From an uncultured Pseudomonadales bacterium (GTDB lineage Bacteria; Pseudomonadota; Gammaproteobacteria; Pseudomonadales; Azotimanducaceae), in NCBI GenBank assembly GCA_958296195.1, contig OY282455.1:3224001-3288000 (forward strand): DNA of 64,000 bases. The letters run 5' to 3'. The notes beneath the pieces are model-generated. The model saw only the letters and a list, made by a program, of their open reading frames with translations. It ran no database searches and was not told the DNA's origin. Both the position numbers and the translations under genes were made by a program. Of the stretch, positions 1 to 64,000 are shown one piece after another. Each line of letters opens with the position of its first letter. The first letter of the stretch is position 1.

Positions 1-733
1 GCAGGTCCTTGGGATCCTGCAACGAGTAGTCGCGGAGCAGGTTGCTCGCGATGGCGAGGAACACAGGCGCGGAGGGGCCGGCCGCACCTTCGACAGCGAT
101 GCGGATCGTTTCGATCATGTCCAGCATTTTCGGGGTGAACCACGGCCGGAGGTAGCGAATGCGGGCATTCTCATCAACGGAGACGCTCCGGCGGAACGTT
201 GGCGAAGATGAGAGTCGCCGCAGATCGGCTCGCAGATGTGCGACTGGCGTAACAAGCGCCTGGAGTTTGGCGTTGGTCAGAAACACCGCAAAGGGATTCA
301 GGTCGACACCGTGGCCCAGTACTCCGGCATGGGCGCATTCCACTAGAGTGGTGCCGCTGCCGCAGAAGGGATCGAACACCCGCCGACCGGGGGCAATTTC
401 GAAGATGTTGAGCAACGCCTTCGCGACCTGCGGGTTGAACTTTCCCTTGTATTCGTGGAGGCCGTGGACGGAATACCGGGTCGCCTGCCGGGGCCGGCTG
501 GTGCGCACCGTACACTCCAGTCGGCTCTGAAGCGTTTCCATTGGCCCCCGCCCGTTCTCTCCTCCCGCAAAGTAGGTAAGCCGTTCCGCCGCCTTCGCGC
601 CTTTCCCGCCGGTCACCTCCAGCCCGCTAGGAATCTCGCGCAGGTCCGGGCCGCCGAACAGCGCCGCCGCCTCGCGCACCGCGAGTTCCCGCTCGTAGGG
701 GTAGTAGCTGTAGTCATGCCAGTTCAGGCGCAC
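1..733 (-). CDS. DNA methyltransferase, partial (runs off left edge)
   Basis: This is the N-terminal about 244 codons of a SAM-dependent DNA methyltransferase; the gene continues beyond base 1. The visible part has the N-terminal YYPYEREL segment, a substrate-like HGLHEYKGKFNPQ block and SAM motif I DPFCGSGTTL followed by GVDLNPFAV. The catalytic SPPY-type motif must lie outside the window. The GTG at 733 is chosen because it keeps the conserved YPYEREL N-terminus and lies about 10 bp inside the end of the upstream methyltransferase, with the stop TGA of that gene at 726-724. Such overlap implies co-translation. The exact modification (N4-cytosine or N6-adenine) is not decidable from this half. 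Confidence 0.85.
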   Translation of the reverse strand, partial: MRLNWHDYSYYPYERELAVREAAALFGGPDLREIPSGLEVTGGKGAKAAERLTYFAGGENGRGPMETLQSRLECTVRTSRPRQATRYSVHGLHEYKGKFNPQVAKALLNIFEIAPGRRVFDPFCGSGTTLVECAHAGVLGHGVDLNPFAVFLTNAKLQALVTPVAHLRADLRRLSSSPTFRRSVSVDENARIRYLRPWFTPKMLDMIETIRIAVEGAAGPSAPVFLAIASNLLRDYSLQDPKDL

Positions 734-1857
734 TCCGCGTCCCTCCGTCTGAGCACCAGCAGGGTTTCCGTCTTGATGTTCGCATGCGAAAGGTTGAAGG
801 ACCGGCGGCGGGCTGGAATGGTCCGCTCGGCCGAAAAGACCAGATCGAACCCTGCTGCGGCTTTCTCCACGATGCGGGCGTTGTCCACGATGCGTCCGTG
901 TATGCGGGAGCGTCCGACGACGAAGCATGCGTGTCCGCCGGGCGTCAGAACCTTCCGGATCAGGTCGAAAGTTTTGGTCATCTGCCGCGCGAAGTCATCC
1001 GCCGTGTGAGGATTGCGCTTGAAGAAATGAGCGCGGGCACCGATCTCGCGCGCCTTGACCGATAGCGGATCGAGGCCGAGCCAGTGCATGCGGTGCTTGT
1101 GGTACAGCCAATACTCGTAGGCGTTCGGATAGGGTGGTGACGTAACGACCATGCCGATCGGTCCGATGCGCGAGGGGTCAAACGCTAGGGTGTCGCCCTC
1201 GAACACCTCCGAGCGCACCAGAGGATAGTCCCGTTGCGCGAGTGCGCTGTCGAGACGGGCGGCGGCGCGCAGGAACAGCGTGAACGCGTCGTCGGCATCC
1301 ACGTTCTTGTCAATCGCCGCGTAGCGGGTGTCGCTCTCCTGGCGGGAAACCCGGACGACGATGCTCGACAACGCCAGCCGCAGCGCGTCCCGATAAGCGT
1401 CTGGCGCACTGCCAATAGTCTCGGCGAGCGAGGCGAGCGCGACCTGGATCGGGCGGTCGAACCAATGATCGAGATTGGGAATCGCCGGAATCTTGGCGTC
1501 CGGCCTTCGCCGGGCGCAGTCCGCAACGGTGGAGGCTGCATCCTTGAGGCCGGAAGGCCGAGGCGCGGTCTTCACCCGCGCCATCAGGCAGGCGATGGGA
1601 TTAAGGTCGATTCCTACGGACGGCAGACCCCTGCGCTGGCATTCCGCCAGCGTGGTGCCGCCGCCGCAGAAGGGATCGAACACCGCGGTGCCGGGGGCGA
1701 CCGGCAAGGATTCCAACAGCGCCCGCGGCAGTTCGGCGATGAATTTGGCGGGATAGGGATGGATTCCCTCAATGCCGCTGTGGGCGACGCGTTCTGGAAA
1801 ATCCCAGTCGATTTTCGCGAGCGTCCGGGATGACGACGCGTCACCGTAGGGACTCAT
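724..1857 (-). CDS. DNA methyltransferase (TSPPY type)
   Basis: A 377-residue SAM-dependent DNA methyltransferase. Around residues 32-40 is HPYPAKF, then SAM motif I DPFCGGGTTL with GIDLNPIACL at about 60-85, and the catalytic motif TSPPYPNAYEYW at about 240. The order motif I before SPPY and the small size fit the solitary or type II-like amino-methyltransferases of the N6_N4_Mtase clan. It overlaps the next methyltransferase gene by about 10 bp and both share the motif I style, so the two may act as a pair (two strands of one site, or a split enzyme). No restriction endonuclease is seen upstream; a partner may lie left of the window. Confidence 0.88.
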   Translation of the reverse strand: MSPYGDASSSRTLAKIDWDFPERVAHSGIEGIHPYPAKFIAELPRALLESLPVAPGTAVFDPFCGGGTTLAECQRRGLPSVGIDLNPIACLMARVKTAPRPSGLKDAASTVADCARRRPDAKIPAIPNLDHWFDRPIQVALASLAETIGSAPDAYRDALRLALSSIVVRVSRQESDTRYAAIDKNVDADDAFTLFLRAAARLDSALAQRDYPLVRSEVFEGDTLAFDPSRIGPIGMVVTSPPYPNAYEYWLYHKHRMHWLGLDPLSVKAREIGARAHFFKRNPHTADDFARQMTKTFDLIRKVLTPGGHACFVVGRSRIHGRIVDNARIVEKAAAGFDLVFSAERTIPARRRSFNLSHANIKTETLLVLRRRDAECA

Positions 1858-2221
1858 CGAGCCGTCTCTCCATCGTTAGGGGTGGCGGTCAGCGGTAGAT
1901 TCATCTGTCCGTTCGGCGGCAGCAAGCAGAGCCACATATGCGCGGTCGTCGAAATTGACGGTCAGGCAGGAGATCATGGCGAACCACCGGAATCTTACCG
2001 TAAGCAAATTTATTGCAGTACAAAACCACAGTCAACACACAAATACCAACCCGAACGAACGGATTCCCTGGCTCAGTGGGGCGACGGGACAGGCCGGTCC
2101 CTACTGGGACCAGAACTTGACCGGGATGCACTTGGCCTAGGTATGCCGGGATGCGGCGCAGGGGACGCATACTAGGGGGCTGGCTACGCTGTCGGAAGGG
2201 GTCGGGCGGGGTGATGTTCGA

Positions 2222-2248
2222 CCCAGTCCCTTACCCCTAGGGACTGGG
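2222..2248. other. perfect 10-bp stem-loop
   Basis: CCCAGTCCCT at 2222-2231 is the exact complement of AGGGACTGGG at 2239-2248, with a 7-nt loop. There is no T-run on either side, so it is not a canonical intrinsic terminator. It sits downstream of the 2574-3590 gene (minus strand) and just ahead of a small plus-strand ORF, so it may be an RNA processing, termination or protein-binding element. Confidence 0.6.
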
Positions 2249-2259
2249 AGCGGTCGACG

Positions 2260-2424
2260 ATGAACCGCGCTCCATCCGCCGAAGCGGAAGCCGGCCCCGC
2301 TCTCGTTGGACTGTACGCCACTGGCCGGCGCATGGTCGCGACCGCCAAGGCCGTTCGCACAAAGGTCGCTTGGCGGTCGGCTGAACTGGCGCACATGGAG
2401 GCCCCCGATGGCCGCAAAACCTGA
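2260..2424 (+). CDS. possible 54-residue small protein
   Basis: ATG at 2260 has a GGGAG stretch about 9 nt upstream and opens a 54-codon frame closed by TGA at 2422-2424. The product is alanine- and arginine-rich with alternating charged and aliphatic residues (for example GRRMVATAKAVRTKVAW), so it could form an amphipathic helix. No family is recognised; a chance frame in GC-rich DNA is the main alternative. Confidence 0.2.
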   Translation: MNRAPSAEAEAGPALVGLYATGRRMVATAKAVRTKVAWRSAELAHMEAPDGRKT

Positions 2425-2573
2425 CGGCGGGCGCTGTCCGCAAATTCTCTGCGCTGCTTGGCTAGGCATGTCCGCAGCCTCGGCGAGCGGGGGACTGGCC
2501 GCCAGCGCCGCCACGGAGCAGATGCGGGCGGACCTGTGCACCGCTCCAAGACTGGCTGCCACTGACGGTGTTG

Positions 2574-3590
2574 TTAACCTCCCAACTGCGGGTTGAGTGA
2601 TGACATCTGTTTTGTCGCCAGCGACAGGACTTGTGGGGAAGCGCCCACGCGACCGTCGGCTTGCCCTGAGATGAATCCAGTCGGCATACCCTGCGCCGCC
2701 GCTTTGGAGAATTCCAAGACAACCAGGTCCTTCACTCCTTGATCTTCGGCGGCCCGTTGGAACGCCTGCATGTTCTCCAAGCAGGCGGCGCGATGCTGGT
2801 TTACTTCGTGGTTGTGCCTGTTCGCCCGGTAATGCCTCCCGCACCAAGCTGCGCCCCCGACCAGCAGCCCAACCACGCCCACGCGCCAACCCAAATAAAT
2901 GATCGCTTCCGCGCCGGTGGTTGGACTTGGCGGGATGCCGCTGGCGTGCAGCACCACGAAAGTGACGGTTGCGAACACAGCGAATCCAAAAGCCAACGCA
3001 GTCGCTATGAGCCACTTGCCTGCGGCTTTGTTCGCTTTCCCGGCCTGCTCCCTGAATGCGCCCGTGAATTCAGCTGCCCCGGCCTCTCCAGCGGACTCTC
3101 TGGCAATGTTGGCGGCGTCCTTGGCTGCTTCAAGTTGCCGCTCCGCCTCCTCTCTGACTTGCTTGGTCCTCTTGTGCTCGTCCCGCGCCGCCGCAAGCCA
3201 GTGCTCCGCCTTGCCCGAATAAGTGGCGATCCACGGCACTTCGGCACGATAGTGAACTAGGATCGACGCTTCATAGCTCCGCAATGCACCCGCAACCGCA
3301 TCGCGGTTGTTGACCATGTCACTTGTGCTGAAGCCGTCAATTCGCTGGAAGATGTCCACCACATCGTCTAGAAATGTGTTCAATTCGCTGAGAGGGTGTT
3401 CCTCAATAAGCTCGACTGGCAAGGACGAAAGGTCGTCAGTCATCTTAAATATGCGTTCCATGTGCGGCTTCAAGTCCTCGAAGTTCCGATCACCCCATTC
3501 TGGTCTCGTGACCAGCGCATCTTTACGTTCAAACCAATCTAAAACGGCTTGGCTCTTTTCCTTGAATTGGTCAACGGTTATTTGGTCCAT
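2574..3590 (-). CDS. coiled-coil protein with two membrane helices, unknown function
   Basis: About 338 residues. The first half is charged and helical (DQFKEKSQAVLDWFERK onward), with a heptad-rich stretch around EEAERQLEAAKDAANIAR that predicts coiled coil. It is followed by two hydrophobic segments (about WLIATALAFGFAVFATVTFV and a second near YLGWRVGVVGLLVGGA) and a hydrophilic tail. ATG 3590 is preferred over an upstream TTG at 3620 because GAGG lies about 10 nt before it. It directly follows the DUF4145 gene, whose stop is at 3621-3623, so the two are probably co-transcribed. DUF4145 proteins are common in defence islands, but no function can be assigned to this partner. Confidence 0.75.
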   Translation of the reverse strand: MDQITVDQFKEKSQAVLDWFERKDALVTRPEWGDRNFEDLKPHMERIFKMTDDLSSLPVELIEEHPLSELNTFLDDVVDIFQRIDGFSTSDMVNNRDAVAGALRSYEASILVHYRAEVPWIATYSGKAEHWLAAARDEHKRTKQVREEAERQLEAAKDAANIARESAGEAGAAEFTGAFREQAGKANKAAGKWLIATALAFGFAVFATVTFVVLHASGIPPSPTTGAEAIIYLGWRVGVVGLLVGGAAWCGRHYRANRHNHEVNQHRAACLENMQAFQRAAEDQGVKDLVVLEFSKAAAQGMPTGFISGQADGRVGASPQVLSLATKQMSSLNPQLGG

Positions 3591-3620
3591 TTGATGTAGC
3601 CTCAACGTGGTCGTGGTCAA

Positions 3621-4514
3621 CTATTTGCAGCTCTTGTCTTGGTCCCTTCTTTCTATCCCCGATCGGACGTTTTCGGGCAAGCTGTCGTAAAGGTTGTCGA
3701 TTTGCTGTTGCTTGCTGATTGTTTGGTCCGCGATAAAGTTGACGAGCTTAAAAAGTGTATTGACGTCCTCCTTGCTATCGCCCTCATCCAGCTTACCTGG
3801 ATGGACCGCATCGTTGCCTGTGACCCGAACGTAGTCGAGCATCTTCTGTACGTCAAGCGGAAGTCCCTTTTTCACTAAGCTCGCAATGTCATCGTACAAG
3901 CTTTTCCCCTTCTCTCCTAGGAAAACGCAAAGCCTCTCAATGCAAAGCCTTAGTAGCGCGGCGGCTGACCTTGCGGAAATCGGCGCGACTTGCCTGGCTT
4001 CTTCGAAGATGCTCTTGATGTCGTCCGGAAGGTCTTGGTTTGGCCGAATGCCCAACGTTGCGGATGGGTAAACCATTTTCTTATTAACCCATACGGCCAG
4101 TTCCTGGCAATGGGAGCAACGGGACGCCCAAACATTGTGTATGGGTTGCAAGCTCGAGGTAATAGTGTGGTTCTCTAAAACTGCCTTTCCATCCAAAACG
4201 TCATCTGCAAGATTGGATTTGCCGCGGTCCTCCACGAAACGTTGAGATGCTTTGGAAATGCTTGAATTTTGTTCGTAAGGCGTCCATTGATCGGCCCCCC
4301 CGCGGGCCGCAAGCAGAGGAAACCACGACTGGTGAGCGAAAGCGTCGCAGTGCGGGCAGTTGAACGCGCTCTCGGTGACGGCGGGCACCTTGTGCGCATC
4401 GTCGCTCATGCGAATAACCCATCCATGGTCTGTGGGACTTTCATCGCTTGTCCACCACTCCATTGTTGTGGCATTTCCGTCGTCAGGAGTGCCTGTTGCC
4501 GGCTTGACGCTCAA
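3621..4514 (-). CDS. DUF4145 domain protein with zinc-ribbon-like N-terminus
   Basis: 297 residues if the TTG at 4514 is used; ATG 4463 (MEWWTSDESP) is an alternative start. The N-terminal third has two CxxC pairs (NCPHC and RCSHC) that suggest a zinc-binding module. The C-terminal half carries the DUF4145 signature: ARSAAALLRLCIERL, then GNDAVHPGKLD. DUF4145 is an all-alpha domain often found beside or fused to restriction enzymes and nucleases; its biochemical role is not established. The downstream coiled-coil membrane protein follows almost without a gap, suggesting a two-gene unit near the DNA methyltransferases. Confidence 0.85.
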   Translation of the reverse strand: MSVKPATGTPDDGNATTMEWWTSDESPTDHGWVIRMSDDAHKVPAVTESAFNCPHCDAFAHQSWFPLLAARGGADQWTPYEQNSSISKASQRFVEDRGKSNLADDVLDGKAVLENHTITSSLQPIHNVWASRCSHCQELAVWVNKKMVYPSATLGIRPNQDLPDDIKSIFEEARQVAPISARSAAALLRLCIERLCVFLGEKGKSLYDDIASLVKKGLPLDVQKMLDYVRVTGNDAVHPGKLDEGDSKEDVNTLFKLVNFIADQTISKQQQIDNLYDSLPENVRSGIERRDQDKSCK

Positions 4515-5029
4515 TCATCCGTCGCGCCATGGCGCAATTTGGAGAAGCCAATCAGCGCCGGAGCAATTGGCCCAGAACTCGGCACCTAGGCGACACACGA
4601 AAGGCAACCCATGCATAACCATCGCCATTGTCGACGAAACTCCGGCCGCGTTCAACTTTTCCCGGCCGCCGGACCCACTTCCAAGGCCAGACCTTGCGGC
4701 GGGCACCGTTTCGCGGGCACCGGTCAAGCAGCGCGAAGTCGTGGGAGTCCCGCCGCCGGCACCCCGTGCGCCGTTGGCGACGGAGATTGACCAAATTGGG
4801 GAGCCGGAGGTCATCCAAGTGAACCATTGCCGTATGCCAGCCTGCGGGAAGTATGGAGTTCCCGCTCGAACGCTCTGCTACACGTCCAAGAAGGTCACGA
4901 GAAAGAGAGGTAGGTTCGTGTGCGGAAGCATGTCGGGAGCGCACCTCATGGCCGTTCACTGGGCGCAACGTCACCGCCGCAACGGACGGGGCGGCTGGCA
5001 AAATCCGGGATGCGGTCGTTGCCCCGCAA
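4515..5029. other. gene-poor stretch, possibly decayed mobile DNA
   Basis: No intact gene is supported. On the plus strand, around 4818-4930, one frame reads HCRMPACGKYGVPAR then later GRFVCG, which resembles the cysteine-bearing N-terminus of some transposases, but it is in the opposite orientation to the transposase remnant at 5030-6150 and lacks a continuation. I treat the stretch as decayed sequence. Confidence 0.35.
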
Positions 5030-6150
5030 TCACGCTGCCGCCTTCATCCCCTTCCGCCTGCTCCGCTTCGCCCGAGGCACCCGCTGCCCAGCCCACAGAA
5101 TGTCCTCATACCCAAGCGGCTTGCAGGCGAACCCCAACCGCATGGCCGGCGTCTTGCCGTCCTTATCGCTGACGTGAACCCAGTTGTTGACGGCCCGGAA
5201 GACGGTCAGGTACTTCTGCACCATGGCCGGGTTGTAGGGCGCGTAGCCGTGCCAAGCGGCGTTGTGGCCGCTTGAGGTTCCGACCGGGCGCTCAAGGCGT
5301 TGAACTGCCTCATTATCATCTGGAAGACGTTGTCGACGCGGGCCAAGCCGGCATTGAGCAGCATGTCCGCCTTGCGGTCTTCATCCACGGACGCATGGGG
5401 CGTGAGCCAGCACATGGCCTTGTGCGGCTCGTTCATGGTGGGCAGGGGGTGCTCGAACCGTTCGTCCCGCCACCTGCCGTGCGGCTGGGAGTCGGACAGG
5501 TTGGCCTTCATCATCAGCCGCGCCACTGCGCCCCGGTCCTTCCGTACATCCGGGGGCAGGGATCGGGCGAAAGCGCGGCGTCGCGGCTTGCTTTCCTCAA
5601 GGATGCGCCGCCGCTCGTCCACTGTCTTGAACTTGTCGTAGCGGACGAAGAAGGCGTGGGCGGCGCCCCACTTCACCTCCTCCGCGAAGGCGCACAGGAA
5701 GGTGGCACGGTTCATGGAGTCGATGCCCATGCCGGCCTGCAGCTGGCGGACGCCCCCGCCAGCCAGCATGCGGCGCAGCACCAGCCAATGGGCGTAGGCC
5801 GTGTAGGGCAGGTGGACCTGCAGCCCGCCGCTCATGAAGGGGGTGCGGAAGGTCTCGTTGTGGTGCTGGAGCTCGACGTTCCCGACGTCCGCCCGAGACT
5901 CCGCCTGCGCGTAGAGCGCTTGGATCCGCCGGAGCAGGCCCCGCCGGTCCACCACGGCGCGGGACATGGCCCTAGCAGCGGAACTTTCAACATTAAAATC
6001 AATGGGTTACATGAAATATGCCCCAAAATTCCGAACGGCTAGGTAAATGTGCTGCACGAAATTGAGTTGCTTGTTGCTGGTGGAGGTCCAGAAGTCCTCC
6101 CGCACCACCACCTGATCTTGCTGCGCTTTTTCGCTCTCCAGACCGATAGC
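5030..6150 (-). pseudogene. transposase remnant, frameshifted
   Basis: Two minus-strand frames join into one transposase-like protein. The first (from about 5967) contains NVELQHHNETFRTPFMSGG, then a segment with HLPYTAYAHW and AFFVRYDKFKTVDERRR. The second, read from about 5292 down to 5030, continues ERPVGTSSGHNAAWHGYAPY and ends with a basic tail RAKRSRRKG. A one-base loss near 5293 shifts the frame. A further piece upstream (VVVREDFWTSTSNKQLNF, about 6080-6126) looks like an earlier part of the same protein separated by decay. The layout resembles DDE/integrase-type transposases with a conserved MSGGLQVHLPY core, but I cannot name the IS family. It seems to have truncated the PIN toxin gene upstream. 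Confidence 0.6.
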
Positions 6151-6304
6151 GCGGAGCGTATTTGAGCCGCATCTCCCAGACCGAGACGGCGCTGACGTGA
6201 ACGCGAGCATCGCGACCCTAGAGGAACTGCCGTTCGGTTGCGGAGAAAAGGCCCCGGGACACCATCAGCGCGTAAAGATAGGTCGTATCGACCAGAACAT
6301 CCAT
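6125..6304 (-). pseudogene. PIN-domain (VapC-like) toxin, broken
   Basis: The frame opens at ATG 6304, five bases after the stop of the antitoxin gene. It begins MDVLVDTTYLYALM, which has the first PIN aspartate, but codon 29 is TAG (6220-6218). After the stop the same frame continues VHVSAVSVWEMRLKYAPRYR, the conserved SxxSxWE region of VapC toxins, and is then lost in transposase-derived sequence near 6125. Both the premature stop and the missing C-terminal half mean no working toxin is made. Confidence 0.7.
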
Positions 6305-6309
6305 CGTCG

Positions 6310-6594
6310 CTAGCCGTCGTCCTCCAACCCAAGCACCTTGCGGCTGAGTGCTGGATCATGGAAGGCCGCGATCATCTTCTCCGCCGCCTCTGGCGGATCT
6401 TGCTCGATGCCGAGGCGCCGAAGGGTCACCTCGAGCTTCTCGAAGTCGATGCCGCCGCGGCGCTTTCGTTTGGGGCAGGCCACCACTTCCACCGCCGGCT
6501 CACCGCGCTTGGTGATGATCACTCGTTCGCCGCGCTGGGCGGCGGCGATTAACTCCGAAAGGCGCGGCTTAGCCGCGCTGATGGCGAGTTCCAT
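6310..6594 (-). CDS. Phd/YefM-type antitoxin
   Basis: 94 residues with the typical opening MELAISAAKPRLSELIAAA and the central GERVIITKRGEPAVEVV strand-turn-strand of Phd/YefM DNA-binding antitoxins. The C-terminal part is charged and would wrap the toxin. The partner is the broken PIN toxin starting five bases downstream, so this antitoxin is orphaned; it may persist as a DNA-binding repressor or protect against a related toxin. Confidence 0.88.
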   Translation of the reverse strand: MELAISAAKPRLSELIAAAQRGERVIITKRGEPAVEVVACPKRKRRGGIDFEKLEVTLRRLGIEQDPPEAAEKMIAAFHDPALSRKVLGLEDDG

Positions 6595-6690
6595 GCTGCT
6601 GCTCCGGTTGTCGTGGGGCAGTTTACGCCATTCCGTCCCCGCGGGCGTCGTCAGCGCTGCAAGAGGGTGACTGGACTCACTCCGCGGCCT

Positions 6691-7491
6691 TCATCGCTCC
6701 GGTATAGGCGTAACGATGGGGGTTGGCTGGTTCCCGTTGTCGTGCGGCGCGTTGGGAGGCAGCACTGGGCGATGCACCGGGAACTGCCTGTTGGCTGCGG
6801 CGGCGGTGAGCGCCGCTTGCGCGGAGGGGAATTTGGCTAGCTGCCGCACCAAGTGGCGGGTGACCTGCATCAGACCCAATTCGTTGGCTTGGTTGCGGGC
6901 CAAGGCTTCCTGTGGGGAAATCCAGATGCTATCGACCGTTTCGTGCTCGTCGTGGCGGCCGATTTGGCCGGGCGGGGCGGCGGCGATGAAAAAGCGGGTG
7001 TCGAAGCGGCGCGGGCGGCCCAAGGGGGTGACGAAACGGCTGTGGAAGTGGATTCGGTCCACGGCGAGCTTCAGGTTCTCCCGTTGGCAGATGTCGAACA
7101 GCCGGAGCCGTCGGCTGTGCAGCGGCTTGCGGTAGGCGGCGAAGCGGGTGCGCTCAGCCTCGTCGGCATAGGCTAGCAGTTCGCCGTTCCGATAGGCTAG
7201 CAGCAGGCCGGCCTCCTCAAAGCTCTCGCGGATGCCGGCGATCCAATAGCCGCGCCATTCGCTCCCCAACGCCTTGGCCTGCTCTGCTTGGCCCTCCGCC
7301 GGGCCTTGGCGCACGGCATCGTACCTGTGCAGGTGGTCGTCGCCATCGACTCGACCGCCGGGAAAAACGAACATGCCTCCCGCGAACGCCGCCTGATGGG
7401 TTCGCTTGAGCATGAATATCTCGAACCCTGGGGCCGCCTCCCGCAGCAGGATGACGGTGGCCGCCGGCCGAACGGGCTGCACTTTGTTCAT
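6691..7491 (-). CDS. NUDIX hydrolase
   Basis: 266 residues. It has an N-terminal TVILLREAAPGFEIFMLKR, the metal-binding helix AGIRESFEEAGLLLAY corresponding to the REUxEExGU part of the Nudix box, and GGMFVFPGGRVDGDD before it. An insertion between the glycine and the RExxEE helix is typical of the NUDT19/CoA-diphosphatase-like subgroup. Substrate cannot be set; acyl-CoA or nucleoside diphosphate derivatives are likely classes. Divergently transcribed from the luciferase-like gene at 7661, with about 170 bp of shared promoter region. Confidence 0.85.
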   Translation of the reverse strand: MNKVQPVRPAATVILLREAAPGFEIFMLKRTHQAAFAGGMFVFPGGRVDGDDHLHRYDAVRQGPAEGQAEQAKALGSEWRGYWIAGIRESFEEAGLLLAYRNGELLAYADEAERTRFAAYRKPLHSRRLRLFDICQRENLKLAVDRIHFHSRFVTPLGRPRRFDTRFFIAAAPPGQIGRHDEHETVDSIWISPQEALARNQANELGLMQVTRHLVRQLAKFPSAQAALTAAAANRQFPVHRPVLPPNAPHDNGNQPTPIVTPIPER

Positions 7492-7660
7492 TTCCCTCCC
7501 GAAGATGCTTTCGATCCCAAAAACGGACGGGGACTATAAGGCCGCCCAGACCGTTTCTCCAATTTTCGCCTGACCGGGCGCCGCTTGCACCGGCGCAAAG
7601 TGGCGCTGGCCGCCGCACAACGCTAAAGTGCAAACCTTTGCGGAGGAGATGGCCCAAACC

Positions 7661-8590
7661 ATGAAACTGTCCGTCGAATTCCCAAGCGTCGCCTACCGGG
7701 AGGGGCCGGAGGCGGTGGCCCGGCTGGCCAAGGCCATTGAGGACATCGGCTACGATCAGCTCGACATCTTCGACCATGTGGTCATGGGCTATCCGGCACC
7801 CTCGCGGTCAAAGCCGGTTTATCCGCCGAAGATGCCGATTCTGGAGGCGCTGACCACGCTGGGCTACGCCGCCGCCGTCACCGAGCGCATCGGCCTCGGC
7901 ACCGAGGTGCTGATTCTGCCGCAGCGCCAGCCGGTGCTAGTGGCTAAGCAGGTGGCCACCTTGGACATTCTTTCCGGCGGGCGCATGCGGCTGGGCGTCG
8001 GCGTCGGCTGGCAGGCGTCGGAGTACGAGGCGTTGGGGGAGAAGTTCGGCAACCGGGGGCGGCGCATGGATGAGGACATCGCCATCCTGCGGGCCTGCTG
8101 GTCGGATGCGCAGATCGATTTCGACGGCAAGTTCAACCACATTGAGGCCATGGCCTTGGAGCCGAAGCCGCCCCAAGGCGGCAAGCTGCCCATCTGGGTG
8201 GGCGGGTTTGCGCCCCAAGCGCTGCAGCGCGTGGGTACACTGGCGGACGGCTGGCTGGCCCCGGCGCTTGAGGACCGGGAACAGGCGGCGAAGATGCTCG
8301 AAACCGTCCGCGAACACGCCACTGCCGCCGGGCGGAACCCGGACGCCATCGGCCTGCAGATGATGCTGGACGTGCCGCCAAGGGACAACCGCGGCAAGGG
8401 CTTCTACAGCGACTTGGACAACGTGGTGCGGCGCTGCAACCAGGTGGCGGAGATGGGCTTTGCGGGCGGCGCCCTGAACGCCACCGCCATCTTCCAAGCC
8501 GGGTTCCGCAGCGTTGACGCCATCATCGACAAGCTCGACGAGCTGCACGAGGCCATCCGGGCGGAGGTGGGCCGTCCAAGTGCAGGATAG
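7661..8590 (+). CDS. luciferase-like (LLM class) flavin/F420-dependent oxidoreductase
   Basis: About 309 residues of a TIM-barrel LLM-class oxidoreductase. The signatures are YDQLDIFDHVVMGYP, RIGLGTEVLILPQRQPVLVA, the substrate/cofactor turn LSGGRMRLGVGVGW and later PIWVGGFAPQALQRVGTLAD. It would use FMNH2 or F420. ATG 7661 gives the family-like start MKLSVEF; an ATG at 7649 also exists and GGAGGAG lies just before that one, so the true start is uncertain by four codons. The stop overlaps the GTG start of the DUF4212 gene by 11 bp, which implies coupling to the symporter pair. Confidence 0.88.
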   Translation: MKLSVEFPSVAYREGPEAVARLAKAIEDIGYDQLDIFDHVVMGYPAPSRSKPVYPPKMPILEALTTLGYAAAVTERIGLGTEVLILPQRQPVLVAKQVATLDILSGGRMRLGVGVGWQASEYEALGEKFGNRGRRMDEDIAILRACWSDAQIDFDGKFNHIEAMALEPKPPQGGKLPIWVGGFAPQALQRVGTLADGWLAPALEDREQAAKMLETVREHATAAGRNPDAIGLQMMLDVPPRDNRGKGFYSDLDNVVRRCNQVAEMGFAGGALNATAIFQAGFRSVDAIIDKLDELHEAIRAEVGRPSAG

Positions 8591-8888
8591 GCACCGCGCA
8601 TACTGGCGGGCCAATTTGCGCTTGGTGGGTACACTGCTTGGCGTCTGGTTCGTCGTTTCCTTCGGCTTCGGCGTCCTGCTGGTGGAACCGCTGAACCAAG
8701 TGCCTTTCTTTGGCTTCAAGCTGGGCTTTTGGTGGGCGCAGCAGGGCAGCATCTACATCTTCATCGCGCTGATATTCGTCTATGCCGCCGCCATGCGGCG
8801 CATCGACCGGAAGTACGGCGTTGGCGACGAAGATGACGGGGCAAGGGACGGCCCGCTTTCCGAACCGCCGGGGAACGGCGGCCAATGA
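8580..8888 (+). CDS. DUF4212 sodium symporter small subunit
   Basis: 102 residues with two membrane helices (LVGTLLGVWFVVSFGFGVLL and GSIYIFIALIFVYAAAM) separated by the characteristic FGFKLGFWWAQQGSIYIF loop of DUF4212, the small subunit that accompanies VC_2705-type sodium:solute symporters. The GTG at 8580 overlaps the end of the preceding gene; the longer upstream frame is not conserved. The large subunit follows about 100 bp downstream. Confidence 0.85.
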   Translation: MQDRHRAYWRANLRLVGTLLGVWFVVSFGFGVLLVEPLNQVPFFGFKLGFWWAQQGSIYIFIALIFVYAAAMRRIDRKYGVGDEDDGARDGPLSEPPGNGGQ

Positions 8889-8991
8889 ATTCAGCTTGGG
8901 CGGAGGGCGCTGTTTCTTGGAAGCGCTGGAATGGGGATGCCGGCCCACCCGCCAAGTCGATGTTCACGCACGGCGACAACCCGCACACCCG

Positions 8992-10764
8992 ATGTCCGTA
9001 GAAGCCCTCACCTATTTGTTTGTCGGCCTGAGCTTCGCGCTCTACATCGGCATCGCCGTTTGGTCCAGGGCCGGCTCCACCGGGGAGTTCTACGTCGCCG
9101 GCGGCGGTGTCCATCCCGTCGCCAATGGCATGGCCACCGCCGCGGACTGGATGAGCGCCGCCTCCTTCATCTCCATGGCGGGGATCATCGCCTTCATGGG
9201 CTACGACGGCGCCGTCTATCTAATGGGTTGGACGGGGGGCTATGTGCTGCTGGCGCTTCTGTTTGCGCCCTATTTGCGCAAGTTCGGCGAGTTCACGGTG
9301 CCGGACTTCATCGGCGCCCGCTACTACTCCAACGCCGCCCGGGTGGTGGCGGTCCTCTGCCTGATCGTGGTGTCCTTCACCTACGTCGCCGGGCAAATGC
9401 GCGGCGTCGGCATCGTCTTCAGCCACTTTCTGAACGTACCCATCATCTGGGGGGTGGTTATCGGCATGGCGGTGGTGTTCCTCTACGCCGTGCTCGGCGG
9501 CATGAAGGGCATCACCTACACCCAAGTCGCCCAATACTGCGTGTTGATCTTCGCCTACCTGACGCCGGCCATCTTCATCTCCCTGATGATGACCGGCATG
9601 CCCGTCCCACAGCTTGGCCTCGGCTCGGAACTGGCCGACGGCAGCGGGCTAAGGGTGCTGGAGAAGCTGGATCGCACCTTGGTGGAGCTCGGCTTCACCG
9701 CCTACACCGACGGCGGCAAGGCCAAGATCGACGTCTTCGCCATCACGCTGGCGCTGATGATCGGCACCGCCGGGCTGCCCCATGTGATCGTGCGCTTCTT
9801 CACGGTGCCGAAGGTGTCCGACGCCCGCCGCTCGGCCGGCTACGCCCTGCTGTGCATCGCCTTGCTCTACACCACGGCCCCGGCGGTGGGCGCCTTCGCC
9901 CGGCTCAACTTCATCGACACCGTGCATGAGGTTCCCTACGCCGAGACCGCCGATTGGTTCAAGCGCTGGGAGGGCATCGGCCTGATCGGCTGGCTGGACA
10001 AGAACGGCGACGGCACCATTCAGTACGCGCCGGGGGCGGCCTTTGCCGGCGCCCCCGCCTTCACTGTCGAGCGCGGCGAACATGGAGAGCGACAATTGGC
10101 CAACGCCCCCACGGATGCGCCCAACGAGGTCTATGTGGACCGGGACATCATGGTGCTGGCCAACCCGGAGATCGCCGCCCTGCCCGGCTGGGTGATCGCC
10201 TTGGTCGCGGCGGGCGGCTTGGCGGCGGCGCTTTCGACGGCGGCGGGGCTGCTGCTGGTCATCTCCGCCGCAGTCTCCCATGACCTTGTGAAGAAGACTT
10301 TGGCGAGGGACATCACCGACCGGCAGGAACTCTTCTACGCCCGCGTCTCGGCGGCGGCGGCCGTCGTCGTCGCCGGCTACTTGGGCATCAATCCGCCGGC
10401 CTTCGTCGCCCAGGTGGTGGCGTTCGCGTTCGGCTTGGCGGCGGCGTCCCTGTTTCCGGCCATATTGCTGGGCATCTTCACCATGCGCACCACCAAGGAG
10501 GGCGCCGTCGCCGGCATGTTGGCCGGGCTGGCCTTCACCTTTCTTTACATCGCTTGGTTTAAGTTCATCGCGCCGGAGCAGAACAACGCCGCCCACTGGT
10601 GGTTCGGCATCTCCCCGGAGGGCATCGGCGCAGTGGGCGCCTTGCTGAACTTCGCCATCGCCCTGTTGGTCAGCCGCTTCACGGCGGCGGTGCCGGACAG
10701 GGTGCAGGCATTGGTGGCCGCCATCCGGGTGCCGGCCGGCGTGCAGCGCCCGCAAGGCCATTGA
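8992..10764 (+). CDS. sodium:solute symporter, large subunit (VC_2705 type)
   Basis: About 590 residues, with roughly 12-13 hydrophobic segments, of the sodium:solute symporter (SSF) family. Family marks include GEFYVAGGGVHPVANGMATA, ADWMSAASFISMAG and LPHVIVRFFTVPKVSDARRS. Between helices in the middle is a hydrophilic insert with an EF-hand-like loop DKNGDGTIQYAPG, which members of this acetate/pyruvate-permease-like branch often carry. ATG 8992 (MSVEALTY) is chosen; the in-frame region upstream is not hydrophobic or conserved. With the DUF4212 subunit it would import a small organic anion by Na+ symport; substrate unknown. Confidence 0.9.
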   Translation: MSVEALTYLFVGLSFALYIGIAVWSRAGSTGEFYVAGGGVHPVANGMATAADWMSAASFISMAGIIAFMGYDGAVYLMGWTGGYVLLALLFAPYLRKFGEFTVPDFIGARYYSNAARVVAVLCLIVVSFTYVAGQMRGVGIVFSHFLNVPIIWGVVIGMAVVFLYAVLGGMKGITYTQVAQYCVLIFAYLTPAIFISLMMTGMPVPQLGLGSELADGSGLRVLEKLDRTLVELGFTAYTDGGKAKIDVFAITLALMIGTAGLPHVIVRFFTVPKVSDARRSAGYALLCIALLYTTAPAVGAFARLNFIDTVHEVPYAETADWFKRWEGIGLIGWLDKNGDGTIQYAPGAAFAGAPAFTVERGEHGERQLANAPTDAPNEVYVDRDIMVLANPEIAALPGWVIALVAAGGLAAALSTAAGLLLVISAAVSHDLVKKTLARDITDRQELFYARVSAAAAVVVAGYLGINPPAFVAQVVAFAFGLAAASLFPAILLGIFTMRTTKEGAVAGMLAGLAFTFLYIAWFKFIAPEQNNAAHWWFGISPEGIGAVGALLNFAIALLVSRFTAAVPDRVQALVAAIRVPAGVQRPQGH

Positions 10765-10855
10765 GGCGCCGACGGCAGCTTTAGGTGGCAGGTTGTTGGC
10801 CTGCGGCCGGCGACGGAGCGATGGAGCCGGCAGCGGCTTCGCGGCTAGGAGGAAG

Positions 10856-10931
<76 letters not shown>

Positions 10932-11093
10932 ATCTGCAACCCTGTGCGCACTGTGGAGCGCACCGATAGGCCGACATTCTAGCGCCGGTGCGGACAAGCG
11001 CAAGTGGTTGCAAGCGCTCACGGTCGGACTTTGGGGTGTGCATCCCGATTGTCCGGGCGCGGCTTGGGCTATAGGTCCGCTTTTCACCACAGG

Positions 11094-12293
11094 TCACGCT
11101 GTCGTTTTCATGCGCCAGAGCTGGGAGCGAAAGCCCAGCAGCAGCATCACCGCAAACATGCCGGCGGCGGATACGCCAAGCGCCGCCTGAGCGCCGACTT
11201 CCTCCGCCAAAAAACCATTGAGCAGCGCTCCCAACGGCCCGGCGCCTATGAAGGAAAACCAGTGGAACGCCATCACCCGTCCCCGCTGCGCTTCCAGCGC
11301 CTGCTCCTGCATGATGGTTCGCGCCATAGTCATGGACACCCCGCCGCAAGCGCCCCAAAAGAACAGAATTCCCAAAAATATGGGGAAGCTCGGCGCCATG
11401 GCCACCAACCCAAGCACCAGAGCGCCAGTGAACTGCGCAAGAATCAGCGCCCGGCCCTGCCGCGCCACGTCGCCAATGCGCAGCAGCAGCAGAATGGCGG
11501 ACACCAGCCCAACTAGGTTGCAAATGTTCATCATGCCCAAGTCCGCCGCCGCGCCGTTGAAAACCTCGCGCACAAAGAGCGGCAGGGTGACGATGTAGGC
11601 ACCCATGAAGAAGAGGCCCATGGCGAAGTTCAACAGGGCCACCGTGCGCATCGACCTGTGGCGCAGCACGGCCTTCGAGCCTTCCAGAATCGAGCGCAGC
11701 AGGGAGGTCTCGCCGGCATCCCTATTGGCCTCCTGCTTTGCGCCGGTCTGGACGATGCCGCGAAAGCCCCACAGGCCACCCGCCAGCACCGCCGCCTGGA
11801 TGCCGAGGATAAGGGCGGCCCCTAGTTTGTCAGCCAAAGCGGCGACTAGGCTGCCGATGATCTGCGTGCCGAACTGCACCATGCTCACCAGCATGACAGC
11901 GCGTTGAATGCGGCCTTCGGCCACTTGATTGAGCAGCCCGTCCCGGGCCGGCGTAACGAACGCCTGAGCGCAGCCCATCACCAAGGCGTACAGCAGCAGG
12001 CCGGAAAAGGACAGGCGCTCCAAGGCCACCAACAGCAGCAGGATGAGCGGCGCCAGCGTGGCTCCGGACTGGGCCGCCATCGCCATGCGCCGCCCGCCGT
12101 AGCGGTCCGCCAAGCCGCCTCCAGCCAAAATCAAAAGGGTGCCCGGCAACAGCAGCGTCATCTGCGCGACGCCCACCATTTCCGGCGACTCCCGCAGCAC
12201 CATGATCAGCAGCCAGGCAAACAGAACGCTCTGCATACCAAAAGCTAGGAACCAAGAGCTGGTGCCCAAAAGATAGTAGTGGAGGGGTCGCAT
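11094..12293 (-). CDS. MFS transporter (MFS_3/EntS-like exporter)
   Basis: About 399 residues with 12 predicted helices. It starts MRPLHYYLLGTSSWFLAFGM and has the MFS loop GGGLADRYGGRRMA between helices 2 and 3. The fold and length fit the MFS_3 group that includes enterobactin exporters and multidrug pumps. ATG 12293 is preferred over a longer frame to 12443 that adds a non-conserved, basic tail. Transcribed divergently from the small double-glycine peptide gene 310 bp away; whether it exports that peptide is only a conjecture. Confidence 0.85.
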   Translation of the reverse strand: MRPLHYYLLGTSSWFLAFGMQSVLFAWLLIMVLRESPEMVGVAQMTLLLPGTLLILAGGGLADRYGGRRMAMAAQSGATLAPLILLLLVALERLSFSGLLLYALVMGCAQAFVTPARDGLLNQVAEGRIQRAVMLVSMVQFGTQIIGSLVAALADKLGAALILGIQAAVLAGGLWGFRGIVQTGAKQEANRDAGETSLLRSILEGSKAVLRHRSMRTVALLNFAMGLFFMGAYIVTLPLFVREVFNGAAADLGMMNICNLVGLVSAILLLLRIGDVARQGRALILAQFTGALVLGLVAMAPSFPIFLGILFFWGACGGVSMTMARTIMQEQALEAQRGRVMAFHWFSFIGAGPLGALLNGFLAEEVGAQAALGVSAAGMFAVMLLLGFRSQLWRMKTTA

Positions 12294-12603
12294 CCGGGAC
12301 CTTTTCAAGTGCAACGGCGGCGCCCGCAACGACCAAGACTCCAGCAAAGGGCTGGCCGGGGAATCCGCAAACCTAGCATGATAACGGTTGCCGCCAAGGA
12401 AGGCTGCACCCCTTTTCACAGCACGGCTAGGGCCGTTCGCCATAGGGTATGTAAGCCCTGTCCCGGCGTCTGCTGTCTTTGCCCACAGGCCGCCATCGGG
12501 TTGCTAGCGCAACCTGAAAACATGCTGGAAATGGCGGGCCGAACATTGCTTCCAAAGTGCGCACGGGCCATGGTGGCGATCCAAATTTCTTCTGGAGAAA
12601 CCC
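12294..12603. other. divergent intergenic region between exporter and peptide gene
   Basis: 310 bp separating the MFS gene (minus) from the peptide gene (plus), so it must hold promoters for both. A 6-bp inverted repeat lies at 12499-12514. A plus-strand reading frame here contains a cysteine cluster (CKPCPGVCCLCP) but has no clear ribosome site and is not called. Confidence 0.5.
12499..12514. promoter_or_regulatory. inverted repeat, possible operator
   Basis: GGTTGC and GCAACC are perfect complements separated by TAGC, 90 bp before the start of the peptide gene. It could be a transcription-factor site or a small RNA hairpin in the leader; no -10/-35 pair is convincing next to it. Confidence 0.35.
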
Positions 12604-12783
12604 ATGCGAACACTTAGCAACAAGGAAATGGCCCAGGCCAGCGGCGGCATGATTCCACCGCTGTGGGGCTGGGGTTGGGGGGCTTGGGCATGGCGCGGGG
12701 GGCGGATAGTCCATTCGCCCACCAGCACCGGGCCGGCGCCCAACCCGCCCAGACCGCGACCCGGCCCCGTCTTCCGCTGGTAA
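12604..12783 (+). CDS. double-glycine leader peptide, bacteriocin/RiPP-like precursor
   Basis: A 59-codon gene with GGAG 7 nt before ATG 12604 and TAA at 12781. The first 15 residues, MRTLSNKEMAQASGG, match the consensus leader cut by C39 peptidases: L at -12, S at -11, E at -8, M at -7, A at -4 and GG at -2/-1. The predicted 44-residue core starts MIPPLWGWGWG, has five tryptophans within about 11 residues, then a basic/glycine turn, a Ser/Thr patch and a proline-arginine-rich tail ending in VFRW. No lanthionine-forming Cys is present. No C39 peptidase-ABC transporter or modification enzyme is nearby; neighbours are an MFS exporter and a rhomboid protease. It may be an unmodified antimicrobial peptide (Trp/Pro/Arg-rich) or an orphan precursor processed in trans. 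Confidence 0.65.
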   Translation: MRTLSNKEMAQASGGMIPPLWGWGWGAWAWRGGRIVHSPTSTGPAPNPPRPRPGPVFRW

Positions 12784-12798
12784 GGCGGCCGCGGCAAA

Positions 12799-12825
12799 GG
12801 CGGCCCAGCCAAGCGGCGGGCCGCC
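12799..12825. other. GC-rich hairpin after the peptide gene
   Basis: GGCGGCCC at 12799-12806 pairs exactly with GGGCCGCC at 12818-12825 across an 11-nt loop, 15 bp after the peptide stop codon. No T-run follows, so it would be an atypical terminator or a 3' stabilising structure for a short mRNA. Confidence 0.4.
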
Positions 12826-13086
12826 ACCGCTGGTCCAATTGCGGGGCGGCGAAACAGGCAGCGCAAAGACTCGCCGACACATTCGGCAGGGCTGCGCCGA
12901 CGCATCGCCAAGCTGCTTGCCGGCGGTGCAACGCCTTCCATTTTAGAGGGCCGCATTGCGTTTGGCCCTGCGCCCTCGCTCGTTCTTGGGCACTTGGTGG
13001 AATATCGGGGCAGGTTTTCCCCGGTAAAGGGTTATCCTGCATCGCCATGCATGGTGGCGTGGTCAACTTTCGCCCAGGCGGGGCCT

Positions 13087-13989
13087 GTGGGTACTGAAAA
13101 CAGCCCAAGCGATGGCTGGACGGTGCTGCGCTCCTCGCTCAACCGGCGCAAAATCACCGAGGCGGCCTTGGTGCTGGCCGCCATGCAGATTCCGCACCGC
13201 ACCCAATGGCGCGGCCATGCCTGGCTGCTGCTGATTCCAGCCGACGAGGTGGTCCGGGCGGAAGCGCAACTGCGTTCCTATGACGCCGAAAACCAACGCC
13301 AAAACGCACCGCCGCCCTACATCCACACCTTTGAACGCGGCTGGGTGGGGGTGTTGGTGTTTCTGGCCATCCTCTGGTTGCTGCCCAACCTGGAAGCTGC
13401 AAGCCTGTTCGGCTGGGATTGGCGGCAGGCCGGCCTCATGCAAGCCGGTCTGGTGCAGGAAGGTCAATGGTGGCGCACCTTCACGGCGCTGACCCTGCAC
13501 GGAGACCTGGGCCACATCGTCGGCAACTCCGCCTTTGCGGCCGTGTTCGGCGTCTTCGTCGGCCGGCATCTGGGCGCCGGCTTCGGTTGGCTGCTGGTGC
13601 TGCTGAGCGGAGCGCTCGGCAACTACGCCAACGCCCTGATGCAGCCGTCCGCCTTCGCATCCCTAGGCGCGTCCACCGCCAACTTCGCCGCCCTAGGATT
13701 GACCGGCGCCTTCATGTGGCGGCGGCGCCGTGCCGGAAACGTGGCTTGGCGGCAAAGCTTCGCTCCCCTGTTCGCCGCGGTGGCGCTGCTCGCCTACACC
13801 GGCGTCGGCGGCGAACGCACCGACGTGATGGCGCACTGCACCGGCTTCGCCGCCGGCGTCGGCAGCGGCCTGCTGGCCTCCACCTTCGACATCCGGCGGC
13901 TGGGCAAGAGCGGCCAAGCCATCTGCGGCGGCTTCGCCCTGTGGCTGTTGGCCTACGCTTGGTTCAAAGCGGGGAGCGCGGCCCTGTGA
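13087..13989 (+). CDS. rhomboid-family intramembrane serine protease
   Basis: About 300 residues. A soluble N-terminal region (WTVLRSSLNRRKITEAALVL) precedes a six-helix rhomboid domain. The loop HGDLGHIVGNSAF is the rhomboid HxxxHxxxN element, the nucleophile lies in FASLGASTANFAALG (GxSx), and the partner histidine in MAHCTGFAAGVGSG. So the Ser-His dyad is present. GTG 13087 is chosen with AGGCGGGG just upstream; an ATG at 13051 is the alternative. The stop overlaps the next gene as GTGA, implying translational coupling. Substrate unknown. Confidence 0.85.
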   Translation: MGTENSPSDGWTVLRSSLNRRKITEAALVLAAMQIPHRTQWRGHAWLLLIPADEVVRAEAQLRSYDAENQRQNAPPPYIHTFERGWVGVLVFLAILWLLPNLEAASLFGWDWRQAGLMQAGLVQEGQWWRTFTALTLHGDLGHIVGNSAFAAVFGVFVGRHLGAGFGWLLVLLSGALGNYANALMQPSAFASLGASTANFAALGLTGAFMWRRRRAGNVAWRQSFAPLFAAVALLAYTGVGGERTDVMAHCTGFAAGVGSGLLASTFDIRRLGKSGQAICGGFALWLLAYAWFKAGSAAL

Positions 13990-14615
13990 GACCCCTAGCG
14001 CCGTTCATGCGGGCCTGCACGTTTACCGCGCTGCTGGCTTGGCCGCAGTTGGCCGGTGCCCACGGCGGCGTGGTGGCGGAGGAGGACACTTGCCTGTTGC
14101 GCATGGGCTTCCTGCAGGCCCACTTCACCCTGCATCAACCGGAGACCCGCGGCGCGGAGGAATTCTGCGAGGATCTGCCGGACATCGGCTCCAGCTTGTT
14201 CGTCATCGAATACCTGCACGACATGATGAAGGAAATGCCAATCGACTTCCGCATCATTGCCGACAATCAGAATTTCGGCATCTTCGCCAACTGGGAGGAC
14301 GTGGCGTCGATTGCCGACCTGGAGGCGCAGACGGTCTTGCACCGCCTTCTGGCACCACAGCCGGCCGGCGTTCTGGCGCTGCGCCACGAGTTCGAGCAGC
14401 CCGGCGGCTACATCGGCATCGTCGTCGCCGAAAATCCCGACAACGGCAAGGCCTACAACGCCGTGTTCTACTTTGAGGTGGGCAACGCCGGCTACGGCTG
14501 GATTCCACTTTTCGTGGGGTTGGTCGCCGCCGCCCAACTGCTCTTCTGGTTCAGCACCGGCACCCTGCAGCGCTTCGTGCATCGGCACGGCAAATCTGCC
14601 AATCCATCGGTTTGA
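13986..14615 (+). CDS. exported, membrane-anchored protein of unknown function
   Basis: About 209 residues. It begins at GTG 13986 (overlapping the rhomboid stop) or ATG 14007 (MRACTFTALLAWPQLAGAHG), which reads as a signal peptide cut after AGA. The mature part has a Cys pair (DTCLLRMG and EEFCEDL) and a polar beta-like domain. Near the C-terminus is a membrane helix, IPLFVGLVAAAQLLFWF, followed by a short basic tail. The topology suggests an envelope protein whose single C-terminal helix could be a rhomboid substrate, given the coupled gene order. No family recognised. Confidence 0.75.
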   Translation: MRPLAPFMRACTFTALLAWPQLAGAHGGVVAEEDTCLLRMGFLQAHFTLHQPETRGAEEFCEDLPDIGSSLFVIEYLHDMMKEMPIDFRIIADNQNFGIFANWEDVASIADLEAQTVLHRLLAPQPAGVLALRHEFEQPGGYIGIVVAENPDNGKAYNAVFYFEVGNAGYGWIPLFVGLVAAAQLLFWFSTGTLQRFVHRHGKSANPSV

Positions 14616-14755
14616 GGACGTGTTCCCCGCTCACGTCCAAGGCAGCCAAGGCGGGAGGGGCGGCCGGCAACGCGGCTATTTGCTCTAGTGGCGGGCTTAG
14701 GTTGGGCCTTAGAATAGGTGCGACCGCATGGAGCTGAAAGCAGGCCATTTCCAAG

Positions 14756-15940
14756 ATGAACCACCTTGATGCATTCCGCCAGGACACCCGCGCTTGGCTC
14801 GAAGCCAACTGCCCGGAAGGGGTGCGCGGCCCCGGCCAAGTGGCTTGGGGCAGCCGCAGGATCGAACTGGAGCCCGACGTTCGCCTGTGGCTTGCGCGCA
14901 TGGCCGAAAAAGGCTGGACCGTCCCCACCTGGCCCAAAGCATACGGCGGCGCGGAGCTGGACAAAGCCGAGTACCAAGTGCTCATCAGCGAATTGAAGCG
15001 CATCCGGGCGCGGACGCCTTTGACCGGGCGCGGCGTCAACTACATCGGCCCCACCCTGCTGGAGTATGGCAACGAGGAGCAGAAGGCCCGTTGGCTGCCC
15101 GGCATCGCCCGGGGCGAAGGCGGCTGGGCGATGGGCTACTCCGAACCGGGTGCCGGCTCCGACCTGGCAAGCCTCTCCACGCGGGCGGTGCGCGACGGCG
15201 ACCGCTTCATCATCAACGGGCGCAAGATATGGACCTCCGACGCCATGGACTGCGACTACATCTTCGTGTTGGTGCGCACCAACCCGGACGCGCCCAAGCA
15301 CCAAGGGATCAGCCTGATTCTGGTCGATATGCACCAGCCCGGCGTACAGGTGCGCCCCATCCGCCTGCTATCCGGCGCCTCGCCCTTCAACGAAACCCTG
15401 TTCGAGGACGCCATCGCCCCGGCCAGCGACCTGGTGGGCGGCATCGACAACGGCTGGACCGTGGGCAAGCGCCTGCTGCAGTTCGAGCGCTCCACCCACG
15501 CCGGCATCAACATTTCCGGTGCCCAAGGCGGACGCACCGCGGAAAGCCGCCTGCCGCAGATCGTCAAGCGCTACGCACCGCTGGCCAACGGCGCCATCGC
15601 CGACCCGGAACTGCGTACTTGGCTCATCCGAGTGGAGCAGAACGGCCATGCGCAACGGCTGACCCAAAAACGAGTGATCGAGGAAGTCCAAGCCCGCGCC
15701 CCCGGCTTCGCGTCCTCGGCCGTCAAGCTAACCAACGCCCTGCAAGTGCAGGACAGCCACGAACTCATCCTAGCCGCCATGGGCAGCCAAGGCATCGGCT
15801 GGGAAGGCGCGGCCTTCAGCCCAGACGAAATCGAAGCCACCCGCACCTGGCTGCGCGATAAATCCCTCACCATCGCCGGCGGCACCAAGGACATCCAACG
15901 CAACATCATCGCCAAGCGAGTGCTGGGGCTGCCGGACTGA
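14756..15940 (+). CDS. acyl-CoA dehydrogenase
   Basis: 394 residues with the three-part ACAD fold. The flavin/substrate signature WAMGYSEPGAGSDLASL lies in the middle, KIWTSDAMDCDYIFVLVRT follows, and the C-terminal helix ends TIAGGTKDIQRNIIAKRVLG, the Thr/Gly-containing FAD-binding turn of the family. It oxidises an acyl-CoA to the 2-enoyl-CoA with ETF as acceptor; chain specificity is not readable. It stands alone, about 140 bp after the preceding gene. Confidence 0.92.
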   Translation: MNHLDAFRQDTRAWLEANCPEGVRGPGQVAWGSRRIELEPDVRLWLARMAEKGWTVPTWPKAYGGAELDKAEYQVLISELKRIRARTPLTGRGVNYIGPTLLEYGNEEQKARWLPGIARGEGGWAMGYSEPGAGSDLASLSTRAVRDGDRFIINGRKIWTSDAMDCDYIFVLVRTNPDAPKHQGISLILVDMHQPGVQVRPIRLLSGASPFNETLFEDAIAPASDLVGGIDNGWTVGKRLLQFERSTHAGINISGAQGGRTAESRLPQIVKRYAPLANGAIADPELRTWLIRVEQNGHAQRLTQKRVIEEVQARAPGFASSAVKLTNALQVQDSHELILAAMGSQGIGWEGAAFSPDEIEATRTWLRDKSLTIAGGTKDIQRNIIAKRVLGLPD

Positions 15941-15993
15941 CGCGACATCCTCTACCAGCGGAAACCGCCCGCGTGGGGCTTCCGGGGCAATCC

Positions 15994-17493
15994 CTACATC
16001 GACAGCCCCTCGCCCTCCTCGTTCTCGCTGGTGGGTTCGGGCGCCAGTTCGTCAATGGCCGCCTGTATGGTCAAGGCGGGCCTTAAGCCGTCGGCCAGGC
16101 ACTGCTCGAAGCCCTTTTGCAGATGGGTCCGCATGGATGGAATGAGCGGCGGCGTGACGGGCCGCCCGGCGCTGTCCTCGTCGCATCCAAACACCCCTTT
16201 GTCGATGGCGGTCTGCAGCGCGTCGCTCGCCCGTCCGTCTGACACTGGGGCGCCTTCATCGTCCCCCGCCATGATGATGGCGCGCGCATCCTGGCGCGAC
16301 AGAGCGCCGCCTTGGCGCACACTCAGCTTGCAGATGGCGCCGAAGGCCATTCTATGGTGCTCCAAGGCAGGGCTATGGAGCCGGCCTTGGTAGTATTCGT
16401 CCTTCCACTCTTGATGCCTCGCCGCAATGTCGTTCAGCATGGCTTCGTCGAACTTGCGCCCCTCCTCCATGTCCAGAACGCCTTGGCAGGCGGCCATCAG
16501 CCCCGCCGTGAGGTGCTGCGGAAAGTCGTCCGACGCAGCCTCCAGCCCGCCGACAAGAGCTTTCCGCCATGTACGCCATTCATCGGTGGTCATGCCCAAG
16601 GAGCGGACGTGCGCCAGCCAGTCTCCGTCGCCCTCGGAGAGGCCGACATGGTCCAGCGTCCGCTCCAGAACCTCCCGGCCCTCGCCGGGATGCAGGCGTC
16701 CCAGTTCCCTTACCGACTGTCCCGTTAGCCTAGAGATGCCGAGCTCGTTGAGAACGCGCTTCGTGTTCGGCAGGCCGAAGCAGAGCAGGGGCAGCCTCGC
16801 CTTATGGTCGCCGGCGTACAGATCGCAAGCGTTCTCCTTCGCCTGCTGCGAGTGGACGTTGCAGTTTTGCGCCTCGTCAAGCATCAGGACCACGACGGCG
16901 CCCTCGGCCCAAACGCGCTCGGTGTAAACGTCAATGCATGACGCTAGGGTGGACGCCTCCGACAGCCCGTGCGCCAACTCCCGGATCTCCTCCCAGGCCT
17001 TGCCGCGAAACAACCTCTGCACGACCGCGCCGGCCAGTTCGTCCGCAGAAGACCCCTTGCCCCCTAGTCGGATCCGCATGGCGCCGCGCTTGACGTGCGC
17101 ATCAAAGCAGCGCTTGTTGATCGTCCGGATGAGGTGGACGGGGGGCCGGGACAGATCCGCCGTGCTGATGGAGGCGCACAGCACGGGGCGGCCATTGACC
17201 TCCCCCCTCTCCAGCAGCCGGCGTCCGAACTCGTTGCAGAGTGCGGTCTTGCCCGTACCGGGGACGCCCTGAACCACCCGGATGGCACCCAACGGCGGCG
17301 ACTTGTCCTGCGCCGCCGCCCTGCTGACGAGGCCGTCCAGAAACTGCATTTCCGAGTCCCGTCCGACGAAGGACAGAGGGTCGCTGCGGTCTCTGCTTTC
17401 GACGAGGTCGAACAACTCTTGACGAACGCTTTCCGGGATCATCACCTTCACGCCGCCATGCGGTCTGCGCATGGATCCCAAGGTACTCGACAC
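15994..17493 (-). CDS. AAA-type ATPase, unknown role
   Basis: Up to 499 residues (GTG 17493; ATG 17472 and ATG 17442 are possible shorter starts). It has Walker A GVPGTGKTAL and Walker B AVVVLMLDEAQN, spaced as in ORC/TniB-like or STAND-type AAA proteins. The rest is helical and ends with an acidic tail EPTSENEEGEGLSM. There is no fused effector domain visible and no partner gene next to it. The downstream end of the gene is duplicated just upstream of its start (see 17537-17600). Function may be mobile-element or defence related; not assigned. Confidence 0.75.
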   Translation of the reverse strand: MSSTLGSMRRPHGGVKVMIPESVRQELFDLVESRDRSDPLSFVGRDSEMQFLDGLVSRAAAQDKSPPLGAIRVVQGVPGTGKTALCNEFGRRLLERGEVNGRPVLCASISTADLSRPPVHLIRTINKRCFDAHVKRGAMRIRLGGKGSSADELAGAVVQRLFRGKAWEEIRELAHGLSEASTLASCIDVYTERVWAEGAVVVLMLDEAQNCNVHSQQAKENACDLYAGDHKARLPLLCFGLPNTKRVLNELGISRLTGQSVRELGRLHPGEGREVLERTLDHVGLSEGDGDWLAHVRSLGMTTDEWRTWRKALVGGLEAASDDFPQHLTAGLMAACQGVLDMEEGRKFDEAMLNDIAARHQEWKDEYYQGRLHSPALEHHRMAFGAICKLSVRQGGALSRQDARAIIMAGDDEGAPVSDGRASDALQTAIDKGVFGCDEDSAGRPVTPPLIPSMRTHLQKGFEQCLADGLRPALTIQAAIDELAPEPTSENEEGEGLSM

Positions 17494-17536
17494 GGCATGG
17501 CGCAGTCAAAGGCCTGCGTACAGGGCGATTCCCCTT

Positions 17537-17600
17537 ACATTGACAGCCGCTCGTCCTCCTCGTTCTCGCTGGCGGGTCCGGGGGCCGTTCGTCAATGTAT
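17537..17600 (-). repeat. duplicated 3' end of the neighbouring ATPase gene
   Basis: The bases encoding and flanking the acidic C-terminus of the ATPase (about 15994-16055) recur here with a few substitutions and small deletions: both copies share CTCCTCGTTCTCGCTGG and GTTCGTCAATG. This is the remnant of a second copy of the gene lying immediately upstream, consistent with tandem duplication and loss of the rest. Confidence 0.75.
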
Positions 17601-17747
17601 TCCCCCCACGCAGGATGCCGCGCACCCGCGCCAACAGGGATGTGCCAACATTCAAATTGGATACTGAACGTGGTTGTCCGCTTGAAGGCTCAACGGGGCC
17701 CCTGAAGAAACCTCCCTCACCAATCACAGTCTGTTGGCCAACCCATC

Positions 17748-18764
17748 CTAGTCCAAGGGCCGGGGCACGGGTTCACCTCTCGACCGACGGATGGAGACGC
17801 GGTCCGGCAGGCGTTGTTCGGGCAGCGCCAGGAAGGCGCCGCCATGCCGCCCAGTCAAGGCGCGCATCAACATGGCGAAGTTGGCCCCGTGGCTGGCGGA
17901 GTCCAAGTTGGAGAATCCCACCGCGTGAATGCGCAGCTCATCGGCGGCACCCTGCCGCCGAACGCCTCGGTCCACTCGGTCAATCAGGGCGTCGAACTCC
18001 ACCCCTTGGTAGTCGTCGCCAAATACGAACACCGCCATGCGCCGGCCGGGCGCGTACAGATCCCGCACCGCCTGCAGAATGCCGGGTGCCGGGTTGCTGG
18101 CCGAGTAGGCCCGCCAACTGCGCATTTTGCGCAGCGCCGTGCGTCGGTTGTCCGGCGTGTCCGGTATCCACCGCCCCCGGGTCTTCGGGTGCAGGTATTC
18201 GCCCTGATCGCTGAGCACCTGGAAGCCCTTTAGCTGCGGATACTGCGAGAGCACGTTGGACATCTCGGTCATGACATTGCGCCAGAGGAGCATCATGCTG
18301 CCTGAGGTGTCCAACACGATGGCGACATGATCGGAATCCACGGGAATGCCGGCCGCTTCTTGGGGCGGTGGCGGTTGGTCCTCGGCGGCGGCGGTAAGCA
18401 GTGCGCGGCCACGGCTTAGGGCCTCCCGCAAACGCTCGGCCCGGCCGCGCAGCGCCTCCTGTTCGTCAGCAACGGCCATAAGGCGACGGGATTCCTGTTC
18501 GGCCTGCAGCGCCTGCCTATGGAGGCGGCGCATCTCGGCCACTTGCCGACGGTGGCGAGCGGCGGCGGCTGCAATGGACTCGGCCATCCGCCCGTGCTCC
18601 AAGGCCGCAGCTTGAATGGCCTGCTCGGCCGCAGCTTTTTCCTCCTCGGTGCGGTTTGGCGTCAACATCACCAGCAGGATGACGGCGCCAAATGCGCAAG
18701 CGATGGCGTCCAACAAGCTAATGGAAAAGGCGCCGGGCGCTTCGGGGCGGCGGACGGGACGCAT
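17748..18764 (-). CDS. TolR/MotB-like anchored von Willebrand A protein (second copy)
   Basis: 338 residues. The N-terminus has one membrane helix that begins FSISLLDAIACAFGAVIL; the aspartate at the start of the helix matches the proton-carrying Asp of TolR/ExbD/MotB. A long alanine/glutamate-rich coiled coil follows, then a VWA domain opening HVAIVLDTSGSMMLL (MIDAS DxSxS) and VFVFGDDYQGVEF (DD) further on. Its start overlaps the previous gene's stop (TGATG). It is the last gene of the operon and is paralogous in design to 18764-19864. It probably forms a stator-like complex with the TolQ/MotA-like channel. Confidence 0.85.
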   Translation of the reverse strand: MRPVRRPEAPGAFSISLLDAIACAFGAVILLVMLTPNRTEEEKAAAEQAIQAAALEHGRMAESIAAAAARHRRQVAEMRRLHRQALQAEQESRRLMAVADEQEALRGRAERLREALSRGRALLTAAAEDQPPPPQEAAGIPVDSDHVAIVLDTSGSMMLLWRNVMTEMSNVLSQYPQLKGFQVLSDQGEYLHPKTRGRWIPDTPDNRRTALRKMRSWRAYSASNPAPGILQAVRDLYAPGRRMAVFVFGDDYQGVEFDALIDRVDRGVRRQGAADELRIHAVGFSNLDSASHGANFAMLMRALTGRHGGAFLALPEQRLPDRVSIRRSRGEPVPRPLD

Positions 18765-19864
18765 CAGGACGTGGGCCAGCCGAAAGCGGGCGTGAGCAGC
18801 CGCCCGCCGCTTAGGGCGGCCAAGAGCCAATAGCCGTGGGCGGCCTGCGCATCGCCCTCGATCGGCAGCAGGATGACGTCGAAGCGAGTGCCCGCCAATT
18901 GTTGCTCGGCCACCCGCGCAGCGTTCAGAAAGACGCTCATGCGGCAATCGCCGGACACGATCGGCGCATTTGGGCGGTTCACACGGGGGCAGCCCCGCAG
19001 GGAGCGCAAAGGCGTGGCCCCCGGCAGTGTGGGCAGCCCATCGGTGATGATGAGCACCTGCCGAGGCGAGGGCGACAGGCGGGCGGTCGCCTGCAGGGCG
19101 GCTTTGAGGTTGGTGGCGCCCTCCGGCGCCGTGGCATCCAACTGCCGGCGCAAGTTGCCGGCGTCCTGCTGCGGGGCACCCTGCCGCTCCCATCTGATGA
19201 CGCCTGTTTGGGAGAGGGGAGCATCCACGCCGATGACGGCGCTGGAAAACATCAGCAGCCGCCGACGCCCGCCTTCCGGTATGCGGGCAAGCGCCCATTG
19301 GGCGGCGTCCCGCGCCGTGCGCCACTTTTGGGCGTTTAGTTGCGCCCTAGGAGGCGAGGCCCGCAAACGCACGATGTCAACAATGTTTCGATGCAGCATG
19401 CTGGCGGAGCGGTCCAGCAGAATGACAGTGCGGTCCGGCATCATCCGCAACCCCGTCAACTGCTTGGGCGGAGGCGGCTCTTCTGTTGGCGTGTCCGCCT
19501 CCGCGGAAGACAACAGCTCGCGCAGAAGCTCCTTGTCGGCTTGGGCGGACTGCGCCGCCGCTTGCGCCGACTGGGCTCGCCGCTGCAAGGCCGACTCGGC
19601 AGCGCTGCGGCCGTCTTGCGCCGCGCGCAAGGCCTGCGCCGCCTGCGTTGCCTGAGCATCGGTGTCGGTGAGCAGTCGCCGCCATTCGGCCAGTTCATCC
19701 TGGGCCCTTTGCAAGGCTGCCTGCGCCTGCCCAACTTGCATTGCCATCTCGTCGGAAGCCGGCGCCTGCCGCACCAGCATCAGCAGCATCACCGCCGCGC
19801 CCAAGCCGCAGCAGAGCACGTCAAGCAGCGCCAAGGGGTGCCCGGGCGGACCGGGGCGGCGCAC
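18764..19864 (-). CDS. TolR/MotB-like anchored von Willebrand A protein (first copy)
   Basis: 366 residues from GTG 19864, whose first base is shared with the upstream stop. The single helix HPLALLDVLCCGLGAAVMLL again has an Asp at its cytoplasmic end. A coiled coil rich in Ala and Gln runs to about residue 130, then a VWA domain: RTVILLDRSASMLH (MIDAS DxSxS), ATNLKAAL (MIDAS Thr region) and VLIITDGLP (DG). The fusion of a proton-channel B-subunit-like anchor to a VWA domain, rather than to OmpA or a TolR periplasmic domain, is unusual. Confidence 0.85.
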   Translation of the reverse strand: MRRPGPPGHPLALLDVLCCGLGAAVMLLMLVRQAPASDEMAMQVGQAQAALQRAQDELAEWRRLLTDTDAQATQAAQALRAAQDGRSAAESALQRRAQSAQAAAQSAQADKELLRELLSSAEADTPTEEPPPPKQLTGLRMMPDRTVILLDRSASMLHRNIVDIVRLRASPPRAQLNAQKWRTARDAAQWALARIPEGGRRRLLMFSSAVIGVDAPLSQTGVIRWERQGAPQQDAGNLRRQLDATAPEGATNLKAALQATARLSPSPRQVLIITDGLPTLPGATPLRSLRGCPRVNRPNAPIVSGDCRMSVFLNAARVAEQQLAGTRFDVILLPIEGDAQAAHGYWLLAALSGGRLLTPAFGWPTS

Positions 19865-20700
19865 TAGGCGGGCTCCACCGCCGGCTCCCCGCCCTCCTCG
19901 GTGCGTCGCGCCAAGTCGGCCAAGGGGGTCAGCAACCGTTCCGAGGCGAACTGCCGTGCGTCAGCCGCCCGTCGTTCGTCACGCCCTTGCAATGCTTGGG
20001 CGCAAAGCGTCACCGCCAAACTGACGAACAAGGCCACAAAGGTGGAGTTGAACGCCACGCCCAAACTCCCGGCCATGCCGGCCAAATCCCCGGCCAGCGC
20101 CGCATCCGCCTGCCCCAATGCCTGGCCAATGCCCCGCACGGTGCCAAGGAAGCCAATGGAGGGAATGGCCCACAAAACATAGCGTACGATGGCCAGCCGT
20201 GCGTACATGGCCTCCAGACGCTGCCCGCAGACGTCGGCCGCCGCTTCGTTGGCCTCATGCAGGGAACCGTTTAGGCGCAGGGCGCCGAGAGCCGCCTGGG
20301 CGGCGGCGACCGGAAGCGAGTGCGGCATGGCCTTCGCGGCCTCCTGCAAGTGCTCGTCAAGCCGGTGCAAAGCCGCTGGGCCATAGAACTCCAACTCGCC
20401 CACCCGCATGAAATCGACATCAAGCAAGTGCGCGTCCTGATCGAACAGCTGATGGCGCACGGTGAGCAACCACAGGCACCACAGACCGAGAATCAAACAG
20501 GCCTCCTGCTCGGCGTCCTTGAGCATGACGGCGAAGGTGCGCGGCGGCGCGGCCCCCAACTCAGCCGCCGCCCGCACGGTCTCCGCAGCGGTCGGGTCAA
20601 TGAAGATGAGGTACAGCCCATGCACGAGCACAGCGGCGGCGAGAAGGCCGCCCAAATCCGCCAACAATGGGCGCTGGGCCATGGATCGGGCCTGTGGCAT
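19864..20700 (-). CDS. TolQ/ExbB/MotA-like proton channel
   Basis: 278 residues. ATG 20700 is chosen over an upstream TTG because AGGAGG lies 7 nt before it. There is an N-terminal helix (LADLGGLLAAAVLVHGLYLIF), a second near CLILGLWCLWLL, a long cytoplasmic region, and the family core WAIPSIGFLGTVRGIGQAL followed by LGVAFNSTFVALFVSLAV. These two last helices are the TolQ/ExbB pore helices with the conserved GTV and the polar residues lining the ion path. The VWA genes downstream would supply the B-type subunits. Confidence 0.88.
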   Translation of the reverse strand: MPQARSMAQRPLLADLGGLLAAAVLVHGLYLIFIDPTAAETVRAAAELGAAPPRTFAVMLKDAEQEACLILGLWCLWLLTVRHQLFDQDAHLLDVDFMRVGELEFYGPAALHRLDEHLQEAAKAMPHSLPVAAAQAALGALRLNGSLHEANEAAADVCGQRLEAMYARLAIVRYVLWAIPSIGFLGTVRGIGQALGQADAALAGDLAGMAGSLGVAFNSTFVALFVSLAVTLCAQALQGRDERRAADARQFASERLLTPLADLARRTEEGGEPAVEPA

Positions 20701-20714
20701 CAAGTGTCCTCCTG

Positions 20715-20948
20715 TCAAATGTCCTGGGGAAAATCCACGATGGCGTTGCTGTCCAGTTCGCTGTCATCCGGGGGGCGGCGGACCGCGGGCTTGCCGAGGT
20801 CAACGTCCCCGACGTTGCCCCTCGGAGGTTCCAGCGCCGCATCGCTCTCAATATTGACAAGCGGGGGCGCATGGCCAGCCGGAGACGGCTCCGCGGCTTG
20901 GACGGATGCCGTCAGCAGAAGCGCAGCGAAGCCAATCAGTGCAGCCAT
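20715..20948 (-). CDS. small exported protein of the envelope operon
   Basis: 77 residues. Opens MAALIGFAALLLTASVQAAE, a clear signal peptide with an AxA cut site. The mature 57 residues are acidic and proline-rich with no predicted fold, ending NAIVDFPQDI. It overlaps the FGE-domain gene by 13 bp at its start and ends 14 bp before the channel gene, so it belongs to the operon. Possibly an adaptor or lipoprotein-like partner; no family. Confidence 0.7.
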   Translation of the reverse strand: MAALIGFAALLLTASVQAAEPSPAGHAPPLVNIESDAALEPPRGNVGDVDLGKPAVRRPPDDSELDSNAIVDFPQDI

Positions 20949-22828
20949 CGAGCCACCCTGAAGCCCACATCCGGCTGCTGGTCGGTCACGAAGCGCCGTT
21001 GGCGCACAGTGATGTCTCGCCAGTCGAATGTTAAGTAGGAGCCGCCCTTCACGATGTGGTCAATGCCGGTGGATGGGCCAAAATAGTCATTGGGCAACGG
21101 GTCGGGACGGTCGGCGTAGTAGTCGGTCACCCATTCAGCAACATTGCCCGCCATGCCGTACAAACCGAGAGGATTGGCGGGAAAGGCGTCCGTGGGGGCC
21201 ACATCGGAATAGCCGTCCACATAGTCGGTGAGATGACGGTCAGCGCTTCGCTCCCGCCCGGACAGATTGGCGAACGGGGTTGCAACGCCACCGAGCGGTC
21301 TTAAGCGCCCGGCAGCGGCCTCCCATTCCAACTCGGTGGGCAGGCGGTAGCCCAAGGAGGCCGCGTCGAAACCGACCAATACGCCTTGCGCATCAAAGGC
21401 GTACGCTTGGGGCAGCCCGCTTTTTTCGCTTAGCCAGTTGCAGAACTGGGCGGCATCGCGCCAAGTCACGCCCGCTACTGGATTTTTACGGCTGCGGCCA
21501 GCCGGGATGTCGATGTCGGCAAACTGGGCGTACGAGTCGTAGGACACTTCCCGTTCGCCGAACATGAAGGGACGGGTGAGCTCGCCTTGCAGTCCACGCA
21601 GGGGCATTTTGAGCAGCGCCACGCCCGGCGCCGGCTCCTCCCGTTCCGGCGCTTGCCTGTGCGCATGCTCCGCCGGAGGCAGCAGGCGAAATGTCCAGCG
21701 GCGCTGATCGCCCCCCGCCGCGGCCACCAGCAGAGGCGCCGCCTGCAAGCCGGGCGCAACCGCCTCCACAAGGTCCCCAACGCTGAGCGTTAAGTGTTGG
21801 GGGGCGGGGCCGACCAGTGCCCCATTCACCCTTATGTCCGCCGGATGGCTGGCGTCCGCGGCCAAGCGAATGCGGCGCCCGTCCAAATGCAGCGTCCGCT
21901 GCAGTCGTTGGCCCGGTTCGGGCCGAACGGATATTTCTATGGGATGGTGGTTGGCCAAGCGGGCGACGATGCGCTGCGTCCGCAACGGAGCGAGGCGCAA
22001 GGTGATGGGCGACGGCCCGGCGTACTCCCCATCGAGCAACACCGCGGCACCCTTGGGCTCCGTCCGCACCTCCATTGCCGCTGGGCGGGGACGCAACGTC
22101 CAATCAAAAGCAGTGGTGGAGTCCACTTGCGCTTGAAACTGCACGGTTTGGTCGTAATAGCCGCTGAGTTGGGCGACCAGTTCGTGACCGCCTAAGGCCA
22201 CTGGCGCCCGATGCTCTCCCTTTCCCCAAGAGGCGCCGTCCAGCAGGATTTGCGCATCCAGCGGGGACACGGCCACTTGCAGGAAGCTGCCGGCGGGTTC
22301 CGGGCGAAGCACAAACTGCTGCGCCTCACCGAATCCCACAACCTCCAACTGGGCCTGCAACGGCTTGAGGAACGGGCCGCGCAGCGCCGCCCGATGGCTG
22401 CCGCGTGGCAACTCCAGCTGCACGGGCAAGGTTTCCTCAACCATCTTGCCGTCAATGGAAAGCGCAAAGTCCGCCGACGCTTCCACCGCAATGCGGACGA
22501 TGCCGGGCAAGGGCTGCAAGGACAGCGCTATGTGCCTTGCGCCATCCCGACGCAGGGGCGCCTTGCCGGGCGTATGCCCTTGCGCCTGCGCCTGCACGGT
22601 GCCTGACTCGGAAAGCAGCAGGGCCCGTCCCCAAGCCGCGACTCCCAGACCGTCCTGCAATGTCCAGCGCACCTCCGCGGGGCGCTGGACGACCGCCTCC
22701 AAGGTGAACACCGACAAAGCGGAAGCGCCTAGGCCAAAGACGCCAAGCACGACCAGCATGGCCGCCGCGGCCAAAATCGTCCGCCGATGTTGGCGACGAA
22801 CTCGGGATGCGAGTTCAGATTCGTTCAT
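20936..22828 (-). CDS. membrane-anchored PEGA-like repeat protein with FGE-sulfatase domain
   Basis: 630 residues from ATG 22828 (MNESELASRV). A single N-terminal helix (TILAAAAMLVVLGVFGLGAS) anchors a periplasmic region. Residues about 140-420 contain several beta-sandwich repeats of PEGA type, for example VSPLDAQILLDG and TEPKGAAVLLDGEYAGPSPI. The C-terminal 200 residues are a formylglycine-generating-enzyme-like (FGE-sulfatase) domain: NPVAGVTWRDAAQFCNWLSE, YRLPTELEWEAAAG, GLYGMAGNVAEWVTDYY and DVGFRVAR. The catalytic Cys pair of true FGE is not obvious, so it may act as a binding or structural module. Translationally coupled on both sides. Confidence 0.88.
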   Translation of the reverse strand: MNESELASRVRRQHRRTILAAAAMLVVLGVFGLGASALSVFTLEAVVQRPAEVRWTLQDGLGVAAWGRALLLSESGTVQAQAQGHTPGKAPLRRDGARHIALSLQPLPGIVRIAVEASADFALSIDGKMVEETLPVQLELPRGSHRAALRGPFLKPLQAQLEVVGFGEAQQFVLRPEPAGSFLQVAVSPLDAQILLDGASWGKGEHRAPVALGGHELVAQLSGYYDQTVQFQAQVDSTTAFDWTLRPRPAAMEVRTEPKGAAVLLDGEYAGPSPITLRLAPLRTQRIVARLANHHPIEISVRPEPGQRLQRTLHLDGRRIRLAADASHPADIRVNGALVGPAPQHLTLSVGDLVEAVAPGLQAAPLLVAAAGGDQRRWTFRLLPPAEHAHRQAPEREEPAPGVALLKMPLRGLQGELTRPFMFGEREVSYDSYAQFADIDIPAGRSRKNPVAGVTWRDAAQFCNWLSEKSGLPQAYAFDAQGVLVGFDAASLGYRLPTELEWEAAAGRLRPLGGVATPFANLSGRERSADRHLTDYVDGYSDVAPTDAFPANPLGLYGMAGNVAEWVTDYYADRPDPLPNDYFGPSTGIDHIVKGGSYLTFDWRDITVRQRRFVTDQQPDVGFRVARWLH

Positions 22829-23615
22829 CGCAGACGATTGCTTGACGCAGTGTTTCGCCGGGGGATAGCGTGGCTTGGGCGCGGGCTTCCCGATATCCCC
22901 GCCGAACGCCGATGATATGGTAATCGCCGGGGGCCACGTCCAAGGCAACTTCGCCGCGCACGGCGCCCAAATCCCGGCCGGGCTGCAGCCGCACGGACTG
23001 ACAAAGGCTGACATGCAGCAGCAGTTGGGCGCGGGGCGGGCCATCCTGCTCGAGCAATGCCCGTAGGCGGTCGATTTTGTCGAAGATTCTCTGGCCCGTC
23101 TCCCCTTCGGCGGCGACTAGAGACAAGGCCCGTTGCCGGCCGGCCGGGATGCCCAGCCGCTCGGGCCGCTGCAAATACCGGTCCAGCCCTCGCTCCAACT
23201 CCACCAAGTTCACAAGACGCAACCTGAGGTCGTCGTCCGCACTCTGGGGCGCCAAGGCTTCCATTTGCTCCACCGCCACTAGAGCGCCGCCCCAGTCCTC
23301 CACCGCCAATAGCTGCCGCATCTCCCGCCGTAGGCCCTGCAACTCGGCATCGGTGCGCAGCCGCTGGGCCGAAGCGATGCCGTCCAGCGCGTTGGGGTCG
23401 TTCGGCGACAACGCCAAGGCGCGACGAAACCACTTATCCGCCTGCACCGGATTATCGGGCAAAGCGCGGTGCCCTTCGGTCATGGCCTGCTTGAACGTAT
23501 CTTCATCAGATGGCTGTCCGGCAGCCACCGCAGCCATCCAAGCGAACAGGATACCGACGGACAGCAGGGCGAAGCTGGTTTTCTTGACCGCGGGGCTACC
23601 GAACAAATGCGCCAT
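22815..23615 (-). CDS. exported TPR-like protein of the envelope operon
   Basis: 266 residues from ATG 23615 (MAHLFGSPAVKKTSF). The helix FALLSVGILFAWMAAVAAG reads as signal peptide or anchor. Residues about 40-75 hold a TPR-like pair (NPVQADKWFRRALALSPNDP). The C-terminal half is beta-rich (ARGEVALDVAPGDY-like region, then an RRGYREARAQATLSPGE segment), resembling a PEGA/peptidase-associated domain. It overlaps the next gene by 14 bp. A MITE-like element lies directly before this gene and separates it from the upstream gene of the operon. Confidence 0.78.
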   Translation of the reverse strand: MAHLFGSPAVKKTSFALLSVGILFAWMAAVAAGQPSDEDTFKQAMTEGHRALPDNPVQADKWFRRALALSPNDPNALDGIASAQRLRTDAELQGLRREMRQLLAVEDWGGALVAVEQMEALAPQSADDDLRLRLVNLVELERGLDRYLQRPERLGIPAGRQRALSLVAAEGETGQRIFDKIDRLRALLEQDGPPRAQLLLHVSLCQSVRLQPGRDLGAVRGEVALDVAPGDYHIIGVRRGYREARAQATLSPGETLRQAIVCDERI

Positions 23616-23664
23616 GTTTTGCGCGACGCCCTTGCTCTCGTTGGTCGGAGGCAATGCCTCGCTG

Positions 23665-23825
23665 GTGTCCTGTCCCGTAAATAAGTGCGCTTTGGATGCG
23701 AGGGATTTTTGGCTCCTGGCAAGGCGCGACAACGCCGTGTGGCGGGCTCCACACAAGGCGGAGCAACGCAGCCAGGAGTCTAAAAGACCCGCAGACAATG
23801 TGTGGTTATTTGCGGGACAGGACAC
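23665..23825. mobile_element. MITE-like element, copy 1
   Basis: 161 bp with terminal inverted repeats: left GTGTCCTGTCCCGTAAATAA, right TTATTTGCGGGACAGGACAC, differing at one position. It carries internal inverted repeats (GGCTCCTGGC with GCCAGGAGTC) and no ORF of its own. A second copy at 33140-33300 differs at about five positions. It is inserted between two genes of the envelope operon and supplies the last two bases of the stop codon of the 23825-25120 gene. Confidence 0.85.
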
Positions 23826-25120
23826 TAGGCCCTGCTCGAAATGATGCGGACGGCATCCGGGCTTCCCGCCGTGTTGTCGTAGAGGGCCTTCAAAAGGCCG
23901 CGCCATTGGGCGAACTGTTCATGAGCGGCGCCGGTCAAAGTCTGTTGCCGTCCGCCCATCTCGACGTTCATGGGCTGCATGGAGGCATTGACGGAGGCTC
24001 CCAGCTCGTTCAGCCGCCTTGCCTCCTCCCGCCGCGCCTCGTTGGATTGAAAGCTCGCCACCGCCAAGGCGCCGGCGGCAACCACGGCGGCCGCCGTTCC
24101 CGCCACGCCCAAATCATCCGTACCAACCGCAGCGGCGGTGCCGGCCACAAGGAGCGCAGCAATACCCTGCGCTACGGCCGCTTCCCGACGCTTGCGCCGC
24201 TCATGAGCAACGGGAAACGCATCCGCCTGCCACAGGGCGTAATCCGCGCTCATCCGGTTCGCAAAATCCGCATAGTGCGCGGTCAAGCGGCCATTGAACT
24301 GATTATCCCGGGCCTGCACCGCTTGGATGAGCGTCCATGACTCTCCGGATCTGGGCGGCAGGGCAACCAGCTTGATGCGGCTCTTGCCGTACTGAAGGGA
24401 CGGTCCGTACTCATCCGGCGAGAAGTATCCTGCGAAAGCCAGGTCCCGCACCGCAACCGCCCGCTCCAGTTCGGTCATTTTGGCCGCTTTACCCCTCTTA
24501 ACCCGCCCTGCGTTGCGCTGCGCATCGCGCTCATGGCGCTTGGCTTTCTGGGCGAGAGCGTCGTCCACCCGTCTGGCCACTTCGTCCCACACCGCTTGGA
24601 ATGGGTCCTGTTGAGAACTAACGGGCAGGTGCAGTTCTCGTTCGGGCCGCCGCACACGGATTCTTTGATTGCGCAGCCACTGAGCGCCAGTGGCGTCCAT
24701 TAGCTCAAACGCCAACGCAAAATCCTCGCCGTTGGACTCCTTGATGACGCCCTTCAGGTACAGGTCAGCGCTCACGCTGTCATCTGGGGATATGAGGACT
24801 TCCTCAAAGCGATTCAGCCTTTTCAGCGCCATTTGGACTTTGTGGGCGGCATATACCGTCTCAGCCCTGCGCAGTTCCGGCCAAATGCCCTTCTCATCCC
24901 AAGTGGCGGGGTTCTTGGGCAGCCCCGGATCAAACACGGGCACGGCGATGGTTAAAGGGGGAATTCGATATTCGCGCTTCGCCTCCACCGCCGGCAGGGA
25001 CGACGCGCCACTTGCCACGCCCGGCGGCTTGGGACCGGGCGGCACCGATAAGGCACAGGGGGTATGGAGCAGCAAAACGAGCGCCATCGGCAGAGCAAGT
25101 TGGTGGTCGCGCATGAACAT
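23825..25120 (-). CDS. exported protein with glycine/alanine-rich hydrophobic segment
   Basis: 431 residues from ATG 25120, with GGGAG 6 nt upstream. It starts MFMRDHQLALPMALVLLLHT, a signal peptide ending near CALS. The mature region has an alpha/beta portion (IAVPVFDPGLPKN then RRAETVYAAHKVQMAL and a segment resembling outer-membrane assembly GNA1162/LptE-like folds), then a hydrophobic stretch VAQGIAALLVAGTAAAVGTD and LGVAGTAAAVVAAGALAVAS. Its TAG stop is formed at the edge of the MITE, so the natural C-terminus may have been changed by the insertion. Confidence 0.75.
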   Translation of the reverse strand: MFMRDHQLALPMALVLLLHTPCALSVPPGPKPPGVASGASSLPAVEAKREYRIPPLTIAVPVFDPGLPKNPATWDEKGIWPELRRAETVYAAHKVQMALKRLNRFEEVLISPDDSVSADLYLKGVIKESNGEDFALAFELMDATGAQWLRNQRIRVRRPERELHLPVSSQQDPFQAVWDEVARRVDDALAQKAKRHERDAQRNAGRVKRGKAAKMTELERAVAVRDLAFAGYFSPDEYGPSLQYGKSRIKLVALPPRSGESWTLIQAVQARDNQFNGRLTAHYADFANRMSADYALWQADAFPVAHERRKRREAAVAQGIAALLVAGTAAAVGTDDLGVAGTAAAVVAAGALAVASFQSNEARREEARRLNELGASVNASMQPMNVEMGGRQQTLTGAAHEQFAQWRGLLKALYDNTAGSPDAVRIISSRA

Positions 25121-25176
25121 GTTCTTCTCCCTACGGGGTCTGTGATTAGCTTGGAAAGATGGAGGCCGCGCTCGGC

Positions 25177-25779
25177 CTATTGGGCGGCGTTCTCCACATA
25201 GTCCCGGTAAACCCGCCATAGCTCACGCTGAATGGCCGGATCGGTCTCCTGTTCGGCCCGAGCCCGCAGAGCGCGGGCCACATCGTCATCGACATAGGGC
25301 GAGCCGCAGCGCCCATTCGGGCATCCGCCGCCATCCGCAGAGGACGAATTAGTGCGCACATCCGTCATGTGGCCCGATGTGCTTACAGAGATTGCAGGCG
25401 CATCGGTTGAACCCGCTGATTTGGCTGCTCGACCGGGGCTGTCCGGATCGCCACCCGCCCATGACGGCTTGGCGTCGCCCTCACCCGACGCGGACGCCAC
25501 GTCCTGCTGTGGTTGCGCCGCAACTTCAGCGCGATCGGAAGGGTCTTGAGACGTGACCGCTTCACCACCAGACTGCGCATCCAACTCGGAGGAAGGAAGG
25601 CAGTCCTCAAAGTTCAACAGACTGCGTCGGAGCGCATCTCTTAGGGAGGCGTCAATCTCGTCGGGAAGAGCATCGGCGGGCAATGCCCCCCGCGGGTCGA
25701 CTACGCAGTCTCCGGCATCGGCAAAGACGGGCGCAGCCAAGATCAAGAATAGCCTCCCAATGCACCATGCCCACTTCAT
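25177..25779 (-). CDS. exported low-complexity protein, first gene of the envelope operon
   Basis: 200 residues from ATG 25779: MKWAWCIGRLFLILAAPVFA is a signal peptide. The mature protein has a Cys pair (DCVVD and EDCLP), a long Ser/Ala/Asp-rich low-complexity linker, a CPNGRC motif, and an amphipathic C-terminal helix (ARALRARAEQETDPAIQREL). The longer upstream frame is not preferred because it would bury the signal peptide. Starts the eight-gene unit; no family recognised. Confidence 0.7.
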   Translation of the reverse strand: MKWAWCIGRLFLILAAPVFADAGDCVVDPRGALPADALPDEIDASLRDALRRSLLNFEDCLPSSELDAQSGGEAVTSQDPSDRAEVAAQPQQDVASASGEGDAKPSWAGGDPDSPGRAAKSAGSTDAPAISVSTSGHMTDVRTNSSSADGGGCPNGRCGSPYVDDDVARALRARAEQETDPAIQRELWRVYRDYVENAAQ

Positions 25780-25918
25780 CCTCGCCCTCTGCGGAATGTC
25801 CTCCCGATGCCTTAGCGGGAGATTGCTGTGCAGCGCCGCCATAATCCCCAAATAATTTTGCGTTGAGACGCGCTGAATAGCGTACCGCACGGAGGGGTTC
25901 CGGCAAAGTGGTGTTTGT

Positions 25919-25968
25919 CCGTAAACCACCGAGCCGCGAAAAACAACACCCCGTTTACGGAATGTCAA
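25919..25968 (-). promoter_or_regulatory. possible promoter/operator of the envelope operon
   Basis: CCGTAAAC at 25919-25926 and GTTTACGG at 25953-25960 are a perfect 8-bp inverted repeat with 26 bp between. A TTGACA-like hexamer (25968-25963 on the minus strand) sits beside the outer arm. No strong -10 is visible at 17 bp, so a regulator may be needed. The start codon is about 140 bp downstream. Confidence 0.4.
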
Positions 25969-26187
25969 ACCAAAGCAGAAATGTTCCCTTTCCGGTTCCT
26001 TGGCGGCCATCGCTGGATTCGCCGGGGGCGGCGGGGCCGACGCGCACCGCCCGCCTCCAGGGATGGTCCGGGGCAGGCTTCCAGTTCGGGTGAACCTATT
26101 GGCGCGCCTTGGCCCGGTTCACTGCGTGGCGGACGCTCTTTTCGTCCTCCACGGAAACGGGCGGCTCCCTTTCGGACTGGACCGGGC

Positions 26188-26236
26188 TTGTGTTTTTGCC
26201 CCCAAGCTGCATATAGTCTGACCTAGTTTAACTAGG
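26188..26236 (+). promoter_or_regulatory. toxin-antitoxin promoter with palindromic operator
   Basis: A TTGTGT -35-like hexamer (26188-26193), 18-bp spacer and TATAGT (26212-26217) precede a 7-bp palindrome CCTAGTT-T-AACTAGG at 26222-26236, directly before the antitoxin start. Type II antitoxins usually repress their own operon through such palindromes. Confidence 0.6.
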
Positions 26237-26240
26237 AGAT

Positions 26241-26519
26241 GTGCTCGTGGAGTCCATGCTTACGCTCAGCGACGCCAAGGCCCGCTTTTCGGAAATTGTC
26301 GAAAAAGCCATCAACGGCGAGGAATTCATCATCACGCGCATGGGCAGCCCGGTGGTGCGGATTAGCCGCTTCCGTAAGCAAGGCCAACCGCCCAAACTGG
26401 GCGACCTCGCCGGACAGATACGAATCAGCAAAGACTTTGACGAGTGGCCCACCGACCTGCAGGAAGCCTTGGGAATGGCCGGCCCCAATGAGACGCCCTT
26501 TGGACCAAAAAATTTGTAA
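26241..26519 (+). CDS. Phd/YefM-type antitoxin
   Basis: 92 residues from GTG 26241; GTG 26247 is also possible with GGAG 8 nt before it. The domain opens MLTLSDAKARFSEIVEKAIN and continues GEEFIITRMGSPVVRISRF, the standard Phd/YefM beta-turn. The tail (ISKDFDEWPTDLQEALGMAG) is the usual toxin-wrapping helix of VapB-like partners of PIN toxins. The toxin follows 40 bp downstream. Confidence 0.9.
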   Translation: MLVESMLTLSDAKARFSEIVEKAINGEEFIITRMGSPVVRISRFRKQGQPPKLGDLAGQIRISKDFDEWPTDLQEALGMAGPNETPFGPKNL

Positions 26520-26559
26520 CAACTAATTCGCAATCCCGCCCAAGAACGGCTGAGCCCCT

Positions 26560-26934
26560 ATGAGATGCTTACTGGACACCCATACCCTGCTTTGGGCGCG
26601 GTCCGCGCCCGATCTACTCTCCGCAGATGCGGTAGCCATCCTGCAGTCGCCCGACAATGCGCTTTACGTCAGCGTCGCTTCCCTTTGGGAGTGCGCCATC
26701 AAGTCCTCCATCGGCAAGCTGGATGTCCCGAAGGACTTTTTTCAAATCGTCTCCCAAGACTATCGCCTCCTCGAAATCGAGGTTCCCCATATCGAGCTCA
26801 GCGCCCACTTGCCCATGCACCATCGCGACCCCTTTGACCGCATGTTGGTGGCGCAAGCCCAGCTCGGCGGACTCACCCTAATCACACGCGACAGGACCAT
26901 CGCCAAGTATGACATCGCCATCGTGACCGCCTGA
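26560..26934 (+). CDS. PIN-domain toxin (VapC-like)
   Basis: 124 residues, full length for the family. Acidic and signature residues are all visible: MRCLLDTHTLLWA (first Asp), SVASLWECAIKSSIGKL (SxxSxWE, Glu), HHRDPFDRMLVAQA (DPFDR) and LITRDRTIAKYD. It would cleave RNA and is neutralised by the adjacent antitoxin. It belongs to the subgroup with LDTHxLLW that pairs with Phd-type antitoxins. Confidence 0.93.
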   Translation: MRCLLDTHTLLWARSAPDLLSADAVAILQSPDNALYVSVASLWECAIKSSIGKLDVPKDFFQIVSQDYRLLEIEVPHIELSAHLPMHHRDPFDRMLVAQAQLGGLTLITRDRTIAKYDIAIVTA

Positions 26935-27056
26935 TTCGGCAGCTACGGCCAATTCATATCCCTTCTTGGCACCGATCACTCTATCCGCTGCCGGTAAAGC
27001 AGGAGACCGAAATTCTCTGCAAGACCCCCGACTAAAAAGGCGATCTCAGATTGGCT

Positions 27057-27974
27057 CTAAAACGCAACCCGCCCCGAGGTCCAGTCCTTAATCAGGTGGT
27101 GGGCGATGGCGATGGGGCCTGGGACTTTCAGGACTGGGGAGGACTCGTTCAGGGCGGCTAGGACTTCGCTGCGCTCGAACCAGCGGACGTCGGCCATTTC
27201 CTCCGGGTCCATGCGGATGTCCTGGCTTTCGGCTTGGCCGTGGCAACCGATCATGAGGGATGAGGGGAAGGGCCAAGGTTGGGAGGAGTGGTAGCGGACT
27301 TCGCCGACGGCTATCCCCGCCTCCTCGTACACTTCGCGGCGCACCGCCTCCTCGATGGACTCGCCTTGGTCCATGAAGCCGGCCAAGGCCGAATACATGC
27401 CGGTGCGCACCAGCGGGCCGTGGGGTTGGCCCAAGAGGCAGCGGTCCCCGGCGAGGACGAGCATGATGACCACCGGGTCCGTGCGCGGGAAGTGCTCGGC
27501 GCCGCAAGCCGAGCAGCGCCGCACATGGCCGCCCTTCTCCGGCGCGGTCTCAGCACCGCACTGGGCGCAAAACCGATGCCGCCCATGCCAGCCAAGCTGC
27601 GCCCTGGCTTGCGCGACCACCCCGGCGTCCCCCGGCGCCAAGCGCATGGCCGCCATGCGGCAGTCCTCAAAGCGCCAGCCGCCGCCCAAGCCTAGCTGCC
27701 CAATGGGGTCCTCATGGCCGGAAACATCCACCGCGAAGTGGGGCACGTCCTCGGCCAAGCCCAGCAGCACCGGCGACGCCCCGTTGCCGGCGGCCTCCGC
27801 CTCGGCAACGGAGACCCAACCCAAGCCGTTGCCATTAAGCAGCACCCGGAGGTCGGAGAACGGCAGGAAGCGGCTGGCGAAGTTCGCCTGCGCCCGCGCC
27901 AGCCAAGCGGCGTCCCGCCGCTCAGCGTCAGCCCGGTCCAGCGGATTGCCGCCAAAGGTGTGGATCATGCTCAT
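27057..27974 (-). CDS. nudC: NADH pyrophosphatase / NAD-capped RNA decapping enzyme NudC
   Basis: 305 residues. The zinc ribbon is present as FCAQCG...RCSACG, followed by the linker AEHFPRTDPVVIML. The Nudix box is GFMDQGESIEEAVRREVYEEAGI, and the NudC signature SQPWPFPSSLM follows it. N-terminal NUDIX-like domain also fits. It hydrolyses NAD(H) to NMN(H) and AMP and removes NAD caps from RNA. Stands alone. Confidence 0.94.
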   Translation of the reverse strand: MSMIHTFGGNPLDRADAERRDAAWLARAQANFASRFLPFSDLRVLLNGNGLGWVSVAEAEAAGNGASPVLLGLAEDVPHFAVDVSGHEDPIGQLGLGGGWRFEDCRMAAMRLAPGDAGVVAQARAQLGWHGRHRFCAQCGAETAPEKGGHVRRCSACGAEHFPRTDPVVIMLVLAGDRCLLGQPHGPLVRTGMYSALAGFMDQGESIEEAVRREVYEEAGIAVGEVRYHSSQPWPFPSSLMIGCHGQAESQDIRMDPEEMADVRWFERSEVLAALNESSPVLKVPGPIAIAHHLIKDWTSGRVAF

Positions 27975-28106
27975 CAGAAGGGCCTTGCGCAGTGGCTATG
28001 TCTGCCAAGTGTAGCGGATGCGGCGTTCGACTCCGTAAATGCACTAGTCGCGACTGACGACGGGGGACATCATGATATCTTCCGATCAACGTTAGACTTC
28101 ACCGTT

Positions 28107-28436
28107 ATGGCTCAACTCATAGTGCGCAACGTGGATGACTCCCTGAAACGCCGTCTTCAGCAGCGGGCCAAGCTGCACGGGCGCAGCATGGAAGCCGAAG
28201 TGCGTGAAATTCTCCAAGCCGCCGCCATTCAAGGCCCAGCCTTCCCAACGGCGCTTGGCACCCGCATTGCCAATCGATTCAGGGGCAACGGGCTGGATGT
28301 GCCCATGCGGCCCATTGACGAGAAGCAGCTTACCGGGAAGACTGGTGCAGACGGAGCGTCGAAAAATCCCAAAGAACAGGTAGGAATCCGCAATGATCCT
28401 AGCTACAATCCCGCCTATCGCCACAACCAACAATAA
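28107..28436 (+). CDS. FitA-like ribbon-helix-helix antitoxin, apparently without toxin
   Basis: 109 residues from ATG 28107. It opens MAQLIVRNVDDSLKRRLQQR and continues HGRSMEAEVREILQAA, the Arc/FitA ribbon-helix-helix fold of antitoxins that pair with FitB/VapC PIN toxins. The tail after about residue 75 is longer and less conserved than usual. No PIN gene follows; the next ORF is a small membrane protein, so it is an orphan or controls a distant toxin. Confidence 0.8.
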   Translation: MAQLIVRNVDDSLKRRLQQRAKLHGRSMEAEVREILQAAAIQGPAFPTALGTRIANRFRGNGLDVPMRPIDEKQLTGKTGADGASKNPKEQVGIRNDPSYNPAYRHNQQ

Positions 28437-28449
28437 GGGAAATCACCCA

Positions 28450-28656
28450 ATGAACGCCGATCAGTTGGTCAACATCACCGTTGGGATAGCCGTCATCGGC
28501 TTCCTGTGGAACCTGCACCGCGACATCACCGGGCTGCATCGTGACATCGCCGGGTTGCATAACCAATTCGCTGACTTGCGTGAACGCATGGCCCGGCTTG
28601 AAGGGCTGTTCGAGGGTTTCACTGGGCGGAGCAAGCAGGAAAGCGAGAGGGCTTGA
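28450..28656 (+). CDS. small membrane-anchored coiled-coil protein
   Basis: 68 residues from ATG 28450. An N-terminal hydrophobic segment, LVNITVGIAVIGFLWNL, is followed by two near-copies of HRDITGLHRDIAGLH, then a helical FADLRERMARLEGLF and a basic tail. The repeated HRDI(T/A)GL unit predicts a short coiled coil. Such single-helix proteins are common and unassigned. It follows the antitoxin by 13 bp. Confidence 0.6.
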   Translation: MNADQLVNITVGIAVIGFLWNLHRDITGLHRDIAGLHNQFADLRERMARLEGLFEGFTGRSKQESERA

Positions 28657-28751
28657 ACGCTGGTTGATCGCCGCATGCATCTCATCATGCCGATGTTTCC
28701 GTCCGTTTTAGTCCAATCCGCCTTGTCCAGCCCAATAGGTGAGGAGGGTTT

Positions 28752-30050
28752 GTGAACCAAGAGGAAGTCGCCCGTCTGCGGGATTTGATGGAGTTTGAAG
28801 CCGGGCGCACCGAGCCGCCCATCGGCTTTCCGGTGCTGCCGGACATTCCCGGCGGACGCTACACGGACCCTCGCTTCCACCAACTGGAGAAGGAGCACAT
28901 CTGGCGCAAGTCCTGGCTGCTGGCCAGCCACATCGACGAGGTGCCGGAACCCGGCTGCTTCCGCCTGTGGGAGAACGCCGGCCAGCCGGTGCTGATCGTC
29001 CACGCGGACAGCGGCGCCGTCAACGCCTTCTACAACACCTGCAGCCACCGGGGAGCGCCCATCGTCACCCAGGAGTTCGGCCAGCGCCCGCGCTTGGTGT
29101 GCAAGTACCACGGCTGGACCTACAACCACGAGGGCGACCTGCTGGCCGTCCGGGACCCTGAGGACTTCCGCGGGCTGGACTTCTCCTGCCGGGGCCTGAA
29201 GCGCATCCGTTGCGAACGGTTCGGCAACCTCATCTTCGTTAACTTTGACGAAAACGCCCCCAGCCTGCTGGAATGGCTCGGCCCCATCGCCGACGAATGG
29301 GCGGAGTTCCAGTTCGACAACTGCCGCCTAGCCGCCCGCCACGCCTTCGACCTGAACTGCAACTGGAAGATCGCCATGGAGGCCAACACCGAGGTCTATC
29401 ATGTGCGCAGCATCCACCCGAAGACCGTCTCCCCCATTCTGGACGACCGGCGCAACGTCAACACCCTCTACCCCAACGGCCACGGGCGCATGGTGGCGCC
29501 GACCCCCAAGGGCGCCTTGAGCGCCGACGGAACTAGAAGAAACACGGCCCTCCCCCTGCCCTCCGAGATCAACGAGATCGAGACCGTCGGCGAAATCGCC
29601 CGCACCTGCACGCAAAGCTACGGCATCTTCCCCAACTGGGTCTCTCCCCTGAGCCATATGACCCTGCCGCCGCTCCTGTTCTGGCCGAACGGCATCGACA
29701 AGTGCCGGCTGGAAACCTGGACCCTAGCTCCGGATTGGGGGAGCAACCCCAAGCCGGACATTTGGACTGTCAATGACGGGGAGCAGCTCACCCAAGTGCT
29801 GTTGGAGGACACCGAGTTCGGCCAATGGATCCAGAAGTCCGTGCAGTCCTACGGCTTCAAGGGGGTGCCGCTAAGCTACCAAGAAGCGCGCATCTACCAC
29901 TGGAACCAACACGCCGACCGCATGATCGGCATCGACAACATCCCGGAGGAGTTGCGCGTCGCCCAAGTGATCGGCGACGAGTGGGTCTATCCCAACGATC
30001 CGCGCCTCGAGCAGATGGCGGCCTTGGAATCGCGGAGAAAATCCGCCTAG
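28752..30050 (+). CDS. Rieske non-heme iron oxygenase, alpha subunit
   Basis: 432 residues from GTG 28752, with GGAGG 5 nt before it. The Rieske cluster ligands are CSHRGAPIV and CKYHGWTYN. The catalytic domain has EANTEVYHVRSIHPKT, matching the mononuclear iron ligands (two His and a carboxylate later). It belongs to the aromatic-ring/quaternary-amine oxygenase family; the substrate cannot be read. No ferredoxin or reductase gene is adjacent. Confidence 0.92.
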   Translation: MNQEEVARLRDLMEFEAGRTEPPIGFPVLPDIPGGRYTDPRFHQLEKEHIWRKSWLLASHIDEVPEPGCFRLWENAGQPVLIVHADSGAVNAFYNTCSHRGAPIVTQEFGQRPRLVCKYHGWTYNHEGDLLAVRDPEDFRGLDFSCRGLKRIRCERFGNLIFVNFDENAPSLLEWLGPIADEWAEFQFDNCRLAARHAFDLNCNWKIAMEANTEVYHVRSIHPKTVSPILDDRRNVNTLYPNGHGRMVAPTPKGALSADGTRRNTALPLPSEINEIETVGEIARTCTQSYGIFPNWVSPLSHMTLPPLLFWPNGIDKCRLETWTLAPDWGSNPKPDIWTVNDGEQLTQVLLEDTEFGQWIQKSVQSYGFKGVPLSYQEARIYHWNQHADRMIGIDNIPEELRVAQVIGDEWVYPNDPRLEQMAALESRRKSA

Positions 30051-30126
30051 AAGAACGAATCCGCGGCACCGGCACACCCACGGCATAGCGAACTGGCGGG
30101 AAGGCAACGCCTTCAGCAGCGGTGCG

Positions 30127-31725
30127 CTAAGGAGGCGCCACCGCGAGCAGGAACTCGGCGCCCTTCTCGGCGATCATCACCGTCGGCGCGTTGGTGTTGC
30201 CGGAGGTGATGCACGGCATGATCGAGGCATCGACCACACGCAGGCCGTCCATGCCGTGGACGCGCAGGCGGGGGTCCACCACCGCCATTTGGTCGCAGCC
30301 CATCTTGCAGGTGCCAACCGGGTGGAAGATGGTCGTGCCCAAGGCGGCGGCGGCTTGGCTTAGTTCGGCGTCGGTTTGCAGTTCCGGCCCCGGCTTCCAT
30401 TCCTCCGGCGCAAATCGTTGTAGGGCCGGTGCCGCCATGATGCGGCGGGTGAAGCGCAGCCCAGTCACCGCCACCTGCCGGTCTGCATCGGTGGACAGGT
30501 AGTTCAGCCTGATGGCGGGGGCCGCGGCCGGGTCGGCGCTCTTGATGCGCACATGTCCGCGGCTGGTGGGGCGCAGGTTGCACACCGCCGGGGTGATGGC
30601 GTCAAAGGGATGCAGGGAGTCGCCGAACTTGTCCAAGGACAGCGGCTGCACATGCCACTCGATATTGGGGGTCGCCTGCTCCGGCCCGCTCTTGGCGAAG
30701 GCGCCGAGTTGCGAAGGTGGCATGGTCAAGGGGCCGGTGCGGCGCAGGGCGTACTCCAAGGCCATGCCGGCCTTGCCGAGCCAGGAGCCGACCCGCCGGT
30801 TCAGGGTGACGGTGTTGCGCACCTTGTAGATGCTGCGGATCTGCAAATGGTCCTGCAGATTCTCCCCCACGCCCGGCAGATCGTGGGTGACCGCAACGCC
30901 CCTTTTCTTCAGCAAGGCACCGGCGCCGATGCCGGAAAGCTGCAGGATTTGCGGGGAACCGATGGCGCCGGCGGCCAGCACCACCTCCCGCCGCGCCCGC
31001 ACCGTGCGGCGTCCCCCTGCCCGGTCCCGCACCCGAACCCCAACCGCACGGCGGCCGTCCAGCACCAGCCCCTCCACCAGGGAGTCCAGCTGCACCTCCA
31101 GGTTCGAACGCCGCCGCACCGGGCGCAGAAAGGCTTTGCTGGCGCTCCAGCGCCGCCCGCGACGCTGGTTCATCTGAAAGTGTGCGGCGCCGAAGTTGTC
31201 GCCGCGGTTGAACTCCTCGATGCTGGGAATGCCGCATTCGGCGGCGGCGGCCCGCCAGGCGTCGAGGATTTCCCAGTTCACCCGCCGCTCCTCCACCCGC
31301 AACTCGCCGCCGGCGCCGTGGAAGGCGTCCGCCCCGTGCTGGTAGTCCTCGGAGTGCTTGAACACCGGCAGCACCTCGTCCCAGGACCAGCCCCGGTTGC
31401 CTAGCGCCGCCCAATGGTCGTAGTCGCTGCGCTGGCCGCGCATGTAGATCATGGCGTTGATGGACGAGCAGCCGCCCAGCACCTTGCCCCGAGCGTAGCC
31501 GATGCTGCGCCCGCCGAGGCCCGGCTCCGGCTCCGTCGCATAGCACCAGTCGGTGCGCGGATTGCCGATGGTGTAGAGGTAGCCGACCGGAATGTCGATC
31601 CAGAAATAGTCGTCCTTGCCGCCCGCCTCCAGCAGCAGCACGTTCAGGTCCCGCCGCGCCGACAGCCGATTCGCCAGCACGCAGCCGGCGGTGCCGGCGC
31701 CGACGATGATGTAGTCGAACTCCAT
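30127..31725 (-). CDS. GMC-family FAD oxidoreductase (choline-dehydrogenase-like)
   Basis: 532 residues. N-terminal dinucleotide site IIVGAGTAGCVLANRL; the GMC signature region with RGKVLGGCSSINAMIYMRG; the C-terminal active site with HPVGTCKMGCDQMAVVDPR and SIMPCITSGNTNAPTVMIAE. It oxidises a primary alcohol to aldehyde and on to acid. Convergent with the Rieske gene and divergent from the CoA-transferase gene. Confidence 0.93.
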   Translation of the reverse strand: MEFDYIIVGAGTAGCVLANRLSARRDLNVLLLEAGGKDDYFWIDIPVGYLYTIGNPRTDWCYATEPEPGLGGRSIGYARGKVLGGCSSINAMIYMRGQRSDYDHWAALGNRGWSWDEVLPVFKHSEDYQHGADAFHGAGGELRVEERRVNWEILDAWRAAAAECGIPSIEEFNRGDNFGAAHFQMNQRRGRRWSASKAFLRPVRRRSNLEVQLDSLVEGLVLDGRRAVGVRVRDRAGGRRTVRARREVVLAAGAIGSPQILQLSGIGAGALLKKRGVAVTHDLPGVGENLQDHLQIRSIYKVRNTVTLNRRVGSWLGKAGMALEYALRRTGPLTMPPSQLGAFAKSGPEQATPNIEWHVQPLSLDKFGDSLHPFDAITPAVCNLRPTSRGHVRIKSADPAAAPAIRLNYLSTDADRQVAVTGLRFTRRIMAAPALQRFAPEEWKPGPELQTDAELSQAAAALGTTIFHPVGTCKMGCDQMAVVDPRLRVHGMDGLRVVDASIMPCITSGNTNAPTVMIAEKGAEFLLAVAPP

Positions 31726-31881
31726 GTCCGTCGCGTTTTAGACCGATCATGCACCGATTGCAACGCAGCCGTCCGGCACGGTGTATCTGCGAAGCCGGTG
31801 CGAACCAGCGAGGACTGCGTCTATGGTTGCTTTCCCCGTAGTTAAACCTTAGCTTGTAGAGCAAAGAGGGAGGTTGACCAC

Positions 31882-33102
31882 ATGGCGGCATTGAACGGCT
31901 TGCGCATTCTGGACTTGACGCAATATGAGGCGGGTCCGTCCTGCACCCAATGCTTGGCTTGGTTGGGGGCCGACGTGGTCAAGGTGGAGGCACCGGCGGG
32001 GGGCGATCCCGGGCGCACCCTGCTGGGGCTGGCCGGCTACTTCCTGAACTGGAACTGCAACAAACGCTCCGTCGCCTTGGATCTGCGCCGCCCGGAAGGG
32101 CGGGACGTCCTGCTGAGGATGGCCCCCCACTACGACGTGTTCATCGAAAACTACGGCCCCGGCGTCATTGAAAAGCTCGACCTCGGCTACGATGTGCTCA
32201 AGGCCGTGCAGCCGAGCATCATCTACGCCCGCATCAAGGGCTTCGGGTTAGACGGCCCCTGGGCGGACTACAAGTGCTACGACATGGTGGCCCAAGCGGC
32301 GGCCGGCACCTTATCCGTCACTGGCGAGGCCGACGGCCCGCCCATGCGCCCCGGCACAACCATTGGGGACTCCGGCACCGGTGTGCAGATGGCCCTAGCC
32401 ATCGCCGCCGCCTATGTGCAGAAGTTGAAGACTGGGCAAGGGCAGCTAATCGAAATGTCCATGCAGGAGGCAGTGACCTACTACATGCGCACCGCCGCAT
32501 CCAACAGCAACTTCGGTGAAAGGCCGACGCTGCGCACCGGCACAGGCCCGCTGCCAACTCTGCGCCTGTATCCCTGCAAGGGCGGCGGCCCCAATGACTA
32601 CGTCTATTTGATGGCGGTGACGCCGCGCATGTGGCAGGCCCTGTGTACCGTCATCGGGCGGCAGGACCTGCTGGCCGACCCGCGCTTTGAGGACGACCGA
32701 AACCGCTATAAAAACCACGAGGCCCTTGAGGACATCATCACGGCCTGGACCACGGCGCGGGACAAATACGAGGCCATGCGCCTGCTGGCCGAAGGCGGCG
32801 TACCGGCCAGCGCCGTGCTGGACACCAAGGATCTGCACGACAACCCGCACCTGAACGCCCGGGGCTTCATTCAGGAGGTGGAGCATCCAGAGCGGGGCAA
32901 GGTGCGGCTGCTTGGCTGGGCGGCGCGGATGTCCGCCAGCCAAGAGCCCTTCAGAACAGCGCCCGGCTTAGGCGAACACTCTTCGGAGGTGCTGGCGCAA
33001 GATCTAGGGCTGGACGCCGCCGGCATCAAGCAACTGGTGGCCGACGGCGTGGTCGGCGGCGGCCAAGCGGTCGCCGGCAAGGCTGGCTGGGCATTACCCT
33101 AA
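31882..33102 (+). CDS. CaiB/BaiF-family (class III) CoA-transferase
   Basis: 406 residues. Family signatures: LDLTQYEAGPSCTQCLAWLG, ADVVKVEAP, WNCNKRSVALDLRRPEGRD and DVFIENYGPGVIEKL. Class III CoA-transferases move CoA between carboxylates without an acyl-phosphate step; here formyl-CoA:oxalate, succinyl-CoA or similar donors are possible. The next gene is an oxalyl-CoA-decarboxylase-like enzyme on the same strand, so an oxalate-type or 2-hydroxyacyl-CoA pathway is a reasonable inference. A MITE separates the two. Confidence 0.9.
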   Translation: MAALNGLRILDLTQYEAGPSCTQCLAWLGADVVKVEAPAGGDPGRTLLGLAGYFLNWNCNKRSVALDLRRPEGRDVLLRMAPHYDVFIENYGPGVIEKLDLGYDVLKAVQPSIIYARIKGFGLDGPWADYKCYDMVAQAAAGTLSVTGEADGPPMRPGTTIGDSGTGVQMALAIAAAYVQKLKTGQGQLIEMSMQEAVTYYMRTAASNSNFGERPTLRTGTGPLPTLRLYPCKGGGPNDYVYLMAVTPRMWQALCTVIGRQDLLADPRFEDDRNRYKNHEALEDIITAWTTARDKYEAMRLLAEGGVPASAVLDTKDLHDNPHLNARGFIQEVEHPERGKVRLLGWAARMSASQEPFRTAPGLGEHSSEVLAQDLGLDAAGIKQLVADGVVGGGQAVAGKAGWALP

Positions 33103-33139
33103 AGGACCATCCGAAAACGAAATTCAGTGCGGCGCCCTA

Positions 33140-33300
33140 GTGTCCTGTCCCGTAAATAAGTGCGCTTTGGATGCGAGGGATTTTTGGCTCCTGGCAAGGC
33201 GCGACAACGCCGTGTGGCAGGCACCACACAAGGCGGAGCAACGCAGCCAGGAGTCTAAAAGACCCGTAGATAACGTGTGGTTATTTGCGGGACAGGACAC
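33140..33300. mobile_element. MITE-like element, copy 2
   Basis: 161 bp, same terminal inverted repeats as copy 1 (GTGTCCTGTCCCG ... CGGGACAGGACAC) and about five base differences internally. It is flanked on both sides by TA, as expected for a TA-target duplication of the IS630/mariner type. Placed between the CoA-transferase and ThDP enzyme genes. No transposase for it is found in the window. Confidence 0.85.
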
Positions 33301-33397
33301 TAACTAGCCTCTGCGCCAACCCTCAAGAAATATGGGGGCCGGCGCTTGTCGAGGCGGCAGCGGAAACAAGGCCATCAACAACACAAGGAAGGAAATC

Positions 33398-35053
33398 ATG
33401 GGGAAAATCGACGGCGCCACCCTGATGGCGCGGAGCCTGAAGCAGCAAGGGGTGGACTACATGTTCGGCATCGTCGGCTTCCCCGTCATCGGCGTTGCGG
33501 CCGCCGCGCAGCAGGCCGGCATCACCTACATCGGCATGCGCAACGAGCAGTCCGCCAGCTACGCCGCCCAAGCCGCCGGCTACCTCACCGGGCGTCCACA
33601 GGCCTGTTTGACGGTATCCGGCCCCGGCGTCATCCACGCCCTAGCCGGGCTGGCCAACGCGCAGCAGAACTGCTGGCCCATGCTCCTCATCGGCGGCGCC
33701 TCCCCGGTTTACCAAAACGGCATGGGCGGCTTTCAGGAGGAACGGCAGGTGCAGCTGGCCGCGCCCTACTGCAAGTACGCCCACGCCATCGAGCACAGCG
33801 CGCGCATTCCCTACTATGTGGAGCAGGCCGTGCGCCATGCCAAGTTCGGGCGCCCCGGCGCCGCCTACTTGGACTTTCCCGACGACATCATTCGCGGCGA
33901 GGTGGACGAGGAGAAAATTCGCCCGGCCGCCACGGTTGGCGAACCGCCGCGCAGCCTGGCGGACCCGGACGCGGTGGAGGCGGCCCTTTCCGCCTTGGAG
34001 TCCGCCGAACGGCCCCTAGTGATCGTCGGCAAGGGCATGGGTTGGTCCCGGGCGGAGGACGAAGTGCGCGCCTTCATCGAGCGCACCCAGCTGCCCTTCC
34101 TCGCCTCGCCCATGGGCAAGGGCGTCCTGCCGGACGACAATCCCCTGTCCGTGGGGGCCGCCCGCAGCACCGCGCTTAGGGAGGCGGATTTGGTGTTCCT
34201 GATGGGCGCCCGCCTCAACTGGATTATGCACTTCGGCCTGCCGCCCCGCTTCAAGCCGGACGTGCGCCTAGTGCAGTTGGACGTCTCAGCGGAGGAGATC
34301 GGCGCCAACGTGCCGGCGGAAGTGGCTCTCCTAGGAGACGGCAAGGCCGTAGTCGGACAACTGAACAGCGCCTTGGCGCAGCGCCAATGGTTCTATCCGG
34401 CGGAGACCCCTTGGCGCAGCCTGCTGCGGGAGAAGGCGCAAGCGAACCTGGACGCCGTGCAGCCGATGATCGAAGACGACTCCAACCCCATGAACTACTA
34501 CCGCGCCTACCGGGACATCGAAGCCTGGTTGCCGCAGGACGCCATCATCATCGGCGAAGGGGCCAACACCATGGACATCGGCCGCACCCAGATGGCCAAC
34601 CGCCAACCGCGCCATCGGCTGGACGCCGGCACCTACGGCACCATGGGCATCGGCCTCGGCTTCGCTGTCGCCGCCGCCGTCACCAACCCGGACAAGCCCG
34701 TCGTCTCCGTGCAGGGGGACAGCGCCTTCGGCTTCTCCGGCATGGAGATCGAGACGATGATGCGCTACAAGCTGCCGGTGAAGATGGTCGTGCTCAACAA
34801 CGGCGGCATCGGCGGCGGCGTGGGGCCGCTCAAGGAAGGCCGCAAGGTGCCGCCGCCCATCCTCACCTACGGCGCCCGCTACGAGGGCATGTTGGCCGCT
34901 CTGGGCGGCAAGGGCCTCTATGTGGAGGACCCGGCCGACTTGCGCAGCGCCTTGGATGAGGCCATGGCCTTCGACGGCCCGGCCTTGGTGAACGTGCTCA
35001 TTCACCCGCAGGCCGGGCGCAAGCCGCAGCAGTTCGGCTGGCTGACGACCTAG
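33398..35053 (+). CDS. ThDP-dependent enzyme, oxalyl-CoA decarboxylase / 2-hydroxyacyl-CoA lyase family
   Basis: 551 residues from ATG 33398; AGGAAGGA lies just upstream. The N-terminal ThDP Glu lies in GMRNEQSASYAAQAAGYLTG. The ThDP/Mg motif is QGDSAFGFSGMEIETM with downstream VVLNNGGIGGG, the GDSAFGFSGME form typical of oxalyl-CoA decarboxylases and HACL1-like lyases rather than acetolactate synthases. It would decarboxylate oxalyl-CoA to formyl-CoA or split 2-hydroxyacyl-CoA. The CoA-transferase upstream supports a CoA-thioester substrate. Confidence 0.92.
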   Translation: MGKIDGATLMARSLKQQGVDYMFGIVGFPVIGVAAAAQQAGITYIGMRNEQSASYAAQAAGYLTGRPQACLTVSGPGVIHALAGLANAQQNCWPMLLIGGASPVYQNGMGGFQEERQVQLAAPYCKYAHAIEHSARIPYYVEQAVRHAKFGRPGAAYLDFPDDIIRGEVDEEKIRPAATVGEPPRSLADPDAVEAALSALESAERPLVIVGKGMGWSRAEDEVRAFIERTQLPFLASPMGKGVLPDDNPLSVGAARSTALREADLVFLMGARLNWIMHFGLPPRFKPDVRLVQLDVSAEEIGANVPAEVALLGDGKAVVGQLNSALAQRQWFYPAETPWRSLLREKAQANLDAVQPMIEDDSNPMNYYRAYRDIEAWLPQDAIIIGEGANTMDIGRTQMANRQPRHRLDAGTYGTMGIGLGFAVAAAVTNPDKPVVSVQGDSAFGFSGMEIETMMRYKLPVKMVVLNNGGIGGGVGPLKEGRKVPPPILTYGARYEGMLAALGGKGLYVEDPADLRSALDEAMAFDGPALVNVLIHPQAGRKPQQFGWLTT

Positions 35054-35057
35054 CGGG

Positions 35058-35717
35058 TTAACCGGCTGCGTCGGGGTCCGGCTGGGTGCTCTCCGGGTCC
35101 AGCCCGGCGTCAACTTGGTCCTCTTGAACGCTAGCTGAGCCTGCTTCGGCCTCAATAGGGTCTCGCTGAACGCTGACCGGATCCTGTTGGGTGCCGGCCG
35201 AGTCCTGCTCCGCGCCAACCGAGTCCGGTTGGACGCCAGCCGGCTCCTGTTCGGCACCCACTAGGTCCTGTTGGCTGCCATCCGGGTTCTGTGGAGTGCT
35301 GACGGCGTCCAACCGCAGGGGCTTGATGGGCGCGAACATCAGAATCGTTCGGCCCACCCAGTAGCCGAAGTCGCTGCCCTTGCCCATCAGCCGGGTGATC
35401 ATATCGACCGTCTCCGGCGTATTCACCGGCACGGCAACGTAAGGGGTCTCTTGGCCGTCCTGAATCAACACCACATTGGGGTTGGCCAGCGCTTGGTGGT
35501 ACCAGCCCCGAAACCAGTGGCCGGACTCCACCCAAAGCTGCCCATCGTCGTTGAGCAGGCTCAGCACCCGATCGTAAGGCTGGCCGGCCTCGTCAAAGGT
35601 GCGCAGCACCGCGGTGTTGCCGCCTTGCGGCTGAAACGTGCCGATGGCGCCGTCCAGAATCAGCCCTAGAGCGACGTAAATGCCACCGATGATCGCAATA
35701 ATTTTCAGGAATTTCAT
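35058..35717 (-). CDS. membrane-anchored protein with split-barrel-like domain and heptapeptide tail
   Basis: 219 residues from ATG 35717 (MKFLKIIAIIGGIYVALGLI, an anchor helix). The middle part (RVLSLLNDDGQLWVESGHWF then GWYHQALANPNVVLIQDG) resembles the deazaflavin-nitroreductase/PPOX split-barrel proteins with their GWYHNLLANP turn. The last about 69 residues are about ten tandem seven-residue units of the type DSVGAEQ / DSAGTQQ. Tail-to-tail with the ThDP gene, only 4 bp apart. Confidence 0.75.
   Translation of the reverse strand: MKFLKIIAIIGGIYVALGLILDGAIGTFQPQGGNTAVLRTFDEAGQPYDRVLSLLNDDGQLWVESGHWFRGWYHQALANPNVVLIQDGQETPYVAVPVNTPETVDMITRLMGKGSDFGYWVGRTILMFAPIKPLRLDAVSTPQNPDGSQQDLVGAEQEPAGVQPDSVGAEQDSAGTQQDPVSVQRDPIEAEAGSASVQEDQVDAGLDPESTQPDPDAAG
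35061..35267 (-). repeat. 21-bp tandem repeat (heptapeptide-coding)
   Basis: The 3' end of the gene above is built from about ten degenerate 21-bp units, each encoding seven residues starting with Asp or Glu and usually ending in Gln. Other frames also show a seven-residue period, so the repeat is at DNA level, a minisatellite that keeps frame and can change length by slippage. Confidence 0.7.
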
Positions 35718-35825
35718 GGCGTTATGTACTCCTAAGATTCGGCTCTGCGCACCTATGCGCCCCAAATAACGTCAACCCCAAAAAAACCTCCAACCGGAAT
35801 CAACGACCAACTGCCGGGCAGCCCG

Positions 35826-36233
35826 TTAGGACTCGCCGATTGAGGCTAGGAACTCCGCCCCAGTCAGGCGCCGATGATCGCCGGCGAAGTCATAGCCCGG
35901 CGGCTTGCTGTCAATATAGATCTCGCCGGCCAGTCGGAAAGGCGCTTGATCGTCAAAAGCGCCCACCCACAGGACGTATTTGTCCGCCTGCTTAAGGTGA
36001 TAGAACAGGTTGGCGCCGCACTCCTGGCAAAACCCCCGCTCCGCCCACTCGGAGGAATCATAGCGGCGAATGTGCTCCGCCCCGCTGAAGTCCACCCGCC
36101 CGACGCTGGCCGCCATGATCGCAGCCCCCGACCAGCGCCGGCACTGGCCGCAATGGCAGGCCTCCACATCGGTCTCAACATCCTCCGCAACGAAGGTTAC
36201 GGCCCCGCATAAACATCTTCCGGTCATGGACAT
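35826..36233 (-). CDS. GFA-family (glutathione-dependent formaldehyde-activating-like) zinc protein
   Basis: 135 residues from ATG 36233, AAAGGAG 8 nt upstream. Zinc ligands in the GFA order: GRCLCGAVTF, ACHCGQCRRWSG and FCQECGANLFYHL. Family members range from glutathione-formaldehyde adduct enzymes to uncharacterised CENP-V-like proteins; function here not fixed. A truncated copy of its 5' end lies at 39640-39766. It follows a remnant of the DUF499 gene, which mirrors the order at the end of the intact defence operon. Confidence 0.9.
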   Translation of the reverse strand: MSMTGRCLCGAVTFVAEDVETDVEACHCGQCRRWSGAAIMAASVGRVDFSGAEHIRRYDSSEWAERGFCQECGANLFYHLKQADKYVLWVGAFDDQAPFRLAGEIYIDSKPPGYDFAGDHRRLTGAEFLASIGES

Positions 36234-36294
36234 GGCTGCTTCTCCTTTGTTCGTCAACGGACAGGCCGGATTCAACACCGAAAAGCGGTTGAAT

Positions 36295-36548
36295 GGAAGC
36301 CGCTTCGCCCTTCCAGCAGGAGGTGGGGCCACTAACCAGCCAAGCCACGCCCTGCTCCACCGCCTGCGCGACGGCGTTGCGCACGGTTTCCTCCGCACAA
36401 GCGGGGATGGCGAAGGTCTCCTCATACCTTTCCTTGGGCAGGGTGGCGACATGGCTGCTGGAGAAGTAGGCCAACTCGGCCAAGGTGAGTTCGCCGGTGC
36501 GGAGTTCGTCTTTGTGGTGGGCGAAGTGCTGCTAGGGGTTGAAGGTCA
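36295..36548 (-). pseudogene. DUF499 ATPase remnant with internal deletions
   Basis: Reading leftward: a start corresponding to the N-terminus of the intact gene (LTFNP, then TAG in place of its Trp codon, then HHKDELRTGELTLAE) joins in frame to a piece from near residue 855 (LAYFSSSHVATLPKERYEE through GPTSCWKGE), then to sequence that lies downstream of the intact gene's stop (AASIQPLFGVESGL). So more than 800 codons were lost in one step and the C-terminus in another. It is the decayed twin of 39857-43135. Confidence 0.85.
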
Positions 36549-36552
36549 GTGC

Positions 36553-36866
36553 ATGGCGGGGCACAAGACCCAGTGCCAGTCGCTCACCTTTGACAACGGC
36601 AAGGAGTTCACCGACCATGCCGAAGTGGGCAAAGCGCTACAGGTGGACACGTTCTCCGCCCATCCGTACAGCAGCTAGGAGCGCGGTACCAATGAATGGC
36701 TGAACCGCCGACTGCGGCGGCACTTCCCCAAGGGGATGTCCTTGTCGGGCGTCACCGATGAGGCGCTGAACAAGGCGCTGGATCGCATCAACTCCATGCC
36801 GATGAAAGTGCTCGGCTGGAAAACCCCATATGAGGCATGCTACGGCGTCGAGAGTCGATTAACCTG
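36553..36866 (+). pseudogene. IS30-family transposase remnant (C-terminal)
   Basis: The plus strand encodes HKTQCQSLTFDNGKEFTDH, the IS30 DDE segment with its second Asp, then AEVGKALQVDTFSAHPYSS, a TAG in place of the next codon (36676-36678), then ERGTNEWLNRRLRRHFPKG, with the catalytic Glu region NE, and ends with KTPYEACYGVE. The N-terminal half is missing. The stop and truncation make it inactive. It abuts the DUF499 remnant on its left. Confidence 0.85.
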
Positions 36867-36904
36867 AAATTGCGTTTGAGAGTTGGATGTAGCGGAGAAT
36901 AATA

Positions 36905-39538
36905 TTGAGCGGCACTGCTGACCTCGGCCGGGGGGCGCAAGAGGAAACCTCTCGCAAGAAGAACGTCCGGTTCCATGCATGGGCGGCAGACAGGCGGCCC
37001 GATCGCTTCACCCTGCTCCTCGCTGCGGCGGCCGTACTGGGCGCGGGTCTCGTACTTCTGCGGCTGGCCAGCTACGGACCGCGGATGGAGTGGGATGCGG
37101 TCGAATACATCACGGTGGCCCGCAATCTCCTGGCGGGTGACGGTCTTGTCGGCTTGCTTAGTGGCCCTTTGGCGTACTGGCCGCCGCTGTATCCGGCGAT
37201 GCTCGCCGGCGGGGGACTGTTCGGGCTCGACCCGTACGCCGTCGCCGGGCCGCTCAACGCCGTCGTCTTCGGGCTGACCGTTCTGGTCGCGGGTTGGTGG
37301 CTGCGGCGCCATCTGCACTCCCGTCTCCTGTGGCTCTGGGGCTGCTTCTCGATCGCGCTGGCCCTGCCGCTCGCCGAAGTGGCGTCCGAGGCCATGAGCG
37401 AGTCGGCCTTCATTCTGTTCGTCACGCTCGCGCTGACGCAGATCGACGCCCACCTGCGCGGCGGCGGACGCGCCTCCCTGATCCGGGCGGCGGCGTTCGG
37501 CGCTCTGGCCTGCCTGACCCGCTACATGGGCGTTTCCGTGATCCTGGCGGCGGTCGCGCTGCTGCTCGCGGCGCGGGTTACGCCGCGGGAGAAGATGAAG
37601 CGCATCGCCGTCTATACGCTGATTGCGGCGGCGCCGGTGGGTCTGTGGATGCTGCGGAACTTTCTGCTTGCCGAATCAACGACCGGCGAAAGAGGCTGGG
37701 GTTTCTACTCATTTGACTTCATCGCGTACCAGTTTTTACGACTTGCGGTTTGGGACTGGTGGCTCGTCGGGTTGACCGCCCCGGTGCTGTTGGCGCTCGT
37801 GATGGCCGCCTGCCATGCGCTCCACCGCCTCTCGCGCCGGGAAAGCGGCGCTCCCGTTCCTTCTGAAGTTGCCTGGGACCCGTTGCGTGTATGCGGCGGT
37901 TTTGCGCTCGCGTACCTGATGCTACTCGTCGCCGCAATGATGTCGGGAGGCACCTGGGACGGATTGCAGTGGAGATTCCTCGCTCCGGTGTATGTTCCGT
38001 TCCTGCTCGCGGCGCTGCTGCTGATGGACGGCGCCTTGCGGTATGCGCGGAGGCGGGCGCCGCGGGGAATCGTTCCGCCCCGACAGGGCGTTATGGCAAT
38101 TGGGGGGGCTCTTGCGGCCGTCCTGATGTTGGTGCTGTCCCTGCAGACGGCCGCGCTGGTTGTGCTGCATGCCCGCGAGCTACCGCTCTGGAATGCCGGT
38201 GTGAGACAAGCGTTTGCCGCCCCGCGGTGGAGGAATTCGGAGAGCGTCCAGTACATTCGGGAGGCGGCTCTGACAGGCGCGATCTGGAGCAATGCCTGGC
38301 CCGTCATGGCTTTGTACGCAGACAGTCCGGCGCACCATTACATATTGCCGTGTGAACCGGATCATCTACGGTCCGCATGGTTGGCCAAACTTGGCAGCGG
38401 AGAGGGGCACGTCCTCTATTTCCGTGACGGGGAGGAGGGAAGATGCTCTCGGCAGCAGGACGACGACCGCCGAAGCGCCTTGTCTCGGGAGCCCTGGCTG
38501 GATTTGGTGGCGGAAATGGCGGACGGCGAGCTGTATCGCTTACACGAACGCGAATCCCTGCCGCCCGCCATGTTCCGCAGTCCCGGCGCTCCGGTGGAGG
38601 GCAAGTCGTTCTCCGCCTTTTTCAACAAGTCCCACGGCCGGCGACTGCCTGGGGAACGGTGGCGGTGGGAGAAAGGCGGCGATGCCGATGGCTGGACGAG
38701 CCTCTCCGTTCAACGTCCCACCCGCATGTACACCCCCACGGCTGCCGATGTCGGGCGTCGCCTGCGCGCTTCGGTGTACTACGAAGACCACCTCGGCAAC
38801 CGGGTCAAGGCGATCACCGAACCGTCCGAACCCATACAGGCGGGCGCTTCCGAAACTGCCCCCATCATTCGCTCCAGATACGACGTGTACCTCAGCGGAA
38901 ACAGGCTGACCTATGAGAACCGGAGCTGCGCATGGGAAGACGAATACGGTACGCAGTTCCCGTTGATCGTCTATTTGTTGGATTCTGAAAGCGGAACGCC
39001 CGAACGCGATACGCTGAATTTTGGATGGAGCAAGAATTCTTGGAGGAACAACGGCACCTGCGTCATTGAGCGCCAGCTTCCCGACAAGGACATCGTCGGC
39101 ATCCTAACCGGACAGTTGGACCGCGACGGGAACCGCCTTGGGGAAGCGGAGCACTGGTTCGAGGAGAGCCGGCGGTGGCTTGACAGCTATCTGTCGTCGG
39201 CGATTTCCGGCGAGCCGGCGGCCCGCGGCGTCTTCGACATCCATCTCGGCGCGGGAAGTCTGATCTTCGTCAAGGACCCGTGCGCTCAGGAAGACACGGA
39301 AGCAATGTTCTTTCTGCACCTGATTCCCGCTGACGAGGACGACCTGCCTGAAGAGCGCAAGCAAGACGGCTTCGACAACCTGGACTTCAATTTCGCGGCG
39401 CACGGAGAGCGATTCGACGGCAAGTGCTTGGCAATAGTCCCTCTCCCGGAATACGGTATCTCCGAAATCAGGACCGGCCAGTACGTGCCCGTGGTCGGCG
39501 GTTTCAATCATATCTGGGAAGCGGAGTTCCGCCGCTGA
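36905..39538 (+). CDS. polytopic glycosyltransferase-like protein (PMT/ArnT type) with Ig-like and extra C-terminal domains
   Basis: 877 residues from TTG 36905, supported by GGAG 7 nt upstream. The first about 450 residues have about ten helices and the GT-C features WDAVEYITVARNLLAGDG (the Asp-containing first loop of PMT/ArnT enzymes) and YWPPLYPAMLAGG. After about residue 575 a region with WRWEKGGDADGWTSLSV and YTPTAADVGRRLRASVYYED matches the bacterial Ig-like repeat found in cadherin-type surface proteins. The last 200 residues are polar with Cys residues, unassigned. The gene sits inside the rearranged part of the defence island with IS30 and gene fragments on both sides. Confidence 0.78.
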   Translation: MSGTADLGRGAQEETSRKKNVRFHAWAADRRPDRFTLLLAAAAVLGAGLVLLRLASYGPRMEWDAVEYITVARNLLAGDGLVGLLSGPLAYWPPLYPAMLAGGGLFGLDPYAVAGPLNAVVFGLTVLVAGWWLRRHLHSRLLWLWGCFSIALALPLAEVASEAMSESAFILFVTLALTQIDAHLRGGGRASLIRAAAFGALACLTRYMGVSVILAAVALLLAARVTPREKMKRIAVYTLIAAAPVGLWMLRNFLLAESTTGERGWGFYSFDFIAYQFLRLAVWDWWLVGLTAPVLLALVMAACHALHRLSRRESGAPVPSEVAWDPLRVCGGFALAYLMLLVAAMMSGGTWDGLQWRFLAPVYVPFLLAALLLMDGALRYARRRAPRGIVPPRQGVMAIGGALAAVLMLVLSLQTAALVVLHARELPLWNAGVRQAFAAPRWRNSESVQYIREAALTGAIWSNAWPVMALYADSPAHHYILPCEPDHLRSAWLAKLGSGEGHVLYFRDGEEGRCSRQQDDDRRSALSREPWLDLVAEMADGELYRLHERESLPPAMFRSPGAPVEGKSFSAFFNKSHGRRLPGERWRWEKGGDADGWTSLSVQRPTRMYTPTAADVGRRLRASVYYEDHLGNRVKAITEPSEPIQAGASETAPIIRSRYDVYLSGNRLTYENRSCAWEDEYGTQFPLIVYLLDSESGTPERDTLNFGWSKNSWRNNGTCVIERQLPDKDIVGILTGQLDRDGNRLGEAEHWFEESRRWLDSYLSSAISGEPAARGVFDIHLGAGSLIFVKDPCAQEDTEAMFFLHLIPADEDDLPEERKQDGFDNLDFNFAAHGERFDGKCLAIVPLPEYGISEIRTGQYVPVVGGFNHIWEAEFRR

Positions 39539-39637
39539 AAATTTCCTCCTTGGCATACAGAAATGCCCAAAAACTCTTCCCGGAGGTAGGCAATTCTCTG
39601 AAATCCAATAGCAAACGTAAATACTCCCAAGCCGACT
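39539..39637 (-). pseudogene. fragment of an ABC-type ATPase gene
   Basis: About 33 codons on the minus strand: WEYLRLLLDFRELPTSGKS then FWAFLYAKEEIFSG. This matches the middle of the intact ATPase at 43761-45059 (KYLRLLLDLRELPPFGEG, FWAFLYVKEEIFNG) at nearly every position. It is directly fused to a truncated GFA gene on its right, with the junction at about 39638-39641. Confidence 0.88.
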
Positions 39638-39639
39638 TA

Positions 39640-39766
39640 TGGCCGCCATGATCGCAGCCCCGGATCAGCGCCGGCACTGGCCGCAATGGCAGGCCTCCAC
39701 ATCGGTCTCAACGTCCTCCGCAACGAAGGTTACGGCCCCGCATAAACATCTTCCGGTCATGGACAT
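39640..39766 (-). pseudogene. truncated GFA gene (5' end only)
   Basis: The first about 42 codons of the GFA gene at 35826-36233 are repeated here almost identically (start MSMTGRCLCGAV, through WSGAAIMAA) and then stop at the junction with the ATPase fragment. Upstream sequence including the ribosome-binding site is also shared. It lies just after the stop of the intact DUF499 gene, which is where the ancestral GFA copy would be expected. Confidence 0.88.
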
Positions 39767-39856
39767 GGCTGCTTCTCCCTTAGTTCGTCAGCGGACAGGC
39801 CGGATTCAACACCGAAACGGAGCTGAATGGAAGCCGCAGCGCCCTCGCCCAACCAG

Positions 39857-42800
39857 TCAAGCGCTCTTCGAGTCCGACGCCACCTCGGCCAGCAACCCCT
39901 CAACCTTCGCCTGCACCTCCGTCGGCGCATCCGCATCCAAGGACACACCCACCCGAAACCGTAGGCCGTGGCCGGCGCCGGCGTCCAGCATTTGCGGAAC
40001 CAAGTCCGCCAAGTCCTGAATCTGGGCGCCGTCAAGCTCGACATCCCTAGGCGTCGCCATTGGAGCCGACAGCGCTGGGGGTTGGCTGCGCGGCCTTCTC
40101 AACCGACATTGGCCGGCACCGTCGTAATCTTCCGCAACATGCGCAACGCCGTCGCTTCCCGCGGTCTCCAACCAGCGGCTGGCCACGGCGGTGCGGATGC
40201 TCTCGCGGACCAGGCCCCAAGGAACCGCAGCCCCTTGCTGGTGGGACAAAGCCTGCATAAGGGCGGCGCCATTCGTTTCCCCCTCGGCCCAAGCACTCGG
40301 CAGAGCCTCCTCAGTGAGACCCTGCGGAGGGATCATCTCCGGCGGCGGGCGCAGCACAGCGTCACTGTCAAGCACGCCGTGCGGAACGCGCTCCTTCCAG
40401 CAGGAGGTGGGGCCACTAACCAGCAAAGCCACGCCCTGCTCCACCGCCTGCGCGACGACATGGCGCACAGTTTCCTCCGCACAAGCAGGGACTGTGAAGG
40501 TCTCCTCATACCCTTCCTTGGGCAGGGCGGCGACATGGCGGCCGGAGAAGTAGGCCAAGATTTTGCGCAGCGGCAACGGCCCTTCCTCCCACAGCGCCGG
40601 CAACTTGCCCGGCGCCAGCAACCCTTGGGGCAACTCCGTGAGTTCGGCCTTTTCGGGCAGCACCACTTCCAGCATCGGCTCCGCGCCGGCGCTTTCGTCC
40701 GGGCGCTCCCGCCACCAAGTGCGCAAGGTGCCGTCCGGGCGACGCAGCCGAGCCACCAGCAGGCCGCGCTCCACGCCTTGCAGCACGGTGTCCAGAACAA
40801 TGCCTGGGCGCAGCATCTTGGGCAGGCGCGGATCCCGGGAGAAGGCGCTGGCCAAGTCCTTGACGAACCGGGCTTCCTCGTCCTCGCGCCACAGGTCATA
40901 AGGGCCACCCGGCAGCAGCGCCTCGGCATCCACCACCGTCTCCTTGATGCGCGAGCGTTCGTCGTTCTTGATCTCTTGAAACAGCGGCCCGGCGGCGGCG
41001 GCGAGCTTGAAGGCCTGAATTGCGTTGCTCTCATTCACCGTGACGACGATGGCGTAGGCTTGGCGCACCAGCGCCGGAACCTGCTGCTTGGCGTCCTGCA
41101 GCTTGCGCCGCAGGCGTTCGCTGCGCAGCGGGTCCACCGTCTGACTCTGCAGCTGGCGCTGCACGTCCTGCCAACCAAGCCAAGTGCGCACACTGCTGCG
41201 GGCGGCCTCCAAGCCATCCCGGGAGGGCGCGACCAGCACCAAGGCGTTGCGATGCACCCTAGGTCGTTGGGGACCGGTGGTTTCGTCGATGTAGCGCTTC
41301 GCCGCGAGGCTGGGCTTGCCGGAATCCGACGCCGCCTCCGGGCCGAGAATCACATAGCGAAAGGTGCCGTCGTCGCCAACATCCCGAGGCGACGCGGGCA
41401 ACAGATGCGGCTTCGCCCCCGCCGCCGACGCGCCGCCGTCCAAGGCGCTTCTGGCGCTGCGGATGGCCTCGATCAGCGCCGCATCCACGTCGCCGTCGGT
41501 AATGTGCTCGCGGCAGGCCTCGTCGTGCATCTGCTTCAGGTTGGGGCGGTTGCCCAGCCGCCAAGCCTTCGGCAGCGCCTGGGATTCCCCCTCCTGAACA
41601 TCCTCGTCGTCCAGGAACCAGGAGATTTCCCGCCAGCGGCGCAGCCCCTTCTCCAGCTCGATGGCGTCCGGCGCGGCGCTGCCGGCCATGCGCAACAACT
41701 CCGGGGTGTTGGCTTTGCCGCCGGGGGGCTGGGAATGCAGGAAGACGGCGATGACCGCCTGCTCCGGCTCGCGGGATTCCCTCAGTGCCGGAAACTCGCC
41801 TTGTATCTGCCGAGCCTTAGCCAACTCACTCTCCAGCAGCCGCGCCCAATCCGTTGTGCGACCGACACCGCCGGAATCCGCCACGTTGGCCAGTTCCTTC
41901 ACCGCATCCGAAGCCGTCTCCTCTTTGGGCGCGGCCAGCAGGGCTGCCGGGCCGATAAGGGGGCAAAGGTCCCACCGCTCCGCTTCCCGCAGCGCGGTGG
42001 CCAGGGTGCGAAGGATGCCGCGGGTGCGTTGAAAGCCGTCGAGTTGGGTCCAGCGGCTGTAGAAAACATCCGCCAGGTCGGGGTGGAACGGAAAGCTCTC
42101 CAGAAAGCGGCCTTCCGCCGCAGAGCGATCCTTGGCAGTGGTCTCATCCAGCTTGGCCAAGCCGCCCACTACGCCGATGACATGGGAGCGATAGGCGTCC
42201 TCGTCGCGCAAGCCTTCGCCAGTAAAGAAGCGCCGCCGCAGAATTTCCGCCACGTCCTGCTTGCGCACTGGCTGCACGCCTTCCTCCCGCTGCCGGCGAA
42301 AGACGCTGAACAGTTCGTCCGTCAAACGGCGGCCTAGGTCGCCCTGCTGCTTGGCCGGGTCCGTGGCTAGCAGCGAGGCGACGATGGCGGCGCTATCGAC
42401 CTTGACCACCGCTTGGGTGAGGTATTGAAAGAAATCGACAAGCCGCTCCCGCCAAACGGGGGCGATGCCGGCCTTCTCCCGAGCGTACATCAGCACTTCA
42501 TCCACCAAGATCAATGTCGCCAGCCCTCGCTGGGCAGGCATTTCAATGAGCTTGGTCAGCAGCGGCTCCGCCGGTGGGGTTTCCCGCTCCTCGTCTCGGC
42601 CATCCCCGTGAATGGCCCGCAGCCCGTCAGCACCGGCCAATTGAAAGGCCAGTACGCTCCACGGGTGGCGCAGGGTGCGGGTCTCCCCATCCGCGCCGCG
42701 CACATTCTCGATGCCCTTCTCCACGTCGATCTTGTCGAAGCAGAGCGTGGCGATGAACGCCTGTGGCAACGCCATGCCGACATGTTCCCGAAACTCCCGC

Positions 42801-43135
42801 ACCGCCGGCACGTCCGGCAATCTCGTGGGGTCTCGGAAGAGGTGGTACAGAGCGATGAGCGTGTGCGTCTTGCCGCCGCCGTAGGTGAGCTCCAACTGCC
42901 GCACCGCCTTGTCGCTGCGCCCAGCGAGCCGCACGGCCACATCCTTGACCAGTTCCCGCAGGGTGTGAGTGGGATAGGTGAGCGCAAAGAACTGCGCCGG
43001 GTCTTCATAAACCGGGCGCTTGCCCCGAGCCAGGGTGACTTCGTGGAGGTCCGCGGCGAACTCGGCCAAGGTGAGTTCGCCGGTGCGGAGCTCGTCTTTT
43101 AGGTGGACGAAGTGGTGCCAGGGTTTGAGGGTCAT
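39857..43135 (-). CDS. DUF499-domain ATPase of the defence operon
   Basis: 1092 residues. N-terminus MTLKPWHHFVHLKDELRTGE; Walker A in LELTYGGGKTHTLIALYHLF and Walker B ATLILVDEVLMYAREKAG, then a long helical region and a C-terminal domain. COG1483/DUF499 ATPases are found next to DUF1156 (COG1743) methyltransferases and relate to the BrxC/PglY ATPases of BREX-like systems. It overlaps the preceding gene (ATGA) and ends the operon. A decayed duplicate lies at 36295-36548. Confidence 0.9.
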   Translation of the reverse strand: MTLKPWHHFVHLKDELRTGELTLAEFAADLHEVTLARGKRPVYEDPAQFFALTYPTHTLRELVKDVAVRLAGRSDKAVRQLELTYGGGKTHTLIALYHLFRDPTRLPDVPAVREFREHVGMALPQAFIATLCFDKIDVEKGIENVRGADGETRTLRHPWSVLAFQLAGADGLRAIHGDGRDEERETPPAEPLLTKLIEMPAQRGLATLILVDEVLMYAREKAGIAPVWRERLVDFFQYLTQAVVKVDSAAIVASLLATDPAKQQGDLGRRLTDELFSVFRRQREEGVQPVRKQDVAEILRRRFFTGEGLRDEDAYRSHVIGVVGGLAKLDETTAKDRSAAEGRFLESFPFHPDLADVFYSRWTQLDGFQRTRGILRTLATALREAERWDLCPLIGPAALLAAPKEETASDAVKELANVADSGGVGRTTDWARLLESELAKARQIQGEFPALRESREPEQAVIAVFLHSQPPGGKANTPELLRMAGSAAPDAIELEKGLRRWREISWFLDDEDVQEGESQALPKAWRLGNRPNLKQMHDEACREHITDGDVDAALIEAIRSARSALDGGASAAGAKPHLLPASPRDVGDDGTFRYVILGPEAASDSGKPSLAAKRYIDETTGPQRPRVHRNALVLVAPSRDGLEAARSSVRTWLGWQDVQRQLQSQTVDPLRSERLRRKLQDAKQQVPALVRQAYAIVVTVNESNAIQAFKLAAAAGPLFQEIKNDERSRIKETVVDAEALLPGGPYDLWREDEEARFVKDLASAFSRDPRLPKMLRPGIVLDTVLQGVERGLLVARLRRPDGTLRTWWRERPDESAGAEPMLEVVLPEKAELTELPQGLLAPGKLPALWEEGPLPLRKILAYFSGRHVAALPKEGYEETFTVPACAEETVRHVVAQAVEQGVALLVSGPTSCWKERVPHGVLDSDAVLRPPPEMIPPQGLTEEALPSAWAEGETNGAALMQALSHQQGAAVPWGLVRESIRTAVASRWLETAGSDGVAHVAEDYDGAGQCRLRRPRSQPPALSAPMATPRDVELDGAQIQDLADLVPQMLDAGAGHGLRFRVGVSLDADAPTEVQAKVEGLLAEVASDSKSA

Positions 43136-43764
43136 GGATTTTCACCCGGAAACCAGCTTTGCAGAGTGCTCTTGAGGTCATGAAAGGCGGCGTCTTGACA
43201 GTTTGCAAAATTCGCCACACTAGCGATCTGCTCATACATTCTTGGCGAAGGTATTCGACGCGTGCGTTTCATCACCCTGCTCAGAGCCGCTTTTGGATCC
43301 CGTGGTTTCAACGCTTCGGCCGGCCATACCCCTTGCTCGCTCAACCAATTGCGCAAATCGCTGTATTTGTTTTTCCAATGCAAGACCTGAGCTATTTCGG
43401 GGTAGCCCCAAACCCATGCCTCCAATTCAGGATCGATCACTATGGCTTTAGATCGATCTTCCCAGCCATTTCTGCGCAAGTCTCCCTCGACGTGATTTTG
43501 AATATCTTCCCTAGAAAGGCTACTGCCGCATCCATGATGGTCAAACAAAACCAAGCTGTAACGGAATCCACGAATATATTGCCTTAAATAGTTCACCGCA
43601 TCGGTTCGGCATCCGGGATCCTTATTTGGATGTCGAATGACATGAGAATCAATTCGAGCGACACCAAGGCTCTCGCTTCTGTCAAGCAAGCTCCTTGTAG
43701 CGTACTCCATATGCGCGTCGGCAACCAGCACGATAAGATCCTTTTGTCGTGCCGCCTGATTCAA
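43132..43764 (-). CDS. small partner of the second ATPase (Toprim/DUF4276-like)
   Basis: 210 residues, ATGA overlaps with the genes on both sides. It begins with a beta-strand and acidic residue (LIVLVADAHMEYATRSLL), has an acidic/His strand SLVLFDHHGCGSSL, and then VIDPELEAWVWGYPEIA. This order of Glu, D-rich strand and DPELEAW resembles Toprim-like nuclease partners (DUF4276 and the partners of overcoming-lysogenization-type ATPases in PARIS- or MADS-like systems). Family membership is inferred, not certain. It likely acts as the effector controlled by the ATPase upstream. Confidence 0.7.
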   Translation of the reverse strand: MNQAARQKDLIVLVADAHMEYATRSLLDRSESLGVARIDSHVIRHPNKDPGCRTDAVNYLRQYIRGFRYSLVLFDHHGCGSSLSREDIQNHVEGDLRRNGWEDRSKAIVIDPELEAWVWGYPEIAQVLHWKNKYSDLRNWLSEQGVWPAEALKPRDPKAALSRVMKRTRRIPSPRMYEQIASVANFANCQDAAFHDLKSTLQSWFPGENP

Positions 43765-45059
43765 GACATCACACCTGTAGCAAACAATGCGTTCATATCA
43801 ACCGAACCTTGCCAATCCCTAAGAATGGGATGGCGGTCGCCTCGAATGATATCCGTTGCGCCTTGTTCATCTTTTGCAAAGCAAAGAACTTCCCTCGGTT
43901 CCGCCAATCCCAAAAAGGTAGGAGAATGGGTCGCCACAAAAACTTGGGAGTCGTACGCTGACGACAGCGAATCATAAATGGCGTCCAAAGCTAGCGGATG
44001 GATGCCATTCTCGGGCTCCTCCAGCAAATATATCTGGTTAGCGTGTGGCAAATAGGGGATTAGAGTAATGGCAAGAAAACGCAATGTGCCATCGGAAACC
44101 ATCCATGAAGGCACTTCCACCCCCGTTTTGTATCTGAGCATAAGGTAAGCGCTGCGATCATCCTCTCGTTCCACAATGCGAACGCCTTCCAAGTCAGTGA
44201 GCATGGTTTGCACATGCGAGAGCCATTCCGCAAATTCATTCCCGTGCTCTTGTTGCAGTTGCATGACCAACCAAGGAAGATTCCAGCCATCGGATGAGAA
44301 TTTGCTGCGCCGAAAATGAGGCGGGCATGGCTGACGAATCTTTTGGCTATCCAAAAACAGAGGCTTGATGCCGTTGAAAATTTCCTCCTTGACATACAGA
44401 AACGCCCAAAAACCCTCCCCGAATGGAGGCAGTTCTCTCAAATCCAATAGCAAACGTAAATACTTCAAAACCGACCTATGCCGACCGAGTTCTATCTCAA
44501 TCGGCAAAGCTTGCGACCTTGGAGCCTCTCTAGTGTCTTCCAAAATGATTTTGACCTTATTTCCTGACCTGAGAAAAACGGGAAAAACTCCTTTTCCCCT
44601 GCGTCTTAATATTGTTTTGGGGGGGAGGACAGATTCCGGGAAGTAGGAAACCCCTTTATGTTGAGGCCGCCGGTTCGGTTTCGGAATCAGCATCGCGCTC
44701 TCGAAATCTATGCCAAAACTTTCCTCATCTTCCCTTATGCGCACTTCGTAACGAAGGCGTTGGCGGTCAATTTGGGCAGTAGGCGCTTCAGCGATATCGG
44801 GCGGAAAATCGAACTCCAAAGCCAACTCAAATCCCATATCCCGGTTGGGCCGATTCCAAACAAGGTCCTGAAAATTTTGAGTGCGTTTCTCCATTGCCTC
44901 CATAAGGCCGTCACGCACCAAATCACCAAGGAAGCTGATCACGTCCAACAACGTGCTCTTGCCGCTAGCATTGGGGCCAACCAAAATATGGAAGCTGTCT
45001 AGGTGGACATCCACATAGCGCAGGCAGCGGTAGTTCAGGGCTTGTATGCGGCGGATCAT
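43761..45059 (-). CDS. ABC/OLD-type AAA_21 ATPase, second of two
   Basis: 432 residues. Walker A VGPNASGKSTLLDVISFLG at the N-terminus (with the RF-type opening MIRRIQALNYRCLRYVDVHL), ABC signature-like VSDGTLRFLAI, Walker B YLLEEPENGIHPLAL and the H-loop ATHSPTFLGLAEP. This is the AAA_21 architecture of OLD, Gabija and PARIS ATPases without a fused nuclease. It is followed with an ATGA overlap by the small partner. A fragment of a twin gene is at 39539-39637. Confidence 0.9.
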   Translation of the reverse strand: MIRRIQALNYRCLRYVDVHLDSFHILVGPNASGKSTLLDVISFLGDLVRDGLMEAMEKRTQNFQDLVWNRPNRDMGFELALEFDFPPDIAEAPTAQIDRQRLRYEVRIREDEESFGIDFESAMLIPKPNRRPQHKGVSYFPESVLPPKTILRRRGKGVFPVFLRSGNKVKIILEDTREAPRSQALPIEIELGRHRSVLKYLRLLLDLRELPPFGEGFWAFLYVKEEIFNGIKPLFLDSQKIRQPCPPHFRRSKFSSDGWNLPWLVMQLQQEHGNEFAEWLSHVQTMLTDLEGVRIVEREDDRSAYLMLRYKTGVEVPSWMVSDGTLRFLAITLIPYLPHANQIYLLEEPENGIHPLALDAIYDSLSSAYDSQVFVATHSPTFLGLAEPREVLCFAKDEQGATDIIRGDRHPILRDWQGSVDMNALFATGVMS

Positions 45060-45071
45060 GGCGCAATTCTA

Positions 45072-45503
45072 TCAAAAAGATGCACGGGGCGGTTCGATCC
45101 GAAATGGTCGGTCGTGGACGCGGTAGGTCTCAAAGTCGTTGTGGTCGATGGTGAAAACGAGATCAGTGGATTCCCGCTCCGCGACATGCACTAGGGTTGC
45201 GTCGGCGAAGTCCATTGAGCGGTCTGAGTATTGCGCCATGAGAGCGGACAACGCCGGCAAGTCATCGTCATCCACCCGCACTACAGTCACCGCATCGGAC
45301 AACACGAAGTTCCATGCATGTTCGAGCAAATTCCAATTCCTGCGGCGGTGAAGGAGGTGGAAAACCTCCGCCAACACTGCCGCCGTCGTGGCGAGCGGCA
45401 GCCGCAACCCGCGATAAACCTCCGCACAGGGCCCGTGCCAAGGATCCGCTTTGTTCAGCAGCGCCAATATCGGCCCTGTGTCGATGATTCCCCTAATATC
45501 CAT
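45072..45503 (-). CDS. PIN-domain protein inside the defence operon
   Basis: 143 residues. PIN signatures: IIDTGPILALLNKADPWHG (first Asp), LAEVFHLLHRRRNW (Glu) and DRSMDFADATLVHVAE (two further Asp). It overlaps the preceding gene by 11 bp and ends 12 bp before the second ATPase. No antitoxin is adjacent, so it may be an effector nuclease of the operon or a VapC-like toxin restrained by a neighbour. Confidence 0.88.
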   Translation of the reverse strand: MDIRGIIDTGPILALLNKADPWHGPCAEVYRGLRLPLATTAAVLAEVFHLLHRRRNWNLLEHAWNFVLSDAVTVVRVDDDDLPALSALMAQYSDRSMDFADATLVHVAERESTDLVFTIDHNDFETYRVHDRPFRIEPPRASF

Positions 45504-46107
45504 ACTTCTTGGCCAGAATCTCCCTCACTTGTCGGCCAGAATCCTCGGCACGCAGAGAGGCATCGTTTATCACCCCGATCAGCGGCGCCACTTCCACATG
45601 CAGCCGGCGCTGTTCCTCCGCGTCATCACTGGACAGGTCGTTGCGGTCGAGCCACTCGCGGCTGGTGACTTCAACTAGGCTGGCAGCGCTGCCAACTTCG
45701 GCGTCTCCCACGGCGGCCCTCACTTCACCAGATAGGTCCGGCACCCAAAGCGGCGCTTGGGGATCAAAGCTCTTCAACAGCCAACCGCTTAGGCTTTCCC
45801 ATGCGCCCTCACCCCAAAAAGTGCGGCGGCGCACAAGAGCTTCATTCGATCCGCCAAGATCTGCCTCCTGCCCCTGCAAACCGTTTCCGTCCAGGCATCG
45901 AAGGAAGATGTGGACGCGGTTGGCGTAGCGCTCGACGATTTGGGCAAGCCCCTGCCCACTGGATGCGCTCAAGGGGTCGGTTAGCGGCTCGCACAGGGGG
46001 CGAATGCGGGCCGCTGGATCACCCGCCGCTTGCAGCCATTGGCTCAACAACGGGAGAAGGTTCCGGTGGGACGCATTTTGATCCGCTGGAATGATGATGA
46101 CGTTCAT
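45493..46107 (-). CDS. small partner of the first ATPase, fold not recognised
   Basis: 204 residues from ATG 46107, which overlaps the ATPase stop as ATGA. It begins MNVIIIPADQNASHRNLLP and has strands such as RVHIFLRCLDGNGL and a helical C-terminus. Its position after an AAA_21 ATPase mirrors that of the Toprim-like partner at 43132, but the acidic Toprim residues are not clear (PADQN rather than an E-containing motif), so it may be a diverged or different effector. Confidence 0.7.
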   Translation of the reverse strand: MNVIIIPADQNASHRNLLPLLSQWLQAAGDPAARIRPLCEPLTDPLSASSGQGLAQIVERYANRVHIFLRCLDGNGLQGQEADLGGSNEALVRRRTFWGEGAWESLSGWLLKSFDPQAPLWVPDLSGEVRAAVGDAEVGSAASLVEVTSREWLDRNDLSSDDAEEQRRLHVEVAPLIGVINDASLRAEDSGRQVREILAKKYGY

Positions 46108-47501
46108 GATGATTGATCCGGTTCGCCATCTTGCGAAAAATAAAGAATGTCCTCCATCCAACCAGTCGAGTGCAGCTTGCGCAACCCCTGGGAGCGCCGC
46201 AGCTTCTCCGCATTGGGCAACTTCGCCACGGGGCGTATGATGGCATCCGCAGTGTCCGGGTTGCGGCAAACCACGGAGGTGTTCTGGAATGTCTCGTCGC
46301 CTGCCATTGCCAGCAGGTCGGGAGAGTGGGTGGTGGTGACCACTTGGATGCCGCCGCCTGTTGTTTGGCTTTCGATCAGCTCAACCAGCAGATGTTGGCG
46401 GGACGGGTGAATGCCCCTGTCGATCTCCTCGAACACATAGAGGCCGGGGCGGTCCGTTCCCAGCAACGCAGCTAGTATCCCCAGAAAACGCAAAGTGCCG
46501 TCTGACGCGGAATGGCCCGACACCTTGTTGCCATTCTTCTCCCTGATGAACAACTGGACACGTCTGGACACCGGATCTTCGGGGAACTCGAAGTCCGCCA
46601 CATCCATTGGCGTAAGCTCGCGAGTCCACTCGAGCAGCGTCTTCCTTCTGCGCGGGTCGTCGCAGATGGCTTTCAATACCGTTGGCAGGTTTTCGCCTCC
46701 GTCGCCTAGCACTGTCTGGCCGGGAAATGCCGGTTCACACATTTGTGATGGCGATGGGTCGAGAAAGCGCATGTTCCCAAGACTGCCTGCAACATGACGA
46801 GCGAGGTCTTTGTGCGCCTTGCGCACTGGCCGGTGTTCCCCGATCTGCGTTAGCGCCGGCTGGTCGGGACGCACGGCAATCCGGTGCCCGTATTTTTTTT
46901 GGCGGGCCACCTTCTCCATACGAATCTGCAAGTGGAGCTCGTCGTCTTGGTTTCCCACCGGATCGGGTACGGGCGGACTACTTGTATAGAACGTTCTCAC
47001 CCACGCCTTACTCTCCTTAACAAATTCAAGTTGAGAAGATTGGATTGTTTGCCGTGGAGAGCTCCCCAACAATGGCAGCCACGCATACAACTCCTCTTGG
47101 CCCACACGGAAGGCACCGCCTTGCCGGTCGTCTGGCTTGACCAAAACGGCGTAGGCGATGGCGGATGGGTCCTTGCGTAGCCCCAATGCGGATCGTAAAG
47201 ACTCATGGCTTTCCTGCAACGCGAGGTCCACTTCCAACTTGAAATGGTCTTGACCTTGGCGTATGACTTCCGCAGGCGCCCCGCGGATCTGCTGCCACTC
47301 CACTTGGCCGCCGGCGCCGTACTTGCCGCCGAGGATGTCCGCCAAGGTGTAGCCCCGCCCAACGCCATGCAAGAAACGCAGCGCATCGCGGATGTTGCTC
47401 TTGCCGCTGGCGTTGGCGCCCACAATGATCGTGAACGGCCCCATGTGCAGGGTTTCGTCGGCGAAGTTCTTGAAGTTTTGCAGCCTTAGCGCAGTGAGCA
47501 T
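46104..47501 (-). CDS. ABC/OLD-type AAA_21 ATPase, first of two
   Basis: 465 residues. Opens MLTALRLQNFKNFADETLHM; Walker A VGANASGKSNIRDALRFLHG; signature-like SASDGTLRFLGILAALLG; Walker B YVFEEIDRGIHPSRQHLL (second acidic is Asp after Ile); H-loop TTHSPDLLAMAGD. Same design as 43761-45059 but only moderately similar, so an old duplication or separate acquisition. Starts 2 bp after the DUF1156 gene. Confidence 0.9.
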   Translation of the reverse strand: MLTALRLQNFKNFADETLHMGPFTIIVGANASGKSNIRDALRFLHGVGRGYTLADILGGKYGAGGQVEWQQIRGAPAEVIRQGQDHFKLEVDLALQESHESLRSALGLRKDPSAIAYAVLVKPDDRQGGAFRVGQEELYAWLPLLGSSPRQTIQSSQLEFVKESKAWVRTFYTSSPPVPDPVGNQDDELHLQIRMEKVARQKKYGHRIAVRPDQPALTQIGEHRPVRKAHKDLARHVAGSLGNMRFLDPSPSQMCEPAFPGQTVLGDGGENLPTVLKAICDDPRRRKTLLEWTRELTPMDVADFEFPEDPVSRRVQLFIREKNGNKVSGHSASDGTLRFLGILAALLGTDRPGLYVFEEIDRGIHPSRQHLLVELIESQTTGGGIQVVTTTHSPDLLAMAGDETFQNTSVVCRNPDTADAIIRPVAKLPNAEKLRRSQGLRKLHSTGWMEDILYFSQDGEPDQSS

Positions 47502-47503
47502 GG

Positions 47504-50500
47504 CTATCCGCTCAACAGGGCCTCTTGGCGCGGCGCGGCGGCGGCGCCTTGGGCCGCTAGGTGGTTTTGGATGTACTCAAGGATAGCACGTTCGTCGGAG
47601 CCGGCTTCGGCCAGTTCGATGAGGGCTTGCACCACGCGGGCGAACAGTTCGTGCCGCCATAGGCCGCGGTTTTCCAAGTAGGCATCGACGCGGTTTTGCT
47701 CGCCGGTCTTCCACAGGCGCATGAGACGGTGCAGGCAGTCGATTAACGGCGGCGAGCGGCCGTCGGCGGCGGGTTCTCCCAAGTCCTTGGCGCGGCGGCG
47801 GTTCCAGGGCTTCAGGCGGGCCTCGCTGCCGGAGGTTTGGGCCTCCGCGTCCTTGCCGCCATCCTCATCTTCCGCGGGCGCAGCGCCCTTTCCCCGGGCC
47901 AGCAAGTCCAAGCGGCCGGCCAGGTCGGCGTCGGCAAGGTTGCAGGAGAGGGCGTAGAGGATGCAGGCGCCGGCGGGGGCGGCGGCCAGGCCGAAGTCGT
48001 TGCGGTGCAGCAGATAGTAGGTGGTGGGGTCGTCGAGTTCCTGCAGTGCGCCATCGCCAGCCTCGAACAGGCGGCTGACCACGAAGCCCACCACCATGCG
48101 CCGCACTTGGCGCAGGAACTCCGCCACGGTCAGCCGCGCGCCGGGCGCATCAGTGAACTTGACCACCGGATGGCGGCTGAAGGCTTCCAAGGCCGGGCCG
48201 GTGGCCGCCCACACGAAGTCCGGGCCGCGAATGCCGGCGTCCCAGAAATCCCGCAACCGCTCCCTGATGTTGGCCTGCATCTCCGCAAGCACTTGGCGGT
48301 CCCAGCCGGGGCGGGCCGCGGCCGGGCGCTTCCTGCAGACCAGCCAGATGGAGGAGGACAGCGCCGCCGAGGACAGGGAGCGCTGCCGGTTCTGCATCTC
48401 CGTCTGAATGGGCCAGGAGCCTACGACTACGAACCCGGCGCGGATGAGGGCGGACACCAGCGTCTCCCAAGCGTCCGGCTGCTTGTTGGCGAAGACGATC
48501 ACCAGCCGGCCATCGTCCCGCAACGCCTCGTGGAAGCGGGAGAACGACCGCGCCATGCCGTCTTCGTAGTTGCGCTTGGAGGCCGCCTTGTCGCCGCCGA
48601 AACGGGCCGCGTCGTCGATCAACTCGCCATCGTTGGCCGCCGCGTTCCACTTCGGGCCTAGGGGTTCGGCGAAGACGGCGTCGGTTTCCGGCGATAAGCC
48701 GCACAGCGCTCGCCGCAGCCAGATGTGGAAGAAGTCCATCAGGTCCGAGTAGGGAATGGCGTCGTAGTACGGCGGGTCGGTGCAGATGAGGTCGAAGGTG
48801 CCGGGCAGCGTTTCGGCGGCGGATTGACGTAGCACCTGCGGCTGAGGTGCGGATCTAGTGGCTACGAGCGAGTGGTCAAGATACCGGGATAGCCAATCCA
48901 GCATTCCTGCAAATCCGCCAGAACTCTCCGAAAGTGGATTGACTTCGCAATAGTCCCACACCATTGGAAGTGCGAAGCGAGCAAATGTATGACCTATCGT
49001 CTCTCGTCCGTTGTGCCACGAACAAACGGTGCTGCTGTAGTCCGTGAGTTTGCTGAACACACAGGACAGGTAGGTGGCAGCGGCCTCCCGCCATCCTTTC
49101 GGATAATCGCCCAGCCGATGCCCCCGGACAGATCTCTTTTTTCCAACTTCTGCCGCTTCCCGCCACTCGTTTGGATAATCGTTCTGCCCGCCTATGTTGC
49201 CGGTTAAAGCAGCGGGCTCCTCTTCCACCCAAAGGCTTCGCATCTCGCGGATGAAGGTTCCCAAGGCCAGCAATTGGCGGTTCGTGAACAGCTTGCGCCA
49301 AGTATCGAAGCCGTACTTCGGTATGCGCATACCCAGACTGTGCTCATCAGGGGTAGGTTCTTCCGGCAGGCCGAAAGGAAGTTCCGCGTAAAGATTGGCC
49401 AACGCTTCTTCCTCAATGCGGGCGGCGCTGACCTCCTCCTCAGTCGGCAGCCTGTATTCCTTGCCCTGCTGCCCATCCGCCACCACCGCCGTCAGCCGCT
49501 CTCCCAACTGCCCCGCACATCCCGCAGCCCGCAGATCGGCCATGGCGGCTGTCACTCCGCAACAGGGGCAGGTGGCGCCGCTGCCGGACATGGTGCCGGC
49601 ACCAAGCTGCTGATCGCTTTGCTGCCTTTGGGCTGCGCCGCCCGTAGGCACATCTTCTTCAATGCCGAACGCGACGCCATCCTCGCCCGGCGTCATCGTC
49701 AGCAACACGCGCTTCGCCCCTTTCTTGCACAGCCAGCGGGTCTTGAGCAGCGGCACTTCCTTGCGGCACCCGGCGCAACGGACGGTGCGCGCCCACAGAT
49801 AGGCCACCGTGGGCTTGGCCACCCAACGGGGATTGGCCGCATCCTCCAAGTAGAGGGAGTCGAACTCCGCATTCAGCGCCGCCGCGGAAACCCGCCCCTC
49901 GGCGTCCGGCACCAGCAGTTGCGGCGGCCTGGGCCGATACCGCCTTGCCAACTGCACCTGTTGCCGCCCCCGCCCTTTGCGGCGCACCGGCTCAAATTCC
50001 GCGTAGGTGGGATAACGCGCCGCCAGCGCCCGCCGCGCCCGCTCCAGAATGCGCTGCCCCCAAGCCCGCAAATGCCAAGCAAAATCCGCCTCCACGGAAA
50101 CCGACGCATCCAGCAAATCCGCAGATGTCGGCACCGCCGATGGCTTTGACCGGCCCCGTTGGTTAAGAGCTGAACCAGTTTGGTCCGCTCCGCCCGTCAG
50201 CGAGCGACCAACACCTAGGCTTCCGTCACTGCAACCAAGGGCCAAAAGGGTTTGCATTCCCTCATGCACAGTGTTTTGGCCGACATCGGAACCACCCTCC
50301 CCGTGCCCCAGCGCGGCCAAGCACTGACGCAGAGCCTTCTGCCCCTTAACGCCTTGGCCCTTCAAGAAGGCAGCAACAAACGCCCGGTCGCGCAGCGCAA
50401 ATTCCGGCAGGGGCCGCCGCTGCCCGGCCAGCAGACGGGGATAGTGCAGGGTGCAACGCAGAATGAACCAAGCCACCGGATTGAGGTCCGACGCCACCGC

Positions 50501-50980
50501 CTCGCAACCCAACCGCATAGCTTCCAGCGGAATGGCCCCGCCACCGGCAAACGGGTCCAGAACGCGGGGCGCCCGACCGCCAAAGGCCTGCCGAATCTCT
50601 TCCCGGAAAGCCTCAATCCCAACACCGGAACTAGCCCCAGCCTCGACCCCACCAGCGGACTTGCCGCCATCCCCAAGACCTTCCCGGCCCCAATGCAGTA
50701 TGCCGCCCCGAGTTTCCTCCCGCATCCGCTCGCCCTTGGCGTCCGGCGTCTCCACCACCTTTCCGGCCATGCGCCGCAACAGGTCCCCCCGCCCCTCCCG
50801 AGTGCCAGGGTCAGGCAGCAAGGTCGCCAGCAAAGCCGCCCGGCTAGCCGCCAAAGGCCGCCGCGCCGGCCAGATGTGCAGGGTGGAGATATGCCCGTGG
50901 CGAACGTTCTTCTCGTGGACGGAGTCCAGAGAGACCTGTTTGAGGGGGAAGGCAGCTTCGATTAGGCGGCGGTCGGTCAA
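47504..50980 (-). CDS. DUF1156 DNA methyltransferase with zinc ribbon (COG1743)
   Basis: About 1158 residues from TTG 50980, chosen because it gives the family start LTDRRLIEAAFPLKQVSLDS and overlaps the upstream stop as TTGA. Next come HGHISTLHIWPARRPLAASR (DUF1156), SAM motif I VLDPFAGGGAIPLEAMRLG, two CxxC pairs (CAGCRKEVPL and CPCCGV), and the catalytic motif TDPPYYDAIPYSDLMDFFH, the adenine-type DPPY. It probably methylates host DNA to protect it. These enzymes cluster with DUF499 ATPases and SNF2 helicases in defence islands. Confidence 0.92.
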   Translation of the reverse strand: MTDRRLIEAAFPLKQVSLDSVHEKNVRHGHISTLHIWPARRPLAASRAALLATLLPDPGTREGRGDLLRRMAGKVVETPDAKGERMREETRGGILHWGREGLGDGGKSAGGVEAGASSGVGIEAFREEIRQAFGGRAPRVLDPFAGGGAIPLEAMRLGCEAVASDLNPVAWFILRCTLHYPRLLAGQRRPLPEFALRDRAFVAAFLKGQGVKGQKALRQCLAALGHGEGGSDVGQNTVHEGMQTLLALGCSDGSLGVGRSLTGGADQTGSALNQRGRSKPSAVPTSADLLDASVSVEADFAWHLRAWGQRILERARRALAARYPTYAEFEPVRRKGRGRQQVQLARRYRPRPPQLLVPDAEGRVSAAALNAEFDSLYLEDAANPRWVAKPTVAYLWARTVRCAGCRKEVPLLKTRWLCKKGAKRVLLTMTPGEDGVAFGIEEDVPTGGAAQRQQSDQQLGAGTMSGSGATCPCCGVTAAMADLRAAGCAGQLGERLTAVVADGQQGKEYRLPTEEEVSAARIEEEALANLYAELPFGLPEEPTPDEHSLGMRIPKYGFDTWRKLFTNRQLLALGTFIREMRSLWVEEEPAALTGNIGGQNDYPNEWREAAEVGKKRSVRGHRLGDYPKGWREAAATYLSCVFSKLTDYSSTVCSWHNGRETIGHTFARFALPMVWDYCEVNPLSESSGGFAGMLDWLSRYLDHSLVATRSAPQPQVLRQSAAETLPGTFDLICTDPPYYDAIPYSDLMDFFHIWLRRALCGLSPETDAVFAEPLGPKWNAAANDGELIDDAARFGGDKAASKRNYEDGMARSFSRFHEALRDDGRLVIVFANKQPDAWETLVSALIRAGFVVVGSWPIQTEMQNRQRSLSSAALSSSIWLVCRKRPAAARPGWDRQVLAEMQANIRERLRDFWDAGIRGPDFVWAATGPALEAFSRHPVVKFTDAPGARLTVAEFLRQVRRMVVGFVVSRLFEAGDGALQELDDPTTYYLLHRNDFGLAAAPAGACILYALSCNLADADLAGRLDLLARGKGAAPAEDEDGGKDAEAQTSGSEARLKPWNRRRAKDLGEPAADGRSPPLIDCLHRLMRLWKTGEQNRVDAYLENRGLWRHELFARVVQALIELAEAGSDERAILEYIQNHLAAQGAAAAPRQEALLSG

Positions 50981-51990
50981 GGGTTGCTGCCCGCTATGTG
51001 CTTGCGCCAGAGGTAGCTGGCGAACGAGGCGCAGGCACCAAGCATGAACACCGCTTCGTCCATCCCGACGCTTGCCTGCTCTCGGTCCAGCAGGGCGTGG
51101 CGAATGCCCTGCTCGTCCGAAGAGTAGCCGTATAGCTTGCTCCAAGCCTGTTTGAGCGCCGGATGCAGAGCGCTCCGTTTTTCTAGTGACCGCACCGCCG
51201 GGGCAAGAGACGACGACGCTTTTGAGTCAAGCTGCCGCGCCACGGACTCAACCGCATGAACACTCTCTCGAATACTGTCAGCCCAATCGCCCTGATTGAT
51301 GCATTCGGCCGACTTGCGCAGATGCGATGCACCTCCTTGCAGCCCCCCCTGATCAAGTGCTCGCAGGGAGCTCAAAACTGCTTCGCCCTCCTCGGTTGTT
51401 GCTGCCGGGAAGATAGTGGGCGGCGGGCCAGAATCAATCACGTACGCTAGCCGACAGTTCCCGAAGACCATGCACATATGCAAAACAAAATCCCGAGGGC
51501 ATTGGGAGTCGCGCATGATGAACTGAATAAGGTCAAAGACTCTGTTGAACGCTTGTCTTTCGATCCGGTCGCGCATGCCTTCGCGAACCAGCGTAAAGCG
51601 GTCATCCCACTCATCCGCTGGATTGCCGTCGTAAACAGCATGCACTCGCTCCAAAATGCTCTTCCATGGGTCCACTACGTATTTTTCATCCACATAAAAT
51701 TTGGTAGAGCGGCTAAGCCAGAAGTATAATGCGTTCCAAATCTGAACCCTTGCTTCAGTTGGCAATTCACCAAGATTTAGCGGTTCGGGAAGTTCCTCAT
51801 ATCCTTGCGCCTGCGAAAAACTCAACTTTCGGGGATCAAGCTGAACGCTATCTGAAACAATGGATCGTGCGACATCGGTTGGAACCATTTTGGACCTTCT
51901 CCGAGCCACAAACGCGGCTCGACGCATGGCGGCCTCAGCTCCAACTAGGTCCGGGTCGCGCGGTTTGGATTGATTGCTGGTCAAACTCAT
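50977..51990 (-). CDS. AbiJ-like abortive-infection protein
   Basis: 337 residues, ATGA overlap with the zeta-like gene upstream. The middle N-terminal region LGELPTEARVQIWNALYFWL resembles the AbiJ N-terminal domain 4 pattern (short strand then an aromatic helix), and the C-terminal helical domain HPALKQAWSKLYGYSSDEQG-IRHA is the conserved AbiJ C-terminal segment. AbiJ-type proteins are linked to abortive phage defence; mechanism not established. The residue range 1-60 is basic and unassigned. Confidence 0.75.
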   Translation of the reverse strand: MSLTSNQSKPRDPDLVGAEAAMRRAAFVARRRSKMVPTDVARSIVSDSVQLDPRKLSFSQAQGYEELPEPLNLGELPTEARVQIWNALYFWLSRSTKFYVDEKYVVDPWKSILERVHAVYDGNPADEWDDRFTLVREGMRDRIERQAFNRVFDLIQFIMRDSQCPRDFVLHMCMVFGNCRLAYVIDSGPPPTIFPAATTEEGEAVLSSLRALDQGGLQGGASHLRKSAECINQGDWADSIRESVHAVESVARQLDSKASSSLAPAVRSLEKRSALHPALKQAWSKLYGYSSDEQGIRHALLDREQASVGMDEAVFMLGACASFASYLWRKHIAGSNP

Positions 51991-52508
51991 TTCTGGCCCT
52001 CGTCTATCAGTTTCGGCACTTCCTCCGAATTGTCATACAGCGCCCATGCATCAACTAGATGCCGATAGAACTTCTCAAAGTTTTGCCAACCGACATCGTA
52101 TCGCCGCCTAATGACGGGTTCAGGGATGTCGTGCCCCCCTTCGGCCACTCGCTTCGCAACCCGCTGCACAGCGAAATCAGATGTCGGCAATCGAAGGAAG
52201 ATTAACTTCACGCAATAGCCTTGTTCGCGCCAATATGGAATCCAGCGAGTGTAGCCACGACCGCTCAGCGTGGTCTCGAAGGCGAAACTTTTGCCCTGCG
52301 AGACATGTTCGTGGATTTGTTTCAGCATCAATTTTCCAGCTTGGATACTCACGGCCTTGGAACGAAATGGGTCCAGTCCTGCTGCAATAAAGTCGGCGTT
52401 GACAAAGACCGGACAGTCCGCCTCATTGGGCAGGAACTCGGTGGCGAACGTTGTCTTTCCAGCGCCATTCGGCCCGGCGACGATGATTATCTTCTTGTCT
52501 TGACTCAT
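51987..52508 (-). CDS. zeta-toxin-like P-loop kinase
   Basis: 173 residues from ATG 52508 (MSQDKKIIIVAGPNGAGKTT). Walker A AGPNGAGKTTFATEFLP, then VNADFIAAGLDPF and FAFETTLSGRGYTRWI, the substrate-binding order of zeta/AAA_33 kinases that phosphorylate UDP-GlcNAc or related targets. The C-terminal region has RVAEGGHDIPEPVIRRRY, the zeta arginine motif. No epsilon antitoxin is seen. Such genes often sit in phage-defence operons. Confidence 0.85.
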   Translation of the reverse strand: MSQDKKIIIVAGPNGAGKTTFATEFLPNEADCPVFVNADFIAAGLDPFRSKAVSIQAGKLMLKQIHEHVSQGKSFAFETTLSGRGYTRWIPYWREQGYCVKLIFLRLPTSDFAVQRVAKRVAEGGHDIPEPVIRRRYDVGWQNFEKFYRHLVDAWALYDNSEEVPKLIDEGQK

Positions 52509-52555
52509 TTTGCTTTGCGGTAGGGCATCAGCCACTTCGCCTCTCTCACGATGGC

Positions 52556-53734
52556 CTAGTGATTTTCCCCGCAAGTCTGGCAATGCGCCCGCAAGCCGCT
52601 GACACCTTGGATCTCCTTTTCGCTAATTTTGCCGTCCTCCCAAAGCCGGAACTTTAGGCCGCGCAAAGCCGCTGGCCGATAATCCGGCACCTGGACAAAC
52701 CGTTGGCCCACGGATGCATGCAAAACGGGCAGGTCTCCCTCCGCCCGGCTGGGCCGGTCGTTGTCGCTGACGTATATGGACCGCACATCTTGGTCAAGCA
52801 TTGCGGCCATTGCGCCAGTGTGGGCGTGCAGCGGGCCGTTGATGAGCGGATTGACCGCAATGTCGTCCGCATCGAGGCCGGCAAGAGCGTCATCTTGTTC
52901 CGCAAGCAGCTTGCGGATGCTGTCTGGGTCACCATCAGCTATGGCGATGGCGTCGCCGAGCGTCTCTTTGCAGCGGTCGATCATGAAGGCAAGGGCGTTG
53001 TCCGAAAGCCCGTCCGCCCAACAGCCGCCGCCGACATCTCCGTGAACTCCGGGAAACCAAACCTCCAGAATGCGGTCCGGGTTGTCGGCATCCTTGTTCA
53101 TCAAGGTCGGGGTGAAGCTCACCCGGTCCTCGTCAATGGCGACCAGATGCACCGCCCTTTCGATGCGGGGATTCAAGGTGCCGTCCTCAAAGACCACATC
53201 GCTGCTGATCTTGTCGCCTTGGCGATGAATGCCGTTCATGGCGGCTACGGTGTCGAACACGCCTAGGAACGACACCTTGCAGTGCTCATGGTCGCGCAGA
53301 AGGATGCTGGCAAACTTGCGGGCCAAAGCAGCGCCGCGGCTGTAGCCGAAGATAACCAGAGTGTCTCCCTCTTGGTAATCCGCGCCGTCGAAGTCCTCCT
53401 TGGCGTCATCGAGTATGCGCTTGGCGTCTCCGAAGCCCGGCGCAACCATCATGTTCAGCATAGACCTGCCGGAGTGGTACAGCTTGCCCAACAGCGGAAT
53501 CCGGCTTTTGCCCTCCCTAGCGCCAATGCCGTTGTAGTAAAAGGCCATCTGCGGCTGCCCACTGGGCGTGGCCGTGGGCGAGCGGTCTTCCGCAACGCCG
53601 CCGCCCATCAATATGTGCAGCTTCAAGATGTTGGTGATGCTCTCATCCTCCTTGAAGCCGCTGGCATCGCCCGGATCATTGCTGGTGCCGTCAAAGCAGA
53701 AGGTCAAGGTCTTGGGTGCGTTCTCGTCGGCCAT
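52556..53734 (-). CDS. DUF2235 alpha/beta hydrolase (phospholipase-like)
   Basis: 392 residues with AGGAG 6 nt before ATG 53734. It opens TLTFCFDGTSNDPGDASG, has the nucleophile elbow VIFGYSRGAALARKFASI (GxSxG as GYSRG) and FLGVFDTVAAMNGIH, the DUF2235 signature. Many DUF2235 proteins are T6SS lipase effectors, but here the gene sits between a helicase and a kinase, so membrane attack as an abortive response is a plausible role. The gene ends about 48 bp before the zeta start. Confidence 0.88.
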   Translation of the reverse strand: MADENAPKTLTFCFDGTSNDPGDASGFKEDESITNILKLHILMGGGVAEDRSPTATPSGQPQMAFYYNGIGAREGKSRIPLLGKLYHSGRSMLNMMVAPGFGDAKRILDDAKEDFDGADYQEGDTLVIFGYSRGAALARKFASILLRDHEHCKVSFLGVFDTVAAMNGIHRQGDKISSDVVFEDGTLNPRIERAVHLVAIDEDRVSFTPTLMNKDADNPDRILEVWFPGVHGDVGGGCWADGLSDNALAFMIDRCKETLGDAIAIADGDPDSIRKLLAEQDDALAGLDADDIAVNPLINGPLHAHTGAMAAMLDQDVRSIYVSDNDRPSRAEGDLPVLHASVGQRFVQVPDYRPAALRGLKFRLWEDGKISEKEIQGVSGLRAHCQTCGENH

Positions 53735-53840
53735 TGCAAACTCCTACCTACTCCAGTTGCTGTCCGTGCCGATTTTCCTTAAGCCGCCCAGCTGGCAGTA
53801 TCCCTGTTCGCCCGTTCAGTTTTCAAGGCGTGGCGCTGCG

Positions 53841-56800
53841 CTAACCATCCGCCGCCTCCAGCAGCGACTTCGCTGAAATGGAGTATGCCGAAGTTCCCCG
53901 GTTGGTGGCTAGCAGTTGGTGGAACGGGTTGCGCACCCGCACTAGCTGCGGGGATGGCGTGGCGCAATCGAACACCACATAGAGCCAATAGCTCTCGCCA
54001 AGATTGCAGGCCTGCGTCCATTCGTTGACCTCCATCTGCACCGCGCTTTGTCCGGCGCGGCCCTTGACTTCGATGCAGCGCCGGCTGCCGTCGGGTTGGG
54101 TGCTCAGCAGGTCGAAGCCGGGCCAGTTTGGCAGGCCGGCGGCGCGGGACAGCGCTGGATTGGAGACGTCCAGCACTTCGGCACCCCGCTGCCGCTCCCA
54201 GGCGCTGGCGATGCGCACAGCCATTTCCTCAATGCGCTCGTCGTAGTGCTGCACTTCGTCCGCAGCCGCCGCCGGCACCGCCAAGGCGTGGAGCAGGAAC
54301 CGAACCTCGCCCAGCGCGATGCGCTCCGGCGCGGTTGCCAAGGCCGCGAACGCCTCTGACCGCTCAGCGGCGAGCGCCCGCTGCTCTTGCTTCACTGCAT
54401 CAAGATCGTCGGCGTCCGCATCGTCACTCTTGGCCAACGCTTGGGCCAGCCGGGTGCGGCGGGTGGCTAGCTCCGCGGCCCGCAGATCAAAGCCGGCGGC
54501 CAAGCGGCGGCGGCGTTCCGGCAACTCGGTGCGCAGGGCGTCGCGGCGTTCCTCGGCGAACTGGGTTTCCGCCAGTCGGTTGAGGAAGCGGGCGGCGTCC
54601 GCCCTCATGCCGATGCCCCGGCTGGCCAGCGGCACCGCGCCCGGTGCGATATGAGCGGCGCTGTGCAGCAGGAGCAAGGGTTCGACGGCGCTCTCCACGG
54701 GTTCGCTGTCCGCTTCCTGGCGCAAAGCCAGCAGCCGGTGCTCCAAGGCTTGCGGGGTGGGTTCGCCGGCGTCCAACTGCACCGCCGCGATTGCCAAGTG
54801 AAACAAATAGGGCGCATCCGCCTTGGGGTCGATGAAGATGGCGCCGCGCAAGGCGTCGTGGGAGAAACGGGAGAGGACCTGCTCAGCCAGCGCATCGAAC
54901 ACCGGTTCGCCGGGATGCAGCCAGATGCACTCCCCGTCCTGCTCCGTGCGGTGGACGCAAAGGCGGGCTTGGGCCGTCGTTGCGGAATAGCGCTCCAACG
55001 CCGGCAGCAGGCCGTCGAGGACACCTGAGCGTTGCGGCGCCAAGGCGAAGTGGCCGTCCAAGTCGCCGTGGATGTGCAAGCCCAACAGGGCGGCGCTTTT
55101 CTCCACGAACCGCCGCACATAGCCGGGCAGCAGTTGCAGGTAGCGCTCCCGCCGCAAATCGCCTTGCAGGGCCTCCAAGCGGGCGACCACCTCGCCCCCG
55201 GTGCCGTAAACCCTTTCCTCATCCGCCCTGATGCCGGCCACCCGTTCGCCGGCCAGCGCCTCGCCGATGCGGGCCTTGGCGCTGCGCTCCCCTTTATCGG
55301 TCAACGCCTCGATCATGTAGTCCTTAAGGGAGGCGTTGTCGAACAGCCGACCGATCACGTCGAACACCTTGTCCGAATGCATTTCCCGGCGAATCGCCTC
55401 GAGCTTTTCCAGCAGCACCTGCAGCACCCGGCCCTCCCGGGTGCTGGCGGCCACCAGATTGACGATTCGCACGTCCCGCTGCTGGCCGTAGCGGTGAATG
55501 CGGCCCATGCGCTGCTCCAAGCGGGCCGGGTTCCAAGGGATGTCATAGTTGGCCATCAGGGCGCAGAACTGGAGGTTGATGCCCTCCCCCGCCGCGTCCG
55601 TGGCCACTAGATAGCGGGCGCCGTCGGTTTGCCGGAAGCGCTGCACCTGCTGCTCCCGTTCCGGCCAGGCCATGCCGCCGTGGACTTGCGCCACCCGCCC
55701 GGCGTGGCCCAGCCCCTCCAAGCGGCGGACCAGATAGTCCAAGGTGTCCCGATGCTCGGTAAAGATTAGCCACTTTTCCTGGGCGTAGCGCGGATCCTCC
55801 AGCACCTCGCGCAGCCTCTCGAACTTGGATTCGTTGCCGGAATCCAGAATGGCCCGCGCCCTGGCGCCTAGGTCTTCAAGGGTCTGCAACTCGCTTTGCA
55901 AGTCCTCGATGGTGGCCGCCACCACGGCACCGAGCACCGCGGTTTCAAAGTCCTCGCTGGCTTCCCGGCCGCCTTCGGTGCCGGCGTCCTCGTCCGCGCC
56001 CTGTTCGTCAAAATAGTCCGTTCGGTAGCGGCGGTCCAGGTCGCGCTGGCGGCGGCGCAGGTCGCTGGCGCTCAGGCTGCCGTCCTGCAGTTGGGAGACG
56101 GTTTGCCGCAGCTTCTCCATGCGCCGCTGCAGGGAGCGCAGCAGCGCCCAGGAGGAACTGGCAAGACGCCGCTGAAAGACGCCCGTGGCCAGCCGCGCCG
56201 CGCCCGGATTGCCCAGCGCCCGGTCATAGAGATCGCTCAGATAGGCGCTGGCGGCGTCGTACAGCGCTTGCTCCCCGTCGGAGCCGGCGCTCAGTTGGTA
56301 GCTGAAGGTGTCGCAGAAGCGCTGCCGGTAGAGCGGTTGGCCATCCAACCCGACCATCTCCTCCTTGGTGCGCCGAATGAAATGGCGGCCCCGGTCTTGC
56401 TGCGGGAAGCGGCGGCAGGCTTCCCCGGTGGCGAACACCAAGGGGTCCAGCAAGCGCCACAGGTGGTGGTAGGGGGAAGCCTTGCCCATGTGCGGGGTGG
56501 CCGTCAGCAGCAGCAGATGGCGGGCGCACCAGCGCAGCCCGGCGTAGTCGCCATCGGGCGCGGCGCAGCCGGCCAACACCTCCGCCAATTGATAGCGCCG
56601 GGTCTTGTGGGTACGATGGTTTTCCGTGGTCGCCGCCAGCTTGTGCGCCTCGTCGAAAACCACCAAGTCGTAGGCGGGGGTGTCGGCGCTGCGCAGCCGG
56701 TTGAAGACGCCTTCCCCCGCCAAGGTGTCCAAGGAGACGATCACTAGGTCGCTGCCCTCGCCGCAGAAGGGATTGTCGGTGCGGGCGTCCGCGCCGCTGA

Positions 56801-57164
56801 GGATGCGGAACGACAGCTGGAACAGGGTGCGCAGCTCCCGCTCCCAGTTGCCCACCAAGCCGGCCGGCGGCACGATGAGCACTCGCCGGATGCGCCCCCG
56901 GCCCAGCATTTCCCGCACGGCCAAGCCGGTCATGATGGTCTTGCCGGCGCCGGCGTCGTCGGCCAGCAGGAAGCGCACCGGCTCCTGGGCCAGGATGTGC
57001 TCGTAAACCGCGATGCGCTGGTGGGGCAGCGGGTCGATGCGGGAGATTTCGCTGGCGAAGGCGGGGTTGAACTGATGCCCGAAGGCCAGCCGATGGGCTT
57101 CCGCCACCGCCGCAACCGCATCTGGGTTGCCGGCGAAGTCCAGAGCGGGCGACACGCTGGCCAT
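53841..57164 (-). CDS. SNF2-type helicase with C-terminal DUF3883 (Mrr-like) domain
   Basis: 1107 residues. Helicase motifs in order: LADDAGAGKTIMTGLA (I), VVFDEAHKLAAT (II), LLLTATPHMGKAS (III), IFTEHRDTLDYLVRRL (IV), VATDAAGEGINLQFC (V) and RMGRIHRYGQQRDVR (VI). A long coiled coil follows; the last about 110 residues are DUF3883, with PGFDLLS and CIEVKGRAGQSAV giving a D...ExK nuclease-like core. It resembles helicases of DISARM-like and BREX-like loci. First gene of the operon; about 106 bp before the DUF2235 gene. Confidence 0.92.
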   Translation of the reverse strand: MASVSPALDFAGNPDAVAAVAEAHRLAFGHQFNPAFASEISRIDPLPHQRIAVYEHILAQEPVRFLLADDAGAGKTIMTGLAVREMLGRGRIRRVLIVPPAGLVGNWERELRTLFQLSFRILSGADARTDNPFCGEGSDLVIVSLDTLAGEGVFNRLRSADTPAYDLVVFDEAHKLAATTENHRTHKTRRYQLAEVLAGCAAPDGDYAGLRWCARHLLLLTATPHMGKASPYHHLWRLLDPLVFATGEACRRFPQQDRGRHFIRRTKEEMVGLDGQPLYRQRFCDTFSYQLSAGSDGEQALYDAASAYLSDLYDRALGNPGAARLATGVFQRRLASSSWALLRSLQRRMEKLRQTVSQLQDGSLSASDLRRRQRDLDRRYRTDYFDEQGADEDAGTEGGREASEDFETAVLGAVVAATIEDLQSELQTLEDLGARARAILDSGNESKFERLREVLEDPRYAQEKWLIFTEHRDTLDYLVRRLEGLGHAGRVAQVHGGMAWPEREQQVQRFRQTDGARYLVATDAAGEGINLQFCALMANYDIPWNPARLEQRMGRIHRYGQQRDVRIVNLVAASTREGRVLQVLLEKLEAIRREMHSDKVFDVIGRLFDNASLKDYMIEALTDKGERSAKARIGEALAGERVAGIRADEERVYGTGGEVVARLEALQGDLRRERYLQLLPGYVRRFVEKSAALLGLHIHGDLDGHFALAPQRSGVLDGLLPALERYSATTAQARLCVHRTEQDGECIWLHPGEPVFDALAEQVLSRFSHDALRGAIFIDPKADAPYLFHLAIAAVQLDAGEPTPQALEHRLLALRQEADSEPVESAVEPLLLLHSAAHIAPGAVPLASRGIGMRADAARFLNRLAETQFAEERRDALRTELPERRRRLAAGFDLRAAELATRRTRLAQALAKSDDADADDLDAVKQEQRALAAERSEAFAALATAPERIALGEVRFLLHALAVPAAAADEVQHYDERIEEMAVRIASAWERQRGAEVLDVSNPALSRAAGLPNWPGFDLLSTQPDGSRRCIEVKGRAGQSAVQMEVNEWTQACNLGESYWLYVVFDCATPSPQLVRVRNPFHQLLATNRGTSAYSISAKSLLEAADG

Positions 57165-57176
57165 CCTTAGCTACCG

Positions 57177-57710
57177 CTAAAATGCGGCCTCGGGGCGCAA
57201 GTTCCCCGGCGTCGGCAGCACCGTCACCGGCATGTCCTCCGGCTCTAGGCCCAGATTGATGAGCACCTTGGACATGCCCAGAAACAGGCCCACGCCAAGG
57301 GCGATTTCGGCGATTTCAGGGTCGCTGTAGTGGGCCCTCAAGGCTTGCTGCGCCGCTTCGTCCAGCGGGTGCGGCACGCCGATGAGAGCGTCAGTGAGGG
57401 CTAGGGCCGCCGCCTCCGTCGGAGGCAAGGCGGCTTCGTAGCCGTCGGTGATTTGCGCCACCTTGTTTTCCCGCAGCCCCGCCGCACGGGCGGAGTCAAA
57501 CCGCACCTGGCGTCAGTAGCCGCAGTCCGTGACGCGGGCGTTGCGGATGCGGGTCATCTCCTTGATGTACACGTCCGCCACGCCGTTGGACCAGAACTCG
57601 GCATACAGGTCCGCGAACCTCTGGGCGGTTTCCGGCAGGTGAGCCAGCACGGTGCCGAAGTTGGCCTCTTGGCCGGGGATGGCGGATGCGATTCTCGGTT
57701 GCTTGGACAT
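57177..57710 (-). CDS. AhpD-like (CMD family) protein, probable selenoprotein with in-frame TGA
   Basis: 177 residues if the TGA at 57515-57513 is read through. AAGGAG lies 5 nt before ATG 57710. Before the TGA: EMTRIRNARVTDCGY; after it, in the same frame with no shift: RQVRFDSARAAGLRENKV and a full CMD/AhpD C-terminus ending NLRPEAAF. In the family the site reads C-x-x-C (CGYC or CGFC), so TGA replaces the second, peroxidatic-side Cys: CxxU. A hairpin with the properties of a bacterial SECIS follows 17 nt later. AhpD-like selenoproteins with CxxU are a known class. If not recoded, the gene would give a 65-residue truncated product. Confidence 0.82.
57477..57495 (-). promoter_or_regulatory. 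candidate bacterial SECIS hairpin
   Basis: Downstream of the TGA the mRNA can form a seven-pair stem, CUCCGCC with GGCGGGG (one U-G pair), with the loop CGUGC. The loop starts 24 nt after the UGA, within the 16-37 nt window given for bacterial SECIS elements, and has a G in the first two loop positions. Prediction by eye; an alternative smaller hairpin exists closer to the UGA. Confidence 0.6.
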
Positions 57711-57797
57711 GGTTGCTCCTTTGGTTGCCGGCCGGCGTCAGTTCCGGGCCTTGGCAACGGATCTTGGGGCGGCTCTAAGACAAGTTATCGATAGACC

Positions 57798-58295
57798 CTA
57801 GGCCAAGGCGCCTTGGTGCAGCGGCGGGCGGTCCAGTGCCACAGGCTGCGCCGGCACCGCCAAAGTCAGCTTCCAGCGGCAGGTGACGTCAAAGAAGGCC
57901 AAGGCGGTCAGCAGCGCCACTGCACCCTTGGCGCCAAAGGCCGCTTGCGCCTCGGCCACCGCCGCATCGTCAATCTCGTGGTGCTGAAAGGGGAATTGCT
58001 CGGCGACGGCCAAGGCGGCCTGCTCGGACGGCGTGAAACAGGAACATTCCCCAGCTTCCAGCGCCGCAGCCTCCGCCGCACTCAAATGAACGCCCGCATC
58101 CCGCACCGCCCACTCCTGGGCGCAACCATGCACCGCAGCTATGCGCAGCCGGCAAAGCTCCAGAACCCGCCGGGGCAGAACGCCGCCTTCCCAAAGGGAG
58201 GCGTAGAACGCCTTGTAGCGGCGCAGCAGTTCCGGGCGCTGCGCAAACACCCGCTCCAAGGGCGTGGCGCCTTCCGCTTCACCGATCCAACTCAC
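57798..58295 (-). CDS. carboxymuconolactone decarboxylase (AhpD)-like protein
   Basis: 165 residues from GTG 58295, with GGAGG 7 nt upstream. The core LELCRLRIAAVHGCAQEWAV has one Cys and Glu in place of the second (CxxE), so disulfide peroxidase chemistry is unlikely. EQFPFQHHEIDD and ALLTALAFFDVTCRWKL follow. It lies 87 bp before the probable selenoprotein, and the two may be transcribed together and form a mixed complex. Function otherwise open. Confidence 0.85.
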   Translation of the reverse strand: MSWIGEAEGATPLERVFAQRPELLRRYKAFYASLWEGGVLPRRVLELCRLRIAAVHGCAQEWAVRDAGVHLSAAEAAALEAGECSCFTPSEQAALAVAEQFPFQHHEIDDAAVAEAQAAFGAKGAVALLTALAFFDVTCRWKLTLAVPAQPVALDRPPLHQGALA

Positions 58296-58739
58296 TCACT
58301 CGCCTCCCGACATGAAATCCACTCCCTCTACGGGCCGCAGTATTCCCACGAGGAAAGTCCCCTGCCCTCCCCTAACAGCTCCCATTGGCGTTCCTGACAA
58401 AAGGGTAATGCTCCTAGTGGTGAAAAAACCAGCCTTGCCCCGATAGGGGGCACCATCCTAACCCTAATCCCCTGATAAGGAATCGTTGAGAGGGGCTGAA
58501 AGGCACATCGTGCGGGAGTTTTTCCGGCAAAATGCCGGTTGCGCAAAAACACCGTGCAGGTGCGCCGATGAACGGGTTGCTTCCCCGCCCGCTGAAAGTC
58601 GAACACGAGTTCACGGACGCCCGCCTGCCCAGCTTTAGCGGCTGGTCCGCCCTGGCCCTGACAGCGGAGCGTCCAAGTCTTTTGGGGACTTGGCGTTTCG
58701 CAGCCCAATAGCATTGAGAAAGTTGGGACCCTGGCCCGA
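58296..58739. other. 444-bp stretch between CMD gene and broken HicA
   Basis: Contains the short transposase-like fragment at 58568-58711, hairpins such as CCGGCAAAATGCCGG at about 58525-58539, and a GCCCC/GGGGC inverted repeat near 58436-58451 followed on the minus strand by a T-run. Otherwise nothing is recognised. Confidence 0.45.
58568..58711 (+). pseudogene. possible 5' fragment of a transposase gene
   Basis: A 47-codon frame starts MNGLLPRPLKVEHEFTDARL and continues PSFSGWSALALTAERPSLL, resembling the N-terminus of DDE transposases that open with LxSFAGWxALxxTAERLGL. It ends at TAG 58709 with no transposase continuing. I cannot name the family, and a chance match is possible. Confidence 0.4.
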
Positions 58740-58946
58740 ATGAAGGTGCGCAACGTAGTCCGCGTGTTGACCGACAACGGTTTTCACCAAGTCCGTCAGA
58801 GTGGAAGCCATCGCCAATTCGAGGGCGTCGTCTAGGGTCAACGCAGGTTGGTGACAGTGGCCGGCAAAGAAGGCGATGACGTCAAAGCGGGCACCTTGGC
58901 GTCCATCAGGCAGCAATCTGGATTGCCCCGCAAGTTATTCCGCTAA
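58740..58946 (+). pseudogene. HicA-type toxin, broken by TAG
   Basis: The frame from ATG 58740 reads MKVRNVVRVLTDNGFHQVR then QSGSHRQFEGVV, with the catalytic GSH of HicA mRNA interferases, then TAG at codon 32 (58833-58835), then GQRRLVTVAGKEGDDVKAG and TLASIRQQSGLPRKLFR. Apart from the TAG the protein is a complete, 68-residue HicA. Its stop overlaps tail-to-tail with the HicB-like gene. Read-through by a suppressor or sequencing error are alternatives to true loss. Confidence 0.75.
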
Positions 58947-59254
58947 GGATGAGCTGGCATCTGCGATTGGAAGATGAATGCCTCAGAGCGGTCGCGGCCA
59001 CTCCGCAGTGCGCTAAGCCAAGTCAACATTGCCAGCTTTGCCCGTGTGTGCCATGGGGCGCGGCGCGACAGGAACCCATCCTGCTCGGCAGCCGGCAGGG
59101 CTGCTACGGTTTCAAGGTATAGGCCGACAGCCTTGCGGAGAGATGCCCGCACCTCCCGCTGCGAGTTGCCGCACACTGCGATGTTCAAATCGACGCAAAT
59201 GGCCTCCCAAGAGGCCCCACCCCCGTACGCATAGCATTTCAGCTTGAGGTCCAT
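58943..59254 (-). CDS. HicB-like antitoxin
   Basis: About 103 residues from ATG 59254. It starts MDLKLKCYAYGGGASWEAIC and continues VDLNIAVCGNSQREVRASLR then KAVGLYLETVA, the partial RNase-H-like fold of HicB (a beta sheet with an ExxxCxDL-type strand pattern and the NSQREV helix). The C-terminal basic part could bind DNA. It is convergent with the HicA pseudogene rather than downstream of it, which is unusual for hicAB. Confidence 0.7.
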   Translation of the reverse strand: MDLKLKCYAYGGGASWEAICVDLNIAVCGNSQREVRASLRKAVGLYLETVAALPAAEQDGFLSRRAPWHTRAKLAMLTWLSALRSGRDRSEAFIFQSQMPAHP

Positions 59255-59411
59255 GCCGTCGCCCACACCTCCGACCAACTACTTGTTGTGTCCATGACCA
59301 AGCTCGCCGATATGTTTGCTGGAAGCTGCGCCAGCAAATGGAACTTTGTGCCTCGTACGGCAGAGTGTCAAGTTCTTTGGCCTCCTTTGCTAGCAAGGAC
59401 AGAATCCCCAG

Positions 59412-59441
59412 TTGACCTTACAGTGAAATGTTAGCTATATT
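59412..59441 (+). promoter_or_regulatory. sigma70 promoter of the MBL gene
   Basis: TTGACC at 59412-59417 and TATATT at 59436-59441 are separated by 18 bp. An AGGAGG ribosome site at 59468-59473 precedes the ATG at 59483 by 9 nt. This is the clearest constitutive-type promoter in the window. Confidence 0.75.
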
Positions 59442-59482
59442 GCACTGGTAGCTGATTCGAGGACTATAGGAGGCCCGCTTTC

Positions 59483-60622
59483 ATGACGACATTCTTATCG
59501 AAACGACCACGGCGCCAAGCGAACAACCGCGTTTCCGCTTCCACAGCGCACTGCCCGCCCAGTTCCCCTGCGAGCCTGTGCAGAGGCATCGGGGCTTGTT
59601 TGGTCCTGCTGACGGGTATGGCGACGCTCGGTGCGTCCGTGGTTTGGGCCGACGCATCCATGACGCCCCTGAAGCCGGGCCAGCGCGTTGCGGGCTACGA
59701 CGCGAGGAAGCACACCGACCCCTACATCGTGCAGCGGCTGACCGAGCATGTCTATTGGGTTGCCGTGGATAGTTTCAACTCGACCGTGGTGGTCGGCGAG
59801 GAAGGCGTTCTGGTCATTGATCCGCTTTCAGAAGGCCGGGCGGAGAGGCTGCTGGCGGCGGTGGCGAGCATTTCCGACCTGCCGGTCACCGCCCTAGTCT
59901 ATTCGCACAGCCACATGGACCACATCAGCGACGCCCCGGATTTCGTGGCCAAGGTGACGGCAAGCGGAAGGCCGCTGCGGATTCTGGCCACCGACAAGAC
60001 CGTGCAGCAAATCGCCTACTACAGCAAGGACGTGCCGGCGCCAACGGAGGTGATCGCCACGCCGGTGGGCGCCTTTGAATTCGAAGGCATGGCGTGGCGG
60101 GTGCATACTCCGCCGGAATATGGGCACAGCATCGACAGCTCCATATTCCACTTCGCCGCCGAGCAATTCGCGCACTGCACGGATCTGGTCGAACCGGGCA
60201 ACCTCCCGTTCCTGAACTTCAACAGCGCGATGAGCGTCAAGTCCTTTGCCGGCGCCGTGCAAAGCCTGCTGGAATTGGACTGGGGGCATCTAAACGGCGG
60301 GCACGGCAACGTCGGCAACCGCGCCGATGCGGAGCTTTACCTGGAGTACACCGAAGACATCACCGCGGCCGCTCTGCAGGCCATGCAGGCCGTGGATTTC
60401 ACCAAGTTCATCGACCCTGAGGACCATCCCATCGGCGCACTGGTCAACTGGTCCCAAGCGGTGTCCGATCAGATGTTGGCCACCATGCAGGCCAAATACG
60501 GCGCTCGAAAAGACCTGAAGCACCTCATGTTGGGCCATGTGCAGGCCCTGATTCGGGACGGCGTATTGCATGGCGAAGGCGCATACCAGTTTTCTTCAAC
60601 GCAGGGGAAGGCTGCCGAATGA
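59483..60622 (+). CDS. exported metallo-beta-lactamase-fold hydrolase
   Basis: 379 residues. After a basic N-terminus, a hydrophobic segment (ACLVLLTGMATLGASVVWA) gives an export signal. The MBL core has VYSHSHMDHISDAPDF (HxHxDH zinc motif), later HCTDLVEPGNLPF, and GHLNGGHGNVGNRADAE with a further His. Substrate is not readable; hydrolysis of an ester or lactone is likely. The TonB-dependent receptor follows on the same strand, suggesting uptake and processing of the same compound. Confidence 0.88.
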   Translation: MTTFLSKRPRRQANNRVSASTAHCPPSSPASLCRGIGACLVLLTGMATLGASVVWADASMTPLKPGQRVAGYDARKHTDPYIVQRLTEHVYWVAVDSFNSTVVVGEEGVLVIDPLSEGRAERLLAAVASISDLPVTALVYSHSHMDHISDAPDFVAKVTASGRPLRILATDKTVQQIAYYSKDVPAPTEVIATPVGAFEFEGMAWRVHTPPEYGHSIDSSIFHFAAEQFAHCTDLVEPGNLPFLNFNSAMSVKSFAGAVQSLLELDWGHLNGGHGNVGNRADAELYLEYTEDITAAALQAMQAVDFTKFIDPEDHPIGALVNWSQAVSDQMLATMQAKYGARKDLKHLMLGHVQALIRDGVLHGEGAYQFSSTQGKAAE

Positions 60623-60753
60623 GTCAAGTTCCGCAGCCGTCCACCGTCCTTTGATCAGCATGAGGCATCGCTTCGCCGGCGCCTTTGTTTGATCAGACGA
60701 TACTGCTATGGCTCCGTTGGAGGAGGATCAGAACAACTTACAGGAGAGCAAAC

Positions 60754-63267
60754 ATGCCTAAGCCACCGAAATCCAGCGGCGTTTTGGGCCGGAAATTGCG
60801 CGGCGCCGCGTACCCCGCAAGGAAACGCCTTTCGTCGGCAATGCCCTGCCCGGCATTTCTTCGCCGCGCTGCGGCGCGAAGGCGAAGCTCAACCATCAAG
60901 GCCCTTGCGGCAACGGGGCTGATCGCCGGCGTGTTCGGCGCTGCGCCGACGCCGGCGCAGATTGAGGAAGTCGTGGTCACCGCCACCAAGCGGGGCGCAG
61001 TGGACGTTCAGGACGTTGCGGTCAGCATCTCCACCGTGGATGGAGATTTCCTTGACGCATCCGGCGCCGAAGGAGTGCTCGGCTTCACCCGCAAAGTCGG
61101 CATTCAGACCGATGATGAGGGGCCGGGTGAAAAACGCTTCATCATTCGCGGCTTGAACGCCGCCGGCAGCGCCACGGTCGGGCTGTACTACGACGACATC
61201 CCCACCACCGGCTTCGGCCAAGGCGGCAATGGCAATGGCCAACCGGACTTCCGCATCCTCGATTTGGAGCGCGTGGAGATTCTTCGCGGGCCGCAAGGCA
61301 CCCTTTACGGCGCCGGCTCCATCGGCGGCACGATTCGCTACGTCTCCAAGAAGCCGAACCTGCAGGAATTCGAGGGCAGTTTCGGCATTGACTACGGCGA
61401 TATCGGCCAAGGCGGTGGCGACCGGTATGCATTGGAGGGCATGCTTGACATCCCCTTGATTGAGAATCGGCTTGGCTTGCGGATGGTGGGCTTTTATGCG
61501 GACAGCAAAGGCATTGTCGATAACGGCTTTCTGCAGATCAAAGGTGTTGATTCCCGTGAAAGCGACGGCGGCCGTGCGATTCTGGAGTGGCTGCCGACCG
61601 ATGCGCTGACCGTTACTGCTTCGTATTGGCGGCAAGACTCCGAGGTGGGCGACCGCACCCAATACAACCTCTCCTGCAATCCCACCATTAATAGCTGCTA
61701 TCTGGACCCCGCCCACGGCGGCGTGGCCCCCGATACGGCAGCGCCGGTGCGCAGCACTAAAGGCAAGCACCTATCCACCCAGGGCATCACGACGCCTTTT
61801 AGTGAGGACATGGACATCTACAGCCTAAGGCTGCAATACGAAACGGACTTCGGCACCTTCACCAGCTCAAGCTCCTGGTTCATACGGGATGCTTTGACGG
61901 CATTCGACAGTTCGGACTTCGCCGCGCCCCTTTTCATGGACCCGGGCTCGGTACTCCCGGTGTCCACCGATCAGGACACCGAGCAATTCAGCCAAGAACT
62001 GCTGTTCTCCTCCGATTTTGACGGCCCCGTGAATTTCGTGGCCGGGTTCTTCTATCAGGATCGGTCCAGCACGTTCAGGCAGCGGGCGGTCCTTTCCCTA
62101 CCCACCCCAGGGAAGAACGGCAGGGAATTGCTGAACGATCCCGAACCGTCCTTCGTCGTGGCCAACTTTTTCCCGCCGCCGATCAACAATGGCGTGATTT
62201 TTGACGATCAGATCGAGCGGGACTTCACCAATACCGCCTTCTTTGGCGAGGTCAACTGGCAGGCCACCGAGCGCCTGGCATTGGATTTGGGCATCCGCTG
62301 GTTCGAATTGAAGAACGAACTGCTCGAAACAAAACTGCAAAACCCCGATTTCACGATCCTGTTCCTGGGGCTGCCGGATGAAGGCGGGGTCGCCGGCAAG
62401 TCGAGCTTCAGCGACACCATCTTCAAGGCAACGGCCTCCTACGACCTAGTTGAAGGCGTAAAGGCCTACGTTACCTTCGGCGAAGGCTTCCGCGAAGGCG
62501 GGGTCAATCCCTTGCGAACCGCGGTGAACCTTCCGCAACAATTCGATTCAGACACCGTCACCAACTATGAAGCGGGTTTGAAAACCGAGCTGCTCGATGG
62601 CCTGTTGGTGGTGAACACCGCCTATTTCTTCATTGAATGGGAAAATCTGCAAACTTTCGTGCCGGACCCGACCGGCCTGTTCGATCTCTTCCTGAATCTG
62701 GAGGACGGCGGCGCCGATGTGCAGGGCTTTGAACTCGAGGCCACCTACTTGCCAAACGCCATCACCGGCTTGCAGTTGCAGTTCGGCCTGCAATGGACCG
62801 ACACCGAGCTAACCGCCGATATTCCGGGTCTGGACGCGATGGGGAACTTGGTTCCCGGCGATCCCCTTACCACGGGGGTCGTTGGCGACCCTCTGGCGCA
62901 GGTGGCCGACTGGACCTTAAGCGGCAACGCTCAGTACAACTTTCCGGCCTTCGGCGGCGAGGCGTTCGTTCTGGTGGATTGGTCCTACACCGGCGAATCC
63001 AATTCATCGAGCAGCCCCCGGTCTCCATACGGCGCAAAACTCGGCGACTTTCACTTGGTGAACTTGCGCTTGGGCCTCAGCGGCGAGGCTTGGGGCGGCT
63101 GGAGCGCAACCATCTACGCCAACAACCTGTTCGACGAGGACGGCTGGTTCTTCTATGAAGATCGAGCCGGAGACTTTGATCCCGAGCTCGGGGCGCTAAC
63201 CAACGGCCCGACAGTCATTACGACCTATCCGCGCACGGTCGGTCTGTCGCTGCGCAAGGATTTCTAG
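60754..63267 (+). CDS. TonB-dependent outer-membrane receptor
   Basis: 837 residues from ATG 60754, GGAG 8 nt upstream. A long signal region (ALAATGLIAGVFGAAPTPA) ends near the TonB box-like EEVVVTATKR. The plug domain has RFIIRGLNAAGSATVGLYYD and ILRGPQGTLYGAGSIGGTIR. The barrel ends with TVGLSLRKDF, terminal Phe as in outer-membrane proteins. Sequence style fits the CirA/FyuA-like receptors abundant in marine and sphingomonad-type genomes. Ligand unknown; the MBL hydrolase upstream may process it. Confidence 0.95.
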   Translation: MPKPPKSSGVLGRKLRGAAYPARKRLSSAMPCPAFLRRAAARRRSSTIKALAATGLIAGVFGAAPTPAQIEEVVVTATKRGAVDVQDVAVSISTVDGDFLDASGAEGVLGFTRKVGIQTDDEGPGEKRFIIRGLNAAGSATVGLYYDDIPTTGFGQGGNGNGQPDFRILDLERVEILRGPQGTLYGAGSIGGTIRYVSKKPNLQEFEGSFGIDYGDIGQGGGDRYALEGMLDIPLIENRLGLRMVGFYADSKGIVDNGFLQIKGVDSRESDGGRAILEWLPTDALTVTASYWRQDSEVGDRTQYNLSCNPTINSCYLDPAHGGVAPDTAAPVRSTKGKHLSTQGITTPFSEDMDIYSLRLQYETDFGTFTSSSSWFIRDALTAFDSSDFAAPLFMDPGSVLPVSTDQDTEQFSQELLFSSDFDGPVNFVAGFFYQDRSSTFRQRAVLSLPTPGKNGRELLNDPEPSFVVANFFPPPINNGVIFDDQIERDFTNTAFFGEVNWQATERLALDLGIRWFELKNELLETKLQNPDFTILFLGLPDEGGVAGKSSFSDTIFKATASYDLVEGVKAYVTFGEGFREGGVNPLRTAVNLPQQFDSDTVTNYEAGLKTELLDGLLVVNTAYFFIEWENLQTFVPDPTGLFDLFLNLEDGGADVQGFELEATYLPNAITGLQLQFGLQWTDTELTADIPGLDAMGNLVPGDPLTTGVVGDPLAQVADWTLSGNAQYNFPAFGGEAFVLVDWSYTGESNSSSSPRSPYGAKLGDFHLVNLRLGLSGEAWGGWSATIYANNLFDEDGWFFYEDRAGDFDPELGALTNGPTVITTYPRTVGLSLRKDF

Positions 63268-63462
63268 CATTCCGCCGGACTTGCGGCGCCTCGGAATCGG
63301 TCAAGGCGGATTTGCCCAACGCGCCGGGCTTCCGCCACCGGGAGCGTTTCCATGCGAGTCCCGGCCTAAGACCGACAGGCTGCTGGTTGGGTCGCTTTCG
63401 GTGAACTCTAGGGAGGCATAAGTTAACATGCCGCCCTTTTGAGCAAAGGGGCGCGGAACAGG

Positions 63463-64000
63463 ATGCAGGACGCCTTCGGCAACCGGCGCTGGATCATGGC
63501 GCTGGCGGTGATGGGCGCCGCGTTGTTGGGCTTCAGCTTGGGCGTGTCGCTCACGGAGCGGCCCGAGGTGGTCAACGCCAGTTTCCTGACCAAGGTTTAC
63601 TACAGCTTGGGGCTGTTCGTGGTCGGCGGCTTGGACATCGGCACCCCAACGGGCGGGCCTCTGATTGGCCGCATCCTGCTGTGGAGCGCCTATTTCGGCG
63701 CTCCGATCCTCACGGCGTCGGCGGTGATCGACACCTTGGCCCGGGTGCTTTCCCCCGGCCACTGGCAGTTGCGGCGCATCAGCAACCACATCGTGCTGAT
63801 GGGCGGGGGCGGCATGACGGACAGCTACCTGCGGGTGCTGCGCAAGCACTTCCCGCGCAAGCGAGTGGTGGTGGTGCAGGAGCGCATCGAGTTCGTGCGC
63901 CGCCAGGAACTGGAGCAAACCTACGACGTCGCCATCGTCATCGGCGACCTCACCCATGACTTCATGCTCAAGGCGCTGCGCCTCGCCCACGCCAGCAAGG
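63463..64000 (+). CDS. ion channel/RCK (TrkA-N-like) protein, partial
   Basis: The first 179 codons of a gene that continues past the window. Residues 10-30 form a helix (IMALAVMGAALLGFSLGVSL), a pore-like segment TKVYYSLGLFVVGGLDIGTP follows (a variant of the K+ channel filter is unclear), and a third helix (LLWSAYFGAPILTASAVID). Then ISNHIVLMGGGGMTDSYLRV, a Rossmann GxGGxxx segment like RCK/TrkA-N domains, with VVVVQERIEFVRR. It resembles CASTOR/POLLUX- or voltage-independent channel proteins; certainty is limited without the C-terminus. Confidence 0.7.
   Translation, partial: MQDAFGNRRWIMALAVMGAALLGFSLGVSLTERPEVVNASFLTKVYYSLGLFVVGGLDIGTPTGGPLIGRILLWSAYFGAPILTASAVIDTLARVLSPGHWQLRRISNHIVLMGGGGMTDSYLRVLRKHFPRKRVVVVQERIEFVRRQELEQTYDVAIVIGDLTHDFMLKALRLAHASK

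Follow-up and report, generated by a model that had tools for sequence, protein, structure and literature searches.

The closest described relative of the locus analysed here is the Hma system, a DUF499-centred, type-1 BREX-related system whose helicase, according to PMC12839542, has a PD-(D/E)XK-type nuclease as its C-terminal domain. That defence genes lie embedded in Hma is already known: the same paper gives a published precedent, and the Hma-embedded HEC and PDC candidates of Payne et al. 2024 figure in PMC12255303, PMC12111858 and PMC12988326. No description of the route by which such genes enter or leave was found in the literature searched, a set that does not cover the preprint naming the candidates. 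New here are a particular set of cargo genes, its mapped joints and a scar of old cargo in one relative (L041), together with an ATPase module whose TOPRIM-like partner has lost acidic residues in the three loci where a PIN nuclease is also present.

The window, a stretch of 64,000 nucleotides from an uncultured Pseudomonadales bacterium, contains an operon of eleven ORFs, all on the minus strand and running from 57164 down to 39857, as checked in its sequence:

53841 to 57164, minus strand: HmaA, core gene 1, a SNF2/Swi2 helicase with a C-terminal NOV_C domain (PADLOC HmaA, 3.7e-163; Pfam Helicase_C, SNF2-rel_dom and NOV_C)
52556 to 53734, minus strand: Tle1-like/DUF2235 alpha-beta hydrolase (Pfam PF09994, 5.8e-40)
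51987 to 52583, minus strand: zeta-like P-loop kinase (Pfam Zeta_toxin, 1.8e-9; AAA_33, 5.3e-8)
50977 to 51990, minus strand: AbiJ_NTD4 protein, PADLOC PDC-S32 (Pfam, 3.3e-8; PADLOC, 2.1e-50)
47504 to 50980, minus strand: HmaB, core gene 2, a DUF1156 N6-adenine DNA methyltransferase (PADLOC HmaB, 1.7e-122; Pfam DUF1156, 1.4e-18)
46104 to 47501, minus strand: M07A, an OLD-type ABC/AAA_21 ATPase of the PDC-M07A family (Pfam AAA_21, 1.1e-31; PADLOC PDC-M07A, 2.1e-60)
45493 to 46107, minus strand: P1, the partner of M07A (alignment of 10)
45072 to 45503, minus strand: PIN-domain nuclease (Pfam PIN, 2.5e-10)
43761 to 45059, minus strand: MAD3-family ATPase (NCBIfam MADS3, 430.1 bits, cut-off 420; best PADLOC match HEC-01A, 4.6e-43)
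43132 to 43764, minus strand: MAD4-family partner of MAD3 (NCBIfam MADS4, 218 bits, cut-off 160)
39857 to 43135, minus strand: HmaC, core gene 3, a DUF499-type AAA+ ATPase (PADLOC HmaC, 1.3e-74)

Genes 1, 5 and 11 are thus HmaA, HmaB and HmaC, and the remaining eight are cargo, held in two slots. The packing is as tight as the preliminary description had claimed: nine of the ten joints are overlaps or gaps of at most 12 bp (seven overlaps, and gaps of 2 and 12 bp), the tenth being a gap of 106 bp between HmaA and the Tle1-like gene. The latter overlaps zeta by 28 bp on the assumption of a TTG start for zeta, an inner ATG giving a gap of 47 bp. Overlaps of 4 bp join zeta to AbiJ, AbiJ to HmaB (whose start is taken as the TTG at 50980 rather than the more upstream TTG with which the longest ORF begins), M07A to P1, MAD3 to MAD4 and MAD4 to HmaC; P1 and PIN overlap by 11 bp, and the gaps of 2 and 12 bp lie between HmaB and M07A and between PIN and MAD3, respectively. 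Neither sigma-70-like sites (4 vs. 3.3 in shuffles) nor terminator-like sites (13 vs. 18.3) are in excess over chance. We infer that core and cargo share their transcription, putatively from the one promoter that the preliminary description suggested; the 106-bp gap after HmaA leaves room for a second promoter.

The core resembles that of Hma in all three of its genes. HmaA, in which the sequence IEVKGR can be read, combines its helicase with a C-terminal nuclease-type domain, NOV_C, which we take to be the former DUF3883 and of the PD-(D/E)XK type. HmaB is a DUF1156 N6-adenine methyltransferase by its Pfam and PADLOC matches and its DPPY motif, and HmaC is assigned as the DUF499-type ATPase by PADLOC, the Pfam scan of this protein giving no match. 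The families named in the preliminary description held up throughout, its SNF2 helicase-DUF3883, DUF2235, zeta-like, AbiJ-like, DUF1156, PIN and two AAA_21 proteins by Pfam and its DUF499 ATPase by PADLOC; several of the extra genes that it had placed between the core genes do belong to known or candidate defence families. The known defence type to which it had referred the core is Hma (PADLOC; PMC12839542). Unlike Hma, the window locus adds the eight cargo genes, and its HmaB and HmaC score so far below the NCBIfam anti-phage cut-offs (168 bits against 1000 for DUF1156_antiphage, 71.7 against 1200 for DUF499_antiphage) that functional equality with the tested Hma systems is not given. The window HmaB is 35% identical, over the best stretch, to a canonical HmaB in the same genome, and the GC of the core genes is 0.66-0.68. 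The NCBIfam cut-off for the DrmD helicase of DISARM is not reached (319.1 vs. 610 bits).

We are confident, if short of certain, that the locus encodes a restriction-like system of a divergent Hma (type-1 BREX-related) kind, one that serves as a chassis for cargo in two slots and presumably functions in defence. Going by their families, HmaB would methylate self DNA at its target, while the ATPase HmaC and the helicase-nuclease HmaA would attack unmarked DNA. The cargo would be co-expressed with the core as second-line, mostly self-limiting modules: in slot 1 the phospholipase-like Tle1 hydrolase together with the zeta-like kinase and AbiJ, and in slot 2 M07A, an OLD-type ATPase whose partner P1 is probably non-catalytic, with the PIN nuclease and then the MAD3-MAD4 pair. 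A phage that blocked the core would then meet another response from the cargo. The conserved core genes on either side of a slot would be the sites of the recombination by which cargo is transferred.

Related loci, many of them presumably of sponge origin to judge by their bin names, number 29; all three core genes are visible in 26, every one of which keeps the order A-slot 1-B-slot 2-C on one strand. Their cargo includes short Argonaute with SIR2, MAD3/MAD4, PDC-M38, AbiJ, KAP, TIR and restriction-modification genes. SIR2-APAZ and pAgo lie in slot 1 of both L039 and L040, the latter also carrying PDC-M38A/B; other examples are a ThsB-like TIR (L047), HEC-07 (L065), HEC-01B (L064), PDC-M71A/B with NsnB (L062), a C5 methylase (L041) and a restriction-type HATPase gene (L046). 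A PADLOC family was matched at E 0.001 by 14 of 20 scanned slot proteins from other loci, and two of the six without a PADLOC match are homologues of P1. In-frame stops occur over the matched span in core genes of L045, L052, L062, L063 and L066.

On trees of the core genes (sequences with two or more in-frame stops excluded, namely HmaA of L052 and L062, HmaB of L063 and HmaC of L039 and L066), cargo changes state about as many times as it has carriers: AbiJ 5, 5 and 4 times on the HmaA, HmaB and HmaC trees for five carriers, and KAP four times on each for four. For AspProt, with its 10-11 carriers, 4-5 changes suffice, so part of the recurrence of cargo is by descent. In 27 of 27 loci the pooled cargo has a lower GC than the core, which may be an effect of gene type rather than of origin. 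L041 keeps a 71-residue 3' remnant of AbiJ before HmaB, the scar of old cargo. In this lineage, then, the core order is fixed and the cargo exchangeable; joints are gene-exact, old cargo has left a scar, and cargo is lower in GC. A general rule placing OLD ATPases in slot 2 was rejected: in the window's lineage 12 lie in slot 2 and 4 in slot 1, vs. 14 and 57 other ORFs (p 4.6e-5, uncorrected for relatedness), and the corresponding 5 and 4 in 11 further A-B-C loci, which include two members of the window's lineage (L122 and L123), are not significant (p 0.22).

The variability of the cargo and its own GC also suit a passive defence island, in which the slots would be no more than places where insertions are tolerated, and core and cargo would be unconnected in function and regulation. 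The same is true of the MAD3-MAD4 pair downstream of HmaC in L061, and of M07A-P1 found with no Hma gene in the stretches (7.4-18.6 kb) of L129, L131, L132 and plasmid L139, in a survey that outside the slots covered the window's own cargo families. However, the window's cargo lies on the same strand as the core and overlaps the start codons of HmaB and HmaC by 4 bp, and at least one slot is at least 1 kb long in 24 of the 26 relatives (the exceptions are L053 and L066); we consider such an island unlikely. The preliminary description had held that extra genes found together only here and scattered elsewhere would mark a chance cluster. The first half stands, none of the 26 relatives with a full core having the eight-gene set, but the extras do recur: of 27 loci, the window included, 8 have M07A with P1 in slot 2 and 5 have AbiJ in slot 1, two of these five being partial.

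Slot 1 raises the question of whether all of the cargo is antiviral, since the Tle1-like hydrolase and the zeta-like kinase might instead be hitchhiking toxin or housekeeping genes. The hydrolase (with GYSRGA and HGDVGGG motifs, read in the sequence) matches no PADLOC family, and in sequence it comes closest, among solved structures, to Tle1/T6SS phospholipase-type proteins (6.3e-7 and 1.8e-5). Of 398 genomes searched, 14 contain homologues, its own and 13 others, and none of the 12 stretches examined around them (G257 excluded; several are short, 3.4-10 kb) has a match to Hma, zeta or AbiJ. Against a non-antiviral role, the Tle1-like gene, which among the 29 related loci is found only in L039, is 95% identical there although its neighbours have been exchanged, zeta appears again in slot 1 of L052, and the Tle1 homologue in L105 adjoins a C5 methylase; we rate this reading, too, as rather improbable. 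The homologue in L100 has a weak match to the M07A model alongside it. AbiJ passes the Pfam cut-off narrowly (34.6 bits vs. 34) and matches PDC-S32 over the length of that model (residues 55-331 on model positions 6-281 of 285). A conserved Tle1-zeta-AbiJ module was rejected, as the 12 Tle1 stretches have neither a Zeta nor an AbiJ match and AbiJ homologues at E 1e-25 occur in 2 of 299 genomes, its own included.

The closest relative, L039, has the same downstream flank as the window operon and an HmaA 95.6% identical to that of the window. In blastn comparison, two blocks of cargo differ:

43138 to 45059, minus strand: MAD3-MAD4 block of 1.92 kb between PIN and HmaC, absent from L039
50972 to 52578, minus strand: zeta and AbiJ block, in whose place L039 has an aspartyl protease, SIR2-APAZ and a short Argonaute

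The first, with a GC of 0.49-0.50, is a gene-exact presence/absence difference. In all, two of the three slot 1 genes and two of the five slot 2 genes differ, while Tle1, M07A, P1 and PIN persist. SIR2-APAZ and short Argonaute, a pair we take to be SPARSA, occupy, in both L039 and L040, the place that zeta and AbiJ have in the window, and are absent from the window operon. The divergence of HmaB from that of L039 falls mainly in one block, at residues about 601-700 when identity is taken window by window along the protein, and this block is probably the target-recognition domain. HmaC of L039 is split over two frames, and this copy may therefore be dead or misassembled. One integrated machine in which all eleven genes are needed jointly, a reading of the layered system of the preliminary description, draws on the single strand and the tight overlaps, and the persistence of Tle1, M07A, P1 and PIN in L039 means that some subset could be obligate; but it is very improbable, as the cargo set was found in none of the 26 relatives with a full core and none of the 29 loci overall, the 26 carrying the core with other cargo and two of them being nearly cargo-free.

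In slot 2, the M07A ATPase matches the A gene of PDC-M07. Its partner P1, which may or may not correspond to the B gene, matches nothing in Pfam, PADLOC or NCBIfam; two homologues likewise match no PADLOC model. Relatives of P1 show TOPRIM-like motifs, of which the window P1 has lost the acidic residues (E to A, and D-x-D to D-x-N, in the alignment of 10), and it is probably non-catalytic. Its structure models are weak (mean pLDDT 47.6 and 61.3); in a Foldseek search no match reached E 0.001 and none of the 50 matches listed is a TOPRIM structure, a profile search of the PDB gave nothing below E 1, and hhalign against three partner families was weak. The P1 profile model omits L043 and L048; the later alignment includes L048, read from its own start, and leaves out L043, whose P1 is divided between two frames. 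The PIN gene, which has no PADLOC match and retains its acidic residues in the alignment, is seen solely in the three loci whose P1 is degenerate, and these may represent a single event. Its model, built from three close sequences, misses the PIN-like ORFs of L133 and L134, and is narrow enough that absence by model alone is weak evidence, so downstream ORFs were also inspected by eye.

The resemblance to PARIS (AriA-AriB) that the preliminary description saw in the two ATPase pairs stands, in that an OLD-type ATPase adjoins a small partner, but the family assignment does not: both ATPases score better with other families (PDC-M07A, and HEC-01A/MAD3) than with AriA, and PADLOC finds no AriB match for P1 or MAD4. 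One pair is MAD3/MAD4, passing both NCBIfam cut-offs, while M07A falls under that for MADS3 (95.5 vs. 420 bits). Unlike in MADS, the pair has the status of cargo, and the L039 operon lacks it; no other MADS gene was found at strength in the operon (PADLOC; NCBIfam on ten proteins), weak PADLOC cross-matches being those of the mad2 model to HmaB (3.9e-8) and the mad8 model to zeta (1.7e-4). As with the Hma-embedded HEC and PDC candidates, the defence genes lie between Hma genes and two families, M07A and S32, have PDC names; the window differs from these candidates in a P1 outside the PADLOC models followed by a PIN gene, and in Tle1-like and PIN genes without a PADLOC match.

L039 and the window share their downstream flank and differ by two gene-exact cargo changes and a single altered block of the methyltransferase, so that the route of exchange can be tested both by sequence and by experiment. 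We suggest, tentatively and as something possible rather than probable, that the chassis of this Hma lineage truly works by cassette exchange, its core genes serving as recombination arms while the cargo of both slots and the target-recognition block of the methyltransferase are swapped in place as whole units, and that the slot 2 combination of an OLD-type ATPase, a catalytically dead TOPRIM-like adaptor and a PIN ribonuclease records a switch of effector, in which the former nuclease subunit stayed on as adaptor and a new nuclease took over the cutting. The M07A-P1-PIN module may exemplify how an effector is swapped inside a single defence family.

Eleven open reading frames on the minus strand take up positions 57164-39857 of the window, which is itself positions 3224001-3288000 of a single-contig genome of 4.31 Mb. 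Seven of the ten joints between them are overlaps; at two others 2 and 12 bp separate the genes, and 106 bp follow gene 1. ORF reading and matches to Pfam, PADLOC and NCBIfam bore out the coordinates, gene order and families given in the preliminary description. This is a real, divergent operon of the Hma type (the PADLOC name for a helicase, methyltransferase and ATPase defence core) with eight embedded cargo genes, of a kind already known and with a new cargo set; we hold this core-plus-cargo reading to be highly probable. The genes are listed here, slot 1 lying between HmaA and HmaB and slot 2 between HmaB and HmaC.

Genes of the window operon
HmaA, helicase: gene 1, minus strand (PADLOC, 3.7e-163)
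Tle1-like/DUF2235 hydrolase: slot 1, minus strand (Pfam)
Zeta-like kinase: slot 1, minus strand (Pfam)
AbiJ_NTD4 protein: slot 1, minus strand (PADLOC PDC-S32, 2.1e-50)
HmaB, DUF1156 methyltransferase: gene 5, minus strand (PADLOC, 1.7e-122)
PDC-M07A ATPase: slot 2, minus strand (PADLOC, 2.1e-60)
P1, small partner of the ATPase: slot 2, minus strand (matches no family)
PIN protein: slot 2, minus strand (Pfam PIN)
MAD3 and MAD4 pair: slot 2, minus strand (both above NCBIfam cut-offs)
HmaC, DUF499-type ATPase: gene 11, minus strand (PADLOC, 1.3e-74)

HmaA carries NOV_C at residues 1015-1069. The core genes are divergent, since HmaB and HmaC fall far under the cut-offs of the NCBIfam anti-phage DUF1156 model (168 bits, cut-off 1000) and DUF499 model (72 bits, cut-off 1200). 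The part of PMC12839542 consulted classes Hma as type-1 BREX-related and gives its components as an ATPase, a DUF1156 N6-methyltransferase and a helicase, the last with a C-terminal nuclease in 79% of the taxa covered; Hma function is there the authors' inference plus one cited experiment. Downstream of HmaC, 36000-39857 is a local duplication with an insertion. A 204-bp flank occurs twice, at 39642-39845 and about 36110-36314, and encloses a 3-kb stretch that holds a plus-strand ORF of 877 residues with no Pfam match; matches of 80 and 170 bp mark a second-HmaC remnant at 36306-36548.

One HmaB scan of genome contigs yielded 29 related loci, every one titled as a MAG, from Pseudomonadota, Acidobacteriota, Gemmatimonadota, Spirochaetota and Thermodesulfobacteriota, with HmaB 45-88% identical to that of the window over the best stretch. 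All three core genes are present in 26, counting L048, L049 and L051, where one core gene is only 70-87% covered, and leaving outside L057, L060 and L067, where contig ends interrupt the core. All 26 have A, B and C in that order on one strand, with gaps of 172-7191 bp (A-B) and 56-4158 bp (B-C), and at least one slot reaches 1 kb or more in 24. The survey covered the slots and, beyond them, the window's own cargo families, for which the single out-of-slot match is in L061, where MAD3 and MAD4 lie as a pair downstream of HmaC. The window's eight-gene set was found in none of the 29. With the window counted, 8 of 27 loci carry M07A and P1 in slot 2 (three of them with PIN), 5 carry AbiJ in slot 1 (partial in L046 and L041), and the Tle1-like hydrolase and the zeta-like kinase have two carriers each. 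Examples of other cargo are SIR2-APAZ with short pAgo, KAP/PifA-like, C5 methylase, PDC-M38A/B, ThsB-like TIR, a HATPase restriction-type gene, NsnB, PDC-M71A/B, HEC-07, HEC-01B, ApeA-like and DUF3800. From 136 slot ORFs (window included, many probably spurious) 22 proteins of relatives were scanned; of the 20 among these that were compared with PADLOC, 14 have a match, one of them weak (L041 5394-7661, 1.2e-4).

Of the 18 cargo families looked for, a retropepsin-like aspartyl protease is the most frequent, carried in slot 1 by 11 of the 29 loci (L039, L042-L045, L048, L050, L051, L058, L059 and L062); PADLOC gives no match for the copy in L039. L060 and L061 do not differ in their HmaC rows, of which that of L060 covers a quarter, and their MAGs carry the names of two phyla; this points to a binning error.

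A further 28 stretches checked for Hma genes (L068-L071, L109-L128, L135-L138) gave A-B-C in 11, C-B-A in 5 (L124-L127, L136) and incomplete sets in 12. A-B-C is therefore a trait that the window lineage shares with its nearer kin, and not every DUF1156-helicase-ATPase locus has it. Two of the A-B-C stretches, L068 and L069, lie in the window's own genome, each with OLD-type ATPases in slot 2. That genome has at least two more Hma loci and a DUF1156-helicase pair (among L068 491000-510500, L069 1688000-1707500 and L070 57500-77000); three separate stretches match HmaB in L069.

There is clear evidence of cassette exchange at the operons of the window, its closest relative L039, and their relatives. 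Over the best stretch L039 is 95.6% identical to the window in HmaA and 92.3% in HmaC, and the two share a downstream flank (L039 19361-22310, window 33373-36314, 96%); on the upstream side no match continues past the opening codons of HmaA. In place of window 52578-50972 (zeta, AbiJ), L039 has genes for an aspartyl protease, SIR2-APAZ and short pAgo, the exchanged segment lying between the final bases of Tle1 and the opening codons of HmaB, and window 45059-43138 (MAD3-MAD4) is missing there, the flanking aligned pieces lying 16 bp apart. In 50-residue windows HmaB is 80-100% identical except at 601-650 (26%, 24 gapped) and 651-700 (54%), the block where the target-recognition insert is expected from the description in the part of PMC12839542 consulted. 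In L041 a 71-residue remnant of the 3' end of AbiJ (53% identical) stands directly before HmaB, behind different cargo, and is a scar.

In L039, HmaC is split over two frames (15955-19232), owing either to a true frameshift or to an error of assembly. Its positions 1-1670, upstream of the operon, match 173 places in the window's genome, as units of about 200 bp in arrays at about 340-bp spacing and a dispersed piece of IS-like look.

On the core trees cargo often changes state: M07A changes 5, 5 and 6 times for 8, 8 and 7 carriers (HmaA, HmaB and HmaC trees), and MAD3 3, 5 and 4 times for 3, 5 and 5. Host phylum is clustered on the HmaC tree (7 changes vs a shuffled mean of 12.8). In each of the 27 loci the pooled cargo has a lower GC than the core; in the window the lowest values, 0.49-0.55 against 0.66-0.68 for the core, belong to zeta, AbiJ, MAD3 and MAD4, the four absent from the L039 operon.

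The spacing of its motifs and a weak model, in which strands and helices follow the order expected for TOPRIM, suggest that P1 may adopt a TOPRIM fold; a fold search gave no significant match. E8 and D74-x-D76 are conserved in all eight intact-form homologues aligned (L048, L054, L055, L065, L129, L131, L132, L139). The window and L040 have A for E8 and D-x-N or D-x-A for D74-x-D76, and L039 agrees with the window at these sites. PIN accompanies degenerate P1 in three of three loci, which may represent a single event, and none was seen directly downstream of intact P1 in seven of eight (PIN model, and ORFs by eye), the contig of the eighth, L129, ending about 160 bp beyond. L043 has both P1 motif halves in two frames and no PIN match. 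Two more distant M07A ATPases (L133, L134) are directly followed by a short PIN-aligning ORF, with P1 absent; the narrow PIN model misses both, and Pfam PIN gives 0.0018, under cut-off, for L133 and no match for L134. L130 has M07A with neither P1 nor PIN. OLD-ABC ATPases with PIN instead of TOPRIM are described for BREX and related systems in the part of PMC12839542 consulted, an account in which the three-part form of ATPase, degenerate partner and PIN is not met. A change of effector from P1 to PIN is a tentative reading.

We infer all functions assigned to core and cargo, and most of the cargo probably serves as back-up defence.
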